DNA of 64,000 bases from Salinispora arenicola (GTDB taxonomy: Bacteria; Actinomycetota; Actinomycetes; Mycobacteriales; Micromonosporaceae): assembly GCF_006716065.1 (NCBI RefSeq), contig NZ_VFOL01000001.1, forward strand, positions 3,534,001-3,598,000, written 5' to 3'. Under the pieces are notes generated by a model. The model made no database searches and was not told where the DNA came from. It saw only the letters and a list, made by a program, of their open reading frames with translations. Within the stretch, counting starts at the first letter, position 1. Each line of letters begins with the position of its first letter. Positions 1-64,000 of the stretch are shown one piece after another. The position numbers and the translations under genes are program-made.

Positions 1-399
1 GACCTGCTCGACCTCGAACGGACGGTCGCGGAGAACGTCGCCGGATACGCGCCGGACCGGCCGCAGTCGGAACGGATGAACCTGCTCGCTCGGTTCCTGT
101 TCCGGGGAACGCGGGCGCATCTGCCGGTTGGGGTGCTCTCTGGTGGGGAACGCCTGCGCGCCACGCTCGCCTGCGTCCTGTACGCCGAGCCGGCCCCACA
201 CCTGCTGCTGCTCGACGAGCCCACCAACAACCTCGATCTGGTCAGCGTCCGGCAGTTGGAGACCGCGCTCCAGGCGTACCGGGGGGCGTTCGTTGTGGTC
301 AGCCACGACGAACGGTTCCTCACCGAGATCGGGGTCCGGCGGTGGTTGCGGCTCGACGACGGGCGGCTGCGGGAGTTCGCAGCCCCCGACGGCGACTGA
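1..399 (+). CDS. ABC-F family ATPase, C-terminal part (5' end outside window)
   Basis: This is the C-terminal end of a soluble ABC ATPase whose start lies left of the window; the frame is open from base 1. The second nucleotide-binding domain shows the ABC signature LSGGERLR (about 139-162), a Walker B ending in LLLLDEPTNNLD (about 205-240) and the H-switch SHDERF (about 301-318). The DEPTNNLD form without membrane segments is typical of ABC-F proteins, which act on the ribosome and include macrolide and lincosamide protection factors as well as housekeeping translation factors. The sequence does not show which of these roles applies. The protein ends soon after the H-loop, as is usual for the family. 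It is separated from the next, convergent gene by about 110 bp with no clear hairpin. It may be a resistance gene, but its distance from the PKS operon makes that speculative. Confidence 0.88.
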   Translation, partial: DLLDLERTVAENVAGYAPDRPQSERMNLLARFLFRGTRAHLPVGVLSGGERLRATLACVLYAEPAPHLLLLDEPTNNLDLVSVRQLETALQAYRGAFVVVSHDERFLTEIGVRRWLRLDDGRLREFAAPDGD

Positions 400-507
400 C
401 ACCGCCGGGCCGGGCGAAGGACGAAACGGTGGGGACGGGGATTGCCAGAGCAGGTGATGGTGGCCGGCGGTGACAGCGCTGAACGCGACGGAGGTGGCCG
501 TGGCGGG

Positions 508-975
508 TCAAGCGCCAGCCGATGTTGACCTACGCTTCCGGACAAGGAACGCCTCGATGCGGTCGAACGCGCCGGCCCACCCCTCGCTGACAAAGAAGTC
601 CCGGATCTCCGGGGTGGGGAAGCCGCTTTGGACGACGGTCACCTGCGTACCGCCGTCGTCGTCTTCGAAGGTGACCTCGATACGGGTGGTCATGGTGTCG
701 CCGTCTGGACTCGAGCCGGTCGCATCAGTGACGAGCCGGTGTGGTCGGTCGATCTCGATGAATGTCTGCGTCTCCCGGAACAGTGCGTCAGGGCTGGCCC
801 CCCACACCACTGTCTGTTTCCCGCCGACCCGCAGGTCCACCTCGATCTCCACGATGTCGGGCTTCTCGTGCAGGATGTTGAACCAGATCTTCTGCTGCTC
901 CGCGTCGGTGTATGCGTCGAAGACCTCCTCCGGTGTCGCCGGCAGGTGCCGCGTCATCCGCAAGTCGAGAGTCAT
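508..975 (-). CDS. SRPBCC / AHSA1-like (activator of Hsp90 ATPase homologue) protein
   Basis: The 155-residue product begins MTLDLRMTRHLPATPEEVF and has the pattern of the START-like SRPBCC fold found in AHSA1-family proteins: an N-terminal strand, a helix beginning PEEVFDAYTD, then a WFNI stretch, a run of antiparallel strands ending in GTQVTVVQSGF, and a long C-terminal helix (WAGAFDRIEAFLV). Such proteins bind hydrophobic ligands in a cavity, and they are commonly encoded directly after an ArsR-type regulator, as here. The ATG lies inside the upstream regulator's reading frame, so the two are co-transcribed and probably translationally coupled. No substrate can be named. Both genes look like a small stress or detoxification operon unrelated to the polyketide cluster. 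Confidence 0.82.
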   Translation of the reverse strand: MTLDLRMTRHLPATPEEVFDAYTDAEQQKIWFNILHEKPDIVEIEVDLRVGGKQTVVWGASPDALFRETQTFIEIDRPHRLVTDATGSSPDGDTMTTRIEVTFEDDDGGTQVTVVQSGFPTPEIRDFFVSEGWAGAFDRIEAFLVRKRRSTSAGA

Positions 976-1315
976 GTAGTGGATCCTTCGCTTCGTGTTG
1001 GAGAGTGAGGTAGGCGTCGAGGCCGTCGAGGCGACGCGCCCAGAGACGCTGGTAGAAGCTGATCCAGGTCATCGCTTCGTCCAGCGGGGCCGGGGCCAAC
1101 CGGCAGTGCCGGGACCGCCCGACCTTCTCGGTCACGATGAGACCCGCATCTTCCAGCACCTGAAGGTGTTTCTTCATGCCGGTCAGGCTGATCCCAGCCG
1201 GCGTCGCGAGGTCACCGACGGTGGCCGGGCCGTCGCCCAGCCGCACCAGGACACGGCGGCGGATCGGGTCGGCCAGGCTGGCGAAGACGCGATCGAGTGC
1301 CTTCTGCTGAACCAT
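788..1315 (-). CDS. ArsR-family winged-helix repressor
   Basis: From the ATG at 1315 the product is 175 residues. Residues 1-105 form a typical ArsR winged helix: LASLADPIRRRVLVRL-type helix 1, the recognition region ISLTGMKKHLQVLEDAGLI, and the wing VTEKVGRSRHCRLAP. This variant, followed by an SRPBCC gene, lacks the cysteine metal sites of arsenic or cadmium sensors, so the signal is unknown. The ATG was chosen because the helix-turn-helix begins at once and because the operator palindromes lie just upstream; the frame stays open to 1540, but that extension is arginine-rich and not protein-like. The frame runs 188 bases into the SRPBCC gene before a stop at 788. Family members usually end near residue 110, so the last 60 or so residues are odd and may reflect a lost stop or a frameshift. 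Confidence 0.8.
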   Translation of the reverse strand: MVQQKALDRVFASLADPIRRRVLVRLGDGPATVGDLATPAGISLTGMKKHLQVLEDAGLIVTEKVGRSRHCRLAPAPLDEAMTWISFYQRLWARRLDGLDAYLTLQHEAKDPLHDSRLADDAAPAGDTGGGLRRIHRRGAAEDLVQHPAREARHRGDRGGPAGRRETDSGVGGQP

Positions 1316-1317
1316 GC

Positions 1318-1350
1318 GGTTCACTGTACGACAGTGAACCGATCGGTTCA
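1318..1350. promoter_or_regulatory. Double palindromic operator at the ArsR gene start
   Basis: Two perfect palindromes overlap here. The first has 10-base arms, GGTTCACTGT (1318-1327) and ACAGTGAACC (1331-1340), around a 3-base spacer. The second is the 16-base palindrome TGAACCGATCGGTTCA (1335-1350). They share the TGAACC element, so three half-sites sit in a row. The array begins 2 bases upstream of the repressor ATG, exactly where a ribosome binding site would be. This is the expected layout for autorepression and suggests a very short or leaderless transcript. Confidence 0.75.
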
Positions 1351-1363
1351 ATAGTATGCGGCG

Positions 1364-1501
1364 ATGAACGACAAGATCATGGCTGACGGTTCGCCCAGCG
1401 GGATGGCGCCCGCCACCGGCGCGCACGTGGTGCCGCGCGGCGTCGTCACCCGACCGCTGTATCCGATCCGTCCGCCGTGGCCGGCGGAGGCGTGGATGTG
1501 A
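1364..1501 (+). CDS. Possible 45-residue small ORF divergent from ArsR
   Basis: An ATG at 1364 opens a 45-codon frame ending with TGA at 1499-1501. The product is rich in proline, with no recognised domain, signal peptide or membrane segment. It starts 13 bases after the ArsR operator and would be controlled by it, but I see no ribosome binding site. It could be a remnant of a lost divergent gene or chance. Reported only because it sits where a divergent target of the repressor would be. Confidence 0.18.
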   Translation: MNDKIMADGSPSGMAPATGAHVVPRGVVTRPLYPIRPPWPAEAWM

Positions 1502-1658
1502 CGAAGGCCGAGATTCGAACCGGCCGTAGCTGATGTCCACGTCCCTGGCGCCGAGCCCGCGGTATCTCGTGACCGCTACGGGGCGTGGTCCACCGCCTTT
1601 GCCCTGGCGCGGGGGTCAGAGCTGCTGGGGTGGCGGTTCGTGGATGGAAGTGATCAGG

Positions 1659-2246
1659 TCAGGGGTAACGGCGCAGCCCTGCGATGAGCAGTCCGACCAG
1701 GCGCCGTGCCTCGTAGCGGGGGTCGCGGCCCGCGCCGATGCAGAGGTTGCCCACACCGCGCATGAGCTCGTAGGCCGCCACGTCGGGACGGACCTCACCC
1801 GCCGTCGCGGCGGCGTCGAGCAACCGAGCACATACGGGGACGAGGCGGTCGAGGAAGTAGGCGTGCAGCGCCTCGAAGGTGGCGTCGTCGGACTGCAGCG
1901 CTTCGGCGAGGCCGTGCTTGGTGACCAGGAAGTCGACGAAGAGGTCGATCCACCGAGCCAGGGCGGCGTACGGGGTGTCGCTGGTCGCCAACAGGGTCGG
2001 GCCGGCCTCGGCGCAGGCTTCGACCTGGTGCCGATAGACGGCGACGATGAGGTCGGCGCGCGTCGGAAAGTGGCGGTAGATCGTGCCGACACCCACCCCG
2101 GCCCGGGCGGCGATGTCGCGCACCGGCACGTCGACGCCGGCGGCGAGGAAGGCCGCGCCGGCGGCATCGAGCAGGCTCCGCTCGTTGCGGCGGGCGTCGG
2201 CGCGCTTTCGCGCGGATGCCTGTGACCCTCGGTCGGATTCGCCCAC
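1659..2246 (-). CDS. TetR-family transcriptional repressor
   Basis: The GTG at 2246 is preceded by a strong GGAGG with about 9 bases of spacing, so I prefer it to the upstream in-frame starts. The 195-residue product has the TetR N-terminal helix-turn-helix: LLDAAGAAFLAAGVD, then VRDIAARAGVGVGTIYRHFPTRADL, the family's hallmark GT(I/L)YRHF motif. The C-terminal two thirds are helical and variable, forming the ligand pocket and dimer interface. The gene is divergent from the alpha/beta hydrolase at 2405, and two inverted repeats lie between them. It most likely represses itself and the hydrolase. The inducer is unknown. Confidence 0.9.
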   Translation of the reverse strand: MGESDRGSQASARKRADARRNERSLLDAAGAAFLAAGVDVPVRDIAARAGVGVGTIYRHFPTRADLIVAVYRHQVEACAEAGPTLLATSDTPYAALARWIDLFVDFLVTKHGLAEALQSDDATFEALHAYFLDRLVPVCARLLDAAATAGEVRPDVAAYELMRGVGNLCIGAGRDPRYEARRLVGLLIAGLRRYP

Positions 2247-2280
2247 GGTGCTGTTACCTCCATCACATGCAATTGGATGT

Positions 2281-2293
2281 GGAACTGTGTTCC
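2281..2293. promoter_or_regulatory. Inverted repeat, likely TetR operator 1
   Basis: GGAAC-TGT-GTTCC is a perfect inverted repeat with 5-base arms. It lies 34 bases upstream of the TetR start and shares the GGAAC/GTTCC core and 3-base spacer with the longer repeat at 2309-2327. The shared core and spacing suggest two binding sites for the same repressor in the divergent promoter region. Confidence 0.55.
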
Positions 2294-2308
2294 GTATCCT
2301 TGAGGTTG

Positions 2309-2327
2309 AACGGAACAAGGTTCCGTT
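2309..2327. promoter_or_regulatory. Inverted repeat, likely TetR operator 2
   Basis: AACGGAAC-AAG-GTTCCGTT is a perfect inverted repeat with 8-base arms and a 3-base spacer, the size expected for a TetR dimer site. It lies about 78 bases upstream of the hydrolase ATG and 62 bases upstream of the TetR GTG, so it can control both directions. Confidence 0.7.
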
Positions 2328-2404
2328 TACCTTGAGCGTCAGAGCGATCGCTCTAGTCCATGTGCGTGCACCACCCACCACACCACTATCGAGGAGAATC
2401 ATCC

Positions 2405-3334
2405 ATGTTCAACGGCAACGCAGCGGCAGGAGCGCCCACTCCGATCGTCTCGGTCAGTCCGGTGACGCTGCCGGCCGCGGACCGTGGCGAGGACCTGCAG
2501 GTGCGGGTCTCGGCCCCCGTGGCCGGACGCGAGCTACCGATCATCGTCTTCTCACACGGCTTCGGCAAGTCGATGAAGGCATACGCCCCGCTGGTCGACT
2601 ACTGGGCAGCTCACGGCTTCGTGGTGGCCCAGCCCACCCACCTCGACTCTCGCACCCTGAACATTACGCCCGACGATCCACGGCACTCCGAGATCTGGCG
2701 CTTCCGCGTCGCGGACCTGAAGCGCATCCTCGACCACCTCGACGTCATCGAGGCCGCCGTTCCCGGTCTCGACGGGCGACTCGACCCTGGTCGGATCGCC
2801 GCCGTCGGACACTCCTGGGGTGGCCAGACGGTGGGCATGCTGCTGGGCGCGCGGGTCCTCGGTGCCGATGGCCTGCCCGGCGAAGACATGTCCGACTCGC
2901 GAGTCACGGCTGGTGTGCTGCTGTCCACAACCGGCACGGGCGGGGCCGACCTGAGTCCCTTCGCCGCTGAGCACTTTCCCTTCATGAGTCCGAGCTTCGC
3001 GGACATGACGACGCCGACCCTCGTGGTGGCGGGGGACAAGGACCAGTCGCCGCTGTCCGTCCGAGGGCCGGACTGGTTCACCGACCCGTACCACCTGAGC
3101 CCCGGCCCCAAGGGCCTGCTCACCCTGTTTGGAGCGGAGCACTCCCTGGGCGGCGTCGCTGGTGACGCGGTGACGGAAACGACCGACGAGAGTCCCGAAC
3201 GGGTTGCCCTCATCCAGCGGATCACCTGGGCCTACCTGCGCAGCACGCTCTATCCTGGCGACGACACGTGGTCGGCGGTGCGTACCGCGATGAGCGCTGA
3301 CATCGATCAACTGGGGCGGATCTCCGTCAAGTAA
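2405..3334 (+). CDS. Alpha/beta hydrolase, chlorophyllase / PAF-acetylhydrolase-like
   Basis: The ATG at 2405 follows GAGGAG with 7-8 bases of spacing; an upstream in-frame start at 2360 lacks this. The 309-residue product is an alpha/beta hydrolase. It has the strand-turn IIVFSHGFGKS (oxyanion region), the nucleophile elbow GHSWGG with Ser137, an acid-bearing VVAGDKDQSPLS and a catalytic histidine in GAEHSLGG. The PTHLDSRTL segment and overall length resemble bacterial enzymes annotated as chlorophyllase-like or dienelactone-hydrolase-like esterases. It is probably cytoplasmic, since no signal peptide is visible. It is divergent from, and likely repressed by, the TetR protein. A detoxifying esterase is the simplest inference; the substrate is unknown. 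Confidence 0.85.
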   Translation: MFNGNAAAGAPTPIVSVSPVTLPAADRGEDLQVRVSAPVAGRELPIIVFSHGFGKSMKAYAPLVDYWAAHGFVVAQPTHLDSRTLNITPDDPRHSEIWRFRVADLKRILDHLDVIEAAVPGLDGRLDPGRIAAVGHSWGGQTVGMLLGARVLGADGLPGEDMSDSRVTAGVLLSTTGTGGADLSPFAAEHFPFMSPSFADMTTPTLVVAGDKDQSPLSVRGPDWFTDPYHLSPGPKGLLTLFGAEHSLGGVAGDAVTETTDESPERVALIQRITWAYLRSTLYPGDDTWSAVRTAMSADIDQLGRISVK

Positions 3335-3366
3335 ACGGGTTGTCGCGTAGGTGACCCCGTGGCTGC

Positions 3367-3409
3367 GCGGAACTCCGGTGGACATAGTGCACATCCACCG
3401 GAGTTCCGC
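3367..3409. terminator. Hairpin terminator between convergent genes
   Basis: A perfect 16-bp stem (arms 3367-3382 and 3394-3409) with an 11-base loop lies 33 bases after the hydrolase stop and 134 bases after the ferredoxin stop on the other strand. There is no U-tract, as is usual in actinobacteria. It can serve both converging transcripts. Confidence 0.75.
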
Positions 3410-3543
3410 CTTCGCCGCTCAACCACCCCTGGCCAAGCGATTCTCGGTCGTGGACACACGGCTGCGGCAGCACAGATCCCGTCACCCGAGGCACCGTGGG
3501 GCGTGCAGAACCCGTTGGGTAGCAGATCCCCGCCTCATGCCAG

Positions 3544-3756
3544 TCAGTACGTCAGCGTGAGGGCGACCGCCGGGCAGTTGTTGACGGCGTCTTCGATGTC
3601 CGAGGTAACGTCCGCAGGCGGCACACCGTCGCGGAACGTCACCAAACCCTCCTCGTCCTGGTCGAACACGTCAGGTGCCATTACCAGGCACTGCCCTGAG
3701 CCCAGGCAGCGTTCCCGGTCGATGGCCACGGACCCGGTCCCGGTCGACGCACTCAC
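3544..3756 (-). CDS. Ferredoxin, 3Fe-4S type, P450 partner
   Basis: The 70-residue product has the compact actinobacterial P450-ferredoxin layout: VAIDRERCLGSGQCLVMAPDVF near the N-terminus and CPAVAL near the C-terminus, giving three cysteines for a 3Fe-4S cluster with Gly in place of the second cysteine of a 4Fe-4S motif. It passes electrons from a ferredoxin reductase to a P450. I chose the GTG at 3756 because it overlaps the stop of the upstream P450 gene as GTGA, which is standard coupling; a longer in-frame extension to 3786 lies inside the P450 gene. It most likely serves that P450 and possibly the P450 within the PKS operon. No reductase gene is in the window. Confidence 0.88.
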   Translation of the reverse strand: MSASTGTGSVAIDRERCLGSGQCLVMAPDVFDQDEEGLVTFRDGVPPADVTSDIEDAVNNCPAVALTLTY

Positions 3757-4967
3757 CACGCCACCCTGAGTTCCTCGATGCCCCACACCAGGTGCCGGTA
3801 TTTGAACGGCAACTCCTCGAACGGGGTGACCAGGTGAAGCCCAGGCAGCCGCCGCAGCACGGTGTCAAGGGCGATCTGCATCTCGACCCGTGCCAGATTC
3901 TGCCCCATGCACTGGTGAATGCCGTGGCTGAAGGCCAGGTGGTTGCGGGCATTGCGACGAATGTCCAACCTGTGCGGCTCGGGGAAAACCGTGCCGTCGC
4001 GGGCGATGGTGTTGAGCACCAACAGCATGCTCTCACCCGCACGGACCAACTGTCCGCCGACCTGCAGGTCGGCCGTCGCGATCCGGGACACGGCGACGGC
4101 GACGCTGAAGTAACGCAGAAACTCCTCCACCGCCGAGGGCATCAGCGACGGGTCGGTCCGTAGCTGCTCGGCGATTTCCGGCCGTTCCAGCATGGTCGCG
4201 GTGGCGAGCGTGAGGGTGTTGGCGGTCGTCTCGTGCCCCCCCACCAGCAGTAGCAGCCCGAGAGCGACCAGCGCCTCGTGGTCGAACGCCTCTGTCTCGC
4301 GGTTGCTGACGATCAGACGGCTCAGCACGTCGTCGCCGGGGTGGCTGCTCTTTTCCTGGATGAGCTGCTCGAAGTAGGCCAGCAGTTCGTCGATCGCCTG
4401 CTTCTGGGCGGCGACGGGCACGTCCCGCCGTAGCTGAAGCGCGGTTCGTTCCTGGAAGTAGTCGTGGTCGGCGAACGGTACGCCGAGCATCTCGCAGATG
4501 ACCGCTGAGGGAACCTTCATCGCAAAGTGCTTGCTGAAGTCCGCTCCCGGGCCTGCCGCGATGAGCTGTTCGAGGTGGAAGTCGACGAGCTGCTGAATGC
4601 GGGGCCGCATTGCCTGCGCCTGCCGCACGGTGAACTCGCTGATCAACAGACGCCGCCGCTCGGTGTGCAGGGGCGGGTCGTCGCCCAACAAGATGTATGT
4701 CCACCGAGCCACCTGCGCGACGACCGCATCGGGGTTCGGTACCGGATAGGGAAAGTTCGGGTGCCTGCGGTCGACGCTGACACAGGGCTCGGTGAGGACC
4801 TGACGGGCGAGCGCGTGGCCGGTGATCAGCCAGGTCGGCCGGCCTGATGGCAGAAGCACCTTCGCAATCGGCTTCTCCGACTGGATCGCGAGGTATTCGG
4901 CCGGCGGAAGCAACGGGTCTGCCGGGTCACGCAACTTCGGATATGTGGGCAGCGGAAGACTCGACAC
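3753..4967 (-). CDS. Cytochrome P450
   Basis: From the GTG at 4967, preceded by AGGAG about 10 bases upstream, the product is 404 residues, the usual length of a soluble bacterial P450. The I-helix reads LLLLVGGHETTANTL, with the oxygen-binding Gly-His-Glu-Thr-Thr group. The K-helix ExxR is in VEEFLRYF, and the haem loop FSHGIHQCMGQNLA carries the thiolate Cys at about residue 353. The frame is open back to 5294, but that extension has no P450 similarity. It is coupled to the ferredoxin downstream. Enzymes of this class hydroxylate or epoxidise natural products or xenobiotics. It may tailor the polyketide, since it lies about 1.6 kb from the pathway regulator, but the gap between them makes membership in the cluster uncertain. 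Confidence 0.93.
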   Translation of the reverse strand: MSSLPLPTYPKLRDPADPLLPPAEYLAIQSEKPIAKVLLPSGRPTWLITGHALARQVLTEPCVSVDRRHPNFPYPVPNPDAVVAQVARWTYILLGDDPPLHTERRRLLISEFTVRQAQAMRPRIQQLVDFHLEQLIAAGPGADFSKHFAMKVPSAVICEMLGVPFADHDYFQERTALQLRRDVPVAAQKQAIDELLAYFEQLIQEKSSHPGDDVLSRLIVSNRETEAFDHEALVALGLLLLVGGHETTANTLTLATATMLERPEIAEQLRTDPSLMPSAVEEFLRYFSVAVAVSRIATADLQVGGQLVRAGESMLLVLNTIARDGTVFPEPHRLDIRRNARNHLAFSHGIHQCMGQNLARVEMQIALDTVLRRLPGLHLVTPFEELPFKYRHLVWGIEELRVAW

Positions 4968-5556
4968 GGTGCATGTGCTCCTGACTGCGGCGTCGCGAGG
5001 TGGCGCCAGCGGTTGGGGTCCGGATCGCAGTGGCCAGGGCCCGGGCCACGGACTGGGTTGTGTGGGCGGGCTCGGCACTTCAGCGCCCCGGCGGTGTCCC
5101 GGATCAGCGTCCCTGCCATCAGGCAGCCAGCATCGATGTCCAGACCCAGCGGAAGCAGCAGCCCGGCGATGCCCACCCGGACACCAGTTGCGCCCTCGGC
5201 CGCGTAGCATCGCGGCGCCCACCTGGCCGGGCAGCGGGATACGCCTCGCCCCTGGAGATTGGGCACGAAAGGAGGGCGTCTGAGTACGTGTCATGGCCGA
5301 TCACCGCAAACCTGTGGAGGCTGATGTGTCCGCAGCTCCTTCAATGGTCCTGACCACCCCAGCAGGACGCAAGATTCGCCCGGCCCTGCCCCATGTCCGG
5401 CAGATAGCCCTTGACCTGGTTGTTCGGTGCCTAGACGGTATGTCGATGGGCGTCTGGTTGCCAGCTCGTGGCTCCGGTAATCGCGCATCCGAGGCCCATG
5501 GCTCGGCCGGTGACGAGGGTGGTGACCCATCCTGAGTGGTCGGCTTCGTGGAAGAG
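4968..5556. other. Gene-free stretch upstream of the P450
   Basis: I see no convincing gene here. The frames are open because of high GC but give proline- and arginine-rich translations without recognisable domains. The promoter of the P450-ferredoxin pair should lie in the part next to 4967. The rest, together with the cyclase fragment that follows, looks like decayed coding DNA. Confidence 0.5.
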
Positions 5557-5817
5557 TTATGTCGCTGTGTTGCCAGTGGCGGGTGGTGGCTCGTTGGTGG
5601 AAGGCGTGGCTTCGGTGTCGGTGAGGGTGCTCCAGACCGCATCACCCATCGCGTTGAAGCCGCGTAGTTGGTCACTGCCGATGTTTCCGACCAGCGCGGG
5701 GCCGGTGTTCACGCCGCAGCCTGCGGCGACGCCACCAACAGCCACATCCCCAAAAGCGGCAACACCATAGGAAACATTCAGACCAGACCCCTCGCCGGCA
5801 TCACCACCCGGCGCCTC
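5557..5817 (-). pseudogene. Fragment of a class III adenylate/guanylate cyclase
   Basis: A short minus-strand frame contains GCGVNTGPALVGNIGS followed by DQLRGFNAMGDAV. This is the central conserved stretch of class III nucleotide cyclases (family form: G-I-N-T-G-x-x-V-G-N-I-G-S then F-x-x-I-G-D-x-V-N). The match stops abruptly after GDAV, where intact proteins continue into the N-x-A-A-R-L segment with the transition-state Asn/Arg pair. A stop codon precedes it 26 codons upstream, and no metal-binding half is visible. It is therefore a remnant, not a working gene. It lies about 0.7 kb from a regulator that carries its own degenerate cyclase domain, but the two conserve different parts, so they need not be related. 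Confidence 0.6.
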
Positions 5818-6095
5818 CTACGACGAGCCGGCCCCACCCCAGGCAATCGCAATCACCCAGCCAACGAAACAGGTAACCCGGTGAGCTGTCGCCACACAGG
5901 CCTCACCATACGTGCCCCACAACACCCCACCGCCCGACGGCTATGGGTACTAGTACGCAGACACCCTCACCCACCGCGCGTTGACTTGCCACCGTGAAAC
6001 CACCCACTACTAACCCTGCTCAGCGGCATCACCCTCGGCACCCACGCCACCGATAGGAACGACGAACCACCAATCCCAGCCGCCGCCTCCACCAC

Positions 6096-6149
6096 CACGG
6101 CAGCATCCCCAACCACGGCAGCATCCCCAACCTCGGCACCATCCCCACC
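6096..6149 (+). repeat. 18-bp tandem repeat, two exact copies and one degenerate
   Basis: CACGGCAGCATCCCCAAC occurs exactly at 6096-6113 and 6114-6131, then a third unit with 4 changes at 6132-6149. One plus-strand frame reads HGSIPN-HGSIPN-LGTIPT and runs to a stop near 6241, but it has no start signal or known relative, so I do not call a gene. Confidence 0.7.
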
Positions 6150-6427
6150 GAAGCGCCCATCAACGCCACCCGGGCAGGACACCTCACCACCGGCACCCTC
6201 GCCATCTCGGTACGAAACAGCACCGCAGTCGACTACCTGTAGACACACCCTGTGTCCTGGCACGCTCAGGCCGCTACCTCGGCTCCCTGCATCTCCCGTC
6301 CGACGTGGCCGATAGCGCTGCACTGACAACGCCACCACTCTCCGTGGGCATCAATGCTGTGGAAGGCCAGCTGTGACAGGTGCATCGCTGAATCTCATCG
6401 AGTGCAAACATGCGATCGGTCCGGACG

Positions 6428-6449
6428 CTTGCAGGCGCGCCACTGCAAG
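6428..6449. promoter_or_regulatory. Inverted repeat upstream of the SARP gene
   Basis: CTTGCAG (6428-6434) and CTGCAAG (6443-6449) form a perfect 7-base inverted repeat with an 8-base gap, about 95 bases upstream of the GTG. The position suits an operator or activator site, but no binding protein can be named. Confidence 0.35.
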
Positions 6450-6543
6450 TTGCACTCTGGGCCTACGGCATGAACGTCTGCCGGGACAGCCGACGGTCTG
6501 GTGATCCGCGTCCTACGCCCGCACCGCGAGGAGGCAAGGTTAC

Positions 6544-9288
6544 GTGCACTTCCGACTTCTCGGCCACATTGAGGTCGTTGACGATGGGACGAGTCTGACG
6601 CTCGGCGGCATCCGTGCCCGGGCGACGCTCGGCTATCTGCTGCTCAACCACAACTCGGTGATCCCGGTCAGCCGACTCATGAAGGCGTTGTGGCCCAACG
6701 GCACCCCGGCTACCGGACGCAAGATGCTGCATAACGCCATCTCCCACCTGCGCGGCGTGATCGGTACGAACAGCATGACCGCGCGGGCACCGGTGCTGCT
6801 GACCCACGCGCCCGGCTACTTCCTGCGGGTGCAGGGGGAGTCGGTGGACATGATCTGTTTCAGGCAGCTGGTGGATGCTGCCCGGGGTGATCTCGCGGCG
6901 GGGCGGTGGGAACAGGCAGCCGACACACTGCGCGGCGCACTTGCCCTCTGGCGCGGACCCGCAATGGTGGATCTGGTCGAGGCGGGGGTGAACTGGGCTG
7001 AGCTGACCGCACTTGAAAATGACCGGCGGGCGGCGATCGAGTGTCTCGTCGACGCGGATCTGGCCTTGGGCCGGCACGCGCAGGTGATCAGCGAGCTGGA
7101 GACGCAGCTGCAGGCCGGTCCGCTGCGGGAGCGGATGGCCGGGCAGCTGATGCGGGCGCTCTACCACTGCGGTCGACAGTCGGACGCGCTCGCGCTCTAC
7201 CAGCGCACCCGGACCGCTCTGATCGAGGAGTTCGGCCTGGATCCCAGCCCGGAGCTGCAGCAGCTGGAACGTGCCATCCTCAACCATGCCCTCGTTGGGG
7301 GCACGGCCGTGAGGCCGTCCGCCGACCAGCCGGCCGAGCTGATCGTTCATAGCGATTCGGCGTCGCCCCTGCCTTCCCGGCCTGCCTCGGCTGGTCTGAA
7401 CGCGGTACCCGATGTCGCGTCCGACCGGGTGGTGCCAGACACCTCAGCCGAAGCGGGAGCATCGGTGTCCGCTGCGCTGACCGCGGTACCCGATGTCGCG
7501 TCCGACCGGGTGGTGCCAGATACCTCAGCCGGAGCGGGCTCCTCGGCATCCACAGTGGCTACGGCTGCCGTTGCCAGCGAGATCAAGCAGGTCAGCATTG
7601 TGCTGGTCCGCGCTATCAAGGAGACGGCCGAGGCGTCGGACCCGGCCGCAGCGGCGCTGACGCACGAGCGCACTACCCGGGTTGTCGAGGCCGAGGCGGC
7701 GCGGTGGGGCGGCACGATGGCCGGGACGTTGGGTTCGCTGTGGATGGTCGTCTTCGGGGTACCGGTCTCCGGGGAGTTCGACGCCTGGCATGCGGCACGG
7801 GCGGCCCGTACCATCAGCCACCGCCTGACCCGGCAACCGCCGAACGAGGACGGGCCGGACGGCGACCCGTCCGGAGCGGTGGTGGTCGCCACCGGCAAGG
7901 CCCTCGTCCGACCGTCGGGCGGGTCGCCGTCCGCAGTCAGCGGGGCGGTGTTCGACCGGGCCATGGGCCAGCTCATCGCCGCTCGACCGGGCGAGGTGTC
8001 GATGTGCGAGCAGACGGCTGCCGCGGGTAGGACCACCGAGCGTCGCACCCTGTCGCTGGTCAATGTGCCGACCGGCGGCGCCTCCGAGCCGTTCGTTGGT
8101 CGCGACCATGACATGCGCGTCCTCCAGCACGCCTGGGCCCAGGTGCGTCGGCTCCACCACCCGCATCTGGTGACCGTTCTTGGACCAGCAGGGATGGGTA
8201 AGACCCGGCTGCTCGCCGAGTTCACCGGCCGAGCCGCGGGCGCGGACCCAGCGGCGGAGTGCCTGATCGGTAGCTGTGCCCCGGCCGAGCCGGGCGGTAC
8301 CGGGTTCGACGCGCTGGCCGATATCGTCAAGGCACGCTGCGGGGTTGCCACGGACGGCAGTGAGTCCCACACGCGGGCCCGGCTCGCGTCGGCGGTCACC
8401 GGGCTGTCCGGGCTGAACCGGCCGGACTGGGTGCTGGGCCACCTGTGCGACCTCGTTTTCGGCACGACCGATGGCGGCGAGGATGCGGTGTCCGCCTGGT
8501 GCTCCTTCCTGGAAGCGACCGTGGTCGAGCGCCCGGCCGTGCTGGTTTTGGAGGATGCGCACTGCGCTGCGGACGCGGTGCTCGACGTCGTCGACCAGCT
8601 GGCCAGCTCGACCGGGCCGCTGCTCACCGTGGTCACCGCCCGCCCGGAGGAGTTACTCGGCCGGCGGCCCGGCTGGGGTGGCGGCAAACGCTACGCGAGT
8701 GCCACGGTCCTGCAGCCACTGGACGACCGCGACATACGTGAACTGGCCGCCACGCGCCTTGGCCGCCGTAACCGGGACGGTGCGCCCACTTTGGTCGACG
8801 CGGTGGTCACCAAGGCGGGCGGGAACCCGTTTTTCGCGCTGGAGTTGGCTGCCACGCTGGCCGGCTCTGCGGACCGGCCTGTGAGCGCCGTACAGCACGC
8901 GACCGGCAGCACCTCGTTGTCCTTGAGCCTGCCCCCGGCCGTCCGTGCCGTGTTGGACGCGCAGATCGACACGCTGCCCCTGGTGGCCAAGACTGTCCTG
9001 CTCGACGCGGTCGTGCTGGGTGCGAGCTTCTGTGGCGGCGCCGTCGCTGCGATAGGGTCGGCCTGCGCCGCGGATGTCGAGCAGGGTTTGTGGCACCTCG
9101 AACGCCTCGACCTGGTGGCCCGCAACGGGCAGCTGTCACCGGCAGGGCGGCCGGAGTACGAGTTCCGCATCAGCGCACTGCGCGACGTGGCGTACGAACG
9201 CCTGGTGCCCGCCGCCCGTGAGGAGAAGCAGCGGATCGTCGCTGGATGGCGGTTCCAGCTGCCGGATCCGGACAAGCTGGCCTCGTGA
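6544..9288 (+). CDS. PimR-like SARP regulator with degenerate cyclase domain and AAA ATPase
   Basis: The 914-residue product starts at GTG 6544 after GAGGAGG. Residues 1-95 are an OmpR-type winged helix as in SARP activators (begins MHFRLLGHIEV). Residues 100-255 are the bacterial transcriptional activator (BTAD) domain ending EEFGLDPSPELQQLE. A linker with a 27-residue-period duplication follows. Residues about 346-430 resemble the N-terminal half of a class III cyclase (EAARWGGTMAGTLGS, MVVFGVPVSG), but both metal-binding Asp positions are changed, so it should not make a cyclic nucleotide. The ATPase has Walker A GPAGMGKT (about 546-553) and a Walker B near VLVLEDAH. No LuxR-type C-terminal helix-turn-helix exists. 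SARP plus cyclase-like plus LAL-ATPase is the arrangement of PimR of the pimaricin cluster, an activator of polyketide genes. This is the obvious pathway regulator. Leu704 is encoded by TTA. Confidence 0.9.
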   Translation: MHFRLLGHIEVVDDGTSLTLGGIRARATLGYLLLNHNSVIPVSRLMKALWPNGTPATGRKMLHNAISHLRGVIGTNSMTARAPVLLTHAPGYFLRVQGESVDMICFRQLVDAARGDLAAGRWEQAADTLRGALALWRGPAMVDLVEAGVNWAELTALENDRRAAIECLVDADLALGRHAQVISELETQLQAGPLRERMAGQLMRALYHCGRQSDALALYQRTRTALIEEFGLDPSPELQQLERAILNHALVGGTAVRPSADQPAELIVHSDSASPLPSRPASAGLNAVPDVASDRVVPDTSAEAGASVSAALTAVPDVASDRVVPDTSAGAGSSASTVATAAVASEIKQVSIVLVRAIKETAEASDPAAAALTHERTTRVVEAEAARWGGTMAGTLGSLWMVVFGVPVSGEFDAWHAARAARTISHRLTRQPPNEDGPDGDPSGAVVVATGKALVRPSGGSPSAVSGAVFDRAMGQLIAARPGEVSMCEQTAAAGRTTERRTLSLVNVPTGGASEPFVGRDHDMRVLQHAWAQVRRLHHPHLVTVLGPAGMGKTRLLAEFTGRAAGADPAAECLIGSCAPAEPGGTGFDALADIVKARCGVATDGSESHTRARLASAVTGLSGLNRPDWVLGHLCDLVFGTTDGGEDAVSAWCSFLEATVVERPAVLVLEDAHCAADAVLDVVDQLASSTGPLLTVVTARPEELLGRRPGWGGGKRYASATVLQPLDDRDIRELAATRLGRRNRDGAPTLVDAVVTKAGGNPFFALELAATLAGSADRPVSAVQHATGSTSLSLSLPPAVRAVLDAQIDTLPLVAKTVLLDAVVLGASFCGGAVAAIGSACAADVEQGLWHLERLDLVARNGQLSPAGRPEYEFRISALRDVAYERLVPAAREEKQRIVAGWRFQLPDPDKLAS
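7401..7538 (+). repeat. 81-bp-period tandem duplication in the SARP linker
   Basis: A 57-bp unit at 7401-7457 recurs at 7482-7538 with two differences, 81 bp apart, so the frame is kept. It encodes the unit AVPDVASDRVVPDTSA twice in the flexible linker between the BTAD and cyclase-like domains. It lengthens a linker and is unlikely to be a domain. Confidence 0.85.
8653..8655 (+). promoter_or_regulatory. TTA leucine codon in the regulator (possible bldA control point)
   Basis: The in-frame codon for Leu704 of the SARP regulator is TTA, very rare in high-GC actinobacteria. In Streptomyces such codons need the bldA tRNA and make pathway regulators growth-phase dependent. Whether this organism uses bldA that way is inference. 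Confidence 0.6.
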
Positions 9289-9296
9289 CGATGACA

Positions 9297-9306
9297 GGAC
9301 TAGCCT
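9297..9306 (+). repeat. Target-site duplication, left copy
   Basis: GGACTAGCCT directly precedes the left terminal inverted repeat of the insertion sequence and recurs exactly at 10819-10828. A 10-bp duplication is within the range known for IS4-family elements. Confidence 0.88.
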
Positions 9307-10818
9307 CAACGCCGTTCAGTTAGGGCGGTGGCTGGTTCGTCAAGGGTCGTTGGTGATGACGTCGATGCTGGTGGTGGCCTTGTAGGTTCGGCGGTCGATC
9401 CGGGGTCCGCGGGTCTGGTACTTGGAGTTCGAGCGTTTGGTCATGCGGGCCTTGATTCGGATGCGACGGTCGGGCAGCAGGTTCGTCAGGACGCGTTCAC
9501 CGATGGCGCCGACCAGGTCGATGACGGTGTTGGTGATGATGCCGGCGGCCTGGGTGATCTGGTCGCGGGCGGCGTGCAGGGCGGTGGTGAAGCTGGCCCG
9601 GTCCGGGTCGAGGCCGGGCCGGCTGTCAGTGGCGTCGACCATGGCGGTGCGCAGCACCTGGTAGACGATGAGCAGGGCGTGGATCTCCTGGTCGACGCCG
9701 TCGGGGGTGCGGGCGCGCAGCACCCGGCCGCCGAGGATGGTGGACTTCAGTTCCAGGTAGGCGGTCTCGATTTCCCACCGCTGGTGGTAGAGGCGGACGA
9801 GGTCGGCGGCGGGGTAGCGACGTGGGTCGAGCAGGGTGGTGATGAGCCTGTAGTCGCCGGTGTGGCTGCCGGCCGTGGTGGTGATGCTGATCCGGGCCTC
9901 GATGATCCTCACCGGCTGGCCGTCGATGACCGACAGCCAGGATCCGTCTCGACGGCGGCGGGTCATCGGGAGTTTCCGGCCGCTCTTGCAGCGGATCAGC
10001 AGGTCCGCTCCGGTGGCGGTGAACGCGCCGATTAGGTCGGCGGCGGCGTAGTTGCGGTCGGCCAGCAGCAGCATTCCGGCGGGCAGGCTGCGGGTCAGCC
10101 GGTGGGCTTGGGTGATCTCGCCGGTGGTGCTCGGGTCGAACACGGCGTCGATGACTGAGCGGGTGCCGCATGTCAGTAGCGCGCTCAGCCGCAGTGTGGG
10201 GTAGCCGGAGCCGCCGTTGTTGCACCGGTGTTTGCCGTAGCGACCCAGGTTGGCCGGCGAGTCCGCGACAGCGATCATGGTGCCGTCGACGACGAGCGGT
10301 AGCAGTCCCCGCCATCGCACCGCAGCGACAGCGCTGGTGGCCGCGGGGCCGCGCAGCAGGTCGAACAAGGCCCGCAGTGGGGCCGGGCCGAGTCGTTGCC
10401 GGGCCTGCCGCAACGCGCTGTCGCTGGGATCGGCGACTGGCAGCCCGCGCAGACCGGCGACGAGTTTCGCCCACACCTGCCGGTAGCCGCAATCGGCGAA
10501 CAGGCAGCCGGCCAGCAGCAGATACACCACGACCCGGGCCGGCAACAGGCGGACACGTCGCTGTGTGCGCCTGGTCGCAGCCAGCACGTCATCGATCATC
10601 TCGAACGGCACGAGGCGGGTCAGCTCACCGAGGTGACCCGCCGCGAACGGCCCGGCAGCTACCGTGACCGTCCGGGCTATGGCAATCTCATCCACCGAGC
10701 GGGGTTCCTGGTTCGGGTTGTCTTGGAGTGACAAACCTTGATACCGGAGCCCCGCTTCTCATTCCCTGATCAACACGCCCCTTGACCAGCCACGCCTACA
10801 CCTAACTGAACGGCGTTG
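9307..10818 (-). mobile_element. Complete IS4-family insertion sequence, 1512 bp
   Basis: The element is bounded by perfect 18-bp terminal inverted repeats (CAACGCCGTTCAGTTAGG inward from each end: 9307-9324 and 10801-10818) and flanked by a 10-bp direct duplication. It carries one intact minus-strand transposase. It sits 18 bases after the SARP stop codon and just before the hairpin that would end the SARP transcript. Intact ends, target duplication and open frame all indicate a recent and possibly still active insertion. I cannot assign an IS name without a database. Confidence 0.93.
9340..10734 (-). CDS. IS4-family DDE transposase
   Basis: The 464-residue product has the IS4-family catalytic layout. 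The first Asp is in PLVVDGTMIAVAD, the second in LLLADRNYAA, and the glutamate lies in the YREK signature: YHQRWEIETAYLELKS matches Y-(2)-R-(3)-E-(6)-K exactly. The N-terminal region (about 25-130) resembles the helical domain seen in this family, and the C-terminus is basic. The frame fills the element between its terminal repeats and has no interruption, so the enzyme is probably functional. It cuts and pastes the surrounding 1.5-kb element through its 18-bp ends. It is unrelated to polyketide chemistry. Confidence 0.95.
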   Translation of the reverse strand: MSLQDNPNQEPRSVDEIAIARTVTVAAGPFAAGHLGELTRLVPFEMIDDVLAATRRTQRRVRLLPARVVVYLLLAGCLFADCGYRQVWAKLVAGLRGLPVADPSDSALRQARQRLGPAPLRALFDLLRGPAATSAVAAVRWRGLLPLVVDGTMIAVADSPANLGRYGKHRCNNGGSGYPTLRLSALLTCGTRSVIDAVFDPSTTGEITQAHRLTRSLPAGMLLLADRNYAAADLIGAFTATGADLLIRCKSGRKLPMTRRRRDGSWLSVIDGQPVRIIEARISITTTAGSHTGDYRLITTLLDPRRYPAADLVRLYHQRWEIETAYLELKSTILGGRVLRARTPDGVDQEIHALLIVYQVLRTAMVDATDSRPGLDPDRASFTTALHAARDQITQAAGIITNTVIDLVGAIGERVLTNLLPDRRIRIKARMTKRSNSKYQTRGPRIDRRTYKATTSIDVITNDP

Positions 10819-10828
10819 GGACTAGCCT
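10819..10828 (+). repeat. Target-site duplication, right copy
   Basis: GGACTAGCCT directly follows the right terminal inverted repeat and matches the left copy base for base. Confidence 0.88.
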
Positions 10829-10841
10829 CGCGCTCACGTGG

Positions 10842-10889
10842 TCCTGCATGAAGCGGCGGGGCCGTGAGGCCCCGCCGCTTCATGCAGGA
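10842..10889. terminator. Strong bidirectional hairpin terminator
   Basis: A perfect 22-bp GC-rich stem (arms 10842-10863 and 10868-10889) closes on a GTGA loop. It lies 8 bases beyond the halogenase stop and, before the IS inserted, would have lain about 43 bases beyond the SARP stop, so it served both converging genes. Confidence 0.85.
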
Positions 10890-10896
10890 GCCGGGG

Positions 10897-12651
10897 TCAA
10901 CCGGCGGCCACGACCAACCCGGCGCGGACGAGTCGCTTCAGGAGCTGATGCTGCGACATGGTGAGCTGGCCATCGAGCTTGCGCATCGTCACGCCTGCCG
11001 CGAGATAGCCGAGCAACTCGGCTGTACCTTCCCGAGCCAGGCCCCGGATCTCGACGTCGATGGCGCCGTCGGCGAAGCCGATGCGGTGCGCCGGGACGGG
11101 CAGGGCGCTTGGCGACTCGATGACGTCGCGGTTGGTGACTGGGTCGGCCCAGTAGGTCGCGATCCCCGCCTTGGTCGCCTCGCTCACCTCGTCGTCGAAT
11201 GGCGGCGGGGGCAGGTGCCCCTTGAATCCCGGCACGTCGAGCCCGACCGTTTCGCGGACGACCACGCCAGGTGCCAGGGTCAGCGTCGCATCGACATCGA
11301 TCGCCGCTGGTTCGGCCCGCTCGTTCGCCCGGGTGAGCGGGCCCTCGCCCTGCATCGGCGCCCCCGTGATCAGCTGCATGAGGTTGGGCGTGACCGAGGT
11401 GTTGAGTAGCACGTCAAAGGTCCGCTCCTGGATATCCAGGTCCGGGCTGCTGCTGCGGTGCCGCCAGTAGATGCTCTCCGGGTCCTGGCCGCCCAGCGCG
11501 TGGTACCACTGGTCGATCGAGAGCGCGAAGGTTTCGGCCATGCCGTGCCAGCCCTCGTCGTAGTCGCGCCACAGGTCGCGGCAGCCCTGCTCGTTCAGTT
11601 CGCCGGTGAGCGTGTGCTCCAGCAGCATCGCGGCGTTCACCGCCTGGTTCGTGGCGAACGCGACGCCAGAGGAGAACAGTGGGTCGACGAAGTAGGCCGA
11701 GTCACCCACGAGCAGCCAACGCTCGTCGTAGTCGGAAAACCGGCCGTTGACCATCGAGTAGTTTGTGGCCGTGAGCATCTTGTCGGCGATCGGCTCTGCG
11801 TGGGCGATGAGGTCCTTCAGGTACGGCACCCGACGTATCGTGTCGATAAACGTCTTCTGGTCGGTGAAGTCGGACCCCTTCTGCTTGAGGATCTCCGGAA
11901 TGGTCACGATGCCGACCGAATAGGTCAACCTGCGTTTTCCATCGATAATCTTCGGGACCGGAATGTACCAGCACCAGCCGTCCTGGAAGGCGAAACAGCC
12001 GATCGGCGACTGGTTCCCCTCCCGAAAGATGTTCCAATCGCCGGGCAGGTCCTGCACACGCTCGCCGCCGAGAAAGTGCTGCCAGATGGCGATGTTGCGG
12101 TAGGTCGACAGCCACTCGCGTCTCTGCTTGGCGGCGATGCTGTTGCGCCTGCCCGAGGCGTCTACGAAGTACTTCGACCGAACGACCGTGCCGTCGCCCA
12201 GGGTGATCGTGCAGCCGTCGGCGTCTGACTCGAACTGCTTGACCGGCGTGTCCTCGAACACCTTGACGCCGCTGTCGGCCGCGTGTTGGAGCAGGATATG
12301 ATCGAACTCGGCGCGGTTGACGTGCATGGCAAAGCGGGGCACGCCGTCGTTCAGGTAGTTGCGGTGGTCAAAGAAGGCGACCATCGGAACCTCGCCCCAA
12401 TTGAACACGCCGCCGTACTTCTTCACCCAGCACTTGCTGGCCAGAACCTTCTCCAGCGCACCGCTCTGCTCGATCGCCGGGATCATCTGATGGGCAAACG
12501 ACTCGCCGATGTGCTCGCGCGGCATTTCTTCCTTCTCGAATATCGCCACGCTTAACGTCGTCCGCCGGGCCAGCAGCGCTCCGAGTGTCGAGCCGGCCGG
12601 ACCACCACCCATGACGACGACGTCGTACTCGGAGCCTATTTCTCTACCCAT
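10897..12651 (-). CDS. Flavin-dependent halogenase
   Basis: From the ATG at 12651, preceded by AGGAGG at about 7 bases, the product is 584 residues. It has the FAD fold GGGPAG (residues 15-20), the second FAD motif LLVGDSAYFVDPLFSSG, and the halogenase signature W-x-W-x-I-P as WCWYIP (226-231), which separates halogenases from monooxygenases. A lysine in WVKKYGG (77 or 78) is a candidate for the HOX-binding lysine. The C-terminal 130 or so residues extend past the core fold, as in several halogenases of polyketide pathways. The enzyme uses FADH2 from a separate reductase, oxygen and chloride or bromide to halogenate an electron-rich carbon, perhaps on a carrier-bound or released polyketide. 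It is divergent from the hydrolase-PKS operon. Leu33 is a TTA codon. Confidence 0.92.
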   Translation of the reverse strand: MGREIGSEYDVVVMGGGPAGSTLGALLARRTTLSVAIFEKEEMPREHIGESFAHQMIPAIEQSGALEKVLASKCWVKKYGGVFNWGEVPMVAFFDHRNYLNDGVPRFAMHVNRAEFDHILLQHAADSGVKVFEDTPVKQFESDADGCTITLGDGTVVRSKYFVDASGRRNSIAAKQRREWLSTYRNIAIWQHFLGGERVQDLPGDWNIFREGNQSPIGCFAFQDGWCWYIPVPKIIDGKRRLTYSVGIVTIPEILKQKGSDFTDQKTFIDTIRRVPYLKDLIAHAEPIADKMLTATNYSMVNGRFSDYDERWLLVGDSAYFVDPLFSSGVAFATNQAVNAAMLLEHTLTGELNEQGCRDLWRDYDEGWHGMAETFALSIDQWYHALGGQDPESIYWRHRSSSPDLDIQERTFDVLLNTSVTPNLMQLITGAPMQGEGPLTRANERAEPAAIDVDATLTLAPGVVVRETVGLDVPGFKGHLPPPPFDDEVSEATKAGIATYWADPVTNRDVIESPSALPVPAHRIGFADGAIDVEIRGLAREGTAELLGYLAAGVTMRKLDGQLTMSQHQLLKRLVRAGLVVAAG

Positions 12652-12673
12652 GGTTCTGACCTCCTGAGATGGC

Positions 12674-12687
12674 CGACGACGTCGTCG
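12674..12687. promoter_or_regulatory. Perfect 14-bp palindrome upstream of the halogenase
   Basis: CGACGACGTCGTCG is a perfect palindrome beginning 22 bases upstream of the halogenase ATG, just above the ribosome binding site. Its position suits a repressor site or a transcript hairpin; with this base composition chance is possible. Confidence 0.35.
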
Positions 12688-12833
12688 AGCCAGATGTCCA
12701 CGACGGGTCGACGTCAAGGTAGGAGCCACGATGTGCTTGGGCAGTGGTGGCGTTCCGGGCTTCGCTCATCACGCGGTAATCGCGGGCGGTCGGGCCTCAC
12801 GTCGCGCCCGGCGGCGGAAGGGGTTACCGGGCA

Positions 12834-12860
12834 ATGGGTCGGCGGTGGGACCGGACCCAT
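12834..12860. promoter_or_regulatory. Inverted repeat upstream of the PKS operon
   Basis: ATGGGTC (12834-12840) and GACCCAT (12854-12860) form a perfect 7-base inverted repeat with a 13-base gap, about 75 bases upstream of the first gene of the operon. It lies in the 284-bp divergent intergenic region where the promoters of the halogenase and PKS operon must be. A regulator site is inferred. Confidence 0.4.
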
Positions 12861-12935
12861 AGGAGGGCCGGGATCACGGCCCTAGCGTCGGCAACGCCGG
12901 AGTCCAGGACCCTCCCGGAAAGGGGTCAGTCCACC

Positions 12936-13724
12936 ATGCACGCCATCCACAACGTCGCTCTGCCCAGTGTGGTCCGCGGCACGGGTCCAGGGCTCGTGCT
13001 CGTGCACGGCGCCGGTGCCACCTCGGAGAGCACGTACGGGCCACTGGTCAGCGGGCTGGCTGCCGGGTACGGCGTCGTGGCGCCGGACTACTCCAGGCTG
13101 CCCACGGACGCCGCGGTCGATATTGACGCCCTCGCCGACTGGCACGTCGAGGCGGCCCTGCGCGCGGGATGCGAGCGGTTCGCCATGATCGGGCACTCGC
13201 TGGGCAGCATGATCGCGACCCGGGCGGCCGTTCGCCATCCGGACCGGGTGACCGCGCTCGTGCTCACCTCAGCCTTCGCCCGGGCCCCCGCGTCCACCCG
13301 GCTCAAGCTGCGGGTGTGGCGCGACCTGCTGGACGGCGACCGGGTTCTACTGGCGCGATTCCTGATGTCGTTGATGCTCAGCGACCGCTATCTCGACGCC
13401 ATGACCGAGGAGCAGCTGGACGGCTTTGCCGAACTCATCGCCCTCACGGTGAGCCCCGGCAGCGCCGAGCAACTCGAGCTCGTGCTCCGCCTCGACGTGC
13501 GCGCCGACCTGGCCAAGGTGCGCGTGCCGACCCTGGTGATCGCCACCAGCGACGACCGCCTTGTGCCCGCCGCGATGTGCGACGAGCTGATCGACCACCT
13601 GAGCGCCGCCGTCTCGGCGGCCCTCCCGTGCGGGCACCTGCCCGCTCTGGAGTGCCCACAGGAGTGGCAGCGACTGATCGGAGACTTCCTCGCGGCGGTC
13701 GTCGCTGACGGAGCGGCCCGGTGA
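12936..13724 (+). CDS. Alpha/beta hydrolase, first gene of the PKS operon
   Basis: The ATG at 12936 follows a purine-rich GGAAAGGGG. The 262-residue product shows the strand-turn [12 protein letters not shown] with the oxyanion region, the nucleophile elbow GHSLGS with Ser88, an acidic residue in TSDDRLVP and a catalytic His in [10 protein letters not shown]. It lacks the features that define type II thioesterases, so it is a general alpha/beta hydrolase. Its stop overlaps the PKS1 start as GTGA, so the two are translationally coupled and made together. Candidate roles are removal of stalled acyl groups, release or cyclisation of the chain, or hydrolysis of a late intermediate. Context supports a pathway role; the exact reaction is open. 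Confidence 0.85.
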
Positions 13725-16700
13725 CGCACACCCCGCGCACCCATCCGGCGGGCCACGGCCCGATCGCCGTCGTCGGCCTCTCCTGCCGGCTGCCCGGCGT
13801 CGACGGACCCGCCACCTTCTGGCGCCTGCTCACGGGCGGCCGGTCGACCATCACCGAGGTCCCCGTCGACCGGTGGGACGCCTCCGGTGACCAGACCGGC
13901 GCGCGCTGGGGGTCCTTCCTCGACCGGGTGGACGAGTTCGACCCGGGCTTTTTCGGCATCTCCCCGCGGGAGGCTGCCGCGATCGACCCGCAGCAACGGC
14001 TGGCGCTCGAGCTCAGCTGGGAGGCACTCGAGCACGCGGGCATCGTGCCCGACGCCGTCGCGGGAAGCAGGGTCGGGGTCTTCCTGGCGGCCATGCACGA
14101 CGACTACGCGCTGCTGACCCATCTGCACCACGACGACCAGCCCACCCAGCACACGTTCGCCGGAGTGCAGCGCAGTCTGCTCGCCAACCGCATCTCCTAT
14201 CTCCTCCGGGCACGCGGGCCGAGTCTGACCATCGATACCGGACAGTCGTCGTCGCTGGTCGCTGTCCACCTGGCCGCGGAGAGCCTGCGCTCGGGCGAGA
14301 CCGATCTGGCGATTGCCGGGGGTGTCAACCTGATCCTCGCCCCGGAGAGTTCACGGACGGCGGAGCGGTTCGGCGCCCTGTCGCCCGACGGTCGTTGCCG
14401 GACCTTCGACGCCGCCGCGAACGGCTTCGTCCGCGGAGAGGGCGGCGGCGCGGTCGTTCTGAAACGTCACGAGGACGCGCTGGCCGCAGGAGACACCGTC
14501 CTCGCCCTGATAGCTGGCACCGCGGTCAACAACGACGGGGGCGGCGCCGGGCTCACCGCACCGTCACAGGAGGCCCAGCGCGAGGTGCTACGACTGGCAC
14601 ACCAGCGTTCTGGTACGCCAGCGACCTGCATCGGCTACGTCGAGCTGCACGGCACCGGCACCCCGGTCGGTGACCCCGTCGAGGCGGCCGCACTAGGCGC
14701 CGCTCTCGGCGCCGCGCGCCCCGGCTCGCCGCTGCCGGTCGGATCGGTCAAGACGGTCGTCGGGCATCTGGAGGCGGCCGCCGGTGTCATCGGGCTGCTG
14801 AAGACTGTCCTGGCGCTGCGGCACAGGGAACTGCCCCCGAGCCTCGGATTCGACACGCCGCACCCGGACATCCCGCTCGACCAGCTGAACCTGCGGGTCG
14901 TCACCGAAACCGAACCATGGCTGCACACAGGTCTGCCCCGCGCGGCGGGCGTGAGCGCGTTCGGCATGGGCGGCACCAACTGCCACATCGTGCTGACCGA
15001 GCCCGACACCGTACCGACCCCGCCCCAGGAGGCGGGAACCGGGCTGCGGCCATTTGTCGTCTCCGGGCGTACGCCGGCGGCTTTGCGGGCCCAGGCGGCC
15101 AAGCTTCGCGAGCACCTCGGCCCGGACAGTGACCTCGCCGGTGTGAGCCACTCGCTGATCACCACTCGGGCCGGCTTCGAACGGCGCGCGGTGGTGCTTG
15201 CTGACGACCACCAGTCGCTGCTGGGTGGACTCGACGCCCTCGCCGCGGGACGACGCTCCAGCACGGTGATAAGGGGTGTCGCCGGGCCGGCCGGTCGACT
15301 GGCCGTTCTCTTCTCCGGGCAGGGTAGCCAGCGCGCTGCCGCCGGACGAGACCTGGCGGCACAGTTTCCGGTATTCGCCGACGCCCTGGCCGAGGTCTGC
15401 GCCGGTTTCGAGGCTTTGCTTCCCCGGCCGTTGCGGGATGTGATCAATGCCGAGCCGGGGACGCCGCTCGCGGCGGAGCTCGACCAGACCCAGTACACTC
15501 AGCCCGCGCTGTTCGCCGTCGAAGTCGCGCTGTTCCGGCTTGTCGAGAGCTTCGGCGTCGAGCCCGACTTTCTGGCCGGGCACTCGATCGGCGAGCTGTC
15601 AGCCGCGTACGCCGCCGGGGTTCTGTCCCTCACCGACGCCTGCCTGCTGGTTGCCGCGCGTGGCAGGCTCATGCAGCAGTTGCCCGAGGGCGGCGCGATG
15701 ATCGCTGTCCAGGCCGCTGAGGGACAGGTGCTGCCGCTCATCGAAGGGCGCGCGGGCACGGTCGCGGTGGCCGCCGTCAATGGGCCGGACTCCGTGGTCC
15801 TCTCCGGCGACGAGGACGCCGTGCAGGAAGTTGCCGGCGAGCTCGCCGGGCGCGGGCACAAGATCAAACGGCTTCGGGTCAGCCACGCCTTCCACTCGCC
15901 GCGGATGGAGCCGATGCTGGCCGCCTTCCGAGACGTCGTGCAGGACCTCACCTTCCACGAGCCCCGAATCCCGATAGTCAGTGATCTCACGGGTGCGGTG
16001 GCCACCGCCGCCGAGCTGGCGGATCCCGAGTACTGGGTGCGGCACGTGCGGCACGCCGTCCGGTTCCACTCGCTCGTCCAGACCCTGTCCGCGGCCGGCT
16101 GCTCCATGTTCGTCGAGCTGGGACCTGACGCGGTGCTCAGCCAGCTGGTCCGGGACGGCGTGGCCAGCGCCGCCGTCGTCGTGCCGGTGCTGCGGTCGGG
16201 GCGCCCGGAGCCGCACTCGTTCCTGGCCGCACTGGCCGAACTACATGTGCGGGGCCGGGACGTGAACTGGCGTCCGTTGACTGGCCGGCAGCGGTTGGCC
16301 CTGCCCACGTATGCCTTCCAGCGCAAGCGGTACTGGCTTGCGACCCGGGACGTTCCGCGCGCGGTTGCCCCGGTGGCCGCGAACCATCCGCCACACACGG
16401 AGCCACCGGCCGGACGGGCGGACCCGGCGGACCTGCTGCAGCTGGTGTGTGAGAACGCCGCCGCCGTGCTGGGCGCCGACGGACCCGATGCGGTCGGACC
16501 GGATCTGACGTTCTACGACCTCGGTCTCGACTCACTGATGGCGGTGGAGCTGCGGGACGCACTGGCCGCCGCCACCGGCCGGCCGCTGACCCGGACCGCC
16601 CTGTTCGACCACCCGACCCCGCGTGCCGTCGCGACCCATCTCGCCGGAACGCAGGCGGCTTCCGTCGCCACCGTCACGGCGGCACCGGATGAGCCGATCG

Positions 16701-19700
16701 CCGTGGTGGGCATGAGCTGCCGGCTCCCCGGCGAGGTCACGTCACCGGAGGAGTTCTGGGAGCTGCTGCGCGACGGTCGCGACGCGATCACCGAGTTTCC
16801 CACGGATCGGGGCTGGGACCTCGACAAGCTCTACCATCCGGAGCCGGGCACGGCCGGGCGGACGTATGCCCGGGGCGGCGGCTTCGTTGACGCCGCCGGC
16901 TTCGACGCGGCCTTCTTCGGCATCTCGCCGCGTGAAGCGGCTGCCATGGACCCGCAGCAGCGGCTGCTCGCCGAGACCGCGTGGGAGGCCCTGGAGAGCG
17001 GCGGCATCCATCCGGACGGGCTGCGAGGCAGCCGGACCGGGGTCTTCGTCGGCGTCACCGCGCAGGAGTACGGCCCCCGTCTCGCCGAGGCACCGGAAGG
17101 AGCCGAGGGACACACCCTGACCGGTACGGGAGTCAGCGTCGCCTCCGGACGCATCAGCTACCTGTTCGGGCTGCAGGGCCCGGCGATCACCGTGGACACA
17201 GCCTGCTCCTCATCGCTGGTGGCGCTGCACCTCGCCGTCGGGTCGCTGCGTCAGGGAGAGTGCTCGCTGGCCTTCGCCGGGGGCGCCGCCGTCATGTCCA
17301 GCCCCGGCATGTTCGTCGAGTTTGCGCAGCAGCGCGGGCTGGCGCCGGACGGCCGGTGCAAGTCCTTCGGCGCCGCGGCAGACGGTACCGGCTGGTCCGA
17401 GGGTGTCGGCATGCTCGTTCTCGAACGGCTCTCCGACGCGCAGGTACGGGGACACCGGGTCCTGGCCGTGGTGCGCGGCACCGCCGTCAACTCCGACGGA
17501 GCCAGCAACGGCCTGACCGCCCCGAACGGCCTGGCCCAACAGCAGGTGATCCGGCAGGCCCTCGCCGCCGCCGGGCTGGACGCCGGCGACGTCGACGCGG
17601 TCGAGGCCCACGGCACCGGCACCCGGCTCGGCGACCCGATCGAGGCCACCGCCCTGCAGGCCACCTATGGCGCCGGCCACACCGCCGAGCTGCCCCTGCT
17701 GCTCGGCTCGGTGAAGTCGAACATCGGCCACACCCAGGCCGCCGCTGGTGTCGTCGGCGTCATCAAGATGGTCCTTGCCCTGCGGCATGGCGTGCTCCCG
17801 CCGACCCTGCACGCCGGGGAGCCCAGCCCCGAGGTCGACTGGAGTCCCGGCACCCTGCACCTCCTGACCAAGGCAGCCCCGTGGCCCGTGGCCGGTCGCC
17901 CGGCCCGCGCGGCGGTGTCGTCGTTCGGGATCAGCGGCACCAACGCCCACGCGATCTTGGAGGCCGCCCCGGCTGAGCCGGCCACCCCCACGCCTCCGGC
18001 CGGGCCGCAGGCGTGGGTGCTGTCCGGACGCTCCGGACCGGCGCTCGCCGATCAGGCCGGCCGGCTGGCCGCGTACCTGGATCGGAATCCTGCACACCTC
18101 GCCAGCGTCGGACGAACCCTCGCCGGCCGGGTCACGTGGGAGTACCGTGCCGCCGTGATCGCCGACGATCACGAGGGCTTCCGCTCCGGTCTGCGTGCCT
18201 TGGCCACCGGCAGTCCCGCCGCGCATGTGGTAACCGGCCGGGCCACCTCGGGCAGCCTGGCGTTCCTCTTCACCGGTCAGGGCAGCCAGCGGGTCGGGAT
18301 GGGCGACGAACTACGCGCTACCCACCCGGTCTTCGCCAACGCCCACGACGAGGTCCGTGCCGCGCTAGATCCGCACCTCGACGTGGCGTTGCGCGACGTC
18401 GACGCTGACCTGCTCGGCCAGACCCGGTACGCCCAGGCCGCCCTCTTCGCTCACGAGGTGGCCTTGTTCCGGCTGCTGGAACACTGGGGTGTGCGACCCG
18501 GTCACCTGCTCGGCCACTCCATCGGGGAGGTCGCCGCGGCCCACGTCGCTGGTGTGCTCTCCCTGGCGGACGCGGCCACCCTGGTCGGTGCCCGCGGCCG
18601 GTTGATGCAATCGGCCACCGCCGGTGGGGCGATGGTCGCCGTCCAAGCCTCCGCCGAGGAGATCGCCGCTGACCTCGCCGAGCACAGGGGGCTGGTGACC
18701 CTGGCCGCGATCAACGGTCCCGAGGCGGTCGTCGTCTCGGGCGATGCGGACGCTGCCGCCCGGATCGCGGGCCGTTGGCGTGCGCAGGGCCGCAAGACTT
18801 CTCGACTGAAGGTCAGCCATGCGTTCCACTCGCCGCACATGGACTCCGTCCTGACCGAGTTCGACGCGGTGCTGCGCACCCTGACCTTTCACGCACCGAA
18901 CATCCCTATCGTGTCCAACCTGACGGGAACCGTCGCCACCGCCGAGGAGTTGGCGACGTCGGACTACTGGACGCGACACCTCCGGGAACCCGTGCGGTTC
19001 CTTGACGGCATACGCTGGCTCGAAACGGCTGGGGTGAGCGTCTATCTGGAGCTCGGGCCTGACGCCACGCTCACCGGCCTAGCCCAGTCGTGCCTGACCA
19101 GCAGCGACGGCGACGCGGTCCTGGTCGCGCTGAACCGGGCCGAGCGCGGCGAGGCCGTCACGGCCACCACCGCCCTGGCGACCGCCCACGTCGCCGGTGT
19201 CCCGGTCGACTGGGCCGCCGTGTTTGCCGGAGCCCGCCATGCCGACCTGCCCACGTACGCGTTCCAGCACCGCCGGCACTGGCTCGACGCACCATCCGGC
19301 GCTGGCGACCCGACCGGATTCGGGCAAGGCGCCTCCGAGCACCCGCTGCTCGGTGCCGTCCTGGGACTGGCGGGCACCGGCACGACCGTCTTCACCGGAC
19401 GGCTTGGGCTGCGCACGCACCCATGGCTGGCCGGGCACGTCATCGCCGGTACGCCCGTTCTGCCGGGCACCGCGTTCACCGAGCTCGCGGTTCGCGCCGG
19501 CGATGAGATCGGTTGCCCCAAGGTCGTCGAGCTGACCCTGCGCACACCGCTGACGCTGCCGCCCGACGGCAGCATCCGGCTGCAGATCGTCACCGGTCTG
19601 CCCGACGAACGCGACGGAAGCCGCACCGTCGACATCTGGTCAGCCGCCGACGGGCGCGACGACTGGACCTGCCACGCCACCGGTGTCCTGGCGCCCGCCG

Positions 19701-22700
19701 GCACACCGGCACCCGCCCCGGTCGTCGGCCGCCCCGGTATTGGGCCGGTGCCCGAGGACCTGTACGACCGGCTCGCCGCCCACGGGTACGGCTACGACGG
19801 ACCGTTCCGGGCGCTGACCGGCGTCGGGGAGGCCGGCGACGAACTGGACGTCCACGTGGAGCTGTCCCCTGACGCGCACGACGACGCGGCCCGGTTCGGC
19901 CTGCACCCGGCGCTGCTCGACGCCGCCCTGCATCCTCTCGTCCTACGCTGTGCCGATGCCGACGGGCAGCTCTGGCTGCCGTTCGCGTGGAGCGGGATGA
20001 CGCTGCACGCCGCCGGAGCAACGACACTGCGAGCCCGCTGGACCCGGACCGGGCCCGACACGTACGCCCTGCTCGCCGTTGACGGGGCCGGGAACCCGGT
20101 GGTGACGGTCGAGTCGCTGCTGCTGCGTCCCGCTCCGGCGAACGTGCCCATCGCCGCCGCGGCGGTGCGGCATCCGTCGTTGCGACGGGTGACGTTCGTG
20201 CCGGTGCCGGTGCCGGTGCCGGTGGCAGCCGGCCCGTACGAGCGGGGCGACGTGATAGTCACGGTCGAGCCGGGCACCCCGCAGCACACGACCCTCGACG
20301 GCCTGCGTCGAATCCAGGACTGGCTCGCCGGGGAGACGACAGACGCCCGGCTCGTGTTCCGCACCTCGGGGGCCGTGTCCGTCGAGGGTGACATGCTGCG
20401 GCCGGATCCGGCGGCAGCCGCGTTGTGGGGTCTCGTGCGCAGCGCGCAGACCGAGCACCCGGACCGGTTCGTACTCGTGGACACCGATGACGTGTCGCTG
20501 CCCGTACTGAACGCGGCGCTGGCCACCGGGGAACAGCAGATTGTCCTGCGCGATGGGCAGGCCTCCGCCCCGCGTCTGGTCCCCGCCGCCGCCGACCGCG
20601 AGTTCACCGGGTTCACGCCCGGCGGGACCGTGCTGATCACGGGCGGTACGGGCACGCTCGGTGCGCTGTTCGCGCGGCACCTCGTGACCGCGTACGGCGT
20701 ACGGCATCTGTTGTTGACCAGCCGTAGCGGCCCAGCCGCCGCAGGCGCCGACAGGCTCGCCGACGAGCTGCGGGAGCTCGGCGCCGAGGTCTGGATCGCC
20801 GCTTGTGACGTGGGGGACGCGGCACAGGTGGCGGCTCTGGTAGCCGCGATCCCCGCGGACCGCCCGCTGACCGGCGTCGTCCACGCGGCGGGCCTGCTCG
20901 CGGACGCCACCGTGGAGACCCTCACCTCCGACGGTCTCGACAGGGTGTTGCGGGCCAAGGCGACGTCGGCGTGGAACCTGCACGAGGCCACTGCCAGCAT
21001 CGGCCTCACGACCTTCGTGCTGTTCTCCTCGATCGCCGGCATCGTGGGCAATGCGGGTCAGGGCAACTATGCCGCCGCCAACCGCTACCTCGACGCGCTC
21101 GCTCAGCACCGGCATGCGGCGGGCCTGCCCGCCACCTCGCTTGCGTGGGGCCTGTGGTCGCTCGACACCGGCATGGCCGGGTCGCTCGGCCCCGCCGAAC
21201 TCGCGCGCTGGAACCGGCTGGGCATAGCCGCGATGTCCGTCGCCACCGGGCTGGAGCTGTTCGACGCCGCGCTGCGCTCGCCCGAGCCGGTGCTGGTGCC
21301 GGCCACCCTCAGCCCGGCCGCCGCCGAGGCGTTGCCGGACGAGATGCGGGACCTCGTCCGCTCCCCGCGCCGCCGGGCCGCCGTCGCCACGTCCGACGGG
21401 TCGTCCTGGACTCAGCGGATGGCTGCCCTGCCGACGCCCGAGCGTGAACGCGAGGTGCTTGCCCTGGTCCGCAGTGTTGTCGCGCTCGTTCTCGGCCTCG
21501 ACGGTTCCGGTGCTGTCGACCCCACGCGTTCCTTCAGCGAGCTCGGTTTCGACTCGATGACCGGCATCGAACTACGCAACCGCCTGTACGCCGCCGTCGG
21601 TGAACGCCTGCCCACCACACTTGTCTTCGACTACCCGACGCCTGGTGGCGTGGCCGCGTACCTGCTCGGCCGGATGGCGGCTCCGGCACCGCAAGCCCTT
21701 CCGACGGTGGCCGTCGCCCCGGCCGATGACCCGATTGTGATCGTTGGTATGGCCTGCTCCTACCCCGGCGGCGTCCGCAGCCCTGACGACCTGTGGCGGC
21801 TCGTTGACGCGGGTGTGGACGCGATCGGTGAGTTCCCCGGTGACCGGGGCTGGGATGTCGACGCCCTGTTCGACCCCGACCCCGAGCAGGTCGGCAAGTC
21901 CCTGACCCGCGAGGGCGGTTTTCTCTACGACGCTGCTGACTTCGACCCGGAGTTCTTCAGCATCTCGCCGCGGGAGGCGCTCGCGATCGACCCGCAGCAC
22001 CGGCTGCTGCTGGAGGCCGCGTGGGAGGCGATGGAACACGCCGGGATCGATCCGCAGGATCTGCGCGGCAGCCGGACCGGGGTGTTCACCGGCCTGATGT
22101 ATCACGACTACGTGTCCCGGATGCCGGCCGCACCGGACGGGTTCGAGGGCTATCTGCTGACGGGCAACACGGGCAGCGTCGCGTCGGGTCGGGTGTCCTA
22201 CACGTACGGTTTCGAAGGTCCCGCAGTCACTGTGGACACCGCCTGTTCCTCGTCACTGGTGTCGTTGCACCTGGCCGCGCAGGCGTTGCGTGCCGGGGAG
22301 TGTTCGCTCGCGCTGGCTGGTGGCGTGACGGTCATGTCCACGCCACACACATTCGTGGAGTTCAGCCGGCAGCGCGGGCTGTCCCCGGACGGACGCTGCC
22401 GAGCCTACTCGGACGACGCTGCTGGCACGGGTTGGGGCGAGGGCGTCGGCATGCTTGTGCTGGAGCGGCTCTCCCACGCCCGCCGGAACGGCCGCCGAAT
22501 TCTCGCGATCGTGCGGGGCAGCGCGGTGAACCAGGACGGCGCGTCCAATGGGCTGACCGCCCCGAACGGTCCGGCGCAGGAGCGGGTCATCCGGCAGGCC
22601 CTAGCCGCCGCGGGTCTCACCCCGGCCGACGTGGACGCGGTCGAGGGGCACGGCACGGGCACCCGGCTCGGTGACCCGATCGAGGCCGGGGCGCTGCTTT

Positions 22701-25700
22701 CCACGTACGGCCAGGAGCGCAACGGGGATCAACCGCTGTGGCTCGGCTCGCTGAAGTCCAACATCGGTCACACCCAGGCTGCGGCGGGCGTCGGTGGGGT
22801 GATCAAGATGGTGCTCGCCATGCGTCACGGACGGTTACCGCGCACGCTGTACGCGGAGGTGCCATCGACGCGGGTGGACTGGCAGTCCGGGGCCGTCGCC
22901 CTGCTCTCGGAGGCGGTCGAGTGGCCCGATACCGGTCGCTCCCGCCGCTCGGCCGTTTCGTCGTTCGGGATCAGTGGCACCAACGCGCACGTCATCCTCG
23001 AATCGCCCGACCCCGGCGCGCCCGCCGATGCGCCGGTGGACGAGCCTGCCGGCGTGCTGCCGTTCGTGTTGTCCGGTCGTACCACCGCGGCCCGCCGGGA
23101 TCGGGCCCAGCAGCTCCTCGACGTCGTCGACGATCCGGGAACTCCACTCGCCGGTATCGGTCGGGCCCTCGCCGGTCGGCCGAGGTTCGACAGCCGCGCC
23201 GTCGTGCTCGCCGCGGACCGCGCCGGGCTCCGCGCCGGCCTCACCGCCCTGGTCGACGGTCAGCCCGCTGACCATGTTGTCACCGGTACGGCCAACTCCG
23301 GCGGCGGCGCGGTGTTCGTCTTCCCCGGTCAGGGCTCGCAATGGGTCGGCATGGCCCTGGACCTGCTCGCCACGGCCCCTGTCTTCGCCGCCCGGATGGC
23401 CGAGTGCGCCGAGGCGTTGGAGCGCTACGTCGACTGGTCACTCTTTGCCGTGCTCCGTGACGAGCCGGGGTGCGCCGACATCGGTCGTGTGGACGTCGTC
23501 CAGCCCGTGCTGTTCGCGATGATGGTCAGCCTCGCCGCCCAATGGCGTTCCCGCGGTATCGAGCCGGCCGCCGTGATCGGGCACTCCCAGGGAGAGATCG
23601 CCGCTGCCTGCGTGGCAGGTGCGCTTTCGCTCGACGACGCCGCCCGGGTGGTGACACTACGCAGCAGATCCCTGGTGCCGCTGACCGGCAAGGGAGGCAT
23701 GGTCTCGGTACCGCTGCCGCTGGACCAGGTAGAGGCGCGGATCGCTGGGTTCGGTGGCCGCGTGTGCGTCGCGGCGGTGAACGGACCGGCGTCGATCGTC
23801 GTCTCCGGTGAGAACGCGGCCCTCGACGAGTTGCTGGCCGGCTGCGTGGCCGACGACGTGCGGGCCCGCCGCATTCCGGTGGACTATGCGTCGCACTCGG
23901 CGCAGATGGACCAGCTCGAGGGGCAGCTGCTCGCCGACCTGGCCCCGGTCACGCCGCGGCGTCCGGAGATTCCGTTCTACTCCACGGTCACTGTCGCGGC
24001 TGTGGACGACGACTTCCTGACGGCGGGGGCCTTCGACGCCACGTACTGGCACCGGAACCTGTCGCGGACAGTGCAGTTCGACCCGGCTATGCGGCTACTG
24101 CTGGAACACGGCCACCGGATCTTCGTCGAGTGCAGCGCTCACCCGGTGCTCACCCTGGGCATGCAGGGAGTCGCCGAGGCTACCGGGCTGGCCGCCGAAA
24201 CCGTGATCACCGGCACGCTGCGCCGTGACCAGGGCTCGCTCACCCGACTGCTCGGTTCGGTGGCCGAGGCGTACGTCGGGGGCCTTGGCGTCGACTGGAG
24301 CACCGCCTTCGACCCTGCGGTCCCGGTCGCCGAGCTGCCGACGTACCCGTTCCAGCGCAGCCGGTTCTGGCTCGAGCCGACCGCGGCGGTCTCGCTCGCG
24401 GGGTCGGGGCTCACGGGTGTGGACCACCCGCTGCTGCTCGGCGCGGTCGCCGTGGCCGAGGGCGACACCGTGCTGTTCACCGGTTCGCTGTCGGTGACCG
24501 CGCACCCGTGGCTGGCCGACCATCGGGTCGGCGACGCCATCGTGCTGCCCGCTGCGGCCTTTGTCGAACTGGCGATCCGCGCCGCCGACCATGTTGGCGG
24601 GGACCTGCTGGAGGAGCTGACCCTGCAGGCTCCGCTTGTCGTGCCCGAAAGCGGCGCGGTGCGCTTCCAGCTCATGGTGGCCGGTGCCGTGAACGGCTCC
24701 GGCCGCCGTTCCCTGACGGTGCACTCACAGCAGGGCGACGACCAGCCGTGGACCCGGCACGCCACGGGCACGATCGGCTGTGGGACCGCGACTGCCGCGC
24801 CGGCCCTGCCGTGGCCGCCCCCGGGCGAGCGGATCGACCTGACGAACGCGTACGACCGGTTGGCCGCCCACGGTCTCAGCTACGGGCCACAGTTCCAGGG
24901 CCTGCGCGCGTCCTGGCGCCACGGCGACGACACCTACGCCGAGGTGCACCTGGCGGGCGGGCCCAGCGGCTTCGGTATCGTCCCAGCGCTGCTGGACGCG
25001 GCGTTGCATCCACTCGCTCTGGCCGGCATCACCGAACCGGGCACGGTCCCGCTGCCGTTCTCCTGGCGTAATGTCCGGCTGCACGCCACCGGCGCGACCA
25101 CCCTGCGCGTCCGGCTCACCGGACACGGCGGCGCGACGGCGCTGTCCGTGACCGACGCCGCCGGCCTGCCGGTTCTCGACGTCGAGGCGCTGACCCTGCG
25201 TCCGGTCCGGCTCGACCAGTTCGTCGGGTCGGGGGCCAGGCTCCCGCTCTACCGGGTCGACTGGGTACCCGTGAGCCCCGGTACTGTCGGCTCGGACGTC
25301 ACTGTCGTTGGTGACCTGACCGTCGTGCCCGACGGCCCGGTACCGGACGTCGTCGCCCTGCCGATGGATGCCGCTTGCTCGGCCGATGGCACCCGCGCCG
25401 GCTCCGACCCACTGACTGGCGTCTATGACCGCACCGCAGCAACCGTGGACCTCCTACGCACGTGGCTCGGTGACACCCGGTTCGCCGGCGCCCGCCTGAT
25501 GATCGTGACTCGCGCGGCGATGGCGGTCGGTCCTGGTGACGTCCCGGACCCGGCTGCGGCTGCCGTCTGGGGTCTCGTCCGGTCGGCGCAGTCCGAGCAC
25601 CCCGGCCGGTTCCTGCTGCTCGACCTCGCTCCCGACGGCGTTCTCGGTGCCGAGCTAGTGAGCAGGGCCGTAGCCACCGGGGAACCGCAGATCGCCCACC

Positions 25701-28700
25701 GCGGAGACATGCTCATCGCGCCACGGCTCGCCGTCTCGAGCGATCCGGCGGGCGCGGCCGAGGCCTGGGATCCCACTGGGACGGTTCTGATCACCGGCGG
25801 TACCGGCCTGCTCGGTTCGCAGGTTGCCCGGCACCTGGTCGACCGGCACGGTGTCCGGCACCTCGTGCTCGCCGGCCGTCGCGGCCCTGCGGCCGAGGGC
25901 GCTGCCGAGTTGTACGCCGAGCTGACCGCCGCTGGGGCGCACGTCACCCTCGTGGCGTGTGATGTCGCCGACCGGGAGGCCGTACGGGCACTGCTGACCG
26001 ACATCCCTGCGGAGCACCCACTGACGGCTGTCGTGCACACCGCGGGTGTCCTGGAAGACCACACCGTTGAGCGGCTCGAACCGGAGCACTTGGCTGCGGT
26101 ACTGCGTCCCAAGGCCGACGCCGCGTGGCACCTGCACGAGCTGACCCGCGACCTCGGGCTCACCCACTTCGTGGTGTTCTCGTCGCTCGCCGGCACCGTC
26201 GGGACGCCCGGCCAGGCCAACTACGCCGCCGCGAACGCCTTTCTCGACGCCCTCGCCCAGGCCCGCCGGGCTGTCGGGTTGCCCGCCACCTCCCTCGCCT
26301 GGGGCCTGTGGTCGCAGGGCAGCGGGATGACCGGCCACCTCGACGAGGGGGCGCTGTCCAGGATGGCAGGGGCGGGCATCGCCGGCATCGACCTCGACCA
26401 GGGCTTAGCGATGTTCGACGCCGCGTTGCAGGCCGGCAGCCCGGTCACCGTGCCGGCTCGACTCAACCTGACGTCGCTTCGGGCGCTGTCCGCCGCGGGC
26501 ACGCTGCCGCCGATCTTCCAGCAACTGATCCGGGGCGTGCGGCGGGTAGCCACCGGGGCGGGGAATACCGGCCGGTTCGCCCAGCTGCCGGCCGCGGACC
26601 TCGGCCGGGAGATGCTCGATCTCGTCCGGCGCACGGCCGCCTCGGTCCTCGGCCACGCGACGCCGGACACCCTCGACACCCGGCGCGCGTTCACCGAGCT
26701 CGGCTTCGATTCCCTCACCGCGATCGACCTGCGTAACCGCCTGGGTGCGGCCACCGGACTGAGTCTGCCCGCGACCGCCGTGTTCGACTACCCCACGGTG
26801 CAGGACCTGACTACCTACCTCGCTGGGTTGCTCGGCGGCCCGGAGCGCATCGATGACGCGGCGACGGAGGTGAACGTCACAGTCGACGATCCGATCGTCA
26901 TCGTGGCGATGAGTTGTCGTTTCCCGGGTGGGGTGGCGTCTCCGGAGGATTTGTGGCGGCTGGTCGACGAGGGTGTGGACGCGATCGGCCCGTTCCCGGC
27001 GGACCGGGGCTGGGACCTCGCCGGCCTGTACGACCCCGACCCGGACCACCCCGGCACGTCCTACACCCGGGCGGGCGGCTTCCTGACCGACGCTGCCCTG
27101 TTCGACCCCGGCTTCTTCGGCATGAGCCCGCGCGAGGCTACTGCGATGGACCCGCAGCACCGGCTGCTGTTGGAGACGGCGTGGGAGGCCTTCGAGCGGG
27201 CCGGTGTCGACGTGGCCACTCTGCATGGCAGCGACACGGGCGTCTTCGCCGGGCTGATGCTGCACGACTACGAACGCGCATCCGGCTCGGCTCCGGAGAA
27301 CCTCGAGGGGCAGCTTGCCGTCGGCAGCGCCCCGAGTGTCGCCTCCGGCCGGGTCTCGTACACGTTTGGTCTCCAGGGTCCGGCTGTCACTGTTGATACG
27401 GCGTGTTCGTCGTCGTTGGTTGCGTTGCATTTGGCTGTTCAGTCGTTGCGGCAGGGTGAGTGTTCGTTGGCGTTGGCTGGTGGTGTGACGGTGATGGCGA
27501 CGCCGGGTTTGTTTGTTGAGTTTAGTCGGCAGCGTGGGTTGTCGGCTGATGGGCGGTGTCGGTCTTTTGCTGCGGGTGCTGATGGCACTGCGTGGGGTGA
27601 GGGGGTGGGTTGGCTTTTGTTGGAGCGGCGTTCTGATGCGGAGCGTCGTGGGCATCGGGTGTTGGCGGTGGTGCGGGGTTCGGCGGTGAATCAGGATGGT
27701 GCGTCGAATGGGTTGACTGCGCCGAATGGTCCTGCTCAGCAGCAGGTGATTCGGCGGGCGCTTGCTGGTGCTGGGTTGTCGTCGGATCAGGTTGATGTGG
27801 TGGAGGCGCATGGCACGGGGACTCGGTTGGGTGATCCGATTGAGGCGCAGGCGTTGTTGGCTACGTATGGGCAGGGTCGGGATCGTCCGTTGTGGCTTGG
27901 TTCGTTGAAGTCGAATATTGGGCATACTCAGGCTGCGGCTGGGGTGGCTGGTGTGATCAAGATGGTGCAGGCGATGCGGCATGGGGTTTTGCCTCGTACG
28001 TTGCATGTGGATGCTCCGACGCCTGAGGTGGACTGGTCGGCTGGTGCGGTTGAGTTGCTTGTTGATTCTCGGCCGTGGCCGGTGCGGGGTGAGCCGCGTC
28101 GTGCGGCGGTGTCGTCGTTCGGTATCAGTGGTACGAATGCGCATGTGATTCTTGAGGAGGGTGCCTCGCCGGTTTCCGGGTCGGATCTTGTTCTTGGGGC
28201 GGTGCCGTGGTTGTTGTCGGGTCGTACGCCGGAGGCGGTTCGGGCGCAGGCGGCTCGTTTGTTGACGGTTTCGGCTTCTGCGGAGGATGTGGGTTTCACT
28301 CTTGCGTCCAGGTCTGCTTTTGAGCATCGTGCGGTGGTGGTGGGCCGGGAGGGTTTGTTGTCTCCGTTGGGTGTGGAGTCTCCGGTGTCGGGTTCGTTGG
28401 CGGTGATGTTTACGGGTCAGGGTGCGCAGCGTGTGGGTATGGGTGCGGAGCTTTATGGGCGGTATCCGGTGTTTGCTGCGGCTTTTGATGAGGTGGCGGC
28501 GTTGTTGCCGGTGGATCTTGATGGTGATATGGGTTTGACGGGGGTGGCGCAGCCGGCGTTGTTTGCTTTTGAGGTGGCGTTGTTTCGGTTGGTGGAGTCG
28601 TGGGGTGTGTGTCCGGCGTTTGTGGGTGGTCATTCGGTGGGTGAGATTGCGGCGGCGCATGTGGCTGGTGTGTTGTCGTTGTCGGATGCGTGTTGTTTGG

Positions 28701-31700
28701 TGGAGGCGCGTGCTCGTTTGATGCAGGCGTTGCCTGCGGGTGGGGTGATGGTGGCTGTTGCTGCTTCGGAGGATGTGGTTCGGCCGTTGTTGTCGGGCGT
28801 GGTGGATATTGCTGCGGTTAATGGTTCGGAGGCGGTGGTGCTTTCGGGGGTTGAGGGTGCGGTGGAGGGTGTGGTTGCGGCGTTGGGTGGGGTGCGGTCG
28901 CGTCGTTTGGGGGTGTCGCATGCTTTTCATTCGGCGTTGATGGATCCGATGTTGGATGATTTTGCTGCGGTGGTGGAGGGGTTGTCGTTTGGTGTGGCTC
29001 GGATTCCGTTGGTGCGGGATGTGTCGTCGCCGGGGTATTGGGTGCGGCAGGTGCGGGAGTGTGTGCGGTTTGCTGATGATGTTGCGGCGTTGGCTGCTGC
29101 GGGTGTGTCGACGTTTTTGGAGCTTGGTCCGGATGGTGTGTTGTCGGGGATGGGTGAGGGGGAGTGGGTTCCGGCTCAGCGGCGGGATCAGGGTGAGAGT
29201 GTTTCGTTGGCGGTGGCGATGGGCCGGTTGTGGGCACGTGGAGTTGAGGTCGATTGGTCCACGTATTTCGCTGGGGCGCAGCGGGTGGATCTGCCGACGT
29301 ATGCTTTTCAGCACGAGCGCTATTGGCTTTCAGCGGCGCCTGTTCCGCAGGCCGACACCGAGTTCTGGGACCTTGTCGATCGGGGGGTGTTCGACGAGTT
29401 CGCTACCGACGAGTCCGAACGCGCCACCCTGCAGAAAGCGCTACCACTACTCGCCCAATGGCGACAGCGACACCAGGACCACGTCAACGGGCTTCGCTAC
29501 CGCGTGACCTGGGTGCCCGTCGGCGAACGCGGTTCCGTTCCGGCCGGCACCTGGCTCGTCCTTCTTCCGGCCCAGCTGACACCGCAGATCCGGCAGTGCC
29601 TGGACGCGCTTCCAGAGCACGTGTCCCTGACGCTCGACGCCCACGACCGGGCACAGGTCGCCGCCGCCCTGCGAGAGGCGGCCGGGACCCCGTACGCCGG
29701 TGTGCTGTCACTGCTGGCCCTCGGCTCGGCCGACGCCCTCGCCAGCACCATCACGCTCGCCACCCTTGTGCAGGCGCTCGGCGACGCCGCCCTCGCCGCG
29801 CCCCTGTGGTGTGTCACCAGCGGCGCCTGCGGACCGGATGAGATCACGGCGCCCCGGCAGGCCATGCTGTGGGGATTCGGCCGGGTCGCCGCCGTGGAGC
29901 ACCCCGACCGCTGGGGCGGCCTCGTCGACATCCCCGCCGAACTCGGCCCCGACGGGTGGCAGCGCTTCGCCGCGGCGCTCGGCGGCCGGGAGGATCAGGT
30001 CGCGATTCGGAACTCGGGAACGTACGGCCGCCGCTTCGTGCACGCCACCAGCACTGGCCGCGACTGGCAGCCCCGCGGGACCGTGCTCGTCACCGGCGGC
30101 ACTGGTGCGCTCGGCGTCCACGTCGCCCGGTGGCTCGCCACGCAGGGCGCCGATCACCTGATCCTCACCAGCCGGCGCGGCGACCGGGCGGCCGGCGCCG
30201 CTGATCTCGTGGCGGAGCTGTCGGCCCTGGGCGCCACCGCCACCATCGCCCGCGCGGACGCCGCCGACCCGGCCGCCATGCGGGATCTGCTCGCTGATTT
30301 CCCGCTGACCGCAGTGGTCCACGTCGCCGGCGTGCTCGACGACGGTCTGATCGACACCTTGACACCGGACCGATTCGCCGCAGTGACCCGGGCCAAGGTC
30401 GACGCCGTCGAGACCCTGTACGAGCTGACCCGCGACCGGGATCTGGACGCGTTCATCGCCTTCTCCTCGATCGCTGGAGTGGTCGGTGCCGAGGGGCAGG
30501 GCAACTATGCGGCCGCCAACGCCGCTGTGGACGCACTGATCGACACGTATCGGACGGCGGGCAGCCCCGCCGCAGCCGTCGCGTGGGGCCCGTGGGCCGG
30601 CGACGGTATGGCGCACGGTGAGATCGGTCGGCAACTCGGCGAGCGCGGGCTGATCCCGATCGAACCCGCCGTCGCGCTCACGGCGCTCGGCCGGGCCCTC
30701 AACCAGGGGGCTCACACCATCGCCCAACTGGCCTGGGACCGATTCCGGCCGGGTTTTGGCGTGACGCGACTCTTCGACGGCGTGCCCGAGGCCGCAGCCC
30801 TGCCCGGCGCTGCCGTCGGTGAGGGCCTGGCCGCGCAGCTGGGCGGGCTGTCGCATGCCGAGGCGGATCAGCTCGTTGCCGAGCTGGTCCGCACGGAGGC
30901 CGCCGTCGTGCTCGGCAGTGCCGGCGCGGCCACGGTGGCTCCCGACCGGGCGTTCCGGGACCTCGGCTTCGATTCGCTGGCCGCAGTCCAGCTGCGCAAC
31001 CGGCTGGGCCGGGCAACCGGGCTGGTTCTGCCCACCACGCTGGCCTTCGACCACCCGACGCCGGCCCTGCTCGCCGCTCATCTGCTGCGCGAGCTGACCG
31101 GAAGCCCGGCGGACGTCGGCACCGACGCCGTCGTCGCGGGCGTCGCTGACGATCCGATCGTCATCGTGGCGATGAGTTGTCGTTTCCCGGGTGGGGTGGC
31201 GTCTCCGGAGGATTTGTGGCGGTTGGTCGACGAGGGTGTGGATGCGATCGGCCCGTTCCCCCGCGACCGGGGTTGGGACGTCGATGGGCTATACCACCCC
31301 GACCCGGACCACCCCGGTACCACGACTGTGCGGGAGGGCAGCTTCCTCGCCGGCGCGGGTGACTTCGATGCGCCGTTCTTCGGGATCTCGCCGCGCGAGG
31401 CGGCTGCGATGGACCCGCAGCAACGGCTGCTGTTGGAAACGGCGTGGGAGGCCTTCGAGCGGGCCGGTGTCGACCCGGCATCCCTGCGCGGCAGTCAGGC
31501 CGGTGTGTTCGTCGGCAGTAACGGTCAGGAATACGCCACGCTGGTGCAGGCGGCGAGCGACGAGTACGAGGGCTTCCGCGCTACCGGTGCCACGGCCAGC
31601 GTCATGTCCGGTCGCATTGCGTACACGTTCGGGTTCGAAGGTCCGGCTGTCACTGTTGATACGGCGTGTTCGTCGTCGTTGGTTGCGTTGCATTTGGCTG

Positions 31701-34700
31701 TTCAGTCGTTGCGGCAGGGTGAGTGTTCGTTGGCGTTGGCTGGTGGTGTGACGGTGATGGCGACGCCGGGTTTGTTTGTTGAGTTTAGTCGGCAGCGTGG
31801 GTTGTCGGCTGATGGGCGGTGTCGGTCTTTTGCTGCGGGTGCTGATGGCACTGCGTGGGGTGAGGGGGTGGGTTGGCTTTTGTTGGAGCGGCGTTCTGAT
31901 GCGGAGCGTCGTGGGCATCGGGTGTTGGCGGTGGTGCGGGGTTCGGCGGTGAATCAGGATGGTGCGTCGAATGGGTTGACTGCGCCGAATGGTCCTGCTC
32001 AGCAGCAGGTGATTCGGCGGGCGCTTGCTGGTGCTGGGTTGTCGTCGGATCAGGTTGATGTGGTGGAGGCGCATGGCACGGGGACTCGGTTGGGTGATCC
32101 GATTGAGGCGCAGGCGTTGTTGGCTACGTATGGGCAGGGTCGGGATCGTCCGTTGTGGCTTGGTTCGTTGAAGTCGAATATTGGGCATACTCAGGCTGCG
32201 GCTGGGGTGGCTGGTGTGATCAAGATGGTGCAGGCGATGCGGCATGGGGTTTTGCCTCGTACGTTGCATGTGGATGCTCCGACGCCTGAGGTGGACTGGT
32301 CGGCTGGTGCGGTTGAGTTGCTTGTTGATTCTCGGCCGTGGCCGGTGCGGGGTGAGCCGCGTCGTGCGGCGGTGTCGTCGTTCGGTATCAGTGGTACGAA
32401 TGCGCATGTGATTCTTGAGGAGGGTGCCTCGCCGGTTTCCGGGTCGGATCTTGTTCTTGGGGCGGTGCCGTGGTTGTTGTCGGGTCGTACGCCGGAGGCG
32501 GTTCGGGCGCAGGCGGCTCGTTTGTTGACGGTTTCGGCTTCTGCGGAGGATGTGGGTTTCACTCTTGCGTCCAGGTCTGCTTTTGAGCATCGTGCGGTGG
32601 TGGTGGGCCGGGAGGGTTTGTTGTCTCCGTTGGGTGTGGAGTCTCCGGTGTCGGGTTCGTTGGCGGTGATGTTTACGGGTCAGGGTGCGCAGCGTGTGGG
32701 TATGGGTGCGGAGCTTTATGGGCGGTATCCGGTGTTTGCTGCGGCTTTTGATGAGGTGGCGGCGTTGTTGCCGGTGGATCTTGATGGTGATATGGGTTTG
32801 ACGGGGGTGGCGCAGCCGGCGTTGTTTGCTTTTGAGGTGGCGTTGTTTCGGTTGGTGGAGTCGTGGGGTGTGTGTCCGGCGTTTGTGGGTGGTCATTCGG
32901 TGGGTGAGATTGCGGCGGCGCATGTGGCTGGTGTGTTGTCGTTGTCGGATGCGTGTTGTTTGGTGGAGGCGCGTGCTCGTTTGATGCAGGCGTTGCCTGC
33001 GGGTGGGGTGATGGTGGCTGTTGCTGCTTCGGAGGATGTGGTTCGGCCGTTGTTGTCGGGCGTGGTGGATATTGCTGCGGTTAATGGTTCGGAGGCGGTG
33101 GTGCTTTCGGGGGTTGAGGGTGCGGTGGAGGGTGTGGTTGCGGCGTTGGGTGGGGTGCGGTCGCGTCGTTTGGGGGTGTCGCATGCTTTTCATTCGGCGT
33201 TGATGGATCCGATGTTGGATGATTTTGCTGCGGTGGTGGAGGGGTTGTCGTTTGGTGTGGCTCGGATTCCGTTGGTGCGGGATGTGTCGTCGCCGGGGTA
33301 TTGGGTGCGGCAGGTGCGGGAGTGTGTGCGGTTTGCTGATGATGTTGCGGCGTTGGCTGCTGCGGGTGTGTCGACGTTTTTGGAGCTTGGTCCGGATGGT
33401 GTGTTGTCGGGGATGGGTGAGGGGGAGTGGGTTCCGGCTCAGCGGCGGGATCAGGGTGAGAGTGTTTCGTTGGCGGTGGCGATGGGCCGGTTGTGGGCAC
33501 GTGGAGTTGAGGTCGATTGGTCCACGTATTTCGCTGGGGCGCAGCGGGTGGATCTGCCGACGTATGCTTTTCAGCACGAGCGCTATTGGCTTTCAGCGGC
33601 GCCTGTTCCGCAGGCCGACACCGAGTTCTGGGACCTTGTCGATCGGGGGGTGTTCGACGAGTTCGCTACCGACGAGTCCGAACGCGCCACCCTGCAGAAA
33701 GCGCTACCACTACTCGCCCAATGGCGACAGCGACACGCCCAGAAGCAGGCCCGCGACGAGTGGCGATACCGAGTCGACTGGGCACCCGTCCCCGAGCTCC
33801 CCGCCCGGCTCCGCGGCACCTGGCTCGTCCTGGCACCCGCCGGGGACGCACCAATGGACTGCCTCGAGGCCCTCACCGCCGCGGGCGCCCAACCTGTGCT
33901 CATGATCGGTGACGACCTGCCCGGTGCGGCGGCGGACGTGACCGGAGTGCTGGCCCTGCCGTCCCTGGACCCCGCCGCCCTCGCGGCGACAGTCCGGACC
34001 CTCGGCGCCTCCGGAATCCGCGCACCACTGTGGGTGCTCACCCGCAACGCCACCGGCCAGGACGGGCCGCCCGCGTCTGGACAGGCTGCGGTGTGGGGCC
34101 TGGGCCGGGTCGTCGCCCTCGAGCACCCGGACCGCTGGGGCGGGCTCGTCGACCTGCCCGAAACCATGGATGCCCACGTGTGGGCCCGGGTGGCGGTCGC
34201 GCTCAGCGGCGGGGAGGACCAGGTGGCCGTGCGCCCGACCGGTCTCGTTGCCCGGCGGATCGTGCCTGCCCCGACCCAGCCCGCTGAGCCCTGGCAGCCC
34301 ACGGGAACCGTGCTCGTCACCGGCGGCACCGGTGCCCTGGGCAGCCACGTCGCCCGGGAACTGGCCGCCGGGGGAGCCGACCACCTGATACTCGTCAGCC
34401 GGCGCGGCCTCGACGCCCCCGGCGCGCGGGAGCTGGCCGCCGAACTGGCGGCCACCGGCACCACGGTCACGGTGGCCGCCTGTGACATCGCCGACCGGGA
34501 GGCGCTGACCGGCCTGCTCGCCGCACTGCCGGACGACCAGCCGCTGACCGCCGTGCTGCACGCGGCCGGGACGCTGCACGACGCCACTGTGCAGACCGTG
34601 ACCGCCGAGCATGTACGCGACGTACTGCGTCCGAAGGTGGACGGGTACGCCGCCCTGCGCGACGTGACCCGCGACCATGACCTGACCGCGTTCGTGGCGT

Positions 34701-35572
34701 TCTCCTCGCTCGCGGGCGTTGTCGGACAGCCGGGGCAGGGCGTGTACGCGGCAGCCAACGCGGCCCTGGACGCCATGGCACAGGCGTACCGCGCCGAAGG
34801 GGTACCGGCGCTCTCCGTCGCCTGGGGGCCGTGGGCCGAGGGGGGCATGGCAACGGCGCACGGCGATCGGCTGCGTAGCCACGGCATCATGCCGCTGCCG
34901 ACCGGTCCTGCCCTCGTCGCGCTGTGGCAGGCGATCACCAGGGACGAGGCCAACGTGACCATAGCCGACCTGGACTGGGAACGGTTCATTGCGGCGTACG
35001 GCGTCAGCCCGGCCATCGCGGCCCTCGCCCCGGCCCCGCCAGTCCTGGCAGCTCCGGCACGTTCACTGTCCGAACAGTTGGCCGCGGAGCCGGAGGCTGA
35101 GCGCGACCGCCTGCTCGTTCGGCACGTCCAGCAGGAGGCCGCCGCCCTGCTGGGATACGCCGATCCCGCGGCCGTCACGGCAGGAGCCGCATTCCGGGAC
35201 CTGGGCTTCGATTCGCTGGCCGCCGTCCAGCTGCGCAACCGGCTCGCCGCCGCGACCGGGCTCGACCTGCCCACCGGCCTGGCGTTCGACCATCCCACTC
35301 CGGTCGCCTTGGGCGCGTTCCTGCGGAGCCAGCTGATACCGGCCCACTCGGACGCCGGTCCGCTGGCCACCCTGGACCGCTTGACGGAGGACCTCTTCCG
35401 AGACGACTCGGCAGGCCCGGATCCGCAGCTGCGCGAGCAGCTCTCCGAACGGCTTGAGGCCGTGCTGAACCGACTCCGGGCACAGCCCCGCGGCTTTGAC
35501 GAGGCCACGTTGGACGCCGCTGACGACGACGAGGTCTTCCGGATTATCGACGAGGATCTCGGCCTTTCCTGA
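13721..35572 (+). CDS. Modular type I polyketide synthase PKS1: loading module and modules 1-4
   Basis: The 7283-residue protein starts at GTG 13721, overlapping the hydrolase stop. Domain order is KSQ-AT-ACP; KS-AT-DH-KR-ACP; KS-AT-DH-KR-ACP; KS-AT-KR-ACP; KS-AT-KR-ACP, followed by a helical C-terminal docking region (about 35350-35572). Absence of an N-terminal coiled coil and the Gln-for-Cys loading KS (residue 175) show that it begins the assembly line. Extenders by AT signature are malonyl (HAFH) except module 2, methylmalonyl (YASH). Expected product on the last ACP is an acetate-primed pentaketide: a methyl-branched diene then two beta-hydroxyl-derived units. Modules 3 and 4 are near copies with a 4263-bp period. 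Leu3039 and Leu4229 are TTA codons. Confidence 0.96.
13757..16660 (+). other. Loading module: KSQ-AT(malonyl)-ACP
   Basis: The KS active-site motif reads DTGQSSS in place of DTACSSS; the Gln codon is 14243-14245. KSQ domains decarboxylate malonyl-ACP to acetyl-ACP. The AT has GHSIG and HAFH (residues 722-725), so malonyl-CoA is loaded and an acetyl starter results. The ACP carries GLDSL with the phosphopantetheine Ser at residue 938. Confidence 0.92.
16690..21680 (+). other. Module 1: KS-AT(malonyl)-DH-KR-ACP
   Basis: KS has DTACSSS, EAHGTGT and NIGHTQ. AT has GHSIG and HAFH, so malonyl. DH has the intact [10 protein letters not shown] (HxxxGxxxxP) and DAALH. KR has TGGTGTLG, the catalytic FSS and NYAAAN, and LAD at the LDD position, keeping the B-type Asp. 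ACP has GFDSM. The unit should be a trans double bond from a D-hydroxyl. Confidence 0.9.
20198..20224 (+). repeat. Hexanucleotide repeat in the module 1 DH-KR linker
   Basis: GTGCCG is repeated four times and ends with GTG, coding for alternating Val-Pro (VPVPVPVPV) in the linker between DH and KR. It is a slippage-prone linker repeat without an evident function. Confidence 0.9.
21724..26840 (+). other. Module 2: KS-AT(methylmalonyl)-DH-KR-ACP
   Basis: AT has GHSQG and YASH (residues 3389-3392), the methylmalonyl signature, the only canonical one in the window. DH motif is [10 protein letters not shown], with Asp where Gly is usual, but with the catalytic His and a DAALH second motif. KR has [11 protein letters not shown] and NYAAAN, so B-type and active. 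ACP has GFDSL. The unit should be an alpha-methyl alkene. Confidence 0.88.
22835..22837 (+). promoter_or_regulatory. TTA codon in PKS1 (Leu3039)
   Basis: An in-frame TTA in the KS of module 2, within a gene that otherwise uses CTG/CTC/TTG; a second one is at 26405-26407 (Leu4229). Possible bldA-type dependence. Confidence 0.5.
26887..31110 (+). other. Module 3: KS-AT(malonyl)-KR-ACP
   Basis: KS is canonical. AT has GHSVG and HAFH, so malonyl. There is no DH: the AT is followed by a KR structural subdomain starting with [16 protein letters not shown] has [11 protein letters not shown] and NYAAAN, so B-type. ACP has GFDSL. A beta-hydroxyl (D) is expected. Bases 27377-29473 are repeated in module 4. 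Confidence 0.9.
27377..29473 (+). repeat. KS-AT duplication, copy in module 3 (2097 bp)
   Basis: From the KS active-site region to just past the AT this block matches 31640-33736 base for base in everything I could compare; translations in all frames agree. Wobble positions are mostly T or G, unlike the C/G wobble on both sides. Confidence 0.92.
31150..35340 (+). other. Module 4: KS-AT(malonyl)-KR-ACP
   Basis: Organised as module 3. KS from its active site onward and the whole AT are the duplicated block. KR differs from that of module 3: [11 protein letters not shown] keeping the B-type Asp, and VYAAAN. ACP has GFDSL. A second beta-hydroxyl (D) is expected. The docking region follows. Confidence 0.9.
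31640..33736 (+). repeat. KS-AT duplication, copy in module 4 (2097 bp)
   Basis: Second copy of the block at 27377-29473, offset 4263 bp. The start of the KS (from 31148, matching 26885) shares the same offset with a few changes, so the duplication unit was a whole module that diverged in places. Confidence 0.92.
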
Positions 35573-35715
35573 TCGGCACACCATCAGACCAGGAAGACGC
35601 CGATTACCTCGGGATGGCCCGGCCGTGGACAACCGCAACTGCGTCCGCCCCGGTCCGGCTGATTGGCTCGTAGCGGAACCCAGACACCTGTCGAGCGGTT
35701 GAGGAGACACGGACG

Positions 35716-36984
35716 ATGAGTGGTGAGCTCACCGATCAGCGGACGGCGCCGGGTGCCGGTGGCAACCCTCTACGCAGCTTGATGGATCACGGCATCCGGG
35801 CCAACCCCTACCCCCTGTTCGGTGAGCTGCGGGAGGCAGGACCAACCGCCGTCGAGGACGGCTCGGTGGTGCTCTTCGGCGAGTACGAGCACTGCTCGCA
35901 GATCCTGCGGCACCGCGACATGGGCAGCGACACCTCCGAGGCCCCGTCCATCAAGGGCTTCGTGGTCGACGACGCCGAACGTGCTGGCAGCTCAATCTTC
36001 TTCATGGACCAGCCCGGGCACGGCCGCCAGCGCAAGCTCGTGTCGAAGTCGTTCACCCCGAGGATCGTGAAGAGCTTCGGCCCGCAGATCACCCACATTG
36101 TGGACGGCCTGTTCGAGGACTTCCGGGACAAGGGTGAGCTGGACGTGGTCACCGATCTCGCGTACCCGGTGTCCATCGGCATCATCTGCGACCTGTTCGG
36201 CATCCCGGACGACGAGCGCGACATGCTCAAGGAATGGTCCGACGACCTGGCGCTCTCGACCGAGCTGCCGACGCTTGGCGCGGCCATCGGCGTGCTGAAC
36301 GTCTTCACCCGTGACGAGATCAACCGGTTCGGCAGCGTCGCCATGGCCGCGCACGCCTACTTCGCTGACCTGATCCACCGCCGCCGCAAGAACCCCGGCG
36401 ACGATCTGGTCTCCAGCCTGCTGGCTACCGAGAGTAACGGTGAGCGGCTCACCCGCTTCGAGGTGACGAGCGTGCTGGCCACCCTGTTCGTGGCCGCCCA
36501 CGAGTCGACCACCAATCTCATCTCCGGCGGTATCCTGGCGCTGCTGCGTAACCAGGACCAGATGGCCGTGCTGCGGGAGAACCCCGGCCTGATCACGAAC
36601 GTGGTCGACGAGTCACTGCGCTACGACCCGCCGGTACACCTGGCAGCCCGGATGGCCCGGGCCCGCACCACCATCGGCGGGTACGACCTCGACCCCGGCA
36701 CCATCGTGGTGGTGCTCATGGCCGCCGGTAACCGCGACCCCCGCGCGTATGAGAACCCCGATGTGTTCGACGTCAACCGGAAGATCAGGAACGTGTCGCT
36801 GGCGTTCGGGGCGGGCGCCCACTTCTGCATCGGATCCGGCCTGGCCAAGCTCGAGGCCGAGATCGCCATCTCCGCCTTCGCGCAGCGGCTCAAGCACCCC
36901 GAGGTCGACGAGAGCTCGCTCGAGTACCGCCGGCACATCGTCGTCCGTGGCCTGGAGCACATGAAGGTCTCCTTCCAGCCCTGA
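35716..36984 (+). CDS. Cytochrome P450 within the PKS operon
   Basis: The ATG at 35716 follows GAGGAG at about 10 bases. The 422-residue product is a soluble bacterial P450. The I-helix reads LFVAAHESTTNLI (Ala-His-Glu-Ser-Thr-Thr in the oxygen-binding place), the K-helix ExxR is in VDESLRYDPP, and the haem loop FGAGAHFCIGSGLAKLE has the thiolate Cys at about residue 371. It lies between PKS1 and PKS2 with gaps of 143 and 49 bp and reads in the same direction, so it is almost certainly co-transcribed and a tailoring enzyme. It may hydroxylate or epoxidise the released polyketide. Electrons would come from a ferredoxin such as the one at 3544-3756, as none is adjacent. Confidence 0.95.
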   Translation: MSGELTDQRTAPGAGGNPLRSLMDHGIRANPYPLFGELREAGPTAVEDGSVVLFGEYEHCSQILRHRDMGSDTSEAPSIKGFVVDDAERAGSSIFFMDQPGHGRQRKLVSKSFTPRIVKSFGPQITHIVDGLFEDFRDKGELDVVTDLAYPVSIGIICDLFGIPDDERDMLKEWSDDLALSTELPTLGAAIGVLNVFTRDEINRFGSVAMAAHAYFADLIHRRRKNPGDDLVSSLLATESNGERLTRFEVTSVLATLFVAAHESTTNLISGGILALLRNQDQMAVLRENPGLITNVVDESLRYDPPVHLAARMARARTTIGGYDLDPGTIVVVLMAAGNRDPRAYENPDVFDVNRKIRNVSLAFGAGAHFCIGSGLAKLEAEIAISAFAQRLKHPEVDESSLEYRRHIVVRGLEHMKVSFQP

Positions 36985-37033
36985 CTCGCCGGACCGCGAA
37001 TCCTGACCCGTCAGCAGCGATCGGAGGCAGACC

Positions 37034-40000
37034 GTGCCGGAGAACCTGGAGGACAAGCTCCGCGGCTACCTGAAGAAGGTGACGGCGGATCTGGGTCGAG
37101 CCCGGGAGCAGTTGCAGGAGCGGGAGGACGCGGCCACCGAGGCGATCGCCATCATCGGCATGTCCTGCCGGCTGCCTGGCGGCGTCACCGGCCCCGCGGA
37201 ACTCTGGCAACTCGTGACCGACGGCGTCGACGCGATCGCCCCCGCCCCAGCTGACCGCGCGTGGGCATCCGCCGAGCTGACCGGCACCGCCCCGCTCGGT
37301 GGCTTCCTCGACGATGCCGGTGGATTCGACGCCGCCTTCTTCGGCATGTCGCCCCGGGAAGCCCTGGCCACCGACCCCCAACAGCGCCTGCTGTTGGAGA
37401 CGGCCTGGGAGGCGCTGGAAAGCGCCCACATCGATCCGGAGTCGCTGCGCGCAAGTACGACGGCGGTGTTCGCCGGCACCAACGGTCAGGACCACGGCGC
37501 AGGGCTGCCCTCGTCGGCGTTTGCGGGCTTCGGTTCCACGGCCACCAGCGCCAGCGTGCTGTCCGGCCGGGTCTCGTACACGTTCGGCTTCCAAGGCCCC
37601 GCCGTCACCGTGGACACGGCCTGCTCCTCCTCACTGGTGGCGCTGCACCTGGCCGTGCAGTCGCTGCGGCAGGGCGAGAGCGCGCTCGCCCTCGCCGGCG
37701 GCGTCACCGTCATGACGACGCCCGAGCTGTTCGTCGAGTTCACTCGGCAGGGCGGCCTCTCCCACGACGGGCGCTGCCGGTCGTTCGCCGCCGAAGCCGA
37801 CGGCACCGGCTGGGGCGAAGGCGTGGGCTGGCTGTTGCTGGAACGGCTCTCGGACGCCCGCCGGCACGGCCGCCGGATCCTGGCGGTGGTGCGCGGCTCC
37901 GCGGTCAACCAGGATGGCGCCTCCAATGGCCTGACCGCCCCCAACGGCCGGGCGCAGCAACACGTCATCCGGCAGGCCCTGCACAACGCTCGGCTCACCC
38001 CACGCGATGTCGACGCCGTCGAGGCGCACGGCACGGGCACCCGGCTGGGCGACCCGATCGAGGCCGAGGCTCTCCTCGCCACGTACGGCCAAAACCGTGA
38101 GCACCCTCTGTTGCTCGGCTCGGTCAAGTCCAACATCGGTCACGCCCAGGCCGCCGCGGGCGTGGCCGGCGTCATCAAGATGGTGCAGGCAATCCGGCGC
38201 GGGTGGCTGCCCCGGACCTTACACGCGGAGCAGCCGGCACCGGGGGTGCGCTGGGGCTCAGGCCGCGTCAGCCTACTGACCGACGCGGTCGAGTGGCCGG
38301 TCACCGGGGCACCTCGCCGCGCCGCCGTCTCCTCGTTCGGTATCAGCGGCACCAACGCCCACGTCATCCTCGAACAGGCTCCCGACACCGAACCGATAGC
38401 AGACGCCCCGGCCCCGGCGACCGTCGCCTGGCCGCTGTCGGCTCGATCCGAGGCAGCCCTGCGCACTCAGGCCAACCGGCTCGCCATGCACCCCGGCACT
38501 GCCACCGGTATCGGCCGTGCCCTGGCTGCCCGTAGCGCGCTCGACCACCGAGCCGTGGTGCTCGGCGCCGAGCTCGGCGAGCTGCAGGACGAGCTCTCCC
38601 GCTTGGCCGCTGGCGAAGGAACTGTCGGGAAACCGGTGTCGGGTTCGTTGGCGGTGATGTTTACGGGTCAGGGTGCGCAGCGTGTGGGTATGGGTGCGGA
38701 GCTTTATGGGCGGTATCCGGTGTTTGCTGCGGCTTTTGATGAGGTGGCGGCGTTGTTGCCGGTGGATCTTGATGGTGATATGGGTTTGACGGGGGTGGCG
38801 CAGCCGGCGTTGTTTGCTTTTGAGGTGGCGTTGTTTCGGTTGGTGGAGTCGTGGGGTGTGTGTCCGGCGTTTGTGGGTGGTCATTCGGTGGGTGAGATTG
38901 CGGCGGCGCATGTGGCTGGTGTGTTGTCGTTGTCGGATGCGTGTTGTTTGGTGGAGGCGCGTGCTCGTTTGATGCAGGCGTTGCCTGCGGGTGGGGTGAT
39001 GGTGGCTGTTGCTGCTTCGGAGGATGTGGTTCGGCCGTTGTTGTCGGGTGTGGTGGATATTGCTGCGGTTAATGGTTCGGAGGCGGTGGTGCTTTCGGGG
39101 GTTGAGGGTGCGGTGGAGGGTGTGGTTGCGGCGTTGGGTGGGGTGCGGTCGCGTCGTTTGGGGGTGTCGCATGCTTTTCATTCGGCGTTGATGGATCCGA
39201 TGTTGGATGATTTTGCTGCGGTGGTGGAGGGGTTGTCGTTTGGTGTGGCTCGGATTCCGTTGGTGCGGGATGTGTCGTCGCCGGGGTATTGGGTGCGGCA
39301 GGTGCGGGAGTGTGTGCGGTTTGCTGATGATGTTGCGGCGTTGGCTGCTGCGGGTGTGTCGACGTTTTTGGAGCTTGGTCCGGATGGTGTGTTGTCGGGG
39401 ATGGGTGAGGGGGAGTGGGTTCCGGCTCAGCGGCGGGATCACGGCGAGGTGTCCACCCTGCTGGCAGCCCTCGGCCGCATCTGGGTCCGGGGCGCCGACA
39501 TCGACTGGGCCGTCCTCCTCCCGGGTGCCATGCCGGAAGACGTGCCCACCTACGCGTTTCAGCACGAGCGCTACTGGCTGACGGCCACCGCGGCCGACGC
39601 CACCACGATCGGCCTGCTCACCTCGGAGCATCCGCTGCTTCTCGGCGAGAGCAGCATCGCGGACACCGGCGCAGCGGTGTTCACCGGCACCGTGTCGTTG
39701 CGGACCCACCCCTGGCTCGCCGATCACGTGATCGGCGGTAGGCCCATCCTGCCCGGCACGGCCTTGCTGGACCTTGCCCTGCACGCCGGTCACCGGGTCG
39801 ATCTGCCCGACGTCGAGGAACTGACCCTGCACGCTCCCCTACCGCTCGGCGACCGGCTCGTCGCCCTGCAGGTCACGGTCGGCCCGGCCCACGACGACCG
39901 CCGCCGACCAATCGCGGTCCACTCCCGCCCCGCGGGCCCGGACGCGAACCTGACCACCCTCGACTGGACCTGCCACGCGACCGGCGTCCTCACCCGCTCC

Positions 40001-43000
40001 GCCGCCGCGCCGGCCGCCATGGATCTCACCGACTGGCCGCCGCGCGACGCAATCGCCGTCACCGTCGACTACGAACGGCTGATCAGTCACGGCTACGGCT
40101 ACGGCCCCGCGTTCCGCGGTCTACGCCAGGTGTGGCGGCGTGACAAGGAGATCTTTGCCGAAGTCGCGCTGCCCGTTGACGCCGGTACCTTCGGGCTGCA
40201 TCCAGCCCTGCTGGACGCGGCGCTGCACGCGGCAATCGTGAGCGCCGCGGTCGAGGACTCGCCCGCGGTGACCAGGCTGCCCTTCTCCTGGAACGGCGTC
40301 CACCTCGCCGCCGTGGGCGCCGGCGCACTACGCGTCCGCCTCAGCCTCGACAGCGAGGACGCCATGGCCATCGTCGTCGCCGACGACACCGGCGGGCCCG
40401 TCCTGACAGCACGTTCCCTTGTTTCCCGTACGGTAGCCATCGCCTCGTCCGAGCCCGACACGTCCGACGCGCTCTTTCACACCAACTGGCAGCCGTTGCC
40501 GTTCGGGACTCCGGAGGGCATCCTGTGGCCGCAACTGTCCGAGGTTGAAGGTGACGCGCCGGCGGTCATCCGGCTCGACGTCCCACGGCCGGAACTGGCG
40601 GTGTCGGAAGCCGTCCGCATGGTCACTGGTGAGATCCTCACGGCAGTCCAGGCCTTCCTGGCCGACGACCGGTTCGAGACCAGTCGCCTGGTCGTGGTGA
40701 CCCGCAATGCGCACGCCCCGGGAACCGCCGCCGACGTGGTGTCGGCGGCGGTCTGGGGCCTGCTGCGCTCGGCCCAGACCGAGAATCCCGGCCGGCTGCT
40801 CCTGGTCGACCTCGACGAGGATCCGCGGTCCGCCGCCGTGCTCACCGCCGCCGTACGTGCCGCGGTGGTCGCCGGCGAAGACCAGCTCATCCTGCGGGCC
40901 GGCGAGGCGAGCGTGCCGCGGCTGCAGCGAGTAGACCGAAGCGGGTTGCTTGATGTGCCTGGTGGTGTGTGGCGGCTTGGGGTGGGTGAGGTGGGGGTGT
41001 TGGAGGGTTTGGTGTTGGAGGGGGTTGAGGTTGTGGCGTTGGGGGTGGGGGAGGTGCGGGTGGCTGTGCGTGCGGGTGGTGTGAATTTTCGGGATGTGTT
41101 GATGGCGTTGGGTGTGTATCCGGGTGAGCCGAGTCTTGGTGCTGAGGGTGCGGGTGTGGTGGTTGAGGTTGGTCCGGGGGTGTCGGGGTTGGGGGTGGGT
41201 GATCGGGTGTTTGGTGTGTTTGGTGGGGCGTTTGGTTCGGTTGTGGTGGCTGATCGTCGTGGGTTGGTGCGGATTCCGTGTGGTTGGTCGTTTGAGCAGG
41301 CTGCTGCGGTGCCGGTGGCGTTTTTGACGGCGTGGTATGGGTTGGTGGATTTGGCGGGGTTGCGTCGTGGTCAGTCGGTGTTGATTCATGCGGCTGCTGG
41401 TGGTGTGGGTATGGCTGCTGTTCAGGTGGCGCGGTTTTTGGGTGCGGAGGTGTATGCGACTGCGAGTCCTTGGAAGTGGGGGGAGGTTGAGGCGTTGGGG
41501 GTTGCGGGGGATCGGTTGGCGTCGTCGCGGACGTTGGAGTTTGCGGATCGGTTTCCGAAGGTTGATGTGGTGCTTAATTCGTTGACTGGTGAGTTTGTTG
41601 ATGCGTCGCTTGGTTTGTTGGTGTCGGGTGGGTGTTTTTTGGAGATGGGTGTGGCTGATGTGCGGGAGGGGGTGGGTGTTGGTTATCGGCCGTTTCAGTT
41701 GTTGGAGGCTGGTTATGATCGTTTGGGGGAGATGTTGGTGGAGCTTGTGGGTTTGTTTTCGGTGGGGGAGTTGGTGTTGCCGCCGGTGCGGGTGTGGGAT
41801 GTGCGGCGTGCGGTGGAGGCGTTTCGTTTTGTGTCGCAGGCTCGGCATGTGGGCAAGGTGGTGTTGCGGATGCCGCGGGTGGTGGATCCGGATGGGACGG
41901 TGTTGATTACTGGGGCGTCGGGGATGTTGGGTGGTGTTGCGGCTCGTTATGTGGTGGGTCGGGGTGTGCGTCGTGTGTTGTTGGTGAGTCGTGGTGGTGT
42001 GTCTGGTGAGTTGGTGGCGGAGTTGCGGGGGGCGGGTGCGGTGGTGACGGTGGTGGAGTGTGATGTGGCTGATCGGGGGGTGTTGGCTGGGGTGCTTGCG
42101 GGGGTGCCGGTTGAGCATCCGTTGACGGCGGTGGTGCATACCGCCGGCACACTCGACGACGCACCCTTCACCGCCCTCACCCCCTCAAGGGTCCACGATG
42201 TCCTGAGTGCCAAGGCCGACGGCGCGTGGCACCTGCACGAGCTCACCGCCGACGCCGACCTGGCCGTCTTCGCGATGTACTCGTCAGCGGCCGGCGTACT
42301 CGGCTCGGCCGGGCAGGCCGCCTACAACGCCGCCAACACCTTCACCGACGCGCTCGCCGGCCTGCGCCACCACCAGGGACTGCCCGGCACGGCACTGGCA
42401 TGGGGTCCGTGGGCCGCCACCGGAGGTATGACCGAGCGGCTCGGCGGGGCCGACCGCGCCCGCCAGGCCCGCACCGGCGCCCGCCCGATCGCCGAAGCCG
42501 ACGGCTGCGCACTGTTGACCGCCGCACTCGACCGTGACGAACCCGTCCTGGTGCCCATCCGGCTCGACACCGCCGGCTTGGCCGCCGCGTCCGACATCCC
42601 CCCACTGCTGCGGGGGCTGGTGCGTCAGCGTCGGCCCAGCGTCGCCACCCCGGCCACGCCCGACCGGCAATCGCTGACCCGGCGCCTGCGTGATCTGCCG
42701 GCTGGGGAGGCGGCTCATGCCGCCCTCGAACTGGTGCGTGACCAGGCCGCACTCGTCCTCGGGCATGCCTCAGGCGCCTCGATCTCACCCGCCGACGCCT
42801 TCCGCGACCTGGGCTTCGACTCGCTGACCGCCGTCGAGCTGCGCAACCGGCTCACAGCCGCCACCGGGCTCAGCCTCCCGGCGACCGTGGTGTTCGACCA
42901 CCCCACCGCCCAGGCGCTGAGCCAGCTCGTACTCGACCGGCTCGGGCCAGTCGGTCCCGATCCCGGCACGGACGTGCTCGCCGAGCTGGACCGGCTGGAG

Positions 43001-43210
43001 TCCGTCCTGGCCGCAGCCCCGCACGACAGCGATGTGGACCGCCAACTCGTCCGCCGCCTGCGCAAGATCCTCGACGAGCGCACCCGGACGTTCCACCCGG
43101 CCGGCGGCTCGGCCGAGCCCCAGCACTTCGCCGACGCACTCGAGGCCGCCGGGGCCGAGGACGTCCTCAAGCTCATCGACGCCCGCCTGGGCCGCCGTAC
43201 CCGCCCCTGA
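37034..43210 (+). CDS. Modular type I polyketide synthase PKS2: module 5
   Basis: The 2058-residue protein starts at GTG 37034 after GGAGG. An N-terminal coiled-coil docking helix ([16 protein letters not shown] and on to residue 35) should receive the chain from PKS1. Domain order is KS-AT-DH-ER-KR-ACP, a fully reducing module, then a C-terminal helical docking region (about 42960-43210) facing PKS3. KS, AT, DH, ER, KR and ACP motifs are all intact, so a saturated two-carbon unit is expected. The AT segment 38633-39441 and the ER-to-KR segment 40941-42161 carry the T/G-wobble codon style and are copies of sequence in other modules, so the gene is a mosaic. Leu396 is a TTA codon. Confidence 0.96.
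38219..38221 (+). promoter_or_regulatory. TTA codon in PKS2 (Leu396)
   Basis: An in-frame TTA in the KS of module 5, another possible bldA-type control point. Confidence 0.5.
38633..39441 (+). repeat. AT block, third copy, in module 5 (809 bp)
   Basis: This matches 28382-29190 and 32645-33453. The only difference I found is T at 39049 in place of C (silent). The block spans the malonyl AT almost exactly; sequence on both sides is unrelated at the DNA level. Confidence 0.92.
40941..42161 (+). repeat. ER-KR block, copy in module 5 (1221 bp)
   Basis: This covers the whole ER and the first third of the KR and matches 62744-63964 in all bases compared. Wobble positions are T/G-rich, while the flanking DH and the rest of the KR are C/G-rich. 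Confidence 0.92.
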
Positions 43211-43260
43211 CCCGCCCACTGCCCGCTCGCCTCCCGCGCGCAGAGAATGGTTGGAGACCC

Positions 43261-46200
43261 ATGCCGGACGACAGGACGTTGCTCGACTATCTGAAGTGGG
43301 TCAGCGCGGATCTACACGACACCCAGGAGCGACTGCGCGAGCTCGAACAGGCGCAGCGGGAACCGATCGCTGTTGTCGGGATGTCCTGCCGGTTCCCGGG
43401 CGGCGTCGACGGTCCCGACGACCTGTGGCGGCTGGTCGAGACCGGCACCGACGCCGTCACCGGGTTCCCCACGGACCGAGGCTGGGACCTCGACGCGATC
43501 GCCGACTCGGTGGCCGTGCACGAGGGCGGTTTCCTCGCCGGTGCCGACCGGTTCGACGCTGGCTTTTTCGGTATCAGCCCGCGCGAGGCGACCGCAATGG
43601 ACCCGCAACAGCGGTTGCTGCTGGAAGGCGCGTGGGAGGCGCTGGAGTCCGCCGGCATCGACCCCCGCTCGCTGCGCGGCACGCGTACCGGGGTGTTCGT
43701 CGGCAGCAACAACCAGGACCACGTCATCGTGCTGTCCAGCGCCACTGCCGACACAACCGGTCAGGGACTGACCGGCGCCACCGCCAGTGTGCTCTCCGGA
43801 CGGGTGTCGTACGTCCTCGGGCTTGAAGGTCCCGCGCTGACGATCGACACCGCCTGCTCGTCCTCCCTGGTCTCGTTGCATCTGGCTGTGCAGTCGCTGC
43901 GGCGTGGCGAGTGCTCGATGGCGCTGGCCGGCGGTGTCGCGCTGATGGCCACCCCGGCGATGTTCCTCGAGTCGAGCGGTCAGGGCGTGCTGGCATTGGA
44001 TGGCCGGTGCAAGGCGTACGCCGAGGGCGCTGACGGCACCGGCTGGGGTGAGGGCGTCGGTTGGGTGCTCGTCCAGCGGCTGTCCGACGCCGTCCGCGAG
44101 GGTCGGCGGGTCCTCGCCGTCGTGACCGGGACGGCGGTCAACCAGGACGGCGCATCCAACGGCCTCACCGCCCCGAGCGGCATTGCCCAGCGTCGCGTCA
44201 TCCGGGCCGCTCTCGACGACGCCGGGCTCAGCGCCGCCGACGTCGACGCCGTCGAGGGACACGGCACCGGCACCGCGCTGGGCGACCCGATCGAGGTGGG
44301 CGCGCTGCTCGAGACCTACGGGCGGGAACACGCCGCGGAGCGGCCGCTCTGGCTGGGCTCGCTGAAGTCGAACATCGGCCACACCCAGGCCGCCGCCGGG
44401 ATCGGCGGCATCATCAAGATGATCCAGGCGATCCGGCACGGGATACTGCCGGGCACCCTGCACGCCAGCCAGCGCACCAGCCGGGTCGAGTGGGACCGCG
44501 GCGGGCTCGCCCTGCTGACCGAGGCGACTCCGTGGCCGGAGACCGGTGCCCCACGCCGAGCTGGTGTCTCCTCGTTCGGGATCAGCGGTACCAACGCACA
44601 TGTGATCCTCGAGCAGGCGCCGCCGAGGGAAGCGGCCGAGCCGGAGGTCACCCGCACCCCTGGGCTGCTGCTGTGGGTGCTGTCGGGCCACACCGAGGAG
44701 GCCCTGCGTGGGCAGGCGCGTCGCCTGCTCACCTATGTCGAGGACAACCCACAACTGTCCGCGACGGACATCGCCTGGTCCCTGGCCACGACGCGGAGTC
44801 GGCTCGCGCACCGGGCCGTCGTGCTCGGCGCCGACCGGCCCGGCCTGCTGCGCGGGTTGGCAGACCTGGCCCGTGGCGAGCCGTCCGCCGCGGTCGTCCA
44901 GGGAACTGCCCACTTCGGCGACAAGGTCGTCTTCGTCTTTCCCGGCTATGGCTCCCAGTGGCGTGGCATGGCACTGGAGCTGATCGAGCAGGAGCCGGCC
45001 TTCCGCGATGAGTTCCTGGCGTGCGAAGCGGCGTTTCTCCCGTGGCTGGGCTGGTCGTCGGTGGCCGCGTTGCGTGGCGATCCCGAGGCGCCGGACCTGG
45101 AGGAGTTCGCGACCACCCAGGTTCTGCTGTTCATCGTGATGGTGGCGCTGGCCGCGCTCTGGCGCTCGTACGGGCTCGAGCCATCTGGTGTCATCGGCCA
45201 CAGCCAGGGCGAGATTGCCGCCGCATACGTGGCCGGCGCCGTGACACGCGAGGACGCCGCGCGCTACGTCGTTGCCCGCGCCCGGCTGATGCAGCAGCAC
45301 CTGGACGGGCGGGGCGGCATGGTCGCCATACAGCTCAGCGCGGACGAACTACGGGAGCGCCTGACACCGTACGGCGACCGCCTCGCCCTCGCGGCGATCA
45401 ACGGTCCCTGTGCCGTGGTCATGTCCGGGGAGGACGCTGCCCTTGACGAGCTGGCCGGGCAGCTGGTCGCCGAAGGCGTACGCGTGCACAAGCTCGCGCT
45501 GAACGTCGCCGCCCACTCCGCCCAGCTCGATGCGTACCGCGCCGAGATCGAGGAGATGCTCGCCACCCTGCGGCCCGTCTCCAGCGACGTCCCGTTCTTT
45601 TCGACGGTCACCGGTGGCCAGCTGGATACCGTCGGTCTCGACGCGGGGCACTGGTTCAGCAACCTGCGGCAGACCGTCCTGTTCGAGCAGGCCACCCGGA
45701 CGGCGTTGACCCAGGGCTACCGGCTGATGCTGGAGGTCAGCGCGCATCCGGTCGTGGCGATGGCGGTGCAGGACGTCATCGACGACACCGGCATACCCGC
45801 CATCCCCCTGACCACGTTGCGTCGCGGCGAGGGCGGCCGCGACAGGTTTCTGCGAGCCCTGGCTGAAGCGCACGTGCAGGGCGCCCCGGTCGACTTCGGC
45901 GTGCTGTTCGGGGGCACGGGCGCGCGACGGGTGGCCCTGCCGACGTACGCCTTCCAGCACGAGCGGTTCCGCCTCGACCCTGGGCCGACGACCGGCGACG
46001 CGTCCTCGCTCGGGCTCACGCCACTGGACCACCCGCTGGTCACCGCGGCGATCGCGCTCCCGGAGCCGAGCGGGCAACTGCTGACCGGGCGGCTCACCCG
46101 CCGTACGCATCCGTGGCTGGCCGACCACATCGTGCTGGGCGCCGCACTATTGCCGGGCACCGCCCACCTCGAGCTGGCCTTCCGCGCCGGTGACCAGGTC

Positions 46201-49200
46201 GGCTGTGACACCGTGGAGGAGCTGACCCTGCAGACGCCGCTGACGCTGCCCGAGCACGACGGTGTGGCGCTGCAGGTCTTCGTCGGCGGCCCGCAGGACG
46301 ACGGCCGGCGGTCCGTCGCGGTCTGGTCCCGCCGGGACACTCCCGGCCCGGCGGACGACGGCGACGAGTGGACCTGCCACGCCACCGGGCTGCTCGGCCA
46401 CGCCGCGGCCACCCCCGTCGACGGCCTGACCTCGTGGCCCCCGGCCGCCGCGGCAGTGGACATCGACGGTCTCTACGAGCGGTTGTCGGCCGCCGGATAC
46501 GGTTACGGTCCGGCGTTCCGTGGGCTACGTTCCGTGTGGTCGGACGGCGGGGACATCTACGCCGAGGTCACGCTGCCCGAGGAGACCGTTGCTGACGCTG
46601 GCCGCTTCGGGCTGCATCCCGCCCTGCTCGACGCCGCCTTCCACGCGCTGATCGCCGCCCGTCCGCCGCAGCGCAGTGCTACGCGGCTGCTGTTCTCGTG
46701 GGCGGGTGTCCGGCTGGTCCGCGCTGGTGCGTCCGCCCTGCGGATCCGGCTGCGCCCGCGCGCCGACGGGACGGTCACGCTGCTGGCCGCCGACGTGGCC
46801 GGTACGCCCGTGGCCACCGCTGACGCGCTGGTCATGCGTGAGGTGACCGAGACGAGCCTCATTCCGGATCCCGCACGCGAACTGTTCCGGGAGCAGCTGC
46901 AGCCGTTGGCGGTACCCAGGCAAGCCGCGGACGAGCCGGTGATCTGGACCGATCCGGGGGGCTTGCTGGAGTCCCTGACCGAGCCTGGCACCCGGTACGC
47001 GGTCTTCGCCGCGCCGACACCGCCCGGTGTTGGCGTCGTGGCCGCCGCCCGGCAGGTCACCGAGCGGCTACGGACACTGCTCAGCTCCTGGCTCACCAGT
47101 CCCGGCGCCGAGTCCACGACGCTGGTGATCCGTACTCGTAACGCCCGTTCCGGGTCGCCCGACCCGGTCCAGGCGGCCGGTCGCGGCGTGGTTCGTTCGT
47201 TCCAAGCCTCCCATCCGGGCCGGATCCTGGTGCTGGACACCGCGTCGGCCGACGAGCCGGTCGCCGCAGTGATCTCCGCCGCCCTGGCGGCGGAGGAGGA
47301 CGATGTCGTCCTTCATGACGAGACCGCCATGGCCGCCCGACTCGTGCGCGTCCCGGCAGGTGACCTGGACCTGCCGTGGTCCGGCACCGTACTGGTCACC
47401 GGTGACGCCGGCACCCGTGCCGCCGAGGTCGCAAGGCACGTGGCCGCCCGAGGCGCCGCACGCGTGGTGCTGGCTGGTGCGGGCGAGCCGGACCATGCCG
47501 GCGTCGAGGCGGTGGCCTGCGACCTCACCGACGCGGACGCGCTCGCAGCCCTGGTCGCCGACGTGGCACCCGACGTCGTCCTGCACGCCGCCGAGACCGG
47601 TGATCCCGTCGCCACGGCGTGGGCGCTGGACCGGGCAGCCACCAGCGTGGACCTTCGAGCCTTCGTCCTGTTCTCGACCGCGGACGGTGTGCTTGGCGGC
47701 GCCGGTCGCGCCGAGCGCAGCGCCGCGAGCGCCTTCACTGATGCCCTGGTGCGGCGGCGACGGGCGACCGGACGGGTGGGACAGGCTCTCGCCTGGGGCT
47801 CTTGGGCCTCCACCGCTGGGGGCCTCGCCCTGCTCGATGCGGCCGTCGTCGTGGACGAGGCGGTCGTCGTGCCGTTCCGTCCCCGGGCCCGTGGGAACGT
47901 GCCGCCGCTGCTGCGCAGTCTCGTGCGGGCGCCGCTGCGGCCTACGGTCGACGCCGTCGCCCAGTCCTCGTCCGCGCTGGCCCGGCGGATCGGCGGGCTC
48001 GACCCGGCCGAACGGGTCAAGGCGCTGGTCGAGCTGGTCCAGTCCGAGGCGGCGGTGGTGCTCGGCTTCGCCGACGTCCGCGCGGTTCCGGCCACCCGGG
48101 CGTTCCGCGACATCGGCTTCGTCTCGATGAACGCGGTTGAGCTCCGTAACCGACTCACAGCGGTGACCGGCCTACCGCTGGCCGCCACGGTCGTATTCGA
48201 CCACCCGTCCGCCGTCGCGCTCGGCACCCACCTGGGAACGCTGCTGCTCGGCGGCGCGCCGGCGGAGACCGTAGAGCCGGTCACCGACCGCGTCGTGGAC
48301 GAGCCCATCGCCGTGATCGGCATGTCCTGCCGCTTCCCCGGTGACGTGCGGTCGCCGGAGGACCTGTGGCGACTGGTCGCCGACGGAGTCGACGCCACCG
48401 GCGATCTTCCGGGGAACCGGGGCTGGAACGTGGACTCGTTCTACGATCCGGCGCCCGGGCAACCCGGCCGCTCGTACGTGCGCCGGGGCGGCTTCGTCCG
48501 CGACGCCGATCGGTTCGACGCGGGCTTCTTCGGCATCAACCCGCGGGAAGCCCTCGCGATGGATCCGCAGCAACGGCTCCTGCTGGAGACAGCGTGGGAA
48601 GGCCTGGAACACGCCGGCCTCGACCCGGCCACGCTACGCGGCAGCGACACCGGGGTGTTCGTCGGCAGTAACGGTCAGGACCACGCCCTCGTGCTGTCCG
48701 GCGCGGTGGGTGAGCTGTCCGGGTACCGGCTCACCGGCACCAGCGCGAGCATCATGTCCGGTCGGATTTCGTACGAGTTCGGCTTTGAGGGGCCGGCGCT
48801 GACCGTCGACACGGCCTGCTCCTCGTCGCTGGTCTCGCTGCACCTGGCCGCCGAGGCGCTGCGCGGCGGGGAGTGCTCGCTCGCGCTGGCCGGCGGCTGC
48901 TCGATCATCTGTACGCCCACCCAGTTCGTCGAGTTCAGCATGCAGAATGCTCTCTCTCCGGATGGCCGGTCGAGGGCGTTCTCGGCCGGGAGCAACGGCT
49001 TCGGTATGGCCGAGGGCGTGGGCTGGCTGGTGTTGGAACGGCTGTCCGAGGCCCGACGTCACGGCCACCCGGTGCTGGCCGTGGTGCGCGGCAGCGCAGT
49101 CAACCAGGATGGCGCCTCCAACGGGTTGACCGCCCCGAACGGCCCCTCCCAGGAACGGGTCATCCGACAGGCGCTCGCCTCCGCGGGGCTCACCCCGGCC

Positions 49201-52200
49201 GACGTGGACGCCGTCGAGGCGCATGGCACAGGTACGCCGCTCGGCGACCCGATCGAGGCCACCGCGTTGCTCAACACGTACGGCCGGGACCGCACCGGGC
49301 CCCCGCTCCTGCTCGGGTCGCTCAAGAGCAACTTCGGGCACGCCCAGGCCGCGGCCGGCGTCGGCGGTGTCATCAAGTCCGTCATGGCGCTGCGGGCCGG
49401 CGTGCTACCGCCGACCTTGCACGCGGACGAGCCGACGCCCCAGGTGGACTGGTCGTCCGGTGGGGTCCAACTGCTAACCGAGCGCAGGGACTGGCCCCGG
49501 ACGGACCGACCGCGGCGGGTCGGTGTGTCCGGCTTCGGTATCAGCGGCACCAACGCCCACGTGATTCTGGAGCAGGCACCTGACCCGCCCGCCGACGGGT
49601 CGGTCGACCCGGAGGGCGACCTGCCGACGCTGTGGACACTCTCCGCCCCTACTTTGGAAGCGTTGCGTGCTCAGGCGTCCCGGCTCCGCGTCTTCGTCGA
49701 CGAACACCCGGAGCTGTCCCCGCATGACATCGGACGTTCGCTGGTGGAGAGCCGGTCGGCGTTCGACCACCGGGCGGCGTTGGTCGGCCGGACCCGAGCG
49801 GAGCTGCTGCAGGGGTTGACCGCCCTGGCCAACGGCGAGTCCGCTGCCACCCTGGTCGAGGGGCGTGCGGTCACCGGTGGTGGCGTGGTATTCGTCTTCC
49901 CTGGTCAGGGTTCGCAGTGGGCCGGCATGGCCGCCGAGCTGTTCGACAGCAGCGAGATCTTCGCCGAGGAGTTTAGGGCGTGTTCGCTGGCCCTGTCGGA
50001 ATGGATCGACTGGTCACCGGTCGACGTGCTCCGTAAGGCCGACGAGGCGCTGCTCGGCCGGGTCGACGTCGTGCAGCCGATGCTGTGGGCGGTGATGGTG
50101 TCGCTGGCGGCGCTGTGGCGCTCGTATGGTGTCGAACCGGCCGCGGTGGTCGGGCACAGCCAGGGCGAGATCGCTGCCGCCTGCGCGATCGGTGTGCTCT
50201 CCCGCGATGACGCCGCCAAGGTCGTGGCGGTGCGCAGCCAAGCCCTGACCCGGATCTCGGGCAGCGGCGGCATGATGTCGGTGCAGCTGGGCCGGGCCGT
50301 GCTCGAGCCCCGGATGCTGCCGTGGGGCGGACGGATCTCGGTCGCGGCCGTCAACAGCCCCCGGAGCGTCGTCGTTTCCGGCGAGGTCGAGGCGCTGCAG
50401 GAGCTGCACGCTGCACTGGTGGCGGACGGGGTCAGCGCCCGGCTGATTGCCGTCGACTATGCCGCCCACTCCGCGCAGGTCGACCAGATCCAGGACGAGC
50501 TCGCCGACCTGCTCGCGACAGTGAGGTCCGTCCCCGCACACGTCCCCTTCTACTCCTGCGTCGAGGGCGACGAGCGGCCGACCAACGACCTCGACGCCGG
50601 CTACTGGCACCGTAACCTGCGCGAGACCGTGCTGTTCGAGGACTCGATCAAGGCGGCCCTGGCGCGCGGCCACCGGCTGGTGCTTGAGGCCAGCCCGCAC
50701 CCGGTGCTGGTGACGGCGGTACAGGACGTGCTGGACGACAGCGGCGTCGACGCCCACAGCTGGGGCACGCTGCGCCGCTCCGCGGGCGGACTGGACCGCT
50801 TCCTGCTCTCCCTGGCGCAGGCCCATGTCAACGGCGCGGAGATCGACTTCGGACCGCTGTTCGCCGGTGCCCGGCTGATATCCCTGCCCACGTACGCGTT
50901 CCAGGGCGAGCGCTTCTGGATCGACGCTGCTGCGCCGGCCGGTGACGCGTCCTCGCTTGGCCTGGTCGCCGCCGGCCATCCGATGCTGGCCGCGGAGGTC
51001 CCGCTGTCCGACAGCGGCGCGTTGCTGCTGACCGGCCGGCTCAGCGTCCACGATCAGACCTGGCTCGGCGACCACGTGGTGTCCGGCATGACCATCGTCC
51101 CCGGTACGGCGTTCATGGAGATCGCCTTCAAGGCCGCCGAACGGGTCGGCTGCCCGCGCGTGGAGGAGCTGGCCGTCCAGGCGCCGCTGCTGCTTGACCC
51201 GGACGTCCCGACCGCCTTGCAGGTGGTGATCGCCGCACCGCTGGACACCGGGCAGCGTCAGCTCACCGTCTACGCCCGTCCCGAGCCGGCCGGTGATGGC
51301 CTCGACGAGGACTGGACCCTGCACGCCACCTGCTGGCTCACCACCGCGACTCCGGCCGCACCGGACACGTCGGATCTGCTGGTATGGCCGCCGCGTGACA
51401 CGGTGCCGTTCGCCGCGCAGGAGTGCTACCGGCAGCTGGTCGCGGCCGGCTACGCCTTCGGCCCGACATTCCAGGGGCTGCGCGAGGTGCATGTCCGCGG
51501 CAAGGAAGTCTTCGCCCTGGTTAGCATCCCCGCCGAGGGCCGCGCCGACGCCGCCGTCTTCGGTCTGCACCCGGCCCTGTTCGACGCGATGTTTCACTCA
51601 CTGATCTCCGCCCGGCCGCAGGGGAGCGACGAAGTGCTGCGGCTACCGTTCACCTGGACCGGCGTCCAGTTGCACGCCGAGGGCGCCGTCACGATGCGGG
51701 TCAAGATGACGCTCACCAGCGCCGACTCGCTGACGCTCGTCGCCGTCGACGAATCGGGCGGCCTGGTCGTCTCGGCTGACGCCCTGCTGCTGCGCGAGAT
51801 CTCCGGGGCGGGCGCCCCGACCGCTGCCAGCCGCCGCTACCGGTCCTTGTACCGGCTCGAGTGGGCACCCTTGGTTCTGCGCGAGTCCGTCCCGGGGGAG
51901 AGCCGCTGGGCTGTGCTCGGTGACTCCCCGGTCGCCGTCTCGTTGACCCGCCACGACAGCTCGGTGCGGCGGCACGACGACTGGTCCTCGCTGGCCGTCG
52001 CCGAGCGGGTGCCCGACCTGGTGGTGCTGCCGGTGGACACGCTCGGAGGTTCCTTCGAGGGCACCGATGTGCCCAGGGCTGCCCGTCGGCTGCTGATCCG
52101 GGTGACCGGGCTGGTGCAGGACTGGCTGGCCGACGAGCGGTTCGCCGACTCGCGGCTGCTGGTGGTGACCCGGCAGGCGGTTCCGGCCGGGGCTGGCGAG

Positions 52201-53787
52201 CCGCTCGACATCGTCCAGTCGCCGCTGTGGGGACTGTTGCGGTCAGCCCAGTCGGAGAACCCGGACCGGCTGCTGTTGGTCGACCTTGACGACGACGACA
52301 CGTCACTGGAGGTGTTGCCGCGGGCGGTGGCGGCCGCCGTGGCCGCCGACGAGTTCCAGGTCCTCGTGCGGGCGGGGAAGGTCTTCGTGGCGCGGCTCGG
52401 ACTCGTGTCAGCGAGCGAGGCCGAGCAGGCCCCGACCCTGCATCCGGACGGCACCGTCCTGATCACCGGTGCGTCCGGTCTGCTCGCCGGTCACCTGGCC
52501 CGCCACCTCGCGGGACGCGGCGTGCGCCGGCTGTTGTTGCTGAGCCGGCGGGGCGAGCGGGCCCGTACCACCGCGCCCCTGGTGGCCGAGCTCGCTGCCC
52601 TGGGGGCTCGGGCCACGGTCGTCGCCTGTGACACCGCGGATCGCGCGGCGCTGGCCGATGTTCTGGCCGCGATTCCGACCGAGCATCCGCTGACCGGGGT
52701 GGTGCACGCGGCCGGGGTGCTGCGGGACGGCACCGTTGCCACTCTGAACCCGGACCAGCTCGACGTCGTGCTGCGCCCGAAGATCGACTCCGTTTGGAAC
52801 CTGCACGAGCTCACCGCAGACGCTGATCTGGCGCTGTTTGCGATGTTCTCGTCGGCCGCGGGCACCCTTGGCGGTAGCGGGCAGGGCGCTTACGCCGCGG
52901 CGAACGTCTTCCTCGACAGCCTGGCCGCGCGCCGCCGTAGCCTCGGGCTGCCCGCCACGTCCCTGGCCTGGGGCGCCTGGGAGGCCAGCGCTGACCCGGG
53001 CAACCGTGGCATGGCCGGTAACCTGGCGAGCGTCGACGCCGGCCGAGCCCGCCGGGGCGGACTGTTGCCCTTCACCTTCGCGCAGGGCATGGCGTTGTTC
53101 GACACGGCGGTCGGGCTCGACGAGGCGTTCGTGTTGCCGATGCGGATGGACCTGGCCGGCGTGCGGGCCTCCGGCGGCCCGGTGCCATCGTTGCTGCGAG
53201 CCCTGGTCAAAGCTTCGACGCGGCGGACTGCGGAGGCGGTAGCGGCCTCGCCGTCGTCGCTGCGCGACCGGTTTGGTGAGCTGTCCGGTGAGGACCGGGA
53301 ACGATACGCGATCGATCTCGTCCGCGGGCAGGCCGCCGCCGTGCTCGGCCACGTCTCCGCTCAACTTGTGCCCGCCGACGAGGCGTTCCGGGACCTGGGC
53401 TTCGACTCACTGACCGCGGTCGAGTTGCGCAACCGGCTCAAGACCACCACCGGGCTCTCGCTACCGGCCACCCTCGTTTTCGACCATCCCAACCCGCGGG
53501 CGCTGGCCCGGTTTTTGCTGACCGAGCTGATGCCGGGCGGGTCCGGTCCGGTGATGCCCGCCCAGGCCGAACTCGACCGGCTCGAGGCAGCACTGGCAGC
53601 TGCCCCGGTCCGGCCAGGCGACGACGCGGTGGCCGAACGGCTGAGCCGGATCCTGTCCGGCTGGCTGCGCAACCGGCCGGCGGCCGAGCCCGTGGCCGAG
53701 CCGGAGGCGGGCACCGACCTCGGGACCGCGACCACCGACGAGATCTTCGCCTACATCGACAACGTGCTCGGACGCAACAGGGCGTAA
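43261..53787 (+). CDS. Modular type I polyketide synthase PKS3: modules 6 and 7
   Basis: The 3508-residue protein starts at ATG 43261 behind GGAG, 50 bp after PKS2. An N-terminal docking coiled coil (MPDDRTLLDYLKWVSADL onward) is followed by KS-AT-DH-KR-ACP twice and a C-terminal docking region ending IFAYIDNVLGRNRA. Both ATs are of the GHSQG class but have non-standard signatures, VAAH and YAAH. The module 6 KR has lost its catalytic Tyr and Asn and about 17 residues around the LDD and Lys region, so it should be inactive and leave a ketone, idling the DH. The module 6 ACP has GFVSM instead of GFDSL. Module 7 looks complete and should give an alkene. Confidence 0.95.
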   Translation: MPDDRTLLDYLKWVSADLHDTQERLRELEQAQREPIAVVGMSCRFPGGVDGPDDLWRLVETGTDAVTGFPTDRGWDLDAIADSVAVHEGGFLAGADRFDAGFFGISPREATAMDPQQRLLLEGAWEALESAGIDPRSLRGTRTGVFVGSNNQDHVIVLSSATADTTGQGLTGATASVLSGRVSYVLGLEGPALTIDTACSSSLVSLHLAVQSLRRGECSMALAGGVALMATPAMFLESSGQGVLALDGRCKAYAEGADGTGWGEGVGWVLVQRLSDAVREGRRVLAVVTGTAVNQDGASNGLTAPSGIAQRRVIRAALDDAGLSAADVDAVEGHGTGTALGDPIEVGALLETYGREHAAERPLWLGSLKSNIGHTQAAAGIGGIIKMIQAIRHGILPGTLHASQRTSRVEWDRGGLALLTEATPWPETGAPRRAGVSSFGISGTNAHVILEQAPPREAAEPEVTRTPGLLLWVLSGHTEEALRGQARRLLTYVEDNPQLSATDIAWSLATTRSRLAHRAVVLGADRPGLLRGLADLARGEPSAAVVQGTAHFGDKVVFVFPGYGSQWRGMALELIEQEPAFRDEFLACEAAFLPWLGWSSVAALRGDPEAPDLEEFATTQVLLFIVMVALAALWRSYGLEPSGVIGHSQGEIAAAYVAGAVTREDAARYVVARARLMQQHLDGRGGMVAIQLSADELRERLTPYGDRLALAAINGPCAVVMSGEDAALDELAGQLVAEGVRVHKLALNVAAHSAQLDAYRAEIEEMLATLRPVSSDVPFFSTVTGGQLDTVGLDAGHWFSNLRQTVLFEQATRTALTQGYRLMLEVSAHPVVAMAVQDVIDDTGIPAIPLTTLRRGEGGRDRFLRALAEAHVQGAPVDFGVLFGGTGARRVALPTYAFQHERFRLDPGPTTGDASSLGLTPLDHPLVTAAIALPEPSGQLLTGRLTRRTHPWLADHIVLGAALLPGTAHLELAFRAGDQVGCDTVEELTLQTPLTLPEHDGVALQVFVGGPQDDGRRSVAVWSRRDTPGPADDGDEWTCHATGLLGHAAATPVDGLTSWPPAAAAVDIDGLYERLSAAGYGYGPAFRGLRSVWSDGGDIYAEVTLPEETVADAGRFGLHPALLDAAFHALIAARPPQRSATRLLFSWAGVRLVRAGASALRIRLRPRADGTVTLLAADVAGTPVATADALVMREVTETSLIPDPARELFREQLQPLAVPRQAADEPVIWTDPGGLLESLTEPGTRYAVFAAPTPPGVGVVAAARQVTERLRTLLSSWLTSPGAESTTLVIRTRNARSGSPDPVQAAGRGVVRSFQASHPGRILVLDTASADEPVAAVISAALAAEEDDVVLHDETAMAARLVRVPAGDLDLPWSGTVLVTGDAGTRAAEVARHVAARGAARVVLAGAGEPDHAGVEAVACDLTDADALAALVADVAPDVVLHAAETGDPVATAWALDRAATSVDLRAFVLFSTADGVLGGAGRAERSAASAFTDALVRRRRATGRVGQALAWGSWASTAGGLALLDAAVVVDEAVVVPFRPRARGNVPPLLRSLVRAPLRPTVDAVAQSSSALARRIGGLDPAERVKALVELVQSEAAVVLGFADVRAVPATRAFRDIGFVSMNAVELRNRLTAVTGLPLAATVVFDHPSAVALGTHLGTLLLGGAPAETVEPVTDRVVDEPIAVIGMSCRFPGDVRSPEDLWRLVADGVDATGDLPGNRGWNVDSFYDPAPGQPGRSYVRRGGFVRDADRFDAGFFGINPREALAMDPQQRLLLETAWEGLEHAGLDPATLRGSDTGVFVGSNGQDHALVLSGAVGELSGYRLTGTSASIMSGRISYEFGFEGPALTVDTACSSSLVSLHLAAEALRGGECSLALAGGCSIICTPTQFVEFSMQNALSPDGRSRAFSAGSNGFGMAEGVGWLVLERLSEARRHGHPVLAVVRGSAVNQDGASNGLTAPNGPSQERVIRQALASAGLTPADVDAVEAHGTGTPLGDPIEATALLNTYGRDRTGPPLLLGSLKSNFGHAQAAAGVGGVIKSVMALRAGVLPPTLHADEPTPQVDWSSGGVQLLTERRDWPRTDRPRRVGVSGFGISGTNAHVILEQAPDPPADGSVDPEGDLPTLWTLSAPTLEALRAQASRLRVFVDEHPELSPHDIGRSLVESRSAFDHRAALVGRTRAELLQGLTALANGESAATLVEGRAVTGGGVVFVFPGQGSQWAGMAAELFDSSEIFAEEFRACSLALSEWIDWSPVDVLRKADEALLGRVDVVQPMLWAVMVSLAALWRSYGVEPAAVVGHSQGEIAAACAIGVLSRDDAAKVVAVRSQALTRISGSGGMMSVQLGRAVLEPRMLPWGGRISVAAVNSPRSVVVSGEVEALQELHAALVADGVSARLIAVDYAAHSAQVDQIQDELADLLATVRSVPAHVPFYSCVEGDERPTNDLDAGYWHRNLRETVLFEDSIKAALARGHRLVLEASPHPVLVTAVQDVLDDSGVDAHSWGTLRRSAGGLDRFLLSLAQAHVNGAEIDFGPLFAGARLISLPTYAFQGERFWIDAAAPAGDASSLGLVAAGHPMLAAEVPLSDSGALLLTGRLSVHDQTWLGDHVVSGMTIVPGTAFMEIAFKAAERVGCPRVEELAVQAPLLLDPDVPTALQVVIAAPLDTGQRQLTVYARPEPAGDGLDEDWTLHATCWLTTATPAAPDTSDLLVWPPRDTVPFAAQECYRQLVAAGYAFGPTFQGLREVHVRGKEVFALVSIPAEGRADAAVFGLHPALFDAMFHSLISARPQGSDEVLRLPFTWTGVQLHAEGAVTMRVKMTLTSADSLTLVAVDESGGLVVSADALLLREISGAGAPTAASRRYRSLYRLEWAPLVLRESVPGESRWAVLGDSPVAVSLTRHDSSVRRHDDWSSLAVAERVPDLVVLPVDTLGGSFEGTDVPRAARRLLIRVTGLVQDWLADERFADSRLLVVTRQAVPAGAGEPLDIVQSPLWGLLRSAQSENPDRLLLVDLDDDDTSLEVLPRAVAAAVAADEFQVLVRAGKVFVARLGLVSASEAEQAPTLHPDGTVLITGASGLLAGHLARHLAGRGVRRLLLLSRRGERARTTAPLVAELAALGARATVVACDTADRAALADVLAAIPTEHPLTGVVHAAGVLRDGTVATLNPDQLDVVLRPKIDSVWNLHELTADADLALFAMFSSAAGTLGGSGQGAYAAANVFLDSLAARRRSLGLPATSLAWGAWEASADPGNRGMAGNLASVDAGRARRGGLLPFTFAQGMALFDTAVGLDEAFVLPMRMDLAGVRASGGPVPSLLRALVKASTRRTAEAVAASPSSLRDRFGELSGEDRERYAIDLVRGQAAAVLGHVSAQLVPADEAFRDLGFDSLTAVELRNRLKTTTGLSLPATLVFDHPNPRALARFLLTELMPGGSGPVMPAQAELDRLEAALAAAPVRPGDDAVAERLSRILSGWLRNRPAAEPVAEPEAGTDLGTATTDEIFAYIDNVLGRNRA
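43360..48250 (+). other. Module 6: KS-AT(atypical)-DH-KR(inactive)-ACP
   Basis: KS is canonical. AT begins FPGYGSQW where FPGQGSQW is usual and has GHSQG with VAAH (residues 749-752), so extender is uncertain: methylmalonyl or a larger one. DH has HIVLGAALLP and DAAFH. KR has TGDAGTRA for the nucleotide loop, and RAERSAAS where the Tyr/Asn motif should be. ACP has GFVSM (Val1621, Ser1622). A beta-keto unit is expected. Confidence 0.85.
48298..53530 (+). other. Module 7: KS-AT(atypical, methylmalonyl-like)-DH-KR-ACP
   Basis: AT has GHSQG and YAAH (residues 2400-2403), one change from the methylmalonyl YASH, so methylmalonyl is most likely but a larger extender is possible. DH has HVVSGMTIVP. 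KR has TGASGLLA, LRD keeping the B-type Asp, and AYAAAN. ACP has GFDSL. An alpha-branched alkene is expected. Confidence 0.82.
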
Positions 53788-53848
53788 GTGCACGTCCGCC
53801 GCTTCCTCCGCACCCTGGCCGACCGTCCGGACGAAGGACTAAGAGCAG

Positions 53849-56800
53849 ATGACGAACGAAGACAAGCTGGTCGACTACCTGCGCTGGGTGACGGCCGACC
53901 TCAAGGAGGCCCGGGAACAGGTACGGGCCGCCAAGCAGCGAGAGAACGAGCCGCTTGCCATCGTCGGCATGTCCTGCCGGCTGCCCGGCGGGGTCAGCAG
54001 CCCGGAGCAGCTCTGGCAACTAATCGACGCGGGAGTGGATGCGATCTCCCGTTTCCCGGCCGACCGCGGGTGGGATGTCGGTGACGTGTTCGATCCGGAA
54101 CCAGGCCGGCCTGGCAAGTCGTACGTCCGCGAGGGTGGCTTCCTCGACGCACCAGGCGACTTCGATGCGGCGTTCTTTGGCATGAGCCCCAAGGAGGCCG
54201 TCGCCACTGACCCGCAGCAGCGGCTGCTGCTGGAGACGGCGTGGGAGGCTCTGGAACGGGCGGGCCTCGACCCGCAGGCCCTGCGGGGCAGCCAGACCGG
54301 GGTCTTCGTCGGCAACAACGGCCAGGACCACGTCATCGGACTCTCCCGGGCCCCGGTTGAGCTGTCCGGCTATACCGTCAGCGGCGCCACGGCCAGCATC
54401 CTGTCCGGGCGGGTGTCGTACACGTTCGGCTTCGAGGGGCCCTCCCTGGCAGTCGACACCGCCTGTTCGTCGTCGCTGGTCGCGCTGCACGTCGCGGGGC
54501 AGGCGCTGCGGGGTGGCGAGTGTTCGCTTGCCCTGGTTGGTGGGATCACGGTGATGACCACCCCGACGTTGTACGTGGGCTTCAGCCAGCAGCGCGGGCT
54601 GTCGGCGGAGGCGCGGTGCAAGGCGTTCTCGGACGACGCCGACGGCACCTCGATGGCGGAGGGGGTCGGCTGGCTGGTGCTCGAGCGACTCTCCGACGCC
54701 CAGCGCCTCGGCCACCGGGTGCTCGCGGTCGTCCGGGGCAGCGCGATCAACCAGGACGGCGCGTCCAACGGCATGACCGCCCCCAGCGGACCCGCTCAGC
54801 AGCGGGTGCTCAGCCGGGCGTTGGCCAGCGCCGGCCTCGCGGCGTCGCAGGTCGACCTGGTCGAGGCGCACGGCACCGGCACCGCGCTCGGTGACCCGAT
54901 CGAGGCGCAGGCGGTGCTGGCCGTCTATGGCAAGGACCGACCTGCGGGGCGGCCGCTGTGGATGGGATCGCTGAAGTCGAACATCGGCCACACCCAGGCG
55001 GTCGCCGGGATCGCGGGCATCATCAAGGCGGTGCAGGCCATCCGGCACGGCGTGCTGCCGCGGACCCTGCACGTCAAGGAGCCGTCGACCCAGGTCGACT
55101 GGAGCGCCGGCGACGTCGAATTGCTGACCGAGCCGAAGGCGTGGCCGGAGACCGGGCAGCCACGCCGGGCGGGAGTGTCCTCTTTCGGCGCGAGCGGCAC
55201 GAACGCGCACGTCATCCTGGAGCAGGCGCCCGATGTCGACGCTGAAGCGGATTCTGGGACCGATGCGCCGTCGCCGGTGGTGCCTTGGCTGCTGTCAGCC
55301 AGGTCGGAGCGGGCGCTGCGGGGTCAGGCGGATCGTCTGCTGGCGCACGTGACGGCTCATCCGGAGCTGTCCCCGCGGGACGTGGCCTACTCGCTGGTGC
55401 GCGGCCGGGCAGCCTTCGAGCACCGCGGTGTGGTGTTGGGCGCGGACCGTGACGAGCTGCTGTCCGGGCTGGCTGAGCTTGCTGCGGGCCGAGCGGCGCC
55501 GGGGGTGGTGACTGGGCGGGGCTCGGGAGGCTTGGCTGTCCTGTTCACCGGACAGGGCGCCCAGCGCACCGGGATGGGCCGTGAGCTGTACGACACGTTC
55601 CCGGTCTTCGCGGCCGTCTTCGACGCGGCGTGTGCGCAGCTGCGGCCGGGACTGAAGGACGCTGTCTTCAGCGGCGGCGCCGAGCTCTCCGAGACGGGGT
55701 GGGGGCAGCCGGCGCTGTTCGCGTTCGAGGTGGCGCTGTTCCGCTTGGTCGAGTCCTGGGGGGTACGCCCCGAGGTGCTTGGTGGCCACTCCGTGGGCGA
55801 GATCGTCGCTGCTCATGTGGCGGGTGTGTGGTCGCTGGAGGACGCTGCCCGGCTGGTGTCGGCCCGTGCGGAGTTGATGCAGGCGCTGCCGTCCGGTGGG
55901 TCGATGGTCGCCGTGGCGGCCAGCGAGGACGAGGTGCGTACGGCCATCGCCGGTTTCCCGGGCGTGGACGTCGCTGCAGTGAACGGCCCCGCGTCGGTCG
56001 TGGTGGCCGGCGCGACTGACGCGGTCCGGGTAGTGGTGCAAGAGCTGGCCGCCCAGGGGCACCGGACCAAGGCACTCCGGGTGAGTCACGCCTTCCACTC
56101 GTCGCTGATGGAGCCGATGCTGGCGGCGTTCGGGGAGGTGCTGCGCTCCGTGACGTTCCACCATCCCCGAATTCCGCTGCTGTCACTGGTCAGCGGTACG
56201 CTCGGCGACCCGGCAGTGTCCACTGCAGAATATTGGGTGCGGCATGCTCGGGAGGCGGTGCGGTTCGCCGACGGGATCCAGGCCGCCGCGCAGGCCGGGT
56301 GCACCACGTTCCTGGAGCTGGGCCCGGACGCGGCGCTGGCGGGGATGGGCCGCGATGGCCTGCCGGACGCGGCATGGGTGGCATCCGTACGGAAGAACCG
56401 TCCGGAGGTGCTCGCAACGCTGGAGGCGGCCGCCCGCGTCGCTGTCCAGGGAGCGACGGTCGACTGGGCTGCCCTGACGCCGGGCGGACGCATGGTGGAC
56501 CTGCCCACCTACGCCTTCCAGCACGAGCGCTTCTGGCTCGAGTACGACGTGCAGCCCCGGGTTCCCGACGGTGTGGACTGGCGCTACCGGGTCGGGTGGA
56601 CGCCCGTGCCCGACCCGGACGCTCCGGCGGTACTCGCGGGCACCTGGCTGGTGGTCATCCCGTCCACCGTCACGCGGGAGGTGGACGTCTGGGCTCGTAT
56701 GGTGACCGGCGGTCTCACCGCGGCCGGCGCTCGTACCGAGGTCCTGCGGATTCCGGCCGGCTCCGGACGCGCCGATCTGGCGACCCTGCTGGACGGGCCC

Positions 56801-58495
56801 GGGGAGGCAGCCGGCGTACTGAGCCTGTTGGCCTTGGCGGAGGGTCCCACCGACGCCGTGGTGCCGGCTGGTCTTGCCCTCACCATGGCCCTCGTGCAGG
56901 CACTCGGTGACACCGGCCGGGAGGCGCCGCTGTGGTGTGTGACCCGGGAGGCGGTGCACACCTCCGTCGTCGAGGACCAGGCGATGATCTGGGGATTCGG
57001 CCGGGTGGCCGCCCTCGAGCACCCCGGGCGCTGGGGTGGTCTCGTCGACCTGCCCGCAACGCTCGATCCCGCCGCGGGCCGACGCCTGGCCGCGGTCCTC
57101 AGGGGCGCGACGGGCGAGGACCAGGTTGCCGTCCGCGCCGACAGCCTGTACGCGCGGCGCCTCACGGCGGTGACCGAGCCCGTCTCGGACACCAGCGCCT
57201 GGGAGCCCTCCGGAACGGTGCTGATCACCGGGGGCACCGGTGGTCTCGGGGCACACGTCGCTCGCTGGCTCGCCGGCCGCGGTGCCCGGGACCTGCTGCT
57301 GGCCAGCCGCTCAGGGCCGGCGGCGCCCGGCGCGGCCGAGCTGGTGGCGGAGCTGGCGGAGCTTGGGGCCGCGGCCACCATCGCCGCGTGCGACGTCGCC
57401 GACGCGGACGACCTCGCGGCTCTGCTGGCGACCGTCCCGGCCGACCGGCCCCTGGGAGCCGTCTTCCACGTCGCCGGCCGCATCGAGACGACGGCCCTCG
57501 ACGCGACGACCCCCGAGATCCTGGCCGAGGTGCTGGCCGGCAAGGTGGCCGGCGCTCGTAACCTGGCCGCCCTGGCCGGTGCTGTCGACCGGTTCGTGCT
57601 GTTCTCGTCGGTCGCCGGGGTGTGGGGCAGCGGTGGGCACGCGGCGTACGCCCCGGCCAACGCCTACCTGGACGCCCTGGCCGAGCGGCGCCGGGCGGCC
57701 GGCCTGCCCGCTCTCGCGATAGCCTGGGGCCCCTGGGCCGACGGCGGCATGAGCGCCGGGAAGGACACCAGGCGGGAGTCCGCCCGGCACGGTCTGCCGG
57801 TGATGCCGACCCGGGCCGCGCTCGGTGCCCTGGGCGCGGCCCTGGACGGCGGCGTGCCGAGCGTGACCGTCGCCGACGTGGTGTGGGACCGGTTCGTGCC
57901 GCTGTTCACCAGCACCCGGCCGAGCCGCCTGTTCGCCGACGTGACCGTGGCGGCGCAGCCCGAACCGGACGACCACGCCAGCCCCTGGCTGGACCGGCTG
58001 CGGGGTCGCAGCGGGTCGGACCGCGACGCCGAACTGCTGGCCCTCGTGCGGCACGAGGTGGCACTGACCATCGGCCACGTCGACGACCGGGCCGTGGAGA
58101 TCGATCAAGCTTTCCGGAACCTCGGCTTCGACTCGATGGCGGCCGTCGAGCTGCGCGACCGGATCGCCACCGGCACCGGCCTGACCCTGGCTAGCAGCCT
58201 CGTCTTCGACCACCCGACGGTGCAGTCGCTGGCACGGCACCTCGCTGGCGAGCTCGGCCCGGACGGCGGCGATCCGGTCGCCACCGTGCTGGCCCAGCTG
58301 GACGAACTGGAGGCGGCAATGGCCGGGCTGGCCGGTGGTGACGCCGTCCGGGAGTCCATTGAGCCGCGGTTGCAGGCCCTGCTCGCCGGCCTGTCCCGCC
58401 CGGTCGGGCACTCGGCGGAGGCGGTGGCCGACCACCTCCGTACAGCGAGCGTCGAAGACCTCTACGCCTTCGTAGACCAAGAATTCGGCCGATGA
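53849..58495 (+). CDS. Modular type I polyketide synthase PKS4: module 8
   Basis: The 1548-residue protein starts at ATG 53849, 61 bp after PKS3. An N-terminal docking coiled coil ([18 protein letters not shown]) is followed by KS-AT-KR-ACP and a C-terminal docking region ending [16 protein letters not shown] has DTACSSS and NIGHTQ. AT has GHSVG and HAFH, so malonyl. KR lacks LDD, having RIETTA in that place, and has Trp1259, His1264 and the catalytic Tyr1267, the A-type pattern (A2 by the His), so an L-hydroxyl is expected, in contrast with the B-type KRs elsewhere here. ACP has GFDSM. There is no DH, so the hydroxyl should stay. Confidence 0.95.
53948..58260 (+). other. Module 8: KS-AT(malonyl)-KR(A-type)-ACP
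   Basis: Domain bounds, approximately: KS 53950-55230, AT 55530-56540, KR 57210-57800, ACP 58040-58260. The KR structural half lies between AT and KR without a DH. This is the only A-type KR in the window. Confidence 0.9.
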
Positions 58496-58554
58496 CCCCG
58501 GCGCCTCCGGTGCGCCCGCGTCCGCACCTGCCCTGATTGGTGGTAGCTCAACCC

Positions 58555-61500
58555 ATGCCTGAGGACCAGAAGCTCGTCGAGTATTTCAAGCGCGTCACGG
58601 CCGACCTCTATGAGACCCGTGAGCGGCTGCGCGAGGCCGAGGAGCGTGACACCGAGCCGATCGCGATCATCGGCATGGCGTGCCGTTTCCCCGGAGGCGT
58701 TCGGTCGCCCGAGGACCTGTGGCAGCTGGTGGTCGACGGCGTTGACGCCGTGTCCCCGTTCCCGGCCGACCGTGGCTGGGACGTCGACGCCCTCTACGAT
58801 CCAGACCCCGAACGGACCGGCACGGCGTACGTGCGCGAGGGCGGTTTCCTGGACGCGGCCGACGCCTTCGACCCGGTGTTCTTCGGGATCAGCCCGCGTG
58901 AGGCAAATGCCATGGACCCGCAGCACCGCCTGCTGCTGACCACCGGCTGGGAGGCGCTCGAACGGGCCGGCCTCGACCCGACGGGGCTGCGGGGCAGCCG
59001 TACCGGCGTCTTCGCTGGCGTCACCCACAACGACTACATCTCCCGGCTCGGGACCGCCCCCGAAGGGTACGAGGGCCAGCTGCTCACCGGCGGCGCCGTG
59101 AGCGTGGCGGCCGGTCGTGTGTCGTACACGTTCGGCTTCGAGGGCCCAGCGGTCGCGATCGACACAGCTTGCTCCTCCTCGCTGGTGTCACTGCACCTGG
59201 CCGCCCGGTCGCTGCGGTCCGGCGAGAGCACCCTGGCCCTGGCCGGTGGCGCGACCGTGATGGCCACCCCGTCGACGTTCATTGAGTTCAGCCGACAGCG
59301 CGGGCTGGCGGCGGACGGCCGGTGCAAACCGTTCGACGAGTCGGCCGACGGTACGTCGATGGGCGAGGGGGCGGGCTGGTTGGTGCTCGAACGGCTCTCC
59401 GACGCGCACCGCAACGGACATGAGGTGCTCGCGGTGGTGCGCGGCTCGGCGATCAACCAGGACGGGGCCTCGAACGGGCTGACCGCCCCGAGTGGCCCCT
59501 CGCAACAACGGCTCATCCGCCAGGCGCTGGCGGGCGCGGGACTCGCCGCCCGCCAGGTCGACGTGGTCGAGGCGCACGGCACCGGCACCGCGCTCGGGGA
59601 TCCGATCGAGGCGCAGTCCCTGCTGGCAACGTACGGTCGGGATCGGCAACGCCCCCTGTGGATCGGCTCCGTGAAGTCCAACATCGGACACGCGCAGGCC
59701 GCCGCTGGTGTCGCAGGGATCATCAAGACCGTTATGTCGATGCGCCACGGGGTGCTGCCCCGCACGTTGCACCTACAGGCTCCGACCAGCCGTGTCGACT
59801 GGTCCGCGGGCTCGGTGGAGCCGTTGCGGGAGGCACAGCCGTGGCCGGAGACCGGCGAGCCGCGCCGGGCGGGTGTCTCCGCTTTCGGGGCAAGCGGGAC
59901 GAATGCACACATCATTCTGGAGCAGGCGTCGCGGCCACAGGTGCGGGCCGCCGCGGCCGCACCGCCGGTGGTGCCGGTCGTCCCATGGGTGCTGTCGGCC
60001 AGGTCGGAGCAGGCGTTGCGGGACCAGGCGCAGCGTCTGCTGACCCATGTGACAGTCCACCCGGAGCTGTCCCCGGCCGATGTCGGCTTCGCACTGGTGA
60101 CCAGGAGGGCCGGGTTCGAGCACCGGGGCGTGATCCTGGGCGCGAGTCGTGACGATCTGTCGCGTGGTGTGGCGGCGCTGGCCGCCGGCAAAACGGCACC
60201 GGGAGTCGTGACTGGTCGCGCGTCCAATGGGCTGGGCGTGTTGTTCACCGGACAGGGTGCCCAGCGTGCCCGGATGGGATACGAGCTGTACCAGGCCTTT
60301 CCCGTGTTCGCCGCCGCCTACGACGCGGCGTGCGAACTGTTGCGTCCGGGATTGAAGGACGTGGTGTTCGCCGGTGGGCCCGAACTGGCCGGGACCGGGT
60401 GGGCGCAGCCGGCGTTGTTCGCCTTCGAGGTCGCGCTGTTCCGGCTGTTCGAGTCGTGGGGAGTGCGCCCGGACCTGGTCGGTGGGCACTCTGTGGGCGA
60501 GATCGCCGCCGCACACGTGGCGGGGATGCTGTCGCTGCAGGACGCTGCCCGGCTGGTGAGCGCGCGTGCCGAGTTGATGCATGCGCTGCCCTCCGGCGGC
60601 GTGATGGTGGCGGTGTCGGCTCCCGAGGACGAGGTACGTGGGCTGCTTGTCGAACGCCACGGTGTGGACATCGCAGCGGTGAACGGGCCCGCCGCGGTAG
60701 TGCTTGCCGGTGCAGCGGAACCGGTGGGTGAGGTCGTCGGGGTGCTCGCTGGGCGTGGGCACAAGACCAGAGCCCTGACCGTCAGTCACGCGTTCCACTC
60801 ACCGTTGATGGAGCCGATGCTCGAAGAGTTCGCTGCGGTGTTGCGCACGCTGACGTTCAGACAGCCGGCGATCGGCCTGGTTTCGATGCTCAGCGGCACG
60901 GTCGGGGATCCGGAGATGGCGTCACCGGAATACTGGGTGCGGCATGCCCGCGCGACGGTCCGCTTTGCCGACGGAATCCGGGCTGCCGCCGACATCGGCT
61001 GTGACACCTTCCTCGAACTGGGCCCGGATGCGGTGCTCGCCGGGATGGGACGCGAGTGCCTGCCCGAGGCACAGTGGCTCCCGTCCGTACGCGCCAACCG
61101 GCCGGAGGTCCCCCACGTGCTGGAGGCGGTCGCGCGGGCGGCCGCCCGGGGCGCGCCGGTCGACTGGGTGTCCTGGCTGCCGGGCGCGCGGGTAGCCGAC
61201 CTGCCCACATACGCGTTCCAGGAGGAGCGGTTCTGGCTCGACGACCCGAATCCCCGCGGGGACGCCACGGCGCTAGGCCTACAGGCGACCGGCCACCCCC
61301 TGGTCACCGCGGAAATCGCGCTACCCGCCGCGGAGAGCGTTCTGCTCACCGGGCGGCTCTCCCGGCACAGCCACCCGTGGGTGGCCGATCACAGTGTCGC
61401 GGACACCGTCCTGGTGCCGGGTACGGCGCTGGTGGAGCTGGCCTTCCGCGCAGGCGAGGTGGCCGGGTGCGGCCGGATCGAGGATCTCACCTTTCAGACG

Positions 61501-64000
61501 CCGCTGACCATGCCCGTGACCGGTGGCATGCTGCTACAGGTCGTTGTCGGTGCTCCCGGTGAGGGCGGTGTCCGGGAGGTGACCGTTCACTCACGGCCCG
61601 AGTCGGCGGAGGATGCCCTGGAGGAGGAGTGGACCTGCCACGCGACCGGGCTGCTCGGCCCGGTGGCGACCACCGTCGCGGATGCCTCGCCCGGCCCGTG
61701 GCCGCCGGCGGATGCCCAGCCGCTGGCCATCGGCGACTTCTACCCACGGCTCGCCGAGGCCGGCTACCACTACGGCCCGGCGTTCCAGGGCCTGACCTCG
61801 GCCTGGCAGCGCGACGACGACGTGTACGCCGAGGTCGCCCTGCCCGCTGCGGCGGCGGGGGACGCAGGCCGCTTCGGCATCCACCCGGCCCTGCTCGACG
61901 CGGCCCTGCACGGGATGCTCGCCCCGACCGGCGAGCGGATGACGGATCACGGCCCGACCCGGCTCCCGTTCGCCTGGACGGGCGTGCAGTTGCACGCGGC
62001 CGGTGCCACAGCCGTGCGGGCGACGCTGACGACGGTCTCCGCCGACTCGGTTGCCGTGCGCCTGTACGACGCAACGGGCGGCCTGGTGCTGACCGCCGAC
62101 TCGATCGTCTCGCGGGAGGTTACCGCCGATCAGCTGACGCCGTCGCAGGCCCGCGGACACCACCGGTCGTTGTTTCGGCCGGAGTGGGTGCCGTTCCCCG
62201 TGCCCGGGGCCCGGGCCGGCGAGGGCCGCTGGGCCTCGCTGGGCGACACCACGGTCACCCGTGCCCTGTCCGCCTCGGGCACGCCGATCCGTCCTCTGTC
62301 GAGCTGGCGGGCAGTGTCCGACTTCGTCGCGGGAGGCGCCACCGCTCCTGATGTCATCGTGTACGCCCTCGATGGTGTGACGGTAGCTGGGGACACCGTC
62401 GCCGCTCAGGTCCGGTCCGTGACCGCCGAGGTGCTGGACGTCGTGCAGTCGTGGCTGGCCGACGAGCGGTTCGGTGCCACCCGGATGGTCGTGGTGACCC
62501 GCAACGGTGTCGTGGTGGAGGGCACCGAGACGCCCGACCTGGTCCACGCCCCACTGTGGGGGCTGTTGCGCTCGGCCCAGTCGGAGAACCCGGACCGGTT
62601 GCTGCTCGTGGACGTCGACGACACCGCGGAGTCCGCCTCGTTGCTGTCGGTCGTGGTCACCACGGCCATGGCGGCGGGGGAGCCCCAGGTGGCCGTGCGC
62701 GCTGGACAGGTCAGCGTCGCCCGGTTGGCTCGGATGCCGATCGGCGGGTTGCTTGATGTGCCTGGTGGTGTGTGGCGGCTTGGGGTGGGTGAGGTGGGGG
62801 TGTTGGAGGGTTTGGTGTTGGAGGGGGTTGAGGTTGTGGCGTTGGGGGTGGGGGAGGTGCGGGTGGCTGTGCGTGCGGGTGGTGTGAATTTTCGGGATGT
62901 GTTGATGGCGTTGGGTGTGTATCCGGGTGAGCCGAGTCTTGGTGCTGAGGGTGCGGGTGTGGTGGTTGAGGTTGGTCCGGGGGTGTCGGGGTTGGGGGTG
63001 GGTGATCGGGTGTTTGGTGTGTTTGGTGGGGCGTTTGGTTCGGTTGTGGTGGCTGATCGTCGTGGGTTGGTGCGGATTCCGTGTGGTTGGTCGTTTGAGC
63101 AGGCTGCTGCGGTGCCGGTGGCGTTTTTGACGGCGTGGTATGGGTTGGTGGATTTGGCGGGGTTGCGTCGTGGTCAGTCGGTGTTGATTCATGCGGCTGC
63201 TGGTGGTGTGGGTATGGCTGCTGTTCAGGTGGCGCGGTTTTTGGGTGCGGAGGTGTATGCGACTGCGAGTCCTTGGAAGTGGGGGGAGGTTGAGGCGTTG
63301 GGGGTTGCGGGGGATCGGTTGGCGTCGTCGCGGACGTTGGAGTTTGCGGATCGGTTTCCGAAGGTTGATGTGGTGCTTAATTCGTTGACTGGTGAGTTTG
63401 TTGATGCGTCGCTTGGTTTGTTGGTGTCGGGTGGGTGTTTTTTGGAGATGGGTGTGGCTGATGTGCGGGAGGGGGTGGGTGTTGGTTATCGGCCGTTTCA
63501 GTTGTTGGAGGCTGGTTATGATCGTTTGGGGGAGATGTTGGTGGAGCTTGTGGGTTTGTTTTCGGTGGGGGAGTTGGTGTTGCCGCCGGTGCGGGTGTGG
63601 GATGTGCGGCGTGCGGTGGAGGCGTTTCGTTTTGTGTCGCAGGCTCGGCATGTGGGCAAGGTGGTGTTGCGGATGCCGCGGGTGGTGGATCCGGATGGGA
63701 CGGTGTTGATTACTGGGGCGTCGGGGATGTTGGGTGGTGTTGCGGCTCGTTATGTGGTGGGTCGGGGTGTGCGTCGTGTGTTGTTGGTGAGTCGTGGTGG
63801 TGTGTCTGGTGAGTTGGTGGCGGAGTTGCGGGGGGCGGGTGCGGTGGTGACGGTGGTGGAGTGTGATGTGGCTGATCGGGGGGTGTTGGCTGGGGTGCTT
63901 GCGGGGGTGCCGGTTGAGCATCCGTTGACGGCGGTGGTGCATACCGCCGGCACACTCGACGACGGCGTGATCGGCTCGCTCACCCCCGAACGACTCGACA
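58555..64000 (+). CDS. Modular type I polyketide synthase PKS5: module 9 (3' end outside window)
   Basis: The ATG at 58555 lies 59 bp after the PKS4 stop; the frame is open to the window edge (1815 codons visible). The N-terminal docking coiled coil begins [20 protein letters not shown] has DTACSSS and NIGHAQ. AT has GHSVG and HAFH, so malonyl. DH has [10 protein letters not shown], with Asp for the usual Gly, and DAALH. ER and the start of the KR are a copy of the PKS2 block, with [11 protein letters not shown] in the ER and LDD in the KR. Full reduction is expected if the DH works. The rest of KR, the ACP and perhaps more modules or a thioesterase lie to the right. Confidence 0.94.
58654..64000 (+). 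other. Module 9: KS-AT(malonyl)-DH-ER-KR... (cut by window edge)
   Basis: Domain bounds, approximately: KS 58654-59925, AT 60235-61235, DH 61280-62110, ER 62744-63690, KR from 63700. The KR is B-type by LDD. No ACP is visible before the edge. Confidence 0.9.
62744..63964 (+). repeat. ER-KR block, copy in module 9 (1221 bp)
   Basis: Second copy of 40941-42161, offset 21803 bp, again with T/G wobble and sharp edges. The right edge falls within the KR, just after the LDD motif. Confidence 0.92.

Follow-up and report, generated by a model that had tools for sequence, protein, structure and literature searches.

Islands of G- and T-ending codons in a modular polyketide synthase

A stretch of 64,000 nt from a Salinispora-like genome (the window, numbered 1-64,000) carries the genes of a modular polyketide synthase (PKS), and within these genes lie blocks in which codons end almost exclusively in the keto bases G or T. 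Table 1 lists the genes, the blocks and the islands within them.

Table 1. PKS genes, repeated blocks and keto islands in the window (module numbering is that of this analysis).
Feature	Position	Strand	Content	Keto island	Island by two-state segmentation	Remark
PKS gene 1	13721..35572	+	7283 aa; loading part and modules 1-4
PKS gene 2	37034..43210	+	2058 aa; module 5, KS-AT-DH-ER-KR-ACP
PKS gene 3	43261..53787	+	3508 aa; modules 6-7			no island called
PKS gene 4	53849..58495	+	1548 aa; module 8			weak 41-codon stretch only
PKS gene 5	58537..63999	+	module 9; open frame 2373 aa			extends beyond the window
Block A1	27377..29473	+	module 3: KS C-terminal part, KS-AT linker, AT	about 27374-29311	27376-29311	Pfam KS, KS_C, AT; island followed by 162 nt of shared, unskewed tail
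Block A2	31640..33736	+	module 4: same segment as A1	about 31640-33574	31654-33574
Block S	38633..39452	+	module 5: AT domain	38633-39439	38635-39439	Pfam AT match
Block B1	40941..42161	+	module 5: ER and first part of KR	40943-42139	40945-42139	Pfam ADH_N, ADH_zinc_N, KR
Block B2	62744..63964	+	module 9: ER and first part of KR	62746-63942	62748-63942

A preliminary description had noted that the blocks end their codons mostly in T or G and that the style changes abruptly at their edges, and both observations held. G or T occupied 93% of the third letters of A1 and A2 (A 1.6, C 5.3, G 57.9, T 35.2%), 98% of those of B1 and B2, and 100% of those of block S taken as 38633-39441 (0 A and 0 C in 269 codons), compared with 47% in the PKS coding sequence of the window outside the blocks (13,723 codons); inside the five islands the share was 97-100%, and the third-letter strings switched within a few codons. 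Two-state segmentation of the third positions gave each island 322-670 bits, and a three-state segmentation shifted the starts of the first two by 12 nt. A pattern of 36 consecutive G/T letters at three-base spacing matched 1504 times in the window (either strand, any frame) and not once in 100 shuffles. The weak stretch in PKS gene 4 (55249-55369) scored 18 bits and lacked a close repeat, its nearest copy family standing at 73% and its neighbouring skewed sub-windows at 0.59-0.81.

The same description had assigned the common style to two domain types. The common style is real, but the blocks cover more than two types: the KS C-terminal part with AT, AT alone, and ER with the start of KR. It had also equated block and island at 27377-29473, where the identical tract in fact outruns the island by 162 nt; the other repeat edges lie 0-22 nt from the island edges. 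The left edge of A1 is located just before the KS active-site Cys motif at 27395.

The islands are shared between modules

The A1 and A2 blocks were identical over 2097 nt, the B1 and B2 blocks were identical over 1221 nt, and block S matched 28382-29202 with 99.5% identity over 821 nt, one difference inside the block being C at 28798 and T at 39049. In the flanks of the identical tracts, DNA identity was 0.43-0.65 in 50-codon bins (the right flank of B2, at the window end, was unbinned), with 0.43 and 0.61 on the two sides of block S. Skew and repetition went together: 217 of the 234 sub-windows with both GC and TA skews above 0.25 had a partner at 95% identity or more, compared with 9 of the remaining 1437. 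These sharp identity tracts between diverged flanks come from comparison within the synthase, and no orthologous cluster was found in 200 other genomes or in 159 other genomes of the genus.

Judging from the sequence, module 5 seems to have undergone a natural AT swap: it has the same AT as modules 3 and 4, set between otherwise diverged flanks. The AT domains of these three modules carry a HAFH motif, which we take to mark the malonyl type.

The islands as probable GRINS

It is very likely that the islands are GRINS, that is, domain-sized repeats in cis-AT modular PKSs, homogenised between modules by gene conversion, with the coding strand kept in a G/T alphabet. The preliminary description knew of no standard explanation for such islands, but elements of this kind have carried the name GRINS since 2021, and the islands here are a further example in a Salinispora-like genome. 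According to later papers, GRINS are repeats of about 1 kb inside one PKS, with identity above 80-90% and skewed composition, mostly in cis-AT systems, and a role in gene conversion and in AT diversification among related PKSs has been proposed for them (PMC10394414, PMC9899208, PMC11907408). Using 150-nt windows and a 5-window mean, with the best identity taken from blastn instead of pairwise2, we found that all five regions (5/5) contain repeats of at least 500 bp with more than 80% identity to another region of the same PKS, spanning 840-2160 nt, or 780-2070 nt when the threshold was raised to 90%. No further region of 13721-63999 reached the repeat threshold. Mean absolute skew in the five regions was 0.41-0.61 (GC) and 0.52-0.63 (TA), above the cut-offs given for both skews in two papers (>0.15 in PMC9899208, >0.25 in PMC10394414). 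The AT domains lie within the modules, as in an assembly-line, cis-AT PKS.

The present islands have in common with the GRINS of 2021 (doi 10.1073/pnas.2100751118, as described in later papers) the repeat size, the identity, the skew and the setting in an actinomycete cis-AT PKS, and no defining feature sets them apart. In the islands here the alphabet is nearly pure, with no A or C at the third positions of block S, and the bias is seen as a change from A/C to G/T that includes amino-acid changes. In the azalomycin F synthase, modules 3 and 6 likewise carry a GRINS pair, skewed and nearly identical, although that pair lies in the KS-AT-DH-KR tetradomain (PMC9899208), whereas the blocks here are KS-AT, AT alone and ER-KR. 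The available parts of the later GRINS papers do not give a cause of the skew (PMC10394414, PMC9899208, PMC11907408).

Islands elsewhere in the genome

Another cluster of the same genome (L010) contains two islands in adenylation domains, which are 100% identical over 982 nt. Skew patterns common to duplicated genes have also been reported for the NRPS genes wolG1, wolG2 and dsaG, where the skew is read as a mark of recent divergence and identity drops within the final adenylation domains (PMC9205934); in L010, unlike in these genes, the skewed and fully identical stretch sits in the adenylation domains.

Among the genome pieces scanned, a non-random sample of 15 chosen mostly at KS sites, 12 keto islands were found in assembly-line genes, 7 on plus-strand and 5 on minus-strand genes, and the keto letters were always on the coding strand. 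The scan of these pieces called no A/C-ending island in the true frame of such genes. The genome gave 33 'amino' calls, of which 11 were keto islands read from the opposite strand (7 within the window, 4 within L010) and the other 22 had mostly C-rich counts. A search for mirror islands returned a single stretch of A/C-ending codons in a PKS frame (L059:3038-3952), for which no close copy was found among the loci collected for comparison. The keto-only pattern retrieved 48 loci from actinomycete assemblies, and 36 of them contained an island.

Direction of the bias and alternative explanations

To describe the direction of the bias, we compared KS and AT segments with their homologues, after excluding the duplicate loci L064 and L073 and all matches whose query coverage was below 85% (KS) or 80% (AT). 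The 98 KS rows comprised 15 skewed (G/T at least 0.90), 39 normal (at most 0.60) and 44 intermediate rows, and the 88 AT rows comprised 6 skewed, 44 normal and 38 intermediate rows, the intermediate ones being dropped. Normal homologues for the substitution comparison had more than 60% protein identity for KS (29 of 39) and more than 45% for AT (20 of 44). At amino-acid-changing codons, the ratio of keto bases gained to lost was 1.80 in the KS part of the window and 3.33 in its AT, while the normal homologues among themselves gave 1.03 (sd 0.22, range 0.54-1.50) for KS and 1.02 (sd 0.16, range 0.83-1.46) for AT. The same ratio was 1.17-3.82 in 13 other skewed KS and 2.57-4.11 in 3 other skewed AT segments; homologues and pairs are non-independent, and one species supplied several of the skewed rows.

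In the pooled skewed set (14 KS, being that of the window and the 13 others, and 4 AT), C>T, C>G, A>G and A>T were all enriched at codon positions 1 and 2, and exchanges between G and T or between A and C mostly were not. In the window KS segment alone, A>C was elevated too (188 vs 71) and C>G reached just 344 vs 260; the clean four-way pattern is carried by the pooled set and the AT, not by this segment. The composition of the encoded protein differed between islands and background (Val 15.9 vs 9.0%, Thr 2.8 vs 6.2%, Pro 4.2 vs 6.2%), domain types being mixed in this comparison. At four-fold sites the pyrimidine share was 0.374 in the islands, compared with 0.593 in the background. The enrichment of all four A/C-to-G/T substitutions at codon positions 1 and 2 speaks against codon preference, and also against deamination as the only cause.

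If the coding strand were exposed, for example in an R-loop, mutational damage would produce C>T and A>G by deamination of cytosine and adenine. Both changes are enriched and the keto letters lie on the coding strand in both gene orientations, yet transitions alone are insufficient for the fall in the four-fold pyrimidine share, and C>G and A>T are enriched as well. A transition-only model was therefore rejected. Bypass of abasic sites, which can give C>G, could rescue part of the damage model, which we regard as quite unlikely.

Import of the blocks from one foreign cluster with other codon habits, followed by copying, had been suggested in the preliminary description, and it would account for blocks of different domains in a single style with sharp edges. 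The searches did not support it. Among the matches listed, with few candidates scored per genome, the best for block A in the 159 other genomes of the genus was 71% over 1-1952, or 82% over the first 783 nt (the KS part), and the best for block B was 72% over 874 nt. Outside the window, the best match to A in the own genome was 71% over about 790 nt and that to B was 80% over 55 nt, the adenylation-domain islands were absent from the matches to A and B, and no donor for 28382-29202 was found among 72,556 plasmid records (near mode). Moreover, where four-fold sites were conserved among skewed KS segments, the choice of G or T agreed at 0.685, slightly above the 0.626 expected under independence. 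A single donor is hence very improbable.

Equally improbable is translational selection, by which G/T-ending codons would adjust how these domains are translated or folded: third positions show the strongest bias, as such selection would have it, but codon positions 1 and 2 in aligned homologues are also shifted to G/T with altered amino acids, the Val, Thr and Pro contents move the same way (domain types mixed), and paralogous KS and AT domains in the same cluster are normally written. An assembly or synthetic artefact (collapsed repeats or edited sequence) has a negligible chance of explaining two block pairs identical to the base, given that the flanks differ between copies, that S departs from A inside the block and that such islands occur in most of the loci fetched from actinomycete assemblies, although polishing could have overstated the identity of the A and B pairs.

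The other idea of the preliminary description, a biased process acting on repeated copies, gained support from the coincidence of the islands with near-identical repeats, from the adenylation-domain islands of the second cluster and from the bias at amino-acid-changing sites.

Proposed conversion, recoding and recombination

We propose that the copying is gene conversion by RecA-type homologous recombination between paralogous modules, and that the recoding may be a continuing pressure on the DNA that replaces amino bases (A/C) with keto bases (G/T) in the coding strand, by transitions and transversions alike. Recoded copies would be better recombination partners, having more DNA identity at a given protein identity and a GT-rich single strand that RecA-type recombinases would favour. 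At protein identity 0.75-0.80, DNA identity was 0.806 for skewed pairs (n=52), 0.757 for normal pairs (n=78) and 0.688 for mixed pairs (n=176), pairs above 97% DNA identity being left out. G/T runs of at least 8 took up 220 bases per kb in A1, 291 in S and 428 in B1; random recoding that kept the codon usage of the cluster gave 19, 25 and 50. The evidence that recombination favours skewed copies is at this point correlative. Preferential binding of GT repeats by RecA and Rad51 is reported (PMC5948810).

The E. coli Chi motif was considered and rejected: its frequency was 0.52 per kb in A1, 0 in S and 0.84 in B1 vs 0.23, 0.16 and 0.60 after recoding, an inconsistent enrichment. The looser GNTGGTGG was enriched in the islands, as expected of any GT-rich word.

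A possible footprint of NucS

NucS is the actinobacterial mismatch nuclease that stands in place of MutS-MutL, and it prefers G-T, G-G and T-T mismatches. A profile search placed NucS (PF01939) at C1:2673855-2674217 (E 8.0e-41), and MutS_V (PF00488) had no match in the genome in a search whose controls matched in 11 of 14 cases. That the G/T alphabet is a footprint of NucS is possible, although unlikely. Every keto-versus-amino difference between two copies would place two keto bases opposite each other in one of the possible heteroduplexes, and G/T and A/C differences would not do so in either; because keto-keto mismatches would arise just from keto/amino differences, copies written in one alphabet would recombine unseen by NucS despite drift within the alphabet. 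In an exchange with a normal copy, NucS would attack the heteroduplex bearing the GT-rich coding strand, the strand that RecA-type recombinases would prefer. Such a trap would hold repeated domains in two letters and fix where the islands begin and end; the differences that remain would be mostly G/T, amino acids would be shifted along with the wobble bases, and GRINS would be concentrated in actinobacteria.

In KS segments at protein identity 0.75-0.85, keto/amino differences per kb numbered 93 in skewed pairs (n=74), 198 in normal pairs (n=84) and 257 in mixed pairs (n=197), and of these 257, 228 expose the coding strand of the island and 28 the other orientation. In windows of at least 97% identity, G/T exchanges made up 18 of 48 differences where the sequence was keto-skewed vs 1 of 32 where it was unskewed; these windows are non-independent, and the count excludes 100% identity, identity below 75% and middling skew. 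The difference counts are consistent with the NucS idea and fall short of proof, part of them being expected of any two-letter alphabet.

Implications

For engineers of polyketide synthases, block S marks junctions where nature appears to have cleanly swapped an AT domain. GRINS are thought to hasten the diversification of assembly-line enzymes. A drive from A/C to G/T that acts on the DNA and is tied to mismatch recognition, if the bias is of this nature, would help to explain why actinobacteria have most GRINS.

Composition and setting of the islands

The G/T-ending codon style that the preliminary description had reported for the blocks was borne out by the counts. Third positions in islands A1 and B1 were A 0.2, C 1.7, G 61.5 and T 36.6% (1044 codons), while those in PKS coding sequence away from the blocks were A 5.0, C 47.7, G 39.5 and T 7.8% (13,723 codons), and none of the 269 codons of block S ended in A or C. 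Segmentation returned five strong islands (322-670 bits each) and one weak stretch (18 bits). A1 and A2 shared an exactly identical tract of 2097 nt, B1 and B2 one of 1221 nt, and S matched A at 99.5% identity across 821 nt. In 50-codon bins clear of the block, flanking DNA identity was 0.65 before and 0.49 after for A1/A2, and 0.43 before and 0.61 after for S/A1; for B1/B2 it was 0.57 before (50-codon bins), the far side being the window end. Repeat edges lay within 0-22 nt of skew edges at the left of A, B and S and at the right of B and S; the A repeat ended on the right 162 nt past the skew edge, in normally written sequence.

These islands are GRINS, the known skewed-repeat element of PKS genes, so the earlier statement that they had no standard explanation does not hold. 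PMC9899208 gives as GRINS criteria 80% identity in 150-nt windows, a length of 500 bp and skews of 0.15. Across 13721-63999, the identity and length thresholds were reached by five regions, every one of which also passed the skew threshold.

The genome is one contig of 5,632,046 bases, with the window at C1:3534001-3598000. Over 1516 bases, its 16S matched the 16S of another genome, G043, at 100% identity. The modular PKS in the window comprises five genes with 10 KS domains, the last gene extending beyond the window end, and AT, KR, DH, ER and ACP domains were assigned by Pfam. Two of the six ASpks matches fall in the A islands; the matches may simply be conserved KS sequence. A KS match at C1:1-72 is cut off by the record start, which suggests that the first bases of the contig already belong to a PKS gene. 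The stretch at 5611-6360 had a GC skew of -0.37 and a TA skew of -0.36. The 1171-aa protein of locus L002 carries AMP-binding, carrier and NAD_binding_4 domains, which we take to be a carboxylic acid reductase layout.

Coordinates of features in the window, in other pieces of the genome and in a fetched Streptomyces locus
Feature	Position	Strand	Setting
Block A1	27377-29473		module 3, KS C-terminal part and AT
Block A2	31640-33736		module 4, same segment
Block S	38633-39452		module 5, AT
Block B1	40941-42161		module 5, ER and start of KR
Block B2	62744-63964		module 9, ER and start of KR
PKS genes	from 13721		
P450 gene	35716-36984		between PKS genes
Rfam ASpks antisense RNA matches (n = 6)	22682-22756, 27842-27910, 32105-32173, 44293-44367, 54902-54976, 59608-59676	minus	KS coding sequence
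IS4-type transposase	9340-10734	minus	upstream of PKS genes
Trp-halogenase-like gene	10897-12729	minus	adjoins transposase
Skewed stretch	5611-6360		outside PKS genes, between the next two
Putative P450 ORF	3753-5294	minus	from sequence reading only
Large ORF	from 6544		
Island pair	L010:7776-8757, 14948-15929		adenylation domains of neighbouring NRPS and PKS-NRPS genes
Non-assembly-line island	L123		short, in 628-aa open frame
Non-assembly-line island	L132		frame mostly with T and C endings
Non-assembly-line island	L143		frame opposite tandem-repeat protein
Protein with near-identical tandem repeats	L143:6429-8246	minus	keto island called on opposite strand
1171-aa protein	L002:3661-7173		downstream of PKS
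Amino-ending stretch	L059:3038-3952		Streptomyces sp. NBRC 109706, KS C-terminal part and linker of PKS frame

Nature of the bias

A wobble-only effect was ruled out by keto (G/T) gain at sites where islands differ in amino acid from normal homologues: the ratio of keto gained to lost was 1.80 in the KS part and 3.33 in the AT, compared with 1.03 (sd 0.22) and 1.02 (sd 0.16), respectively, among normal homologues. Transitions as the sole change are excluded by the pyrimidine share at four-fold sites, which was 0.593 for background sequence but 0.374 inside the islands. When the skewed segments were pooled (14 KS and 4 AT), the keto-gaining classes C>T, C>G, A>G and A>T stood out from the controls. 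The window's own KS segment departs from this pattern, with A>C 188 vs 71 and C>G just 344 vs 260.

Median forward/reverse substitution ratios in the pooled skewed sets, and number of skewed segments above the 95th percentile of controls
Class	KS median	AT median	KS above	AT above
C>T	3.70	3.99	10/14	4/4
C>G	2.14	2.90	11/14	4/4
A>G	1.97	3.94	10/14	4/4
A>T	3.28	3.74	12/14	4/4
A>C	0.84	1.21	3/14	1/4
G>T	1.27	1.09	4/14	0/4

Residual differences between copies were counted in 150-nt windows, both copies keto-skewed or unskewed, by identity class. At identities of at least 97%, 92-97%, 85-92% and 75-85%, G/T differences made up 18/48, 25/76, 1604/3118 and 6786/13,358 of the total in keto-skewed windows vs 1/32, 28/486, 105/1210 and 585/6232 in unskewed ones. 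At 85-92% identity, G/T relative to C/T was 0.88 in keto and 0.39 in unskewed windows after a rough composition scaling with hand-set compositions. These figures are compatible with a keto state that persists as the copies diverge, or with each copy having been recoded on its own; they do not match a relic in the course of being lost.

Islands elsewhere and the question of a donor

The genome scan covered 116 pieces (2.364 of 5.63 Mb), namely the window, 15 pieces chosen largely for KS sites and the sequence flanking them, and 100 spaced pieces. It called 15 keto islands, and 12 of these belong to assembly-line genes. The window has five of the 12. Five more, all small (67-122 codons), occur where PKS genes sit at the contig ends (L003, L004 and L006). 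The remaining two, in another piece (L010), are 100% identical over 982 nt and written in the same G/T-ending style. All 12 were keto on the coding strand, with seven in plus-strand and five in minus-strand genes; the skew is thus tied to the gene rather than to one strand of the chromosome.

A probe made from the KS active-site sequence in keto-only spelling was run against 84,980 species genomes and gave 48 matching stretches, all in genera that, by their record titles, we take to be actinomycetes. Of these loci, 36 had an island reaching 60 codons and 60 bits, and 12 had none. Because the probe was chosen keto-only, these counts do not give the frequency of islands, and absence from other phyla means little. 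Skewed KS pairs agreed in their four-fold-site letters at 0.685 vs 0.626 if independent (100 pairs, conserved sites), skewed AT pairs at 0.694 vs 0.632 (12 pairs), and normal KS pairs at 0.486 vs 0.455 (741 pairs). Agreement only slightly above independence indicates that the style is common to the islands and the text nearly independent. No donor of the blocks was found in the genome itself, in 159 other genomes of the genus (among the matches listed) or in plasmid records (28382-29202), and the single donor cluster first suggested thus loses its footing.

A mirror case was observed in the Streptomyces locus L059, where third letters were A 68, C 205, G 32 and T 0; no close copy of it was present among the fetched loci compared.

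Mechanism and effect on the enzyme

The best supported explanation combines two processes: paralogous modules would exchange sequence by gene conversion, and a pressure acting on the DNA would drive the coding strand from A/C towards G/T. At protein identity 0.75-0.80, DNA identity was 0.806 in skewed, 0.757 in normal and 0.688 in mixed pairs, showing that a shared alphabet raises homology between copies. Every amino acid has some codon ending in G or T, whereas no A- or C-ending codon exists for Met or Trp; codon availability may therefore explain why the keto and not the amino alphabet is the usual one. G/T runs of at least 8 occupied 220-428 nt per kb in islands vs 19-50 in recoded controls, and GT repeats are described as preferred for binding by RecA and Rad51 (PMC5948810). 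No literature combining 'polyketide synthase', RecA and GT-rich DNA was found.

That the G/T alphabet is a footprint of the mismatch nuclease NucS appears improbable. NucS was found in the genome, which had no match to MutS_V. NucS is reported to favour three mismatches, G-T, G-G and T-T, and to act weakly or not at all on the rest, and its absence raises recombination between non-identical sequences, tenfold at 90% identity (PMC8228993). These three are precisely the mismatches that pair keto with keto: keto/amino differences produce them, and differences of the G/T or A/C kind never do. By itself, however, the NucS model does not set the direction of the bias, and several reports count against it. 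Loss of nucS in Streptomyces raised transitions 67-fold and transversions just 2-fold (PMC11109965); a 2024 paper states in its title that the repair NucS promotes in M. smegmatis does not depend on homologous recombination (PMC11551767); and short-patch repair was found (PMC11551744). A 2026 preprint describes T>C as enriched where M. tuberculosis sequence has been converted. It proposes that NucS is less active during recombination, though it adds that repair asymmetry could reshape the base composition of paralogous regions (PMC13061034). It was the only literature found joining NucS, polyketide and gene conversion, and its passages on this subject do not mention GRINS. GRINS are also reported from cyanobacteria and firmicutes, a further point against NucS; mismatch repair there is by MutS.

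As for the enzyme, A1, A2 and S encode one and the same AT protein sequence over 38633-39439, with the motifs GHSVGE and HAFH. HAFH is also present in the ATs of the loading part and modules 1, 8 and 9, and modules 2, 6 and 7 have YASH, VAAH or YAAH at that position. HAFH marks malonyl-type and YASH methylmalonyl-type ATs. The KS of module 5 is 80% identical in protein to the KS of A. Since both this KS (G/T 0.39) and the sequence after the AT are normally written, module 5 seems to have received its AT alone.
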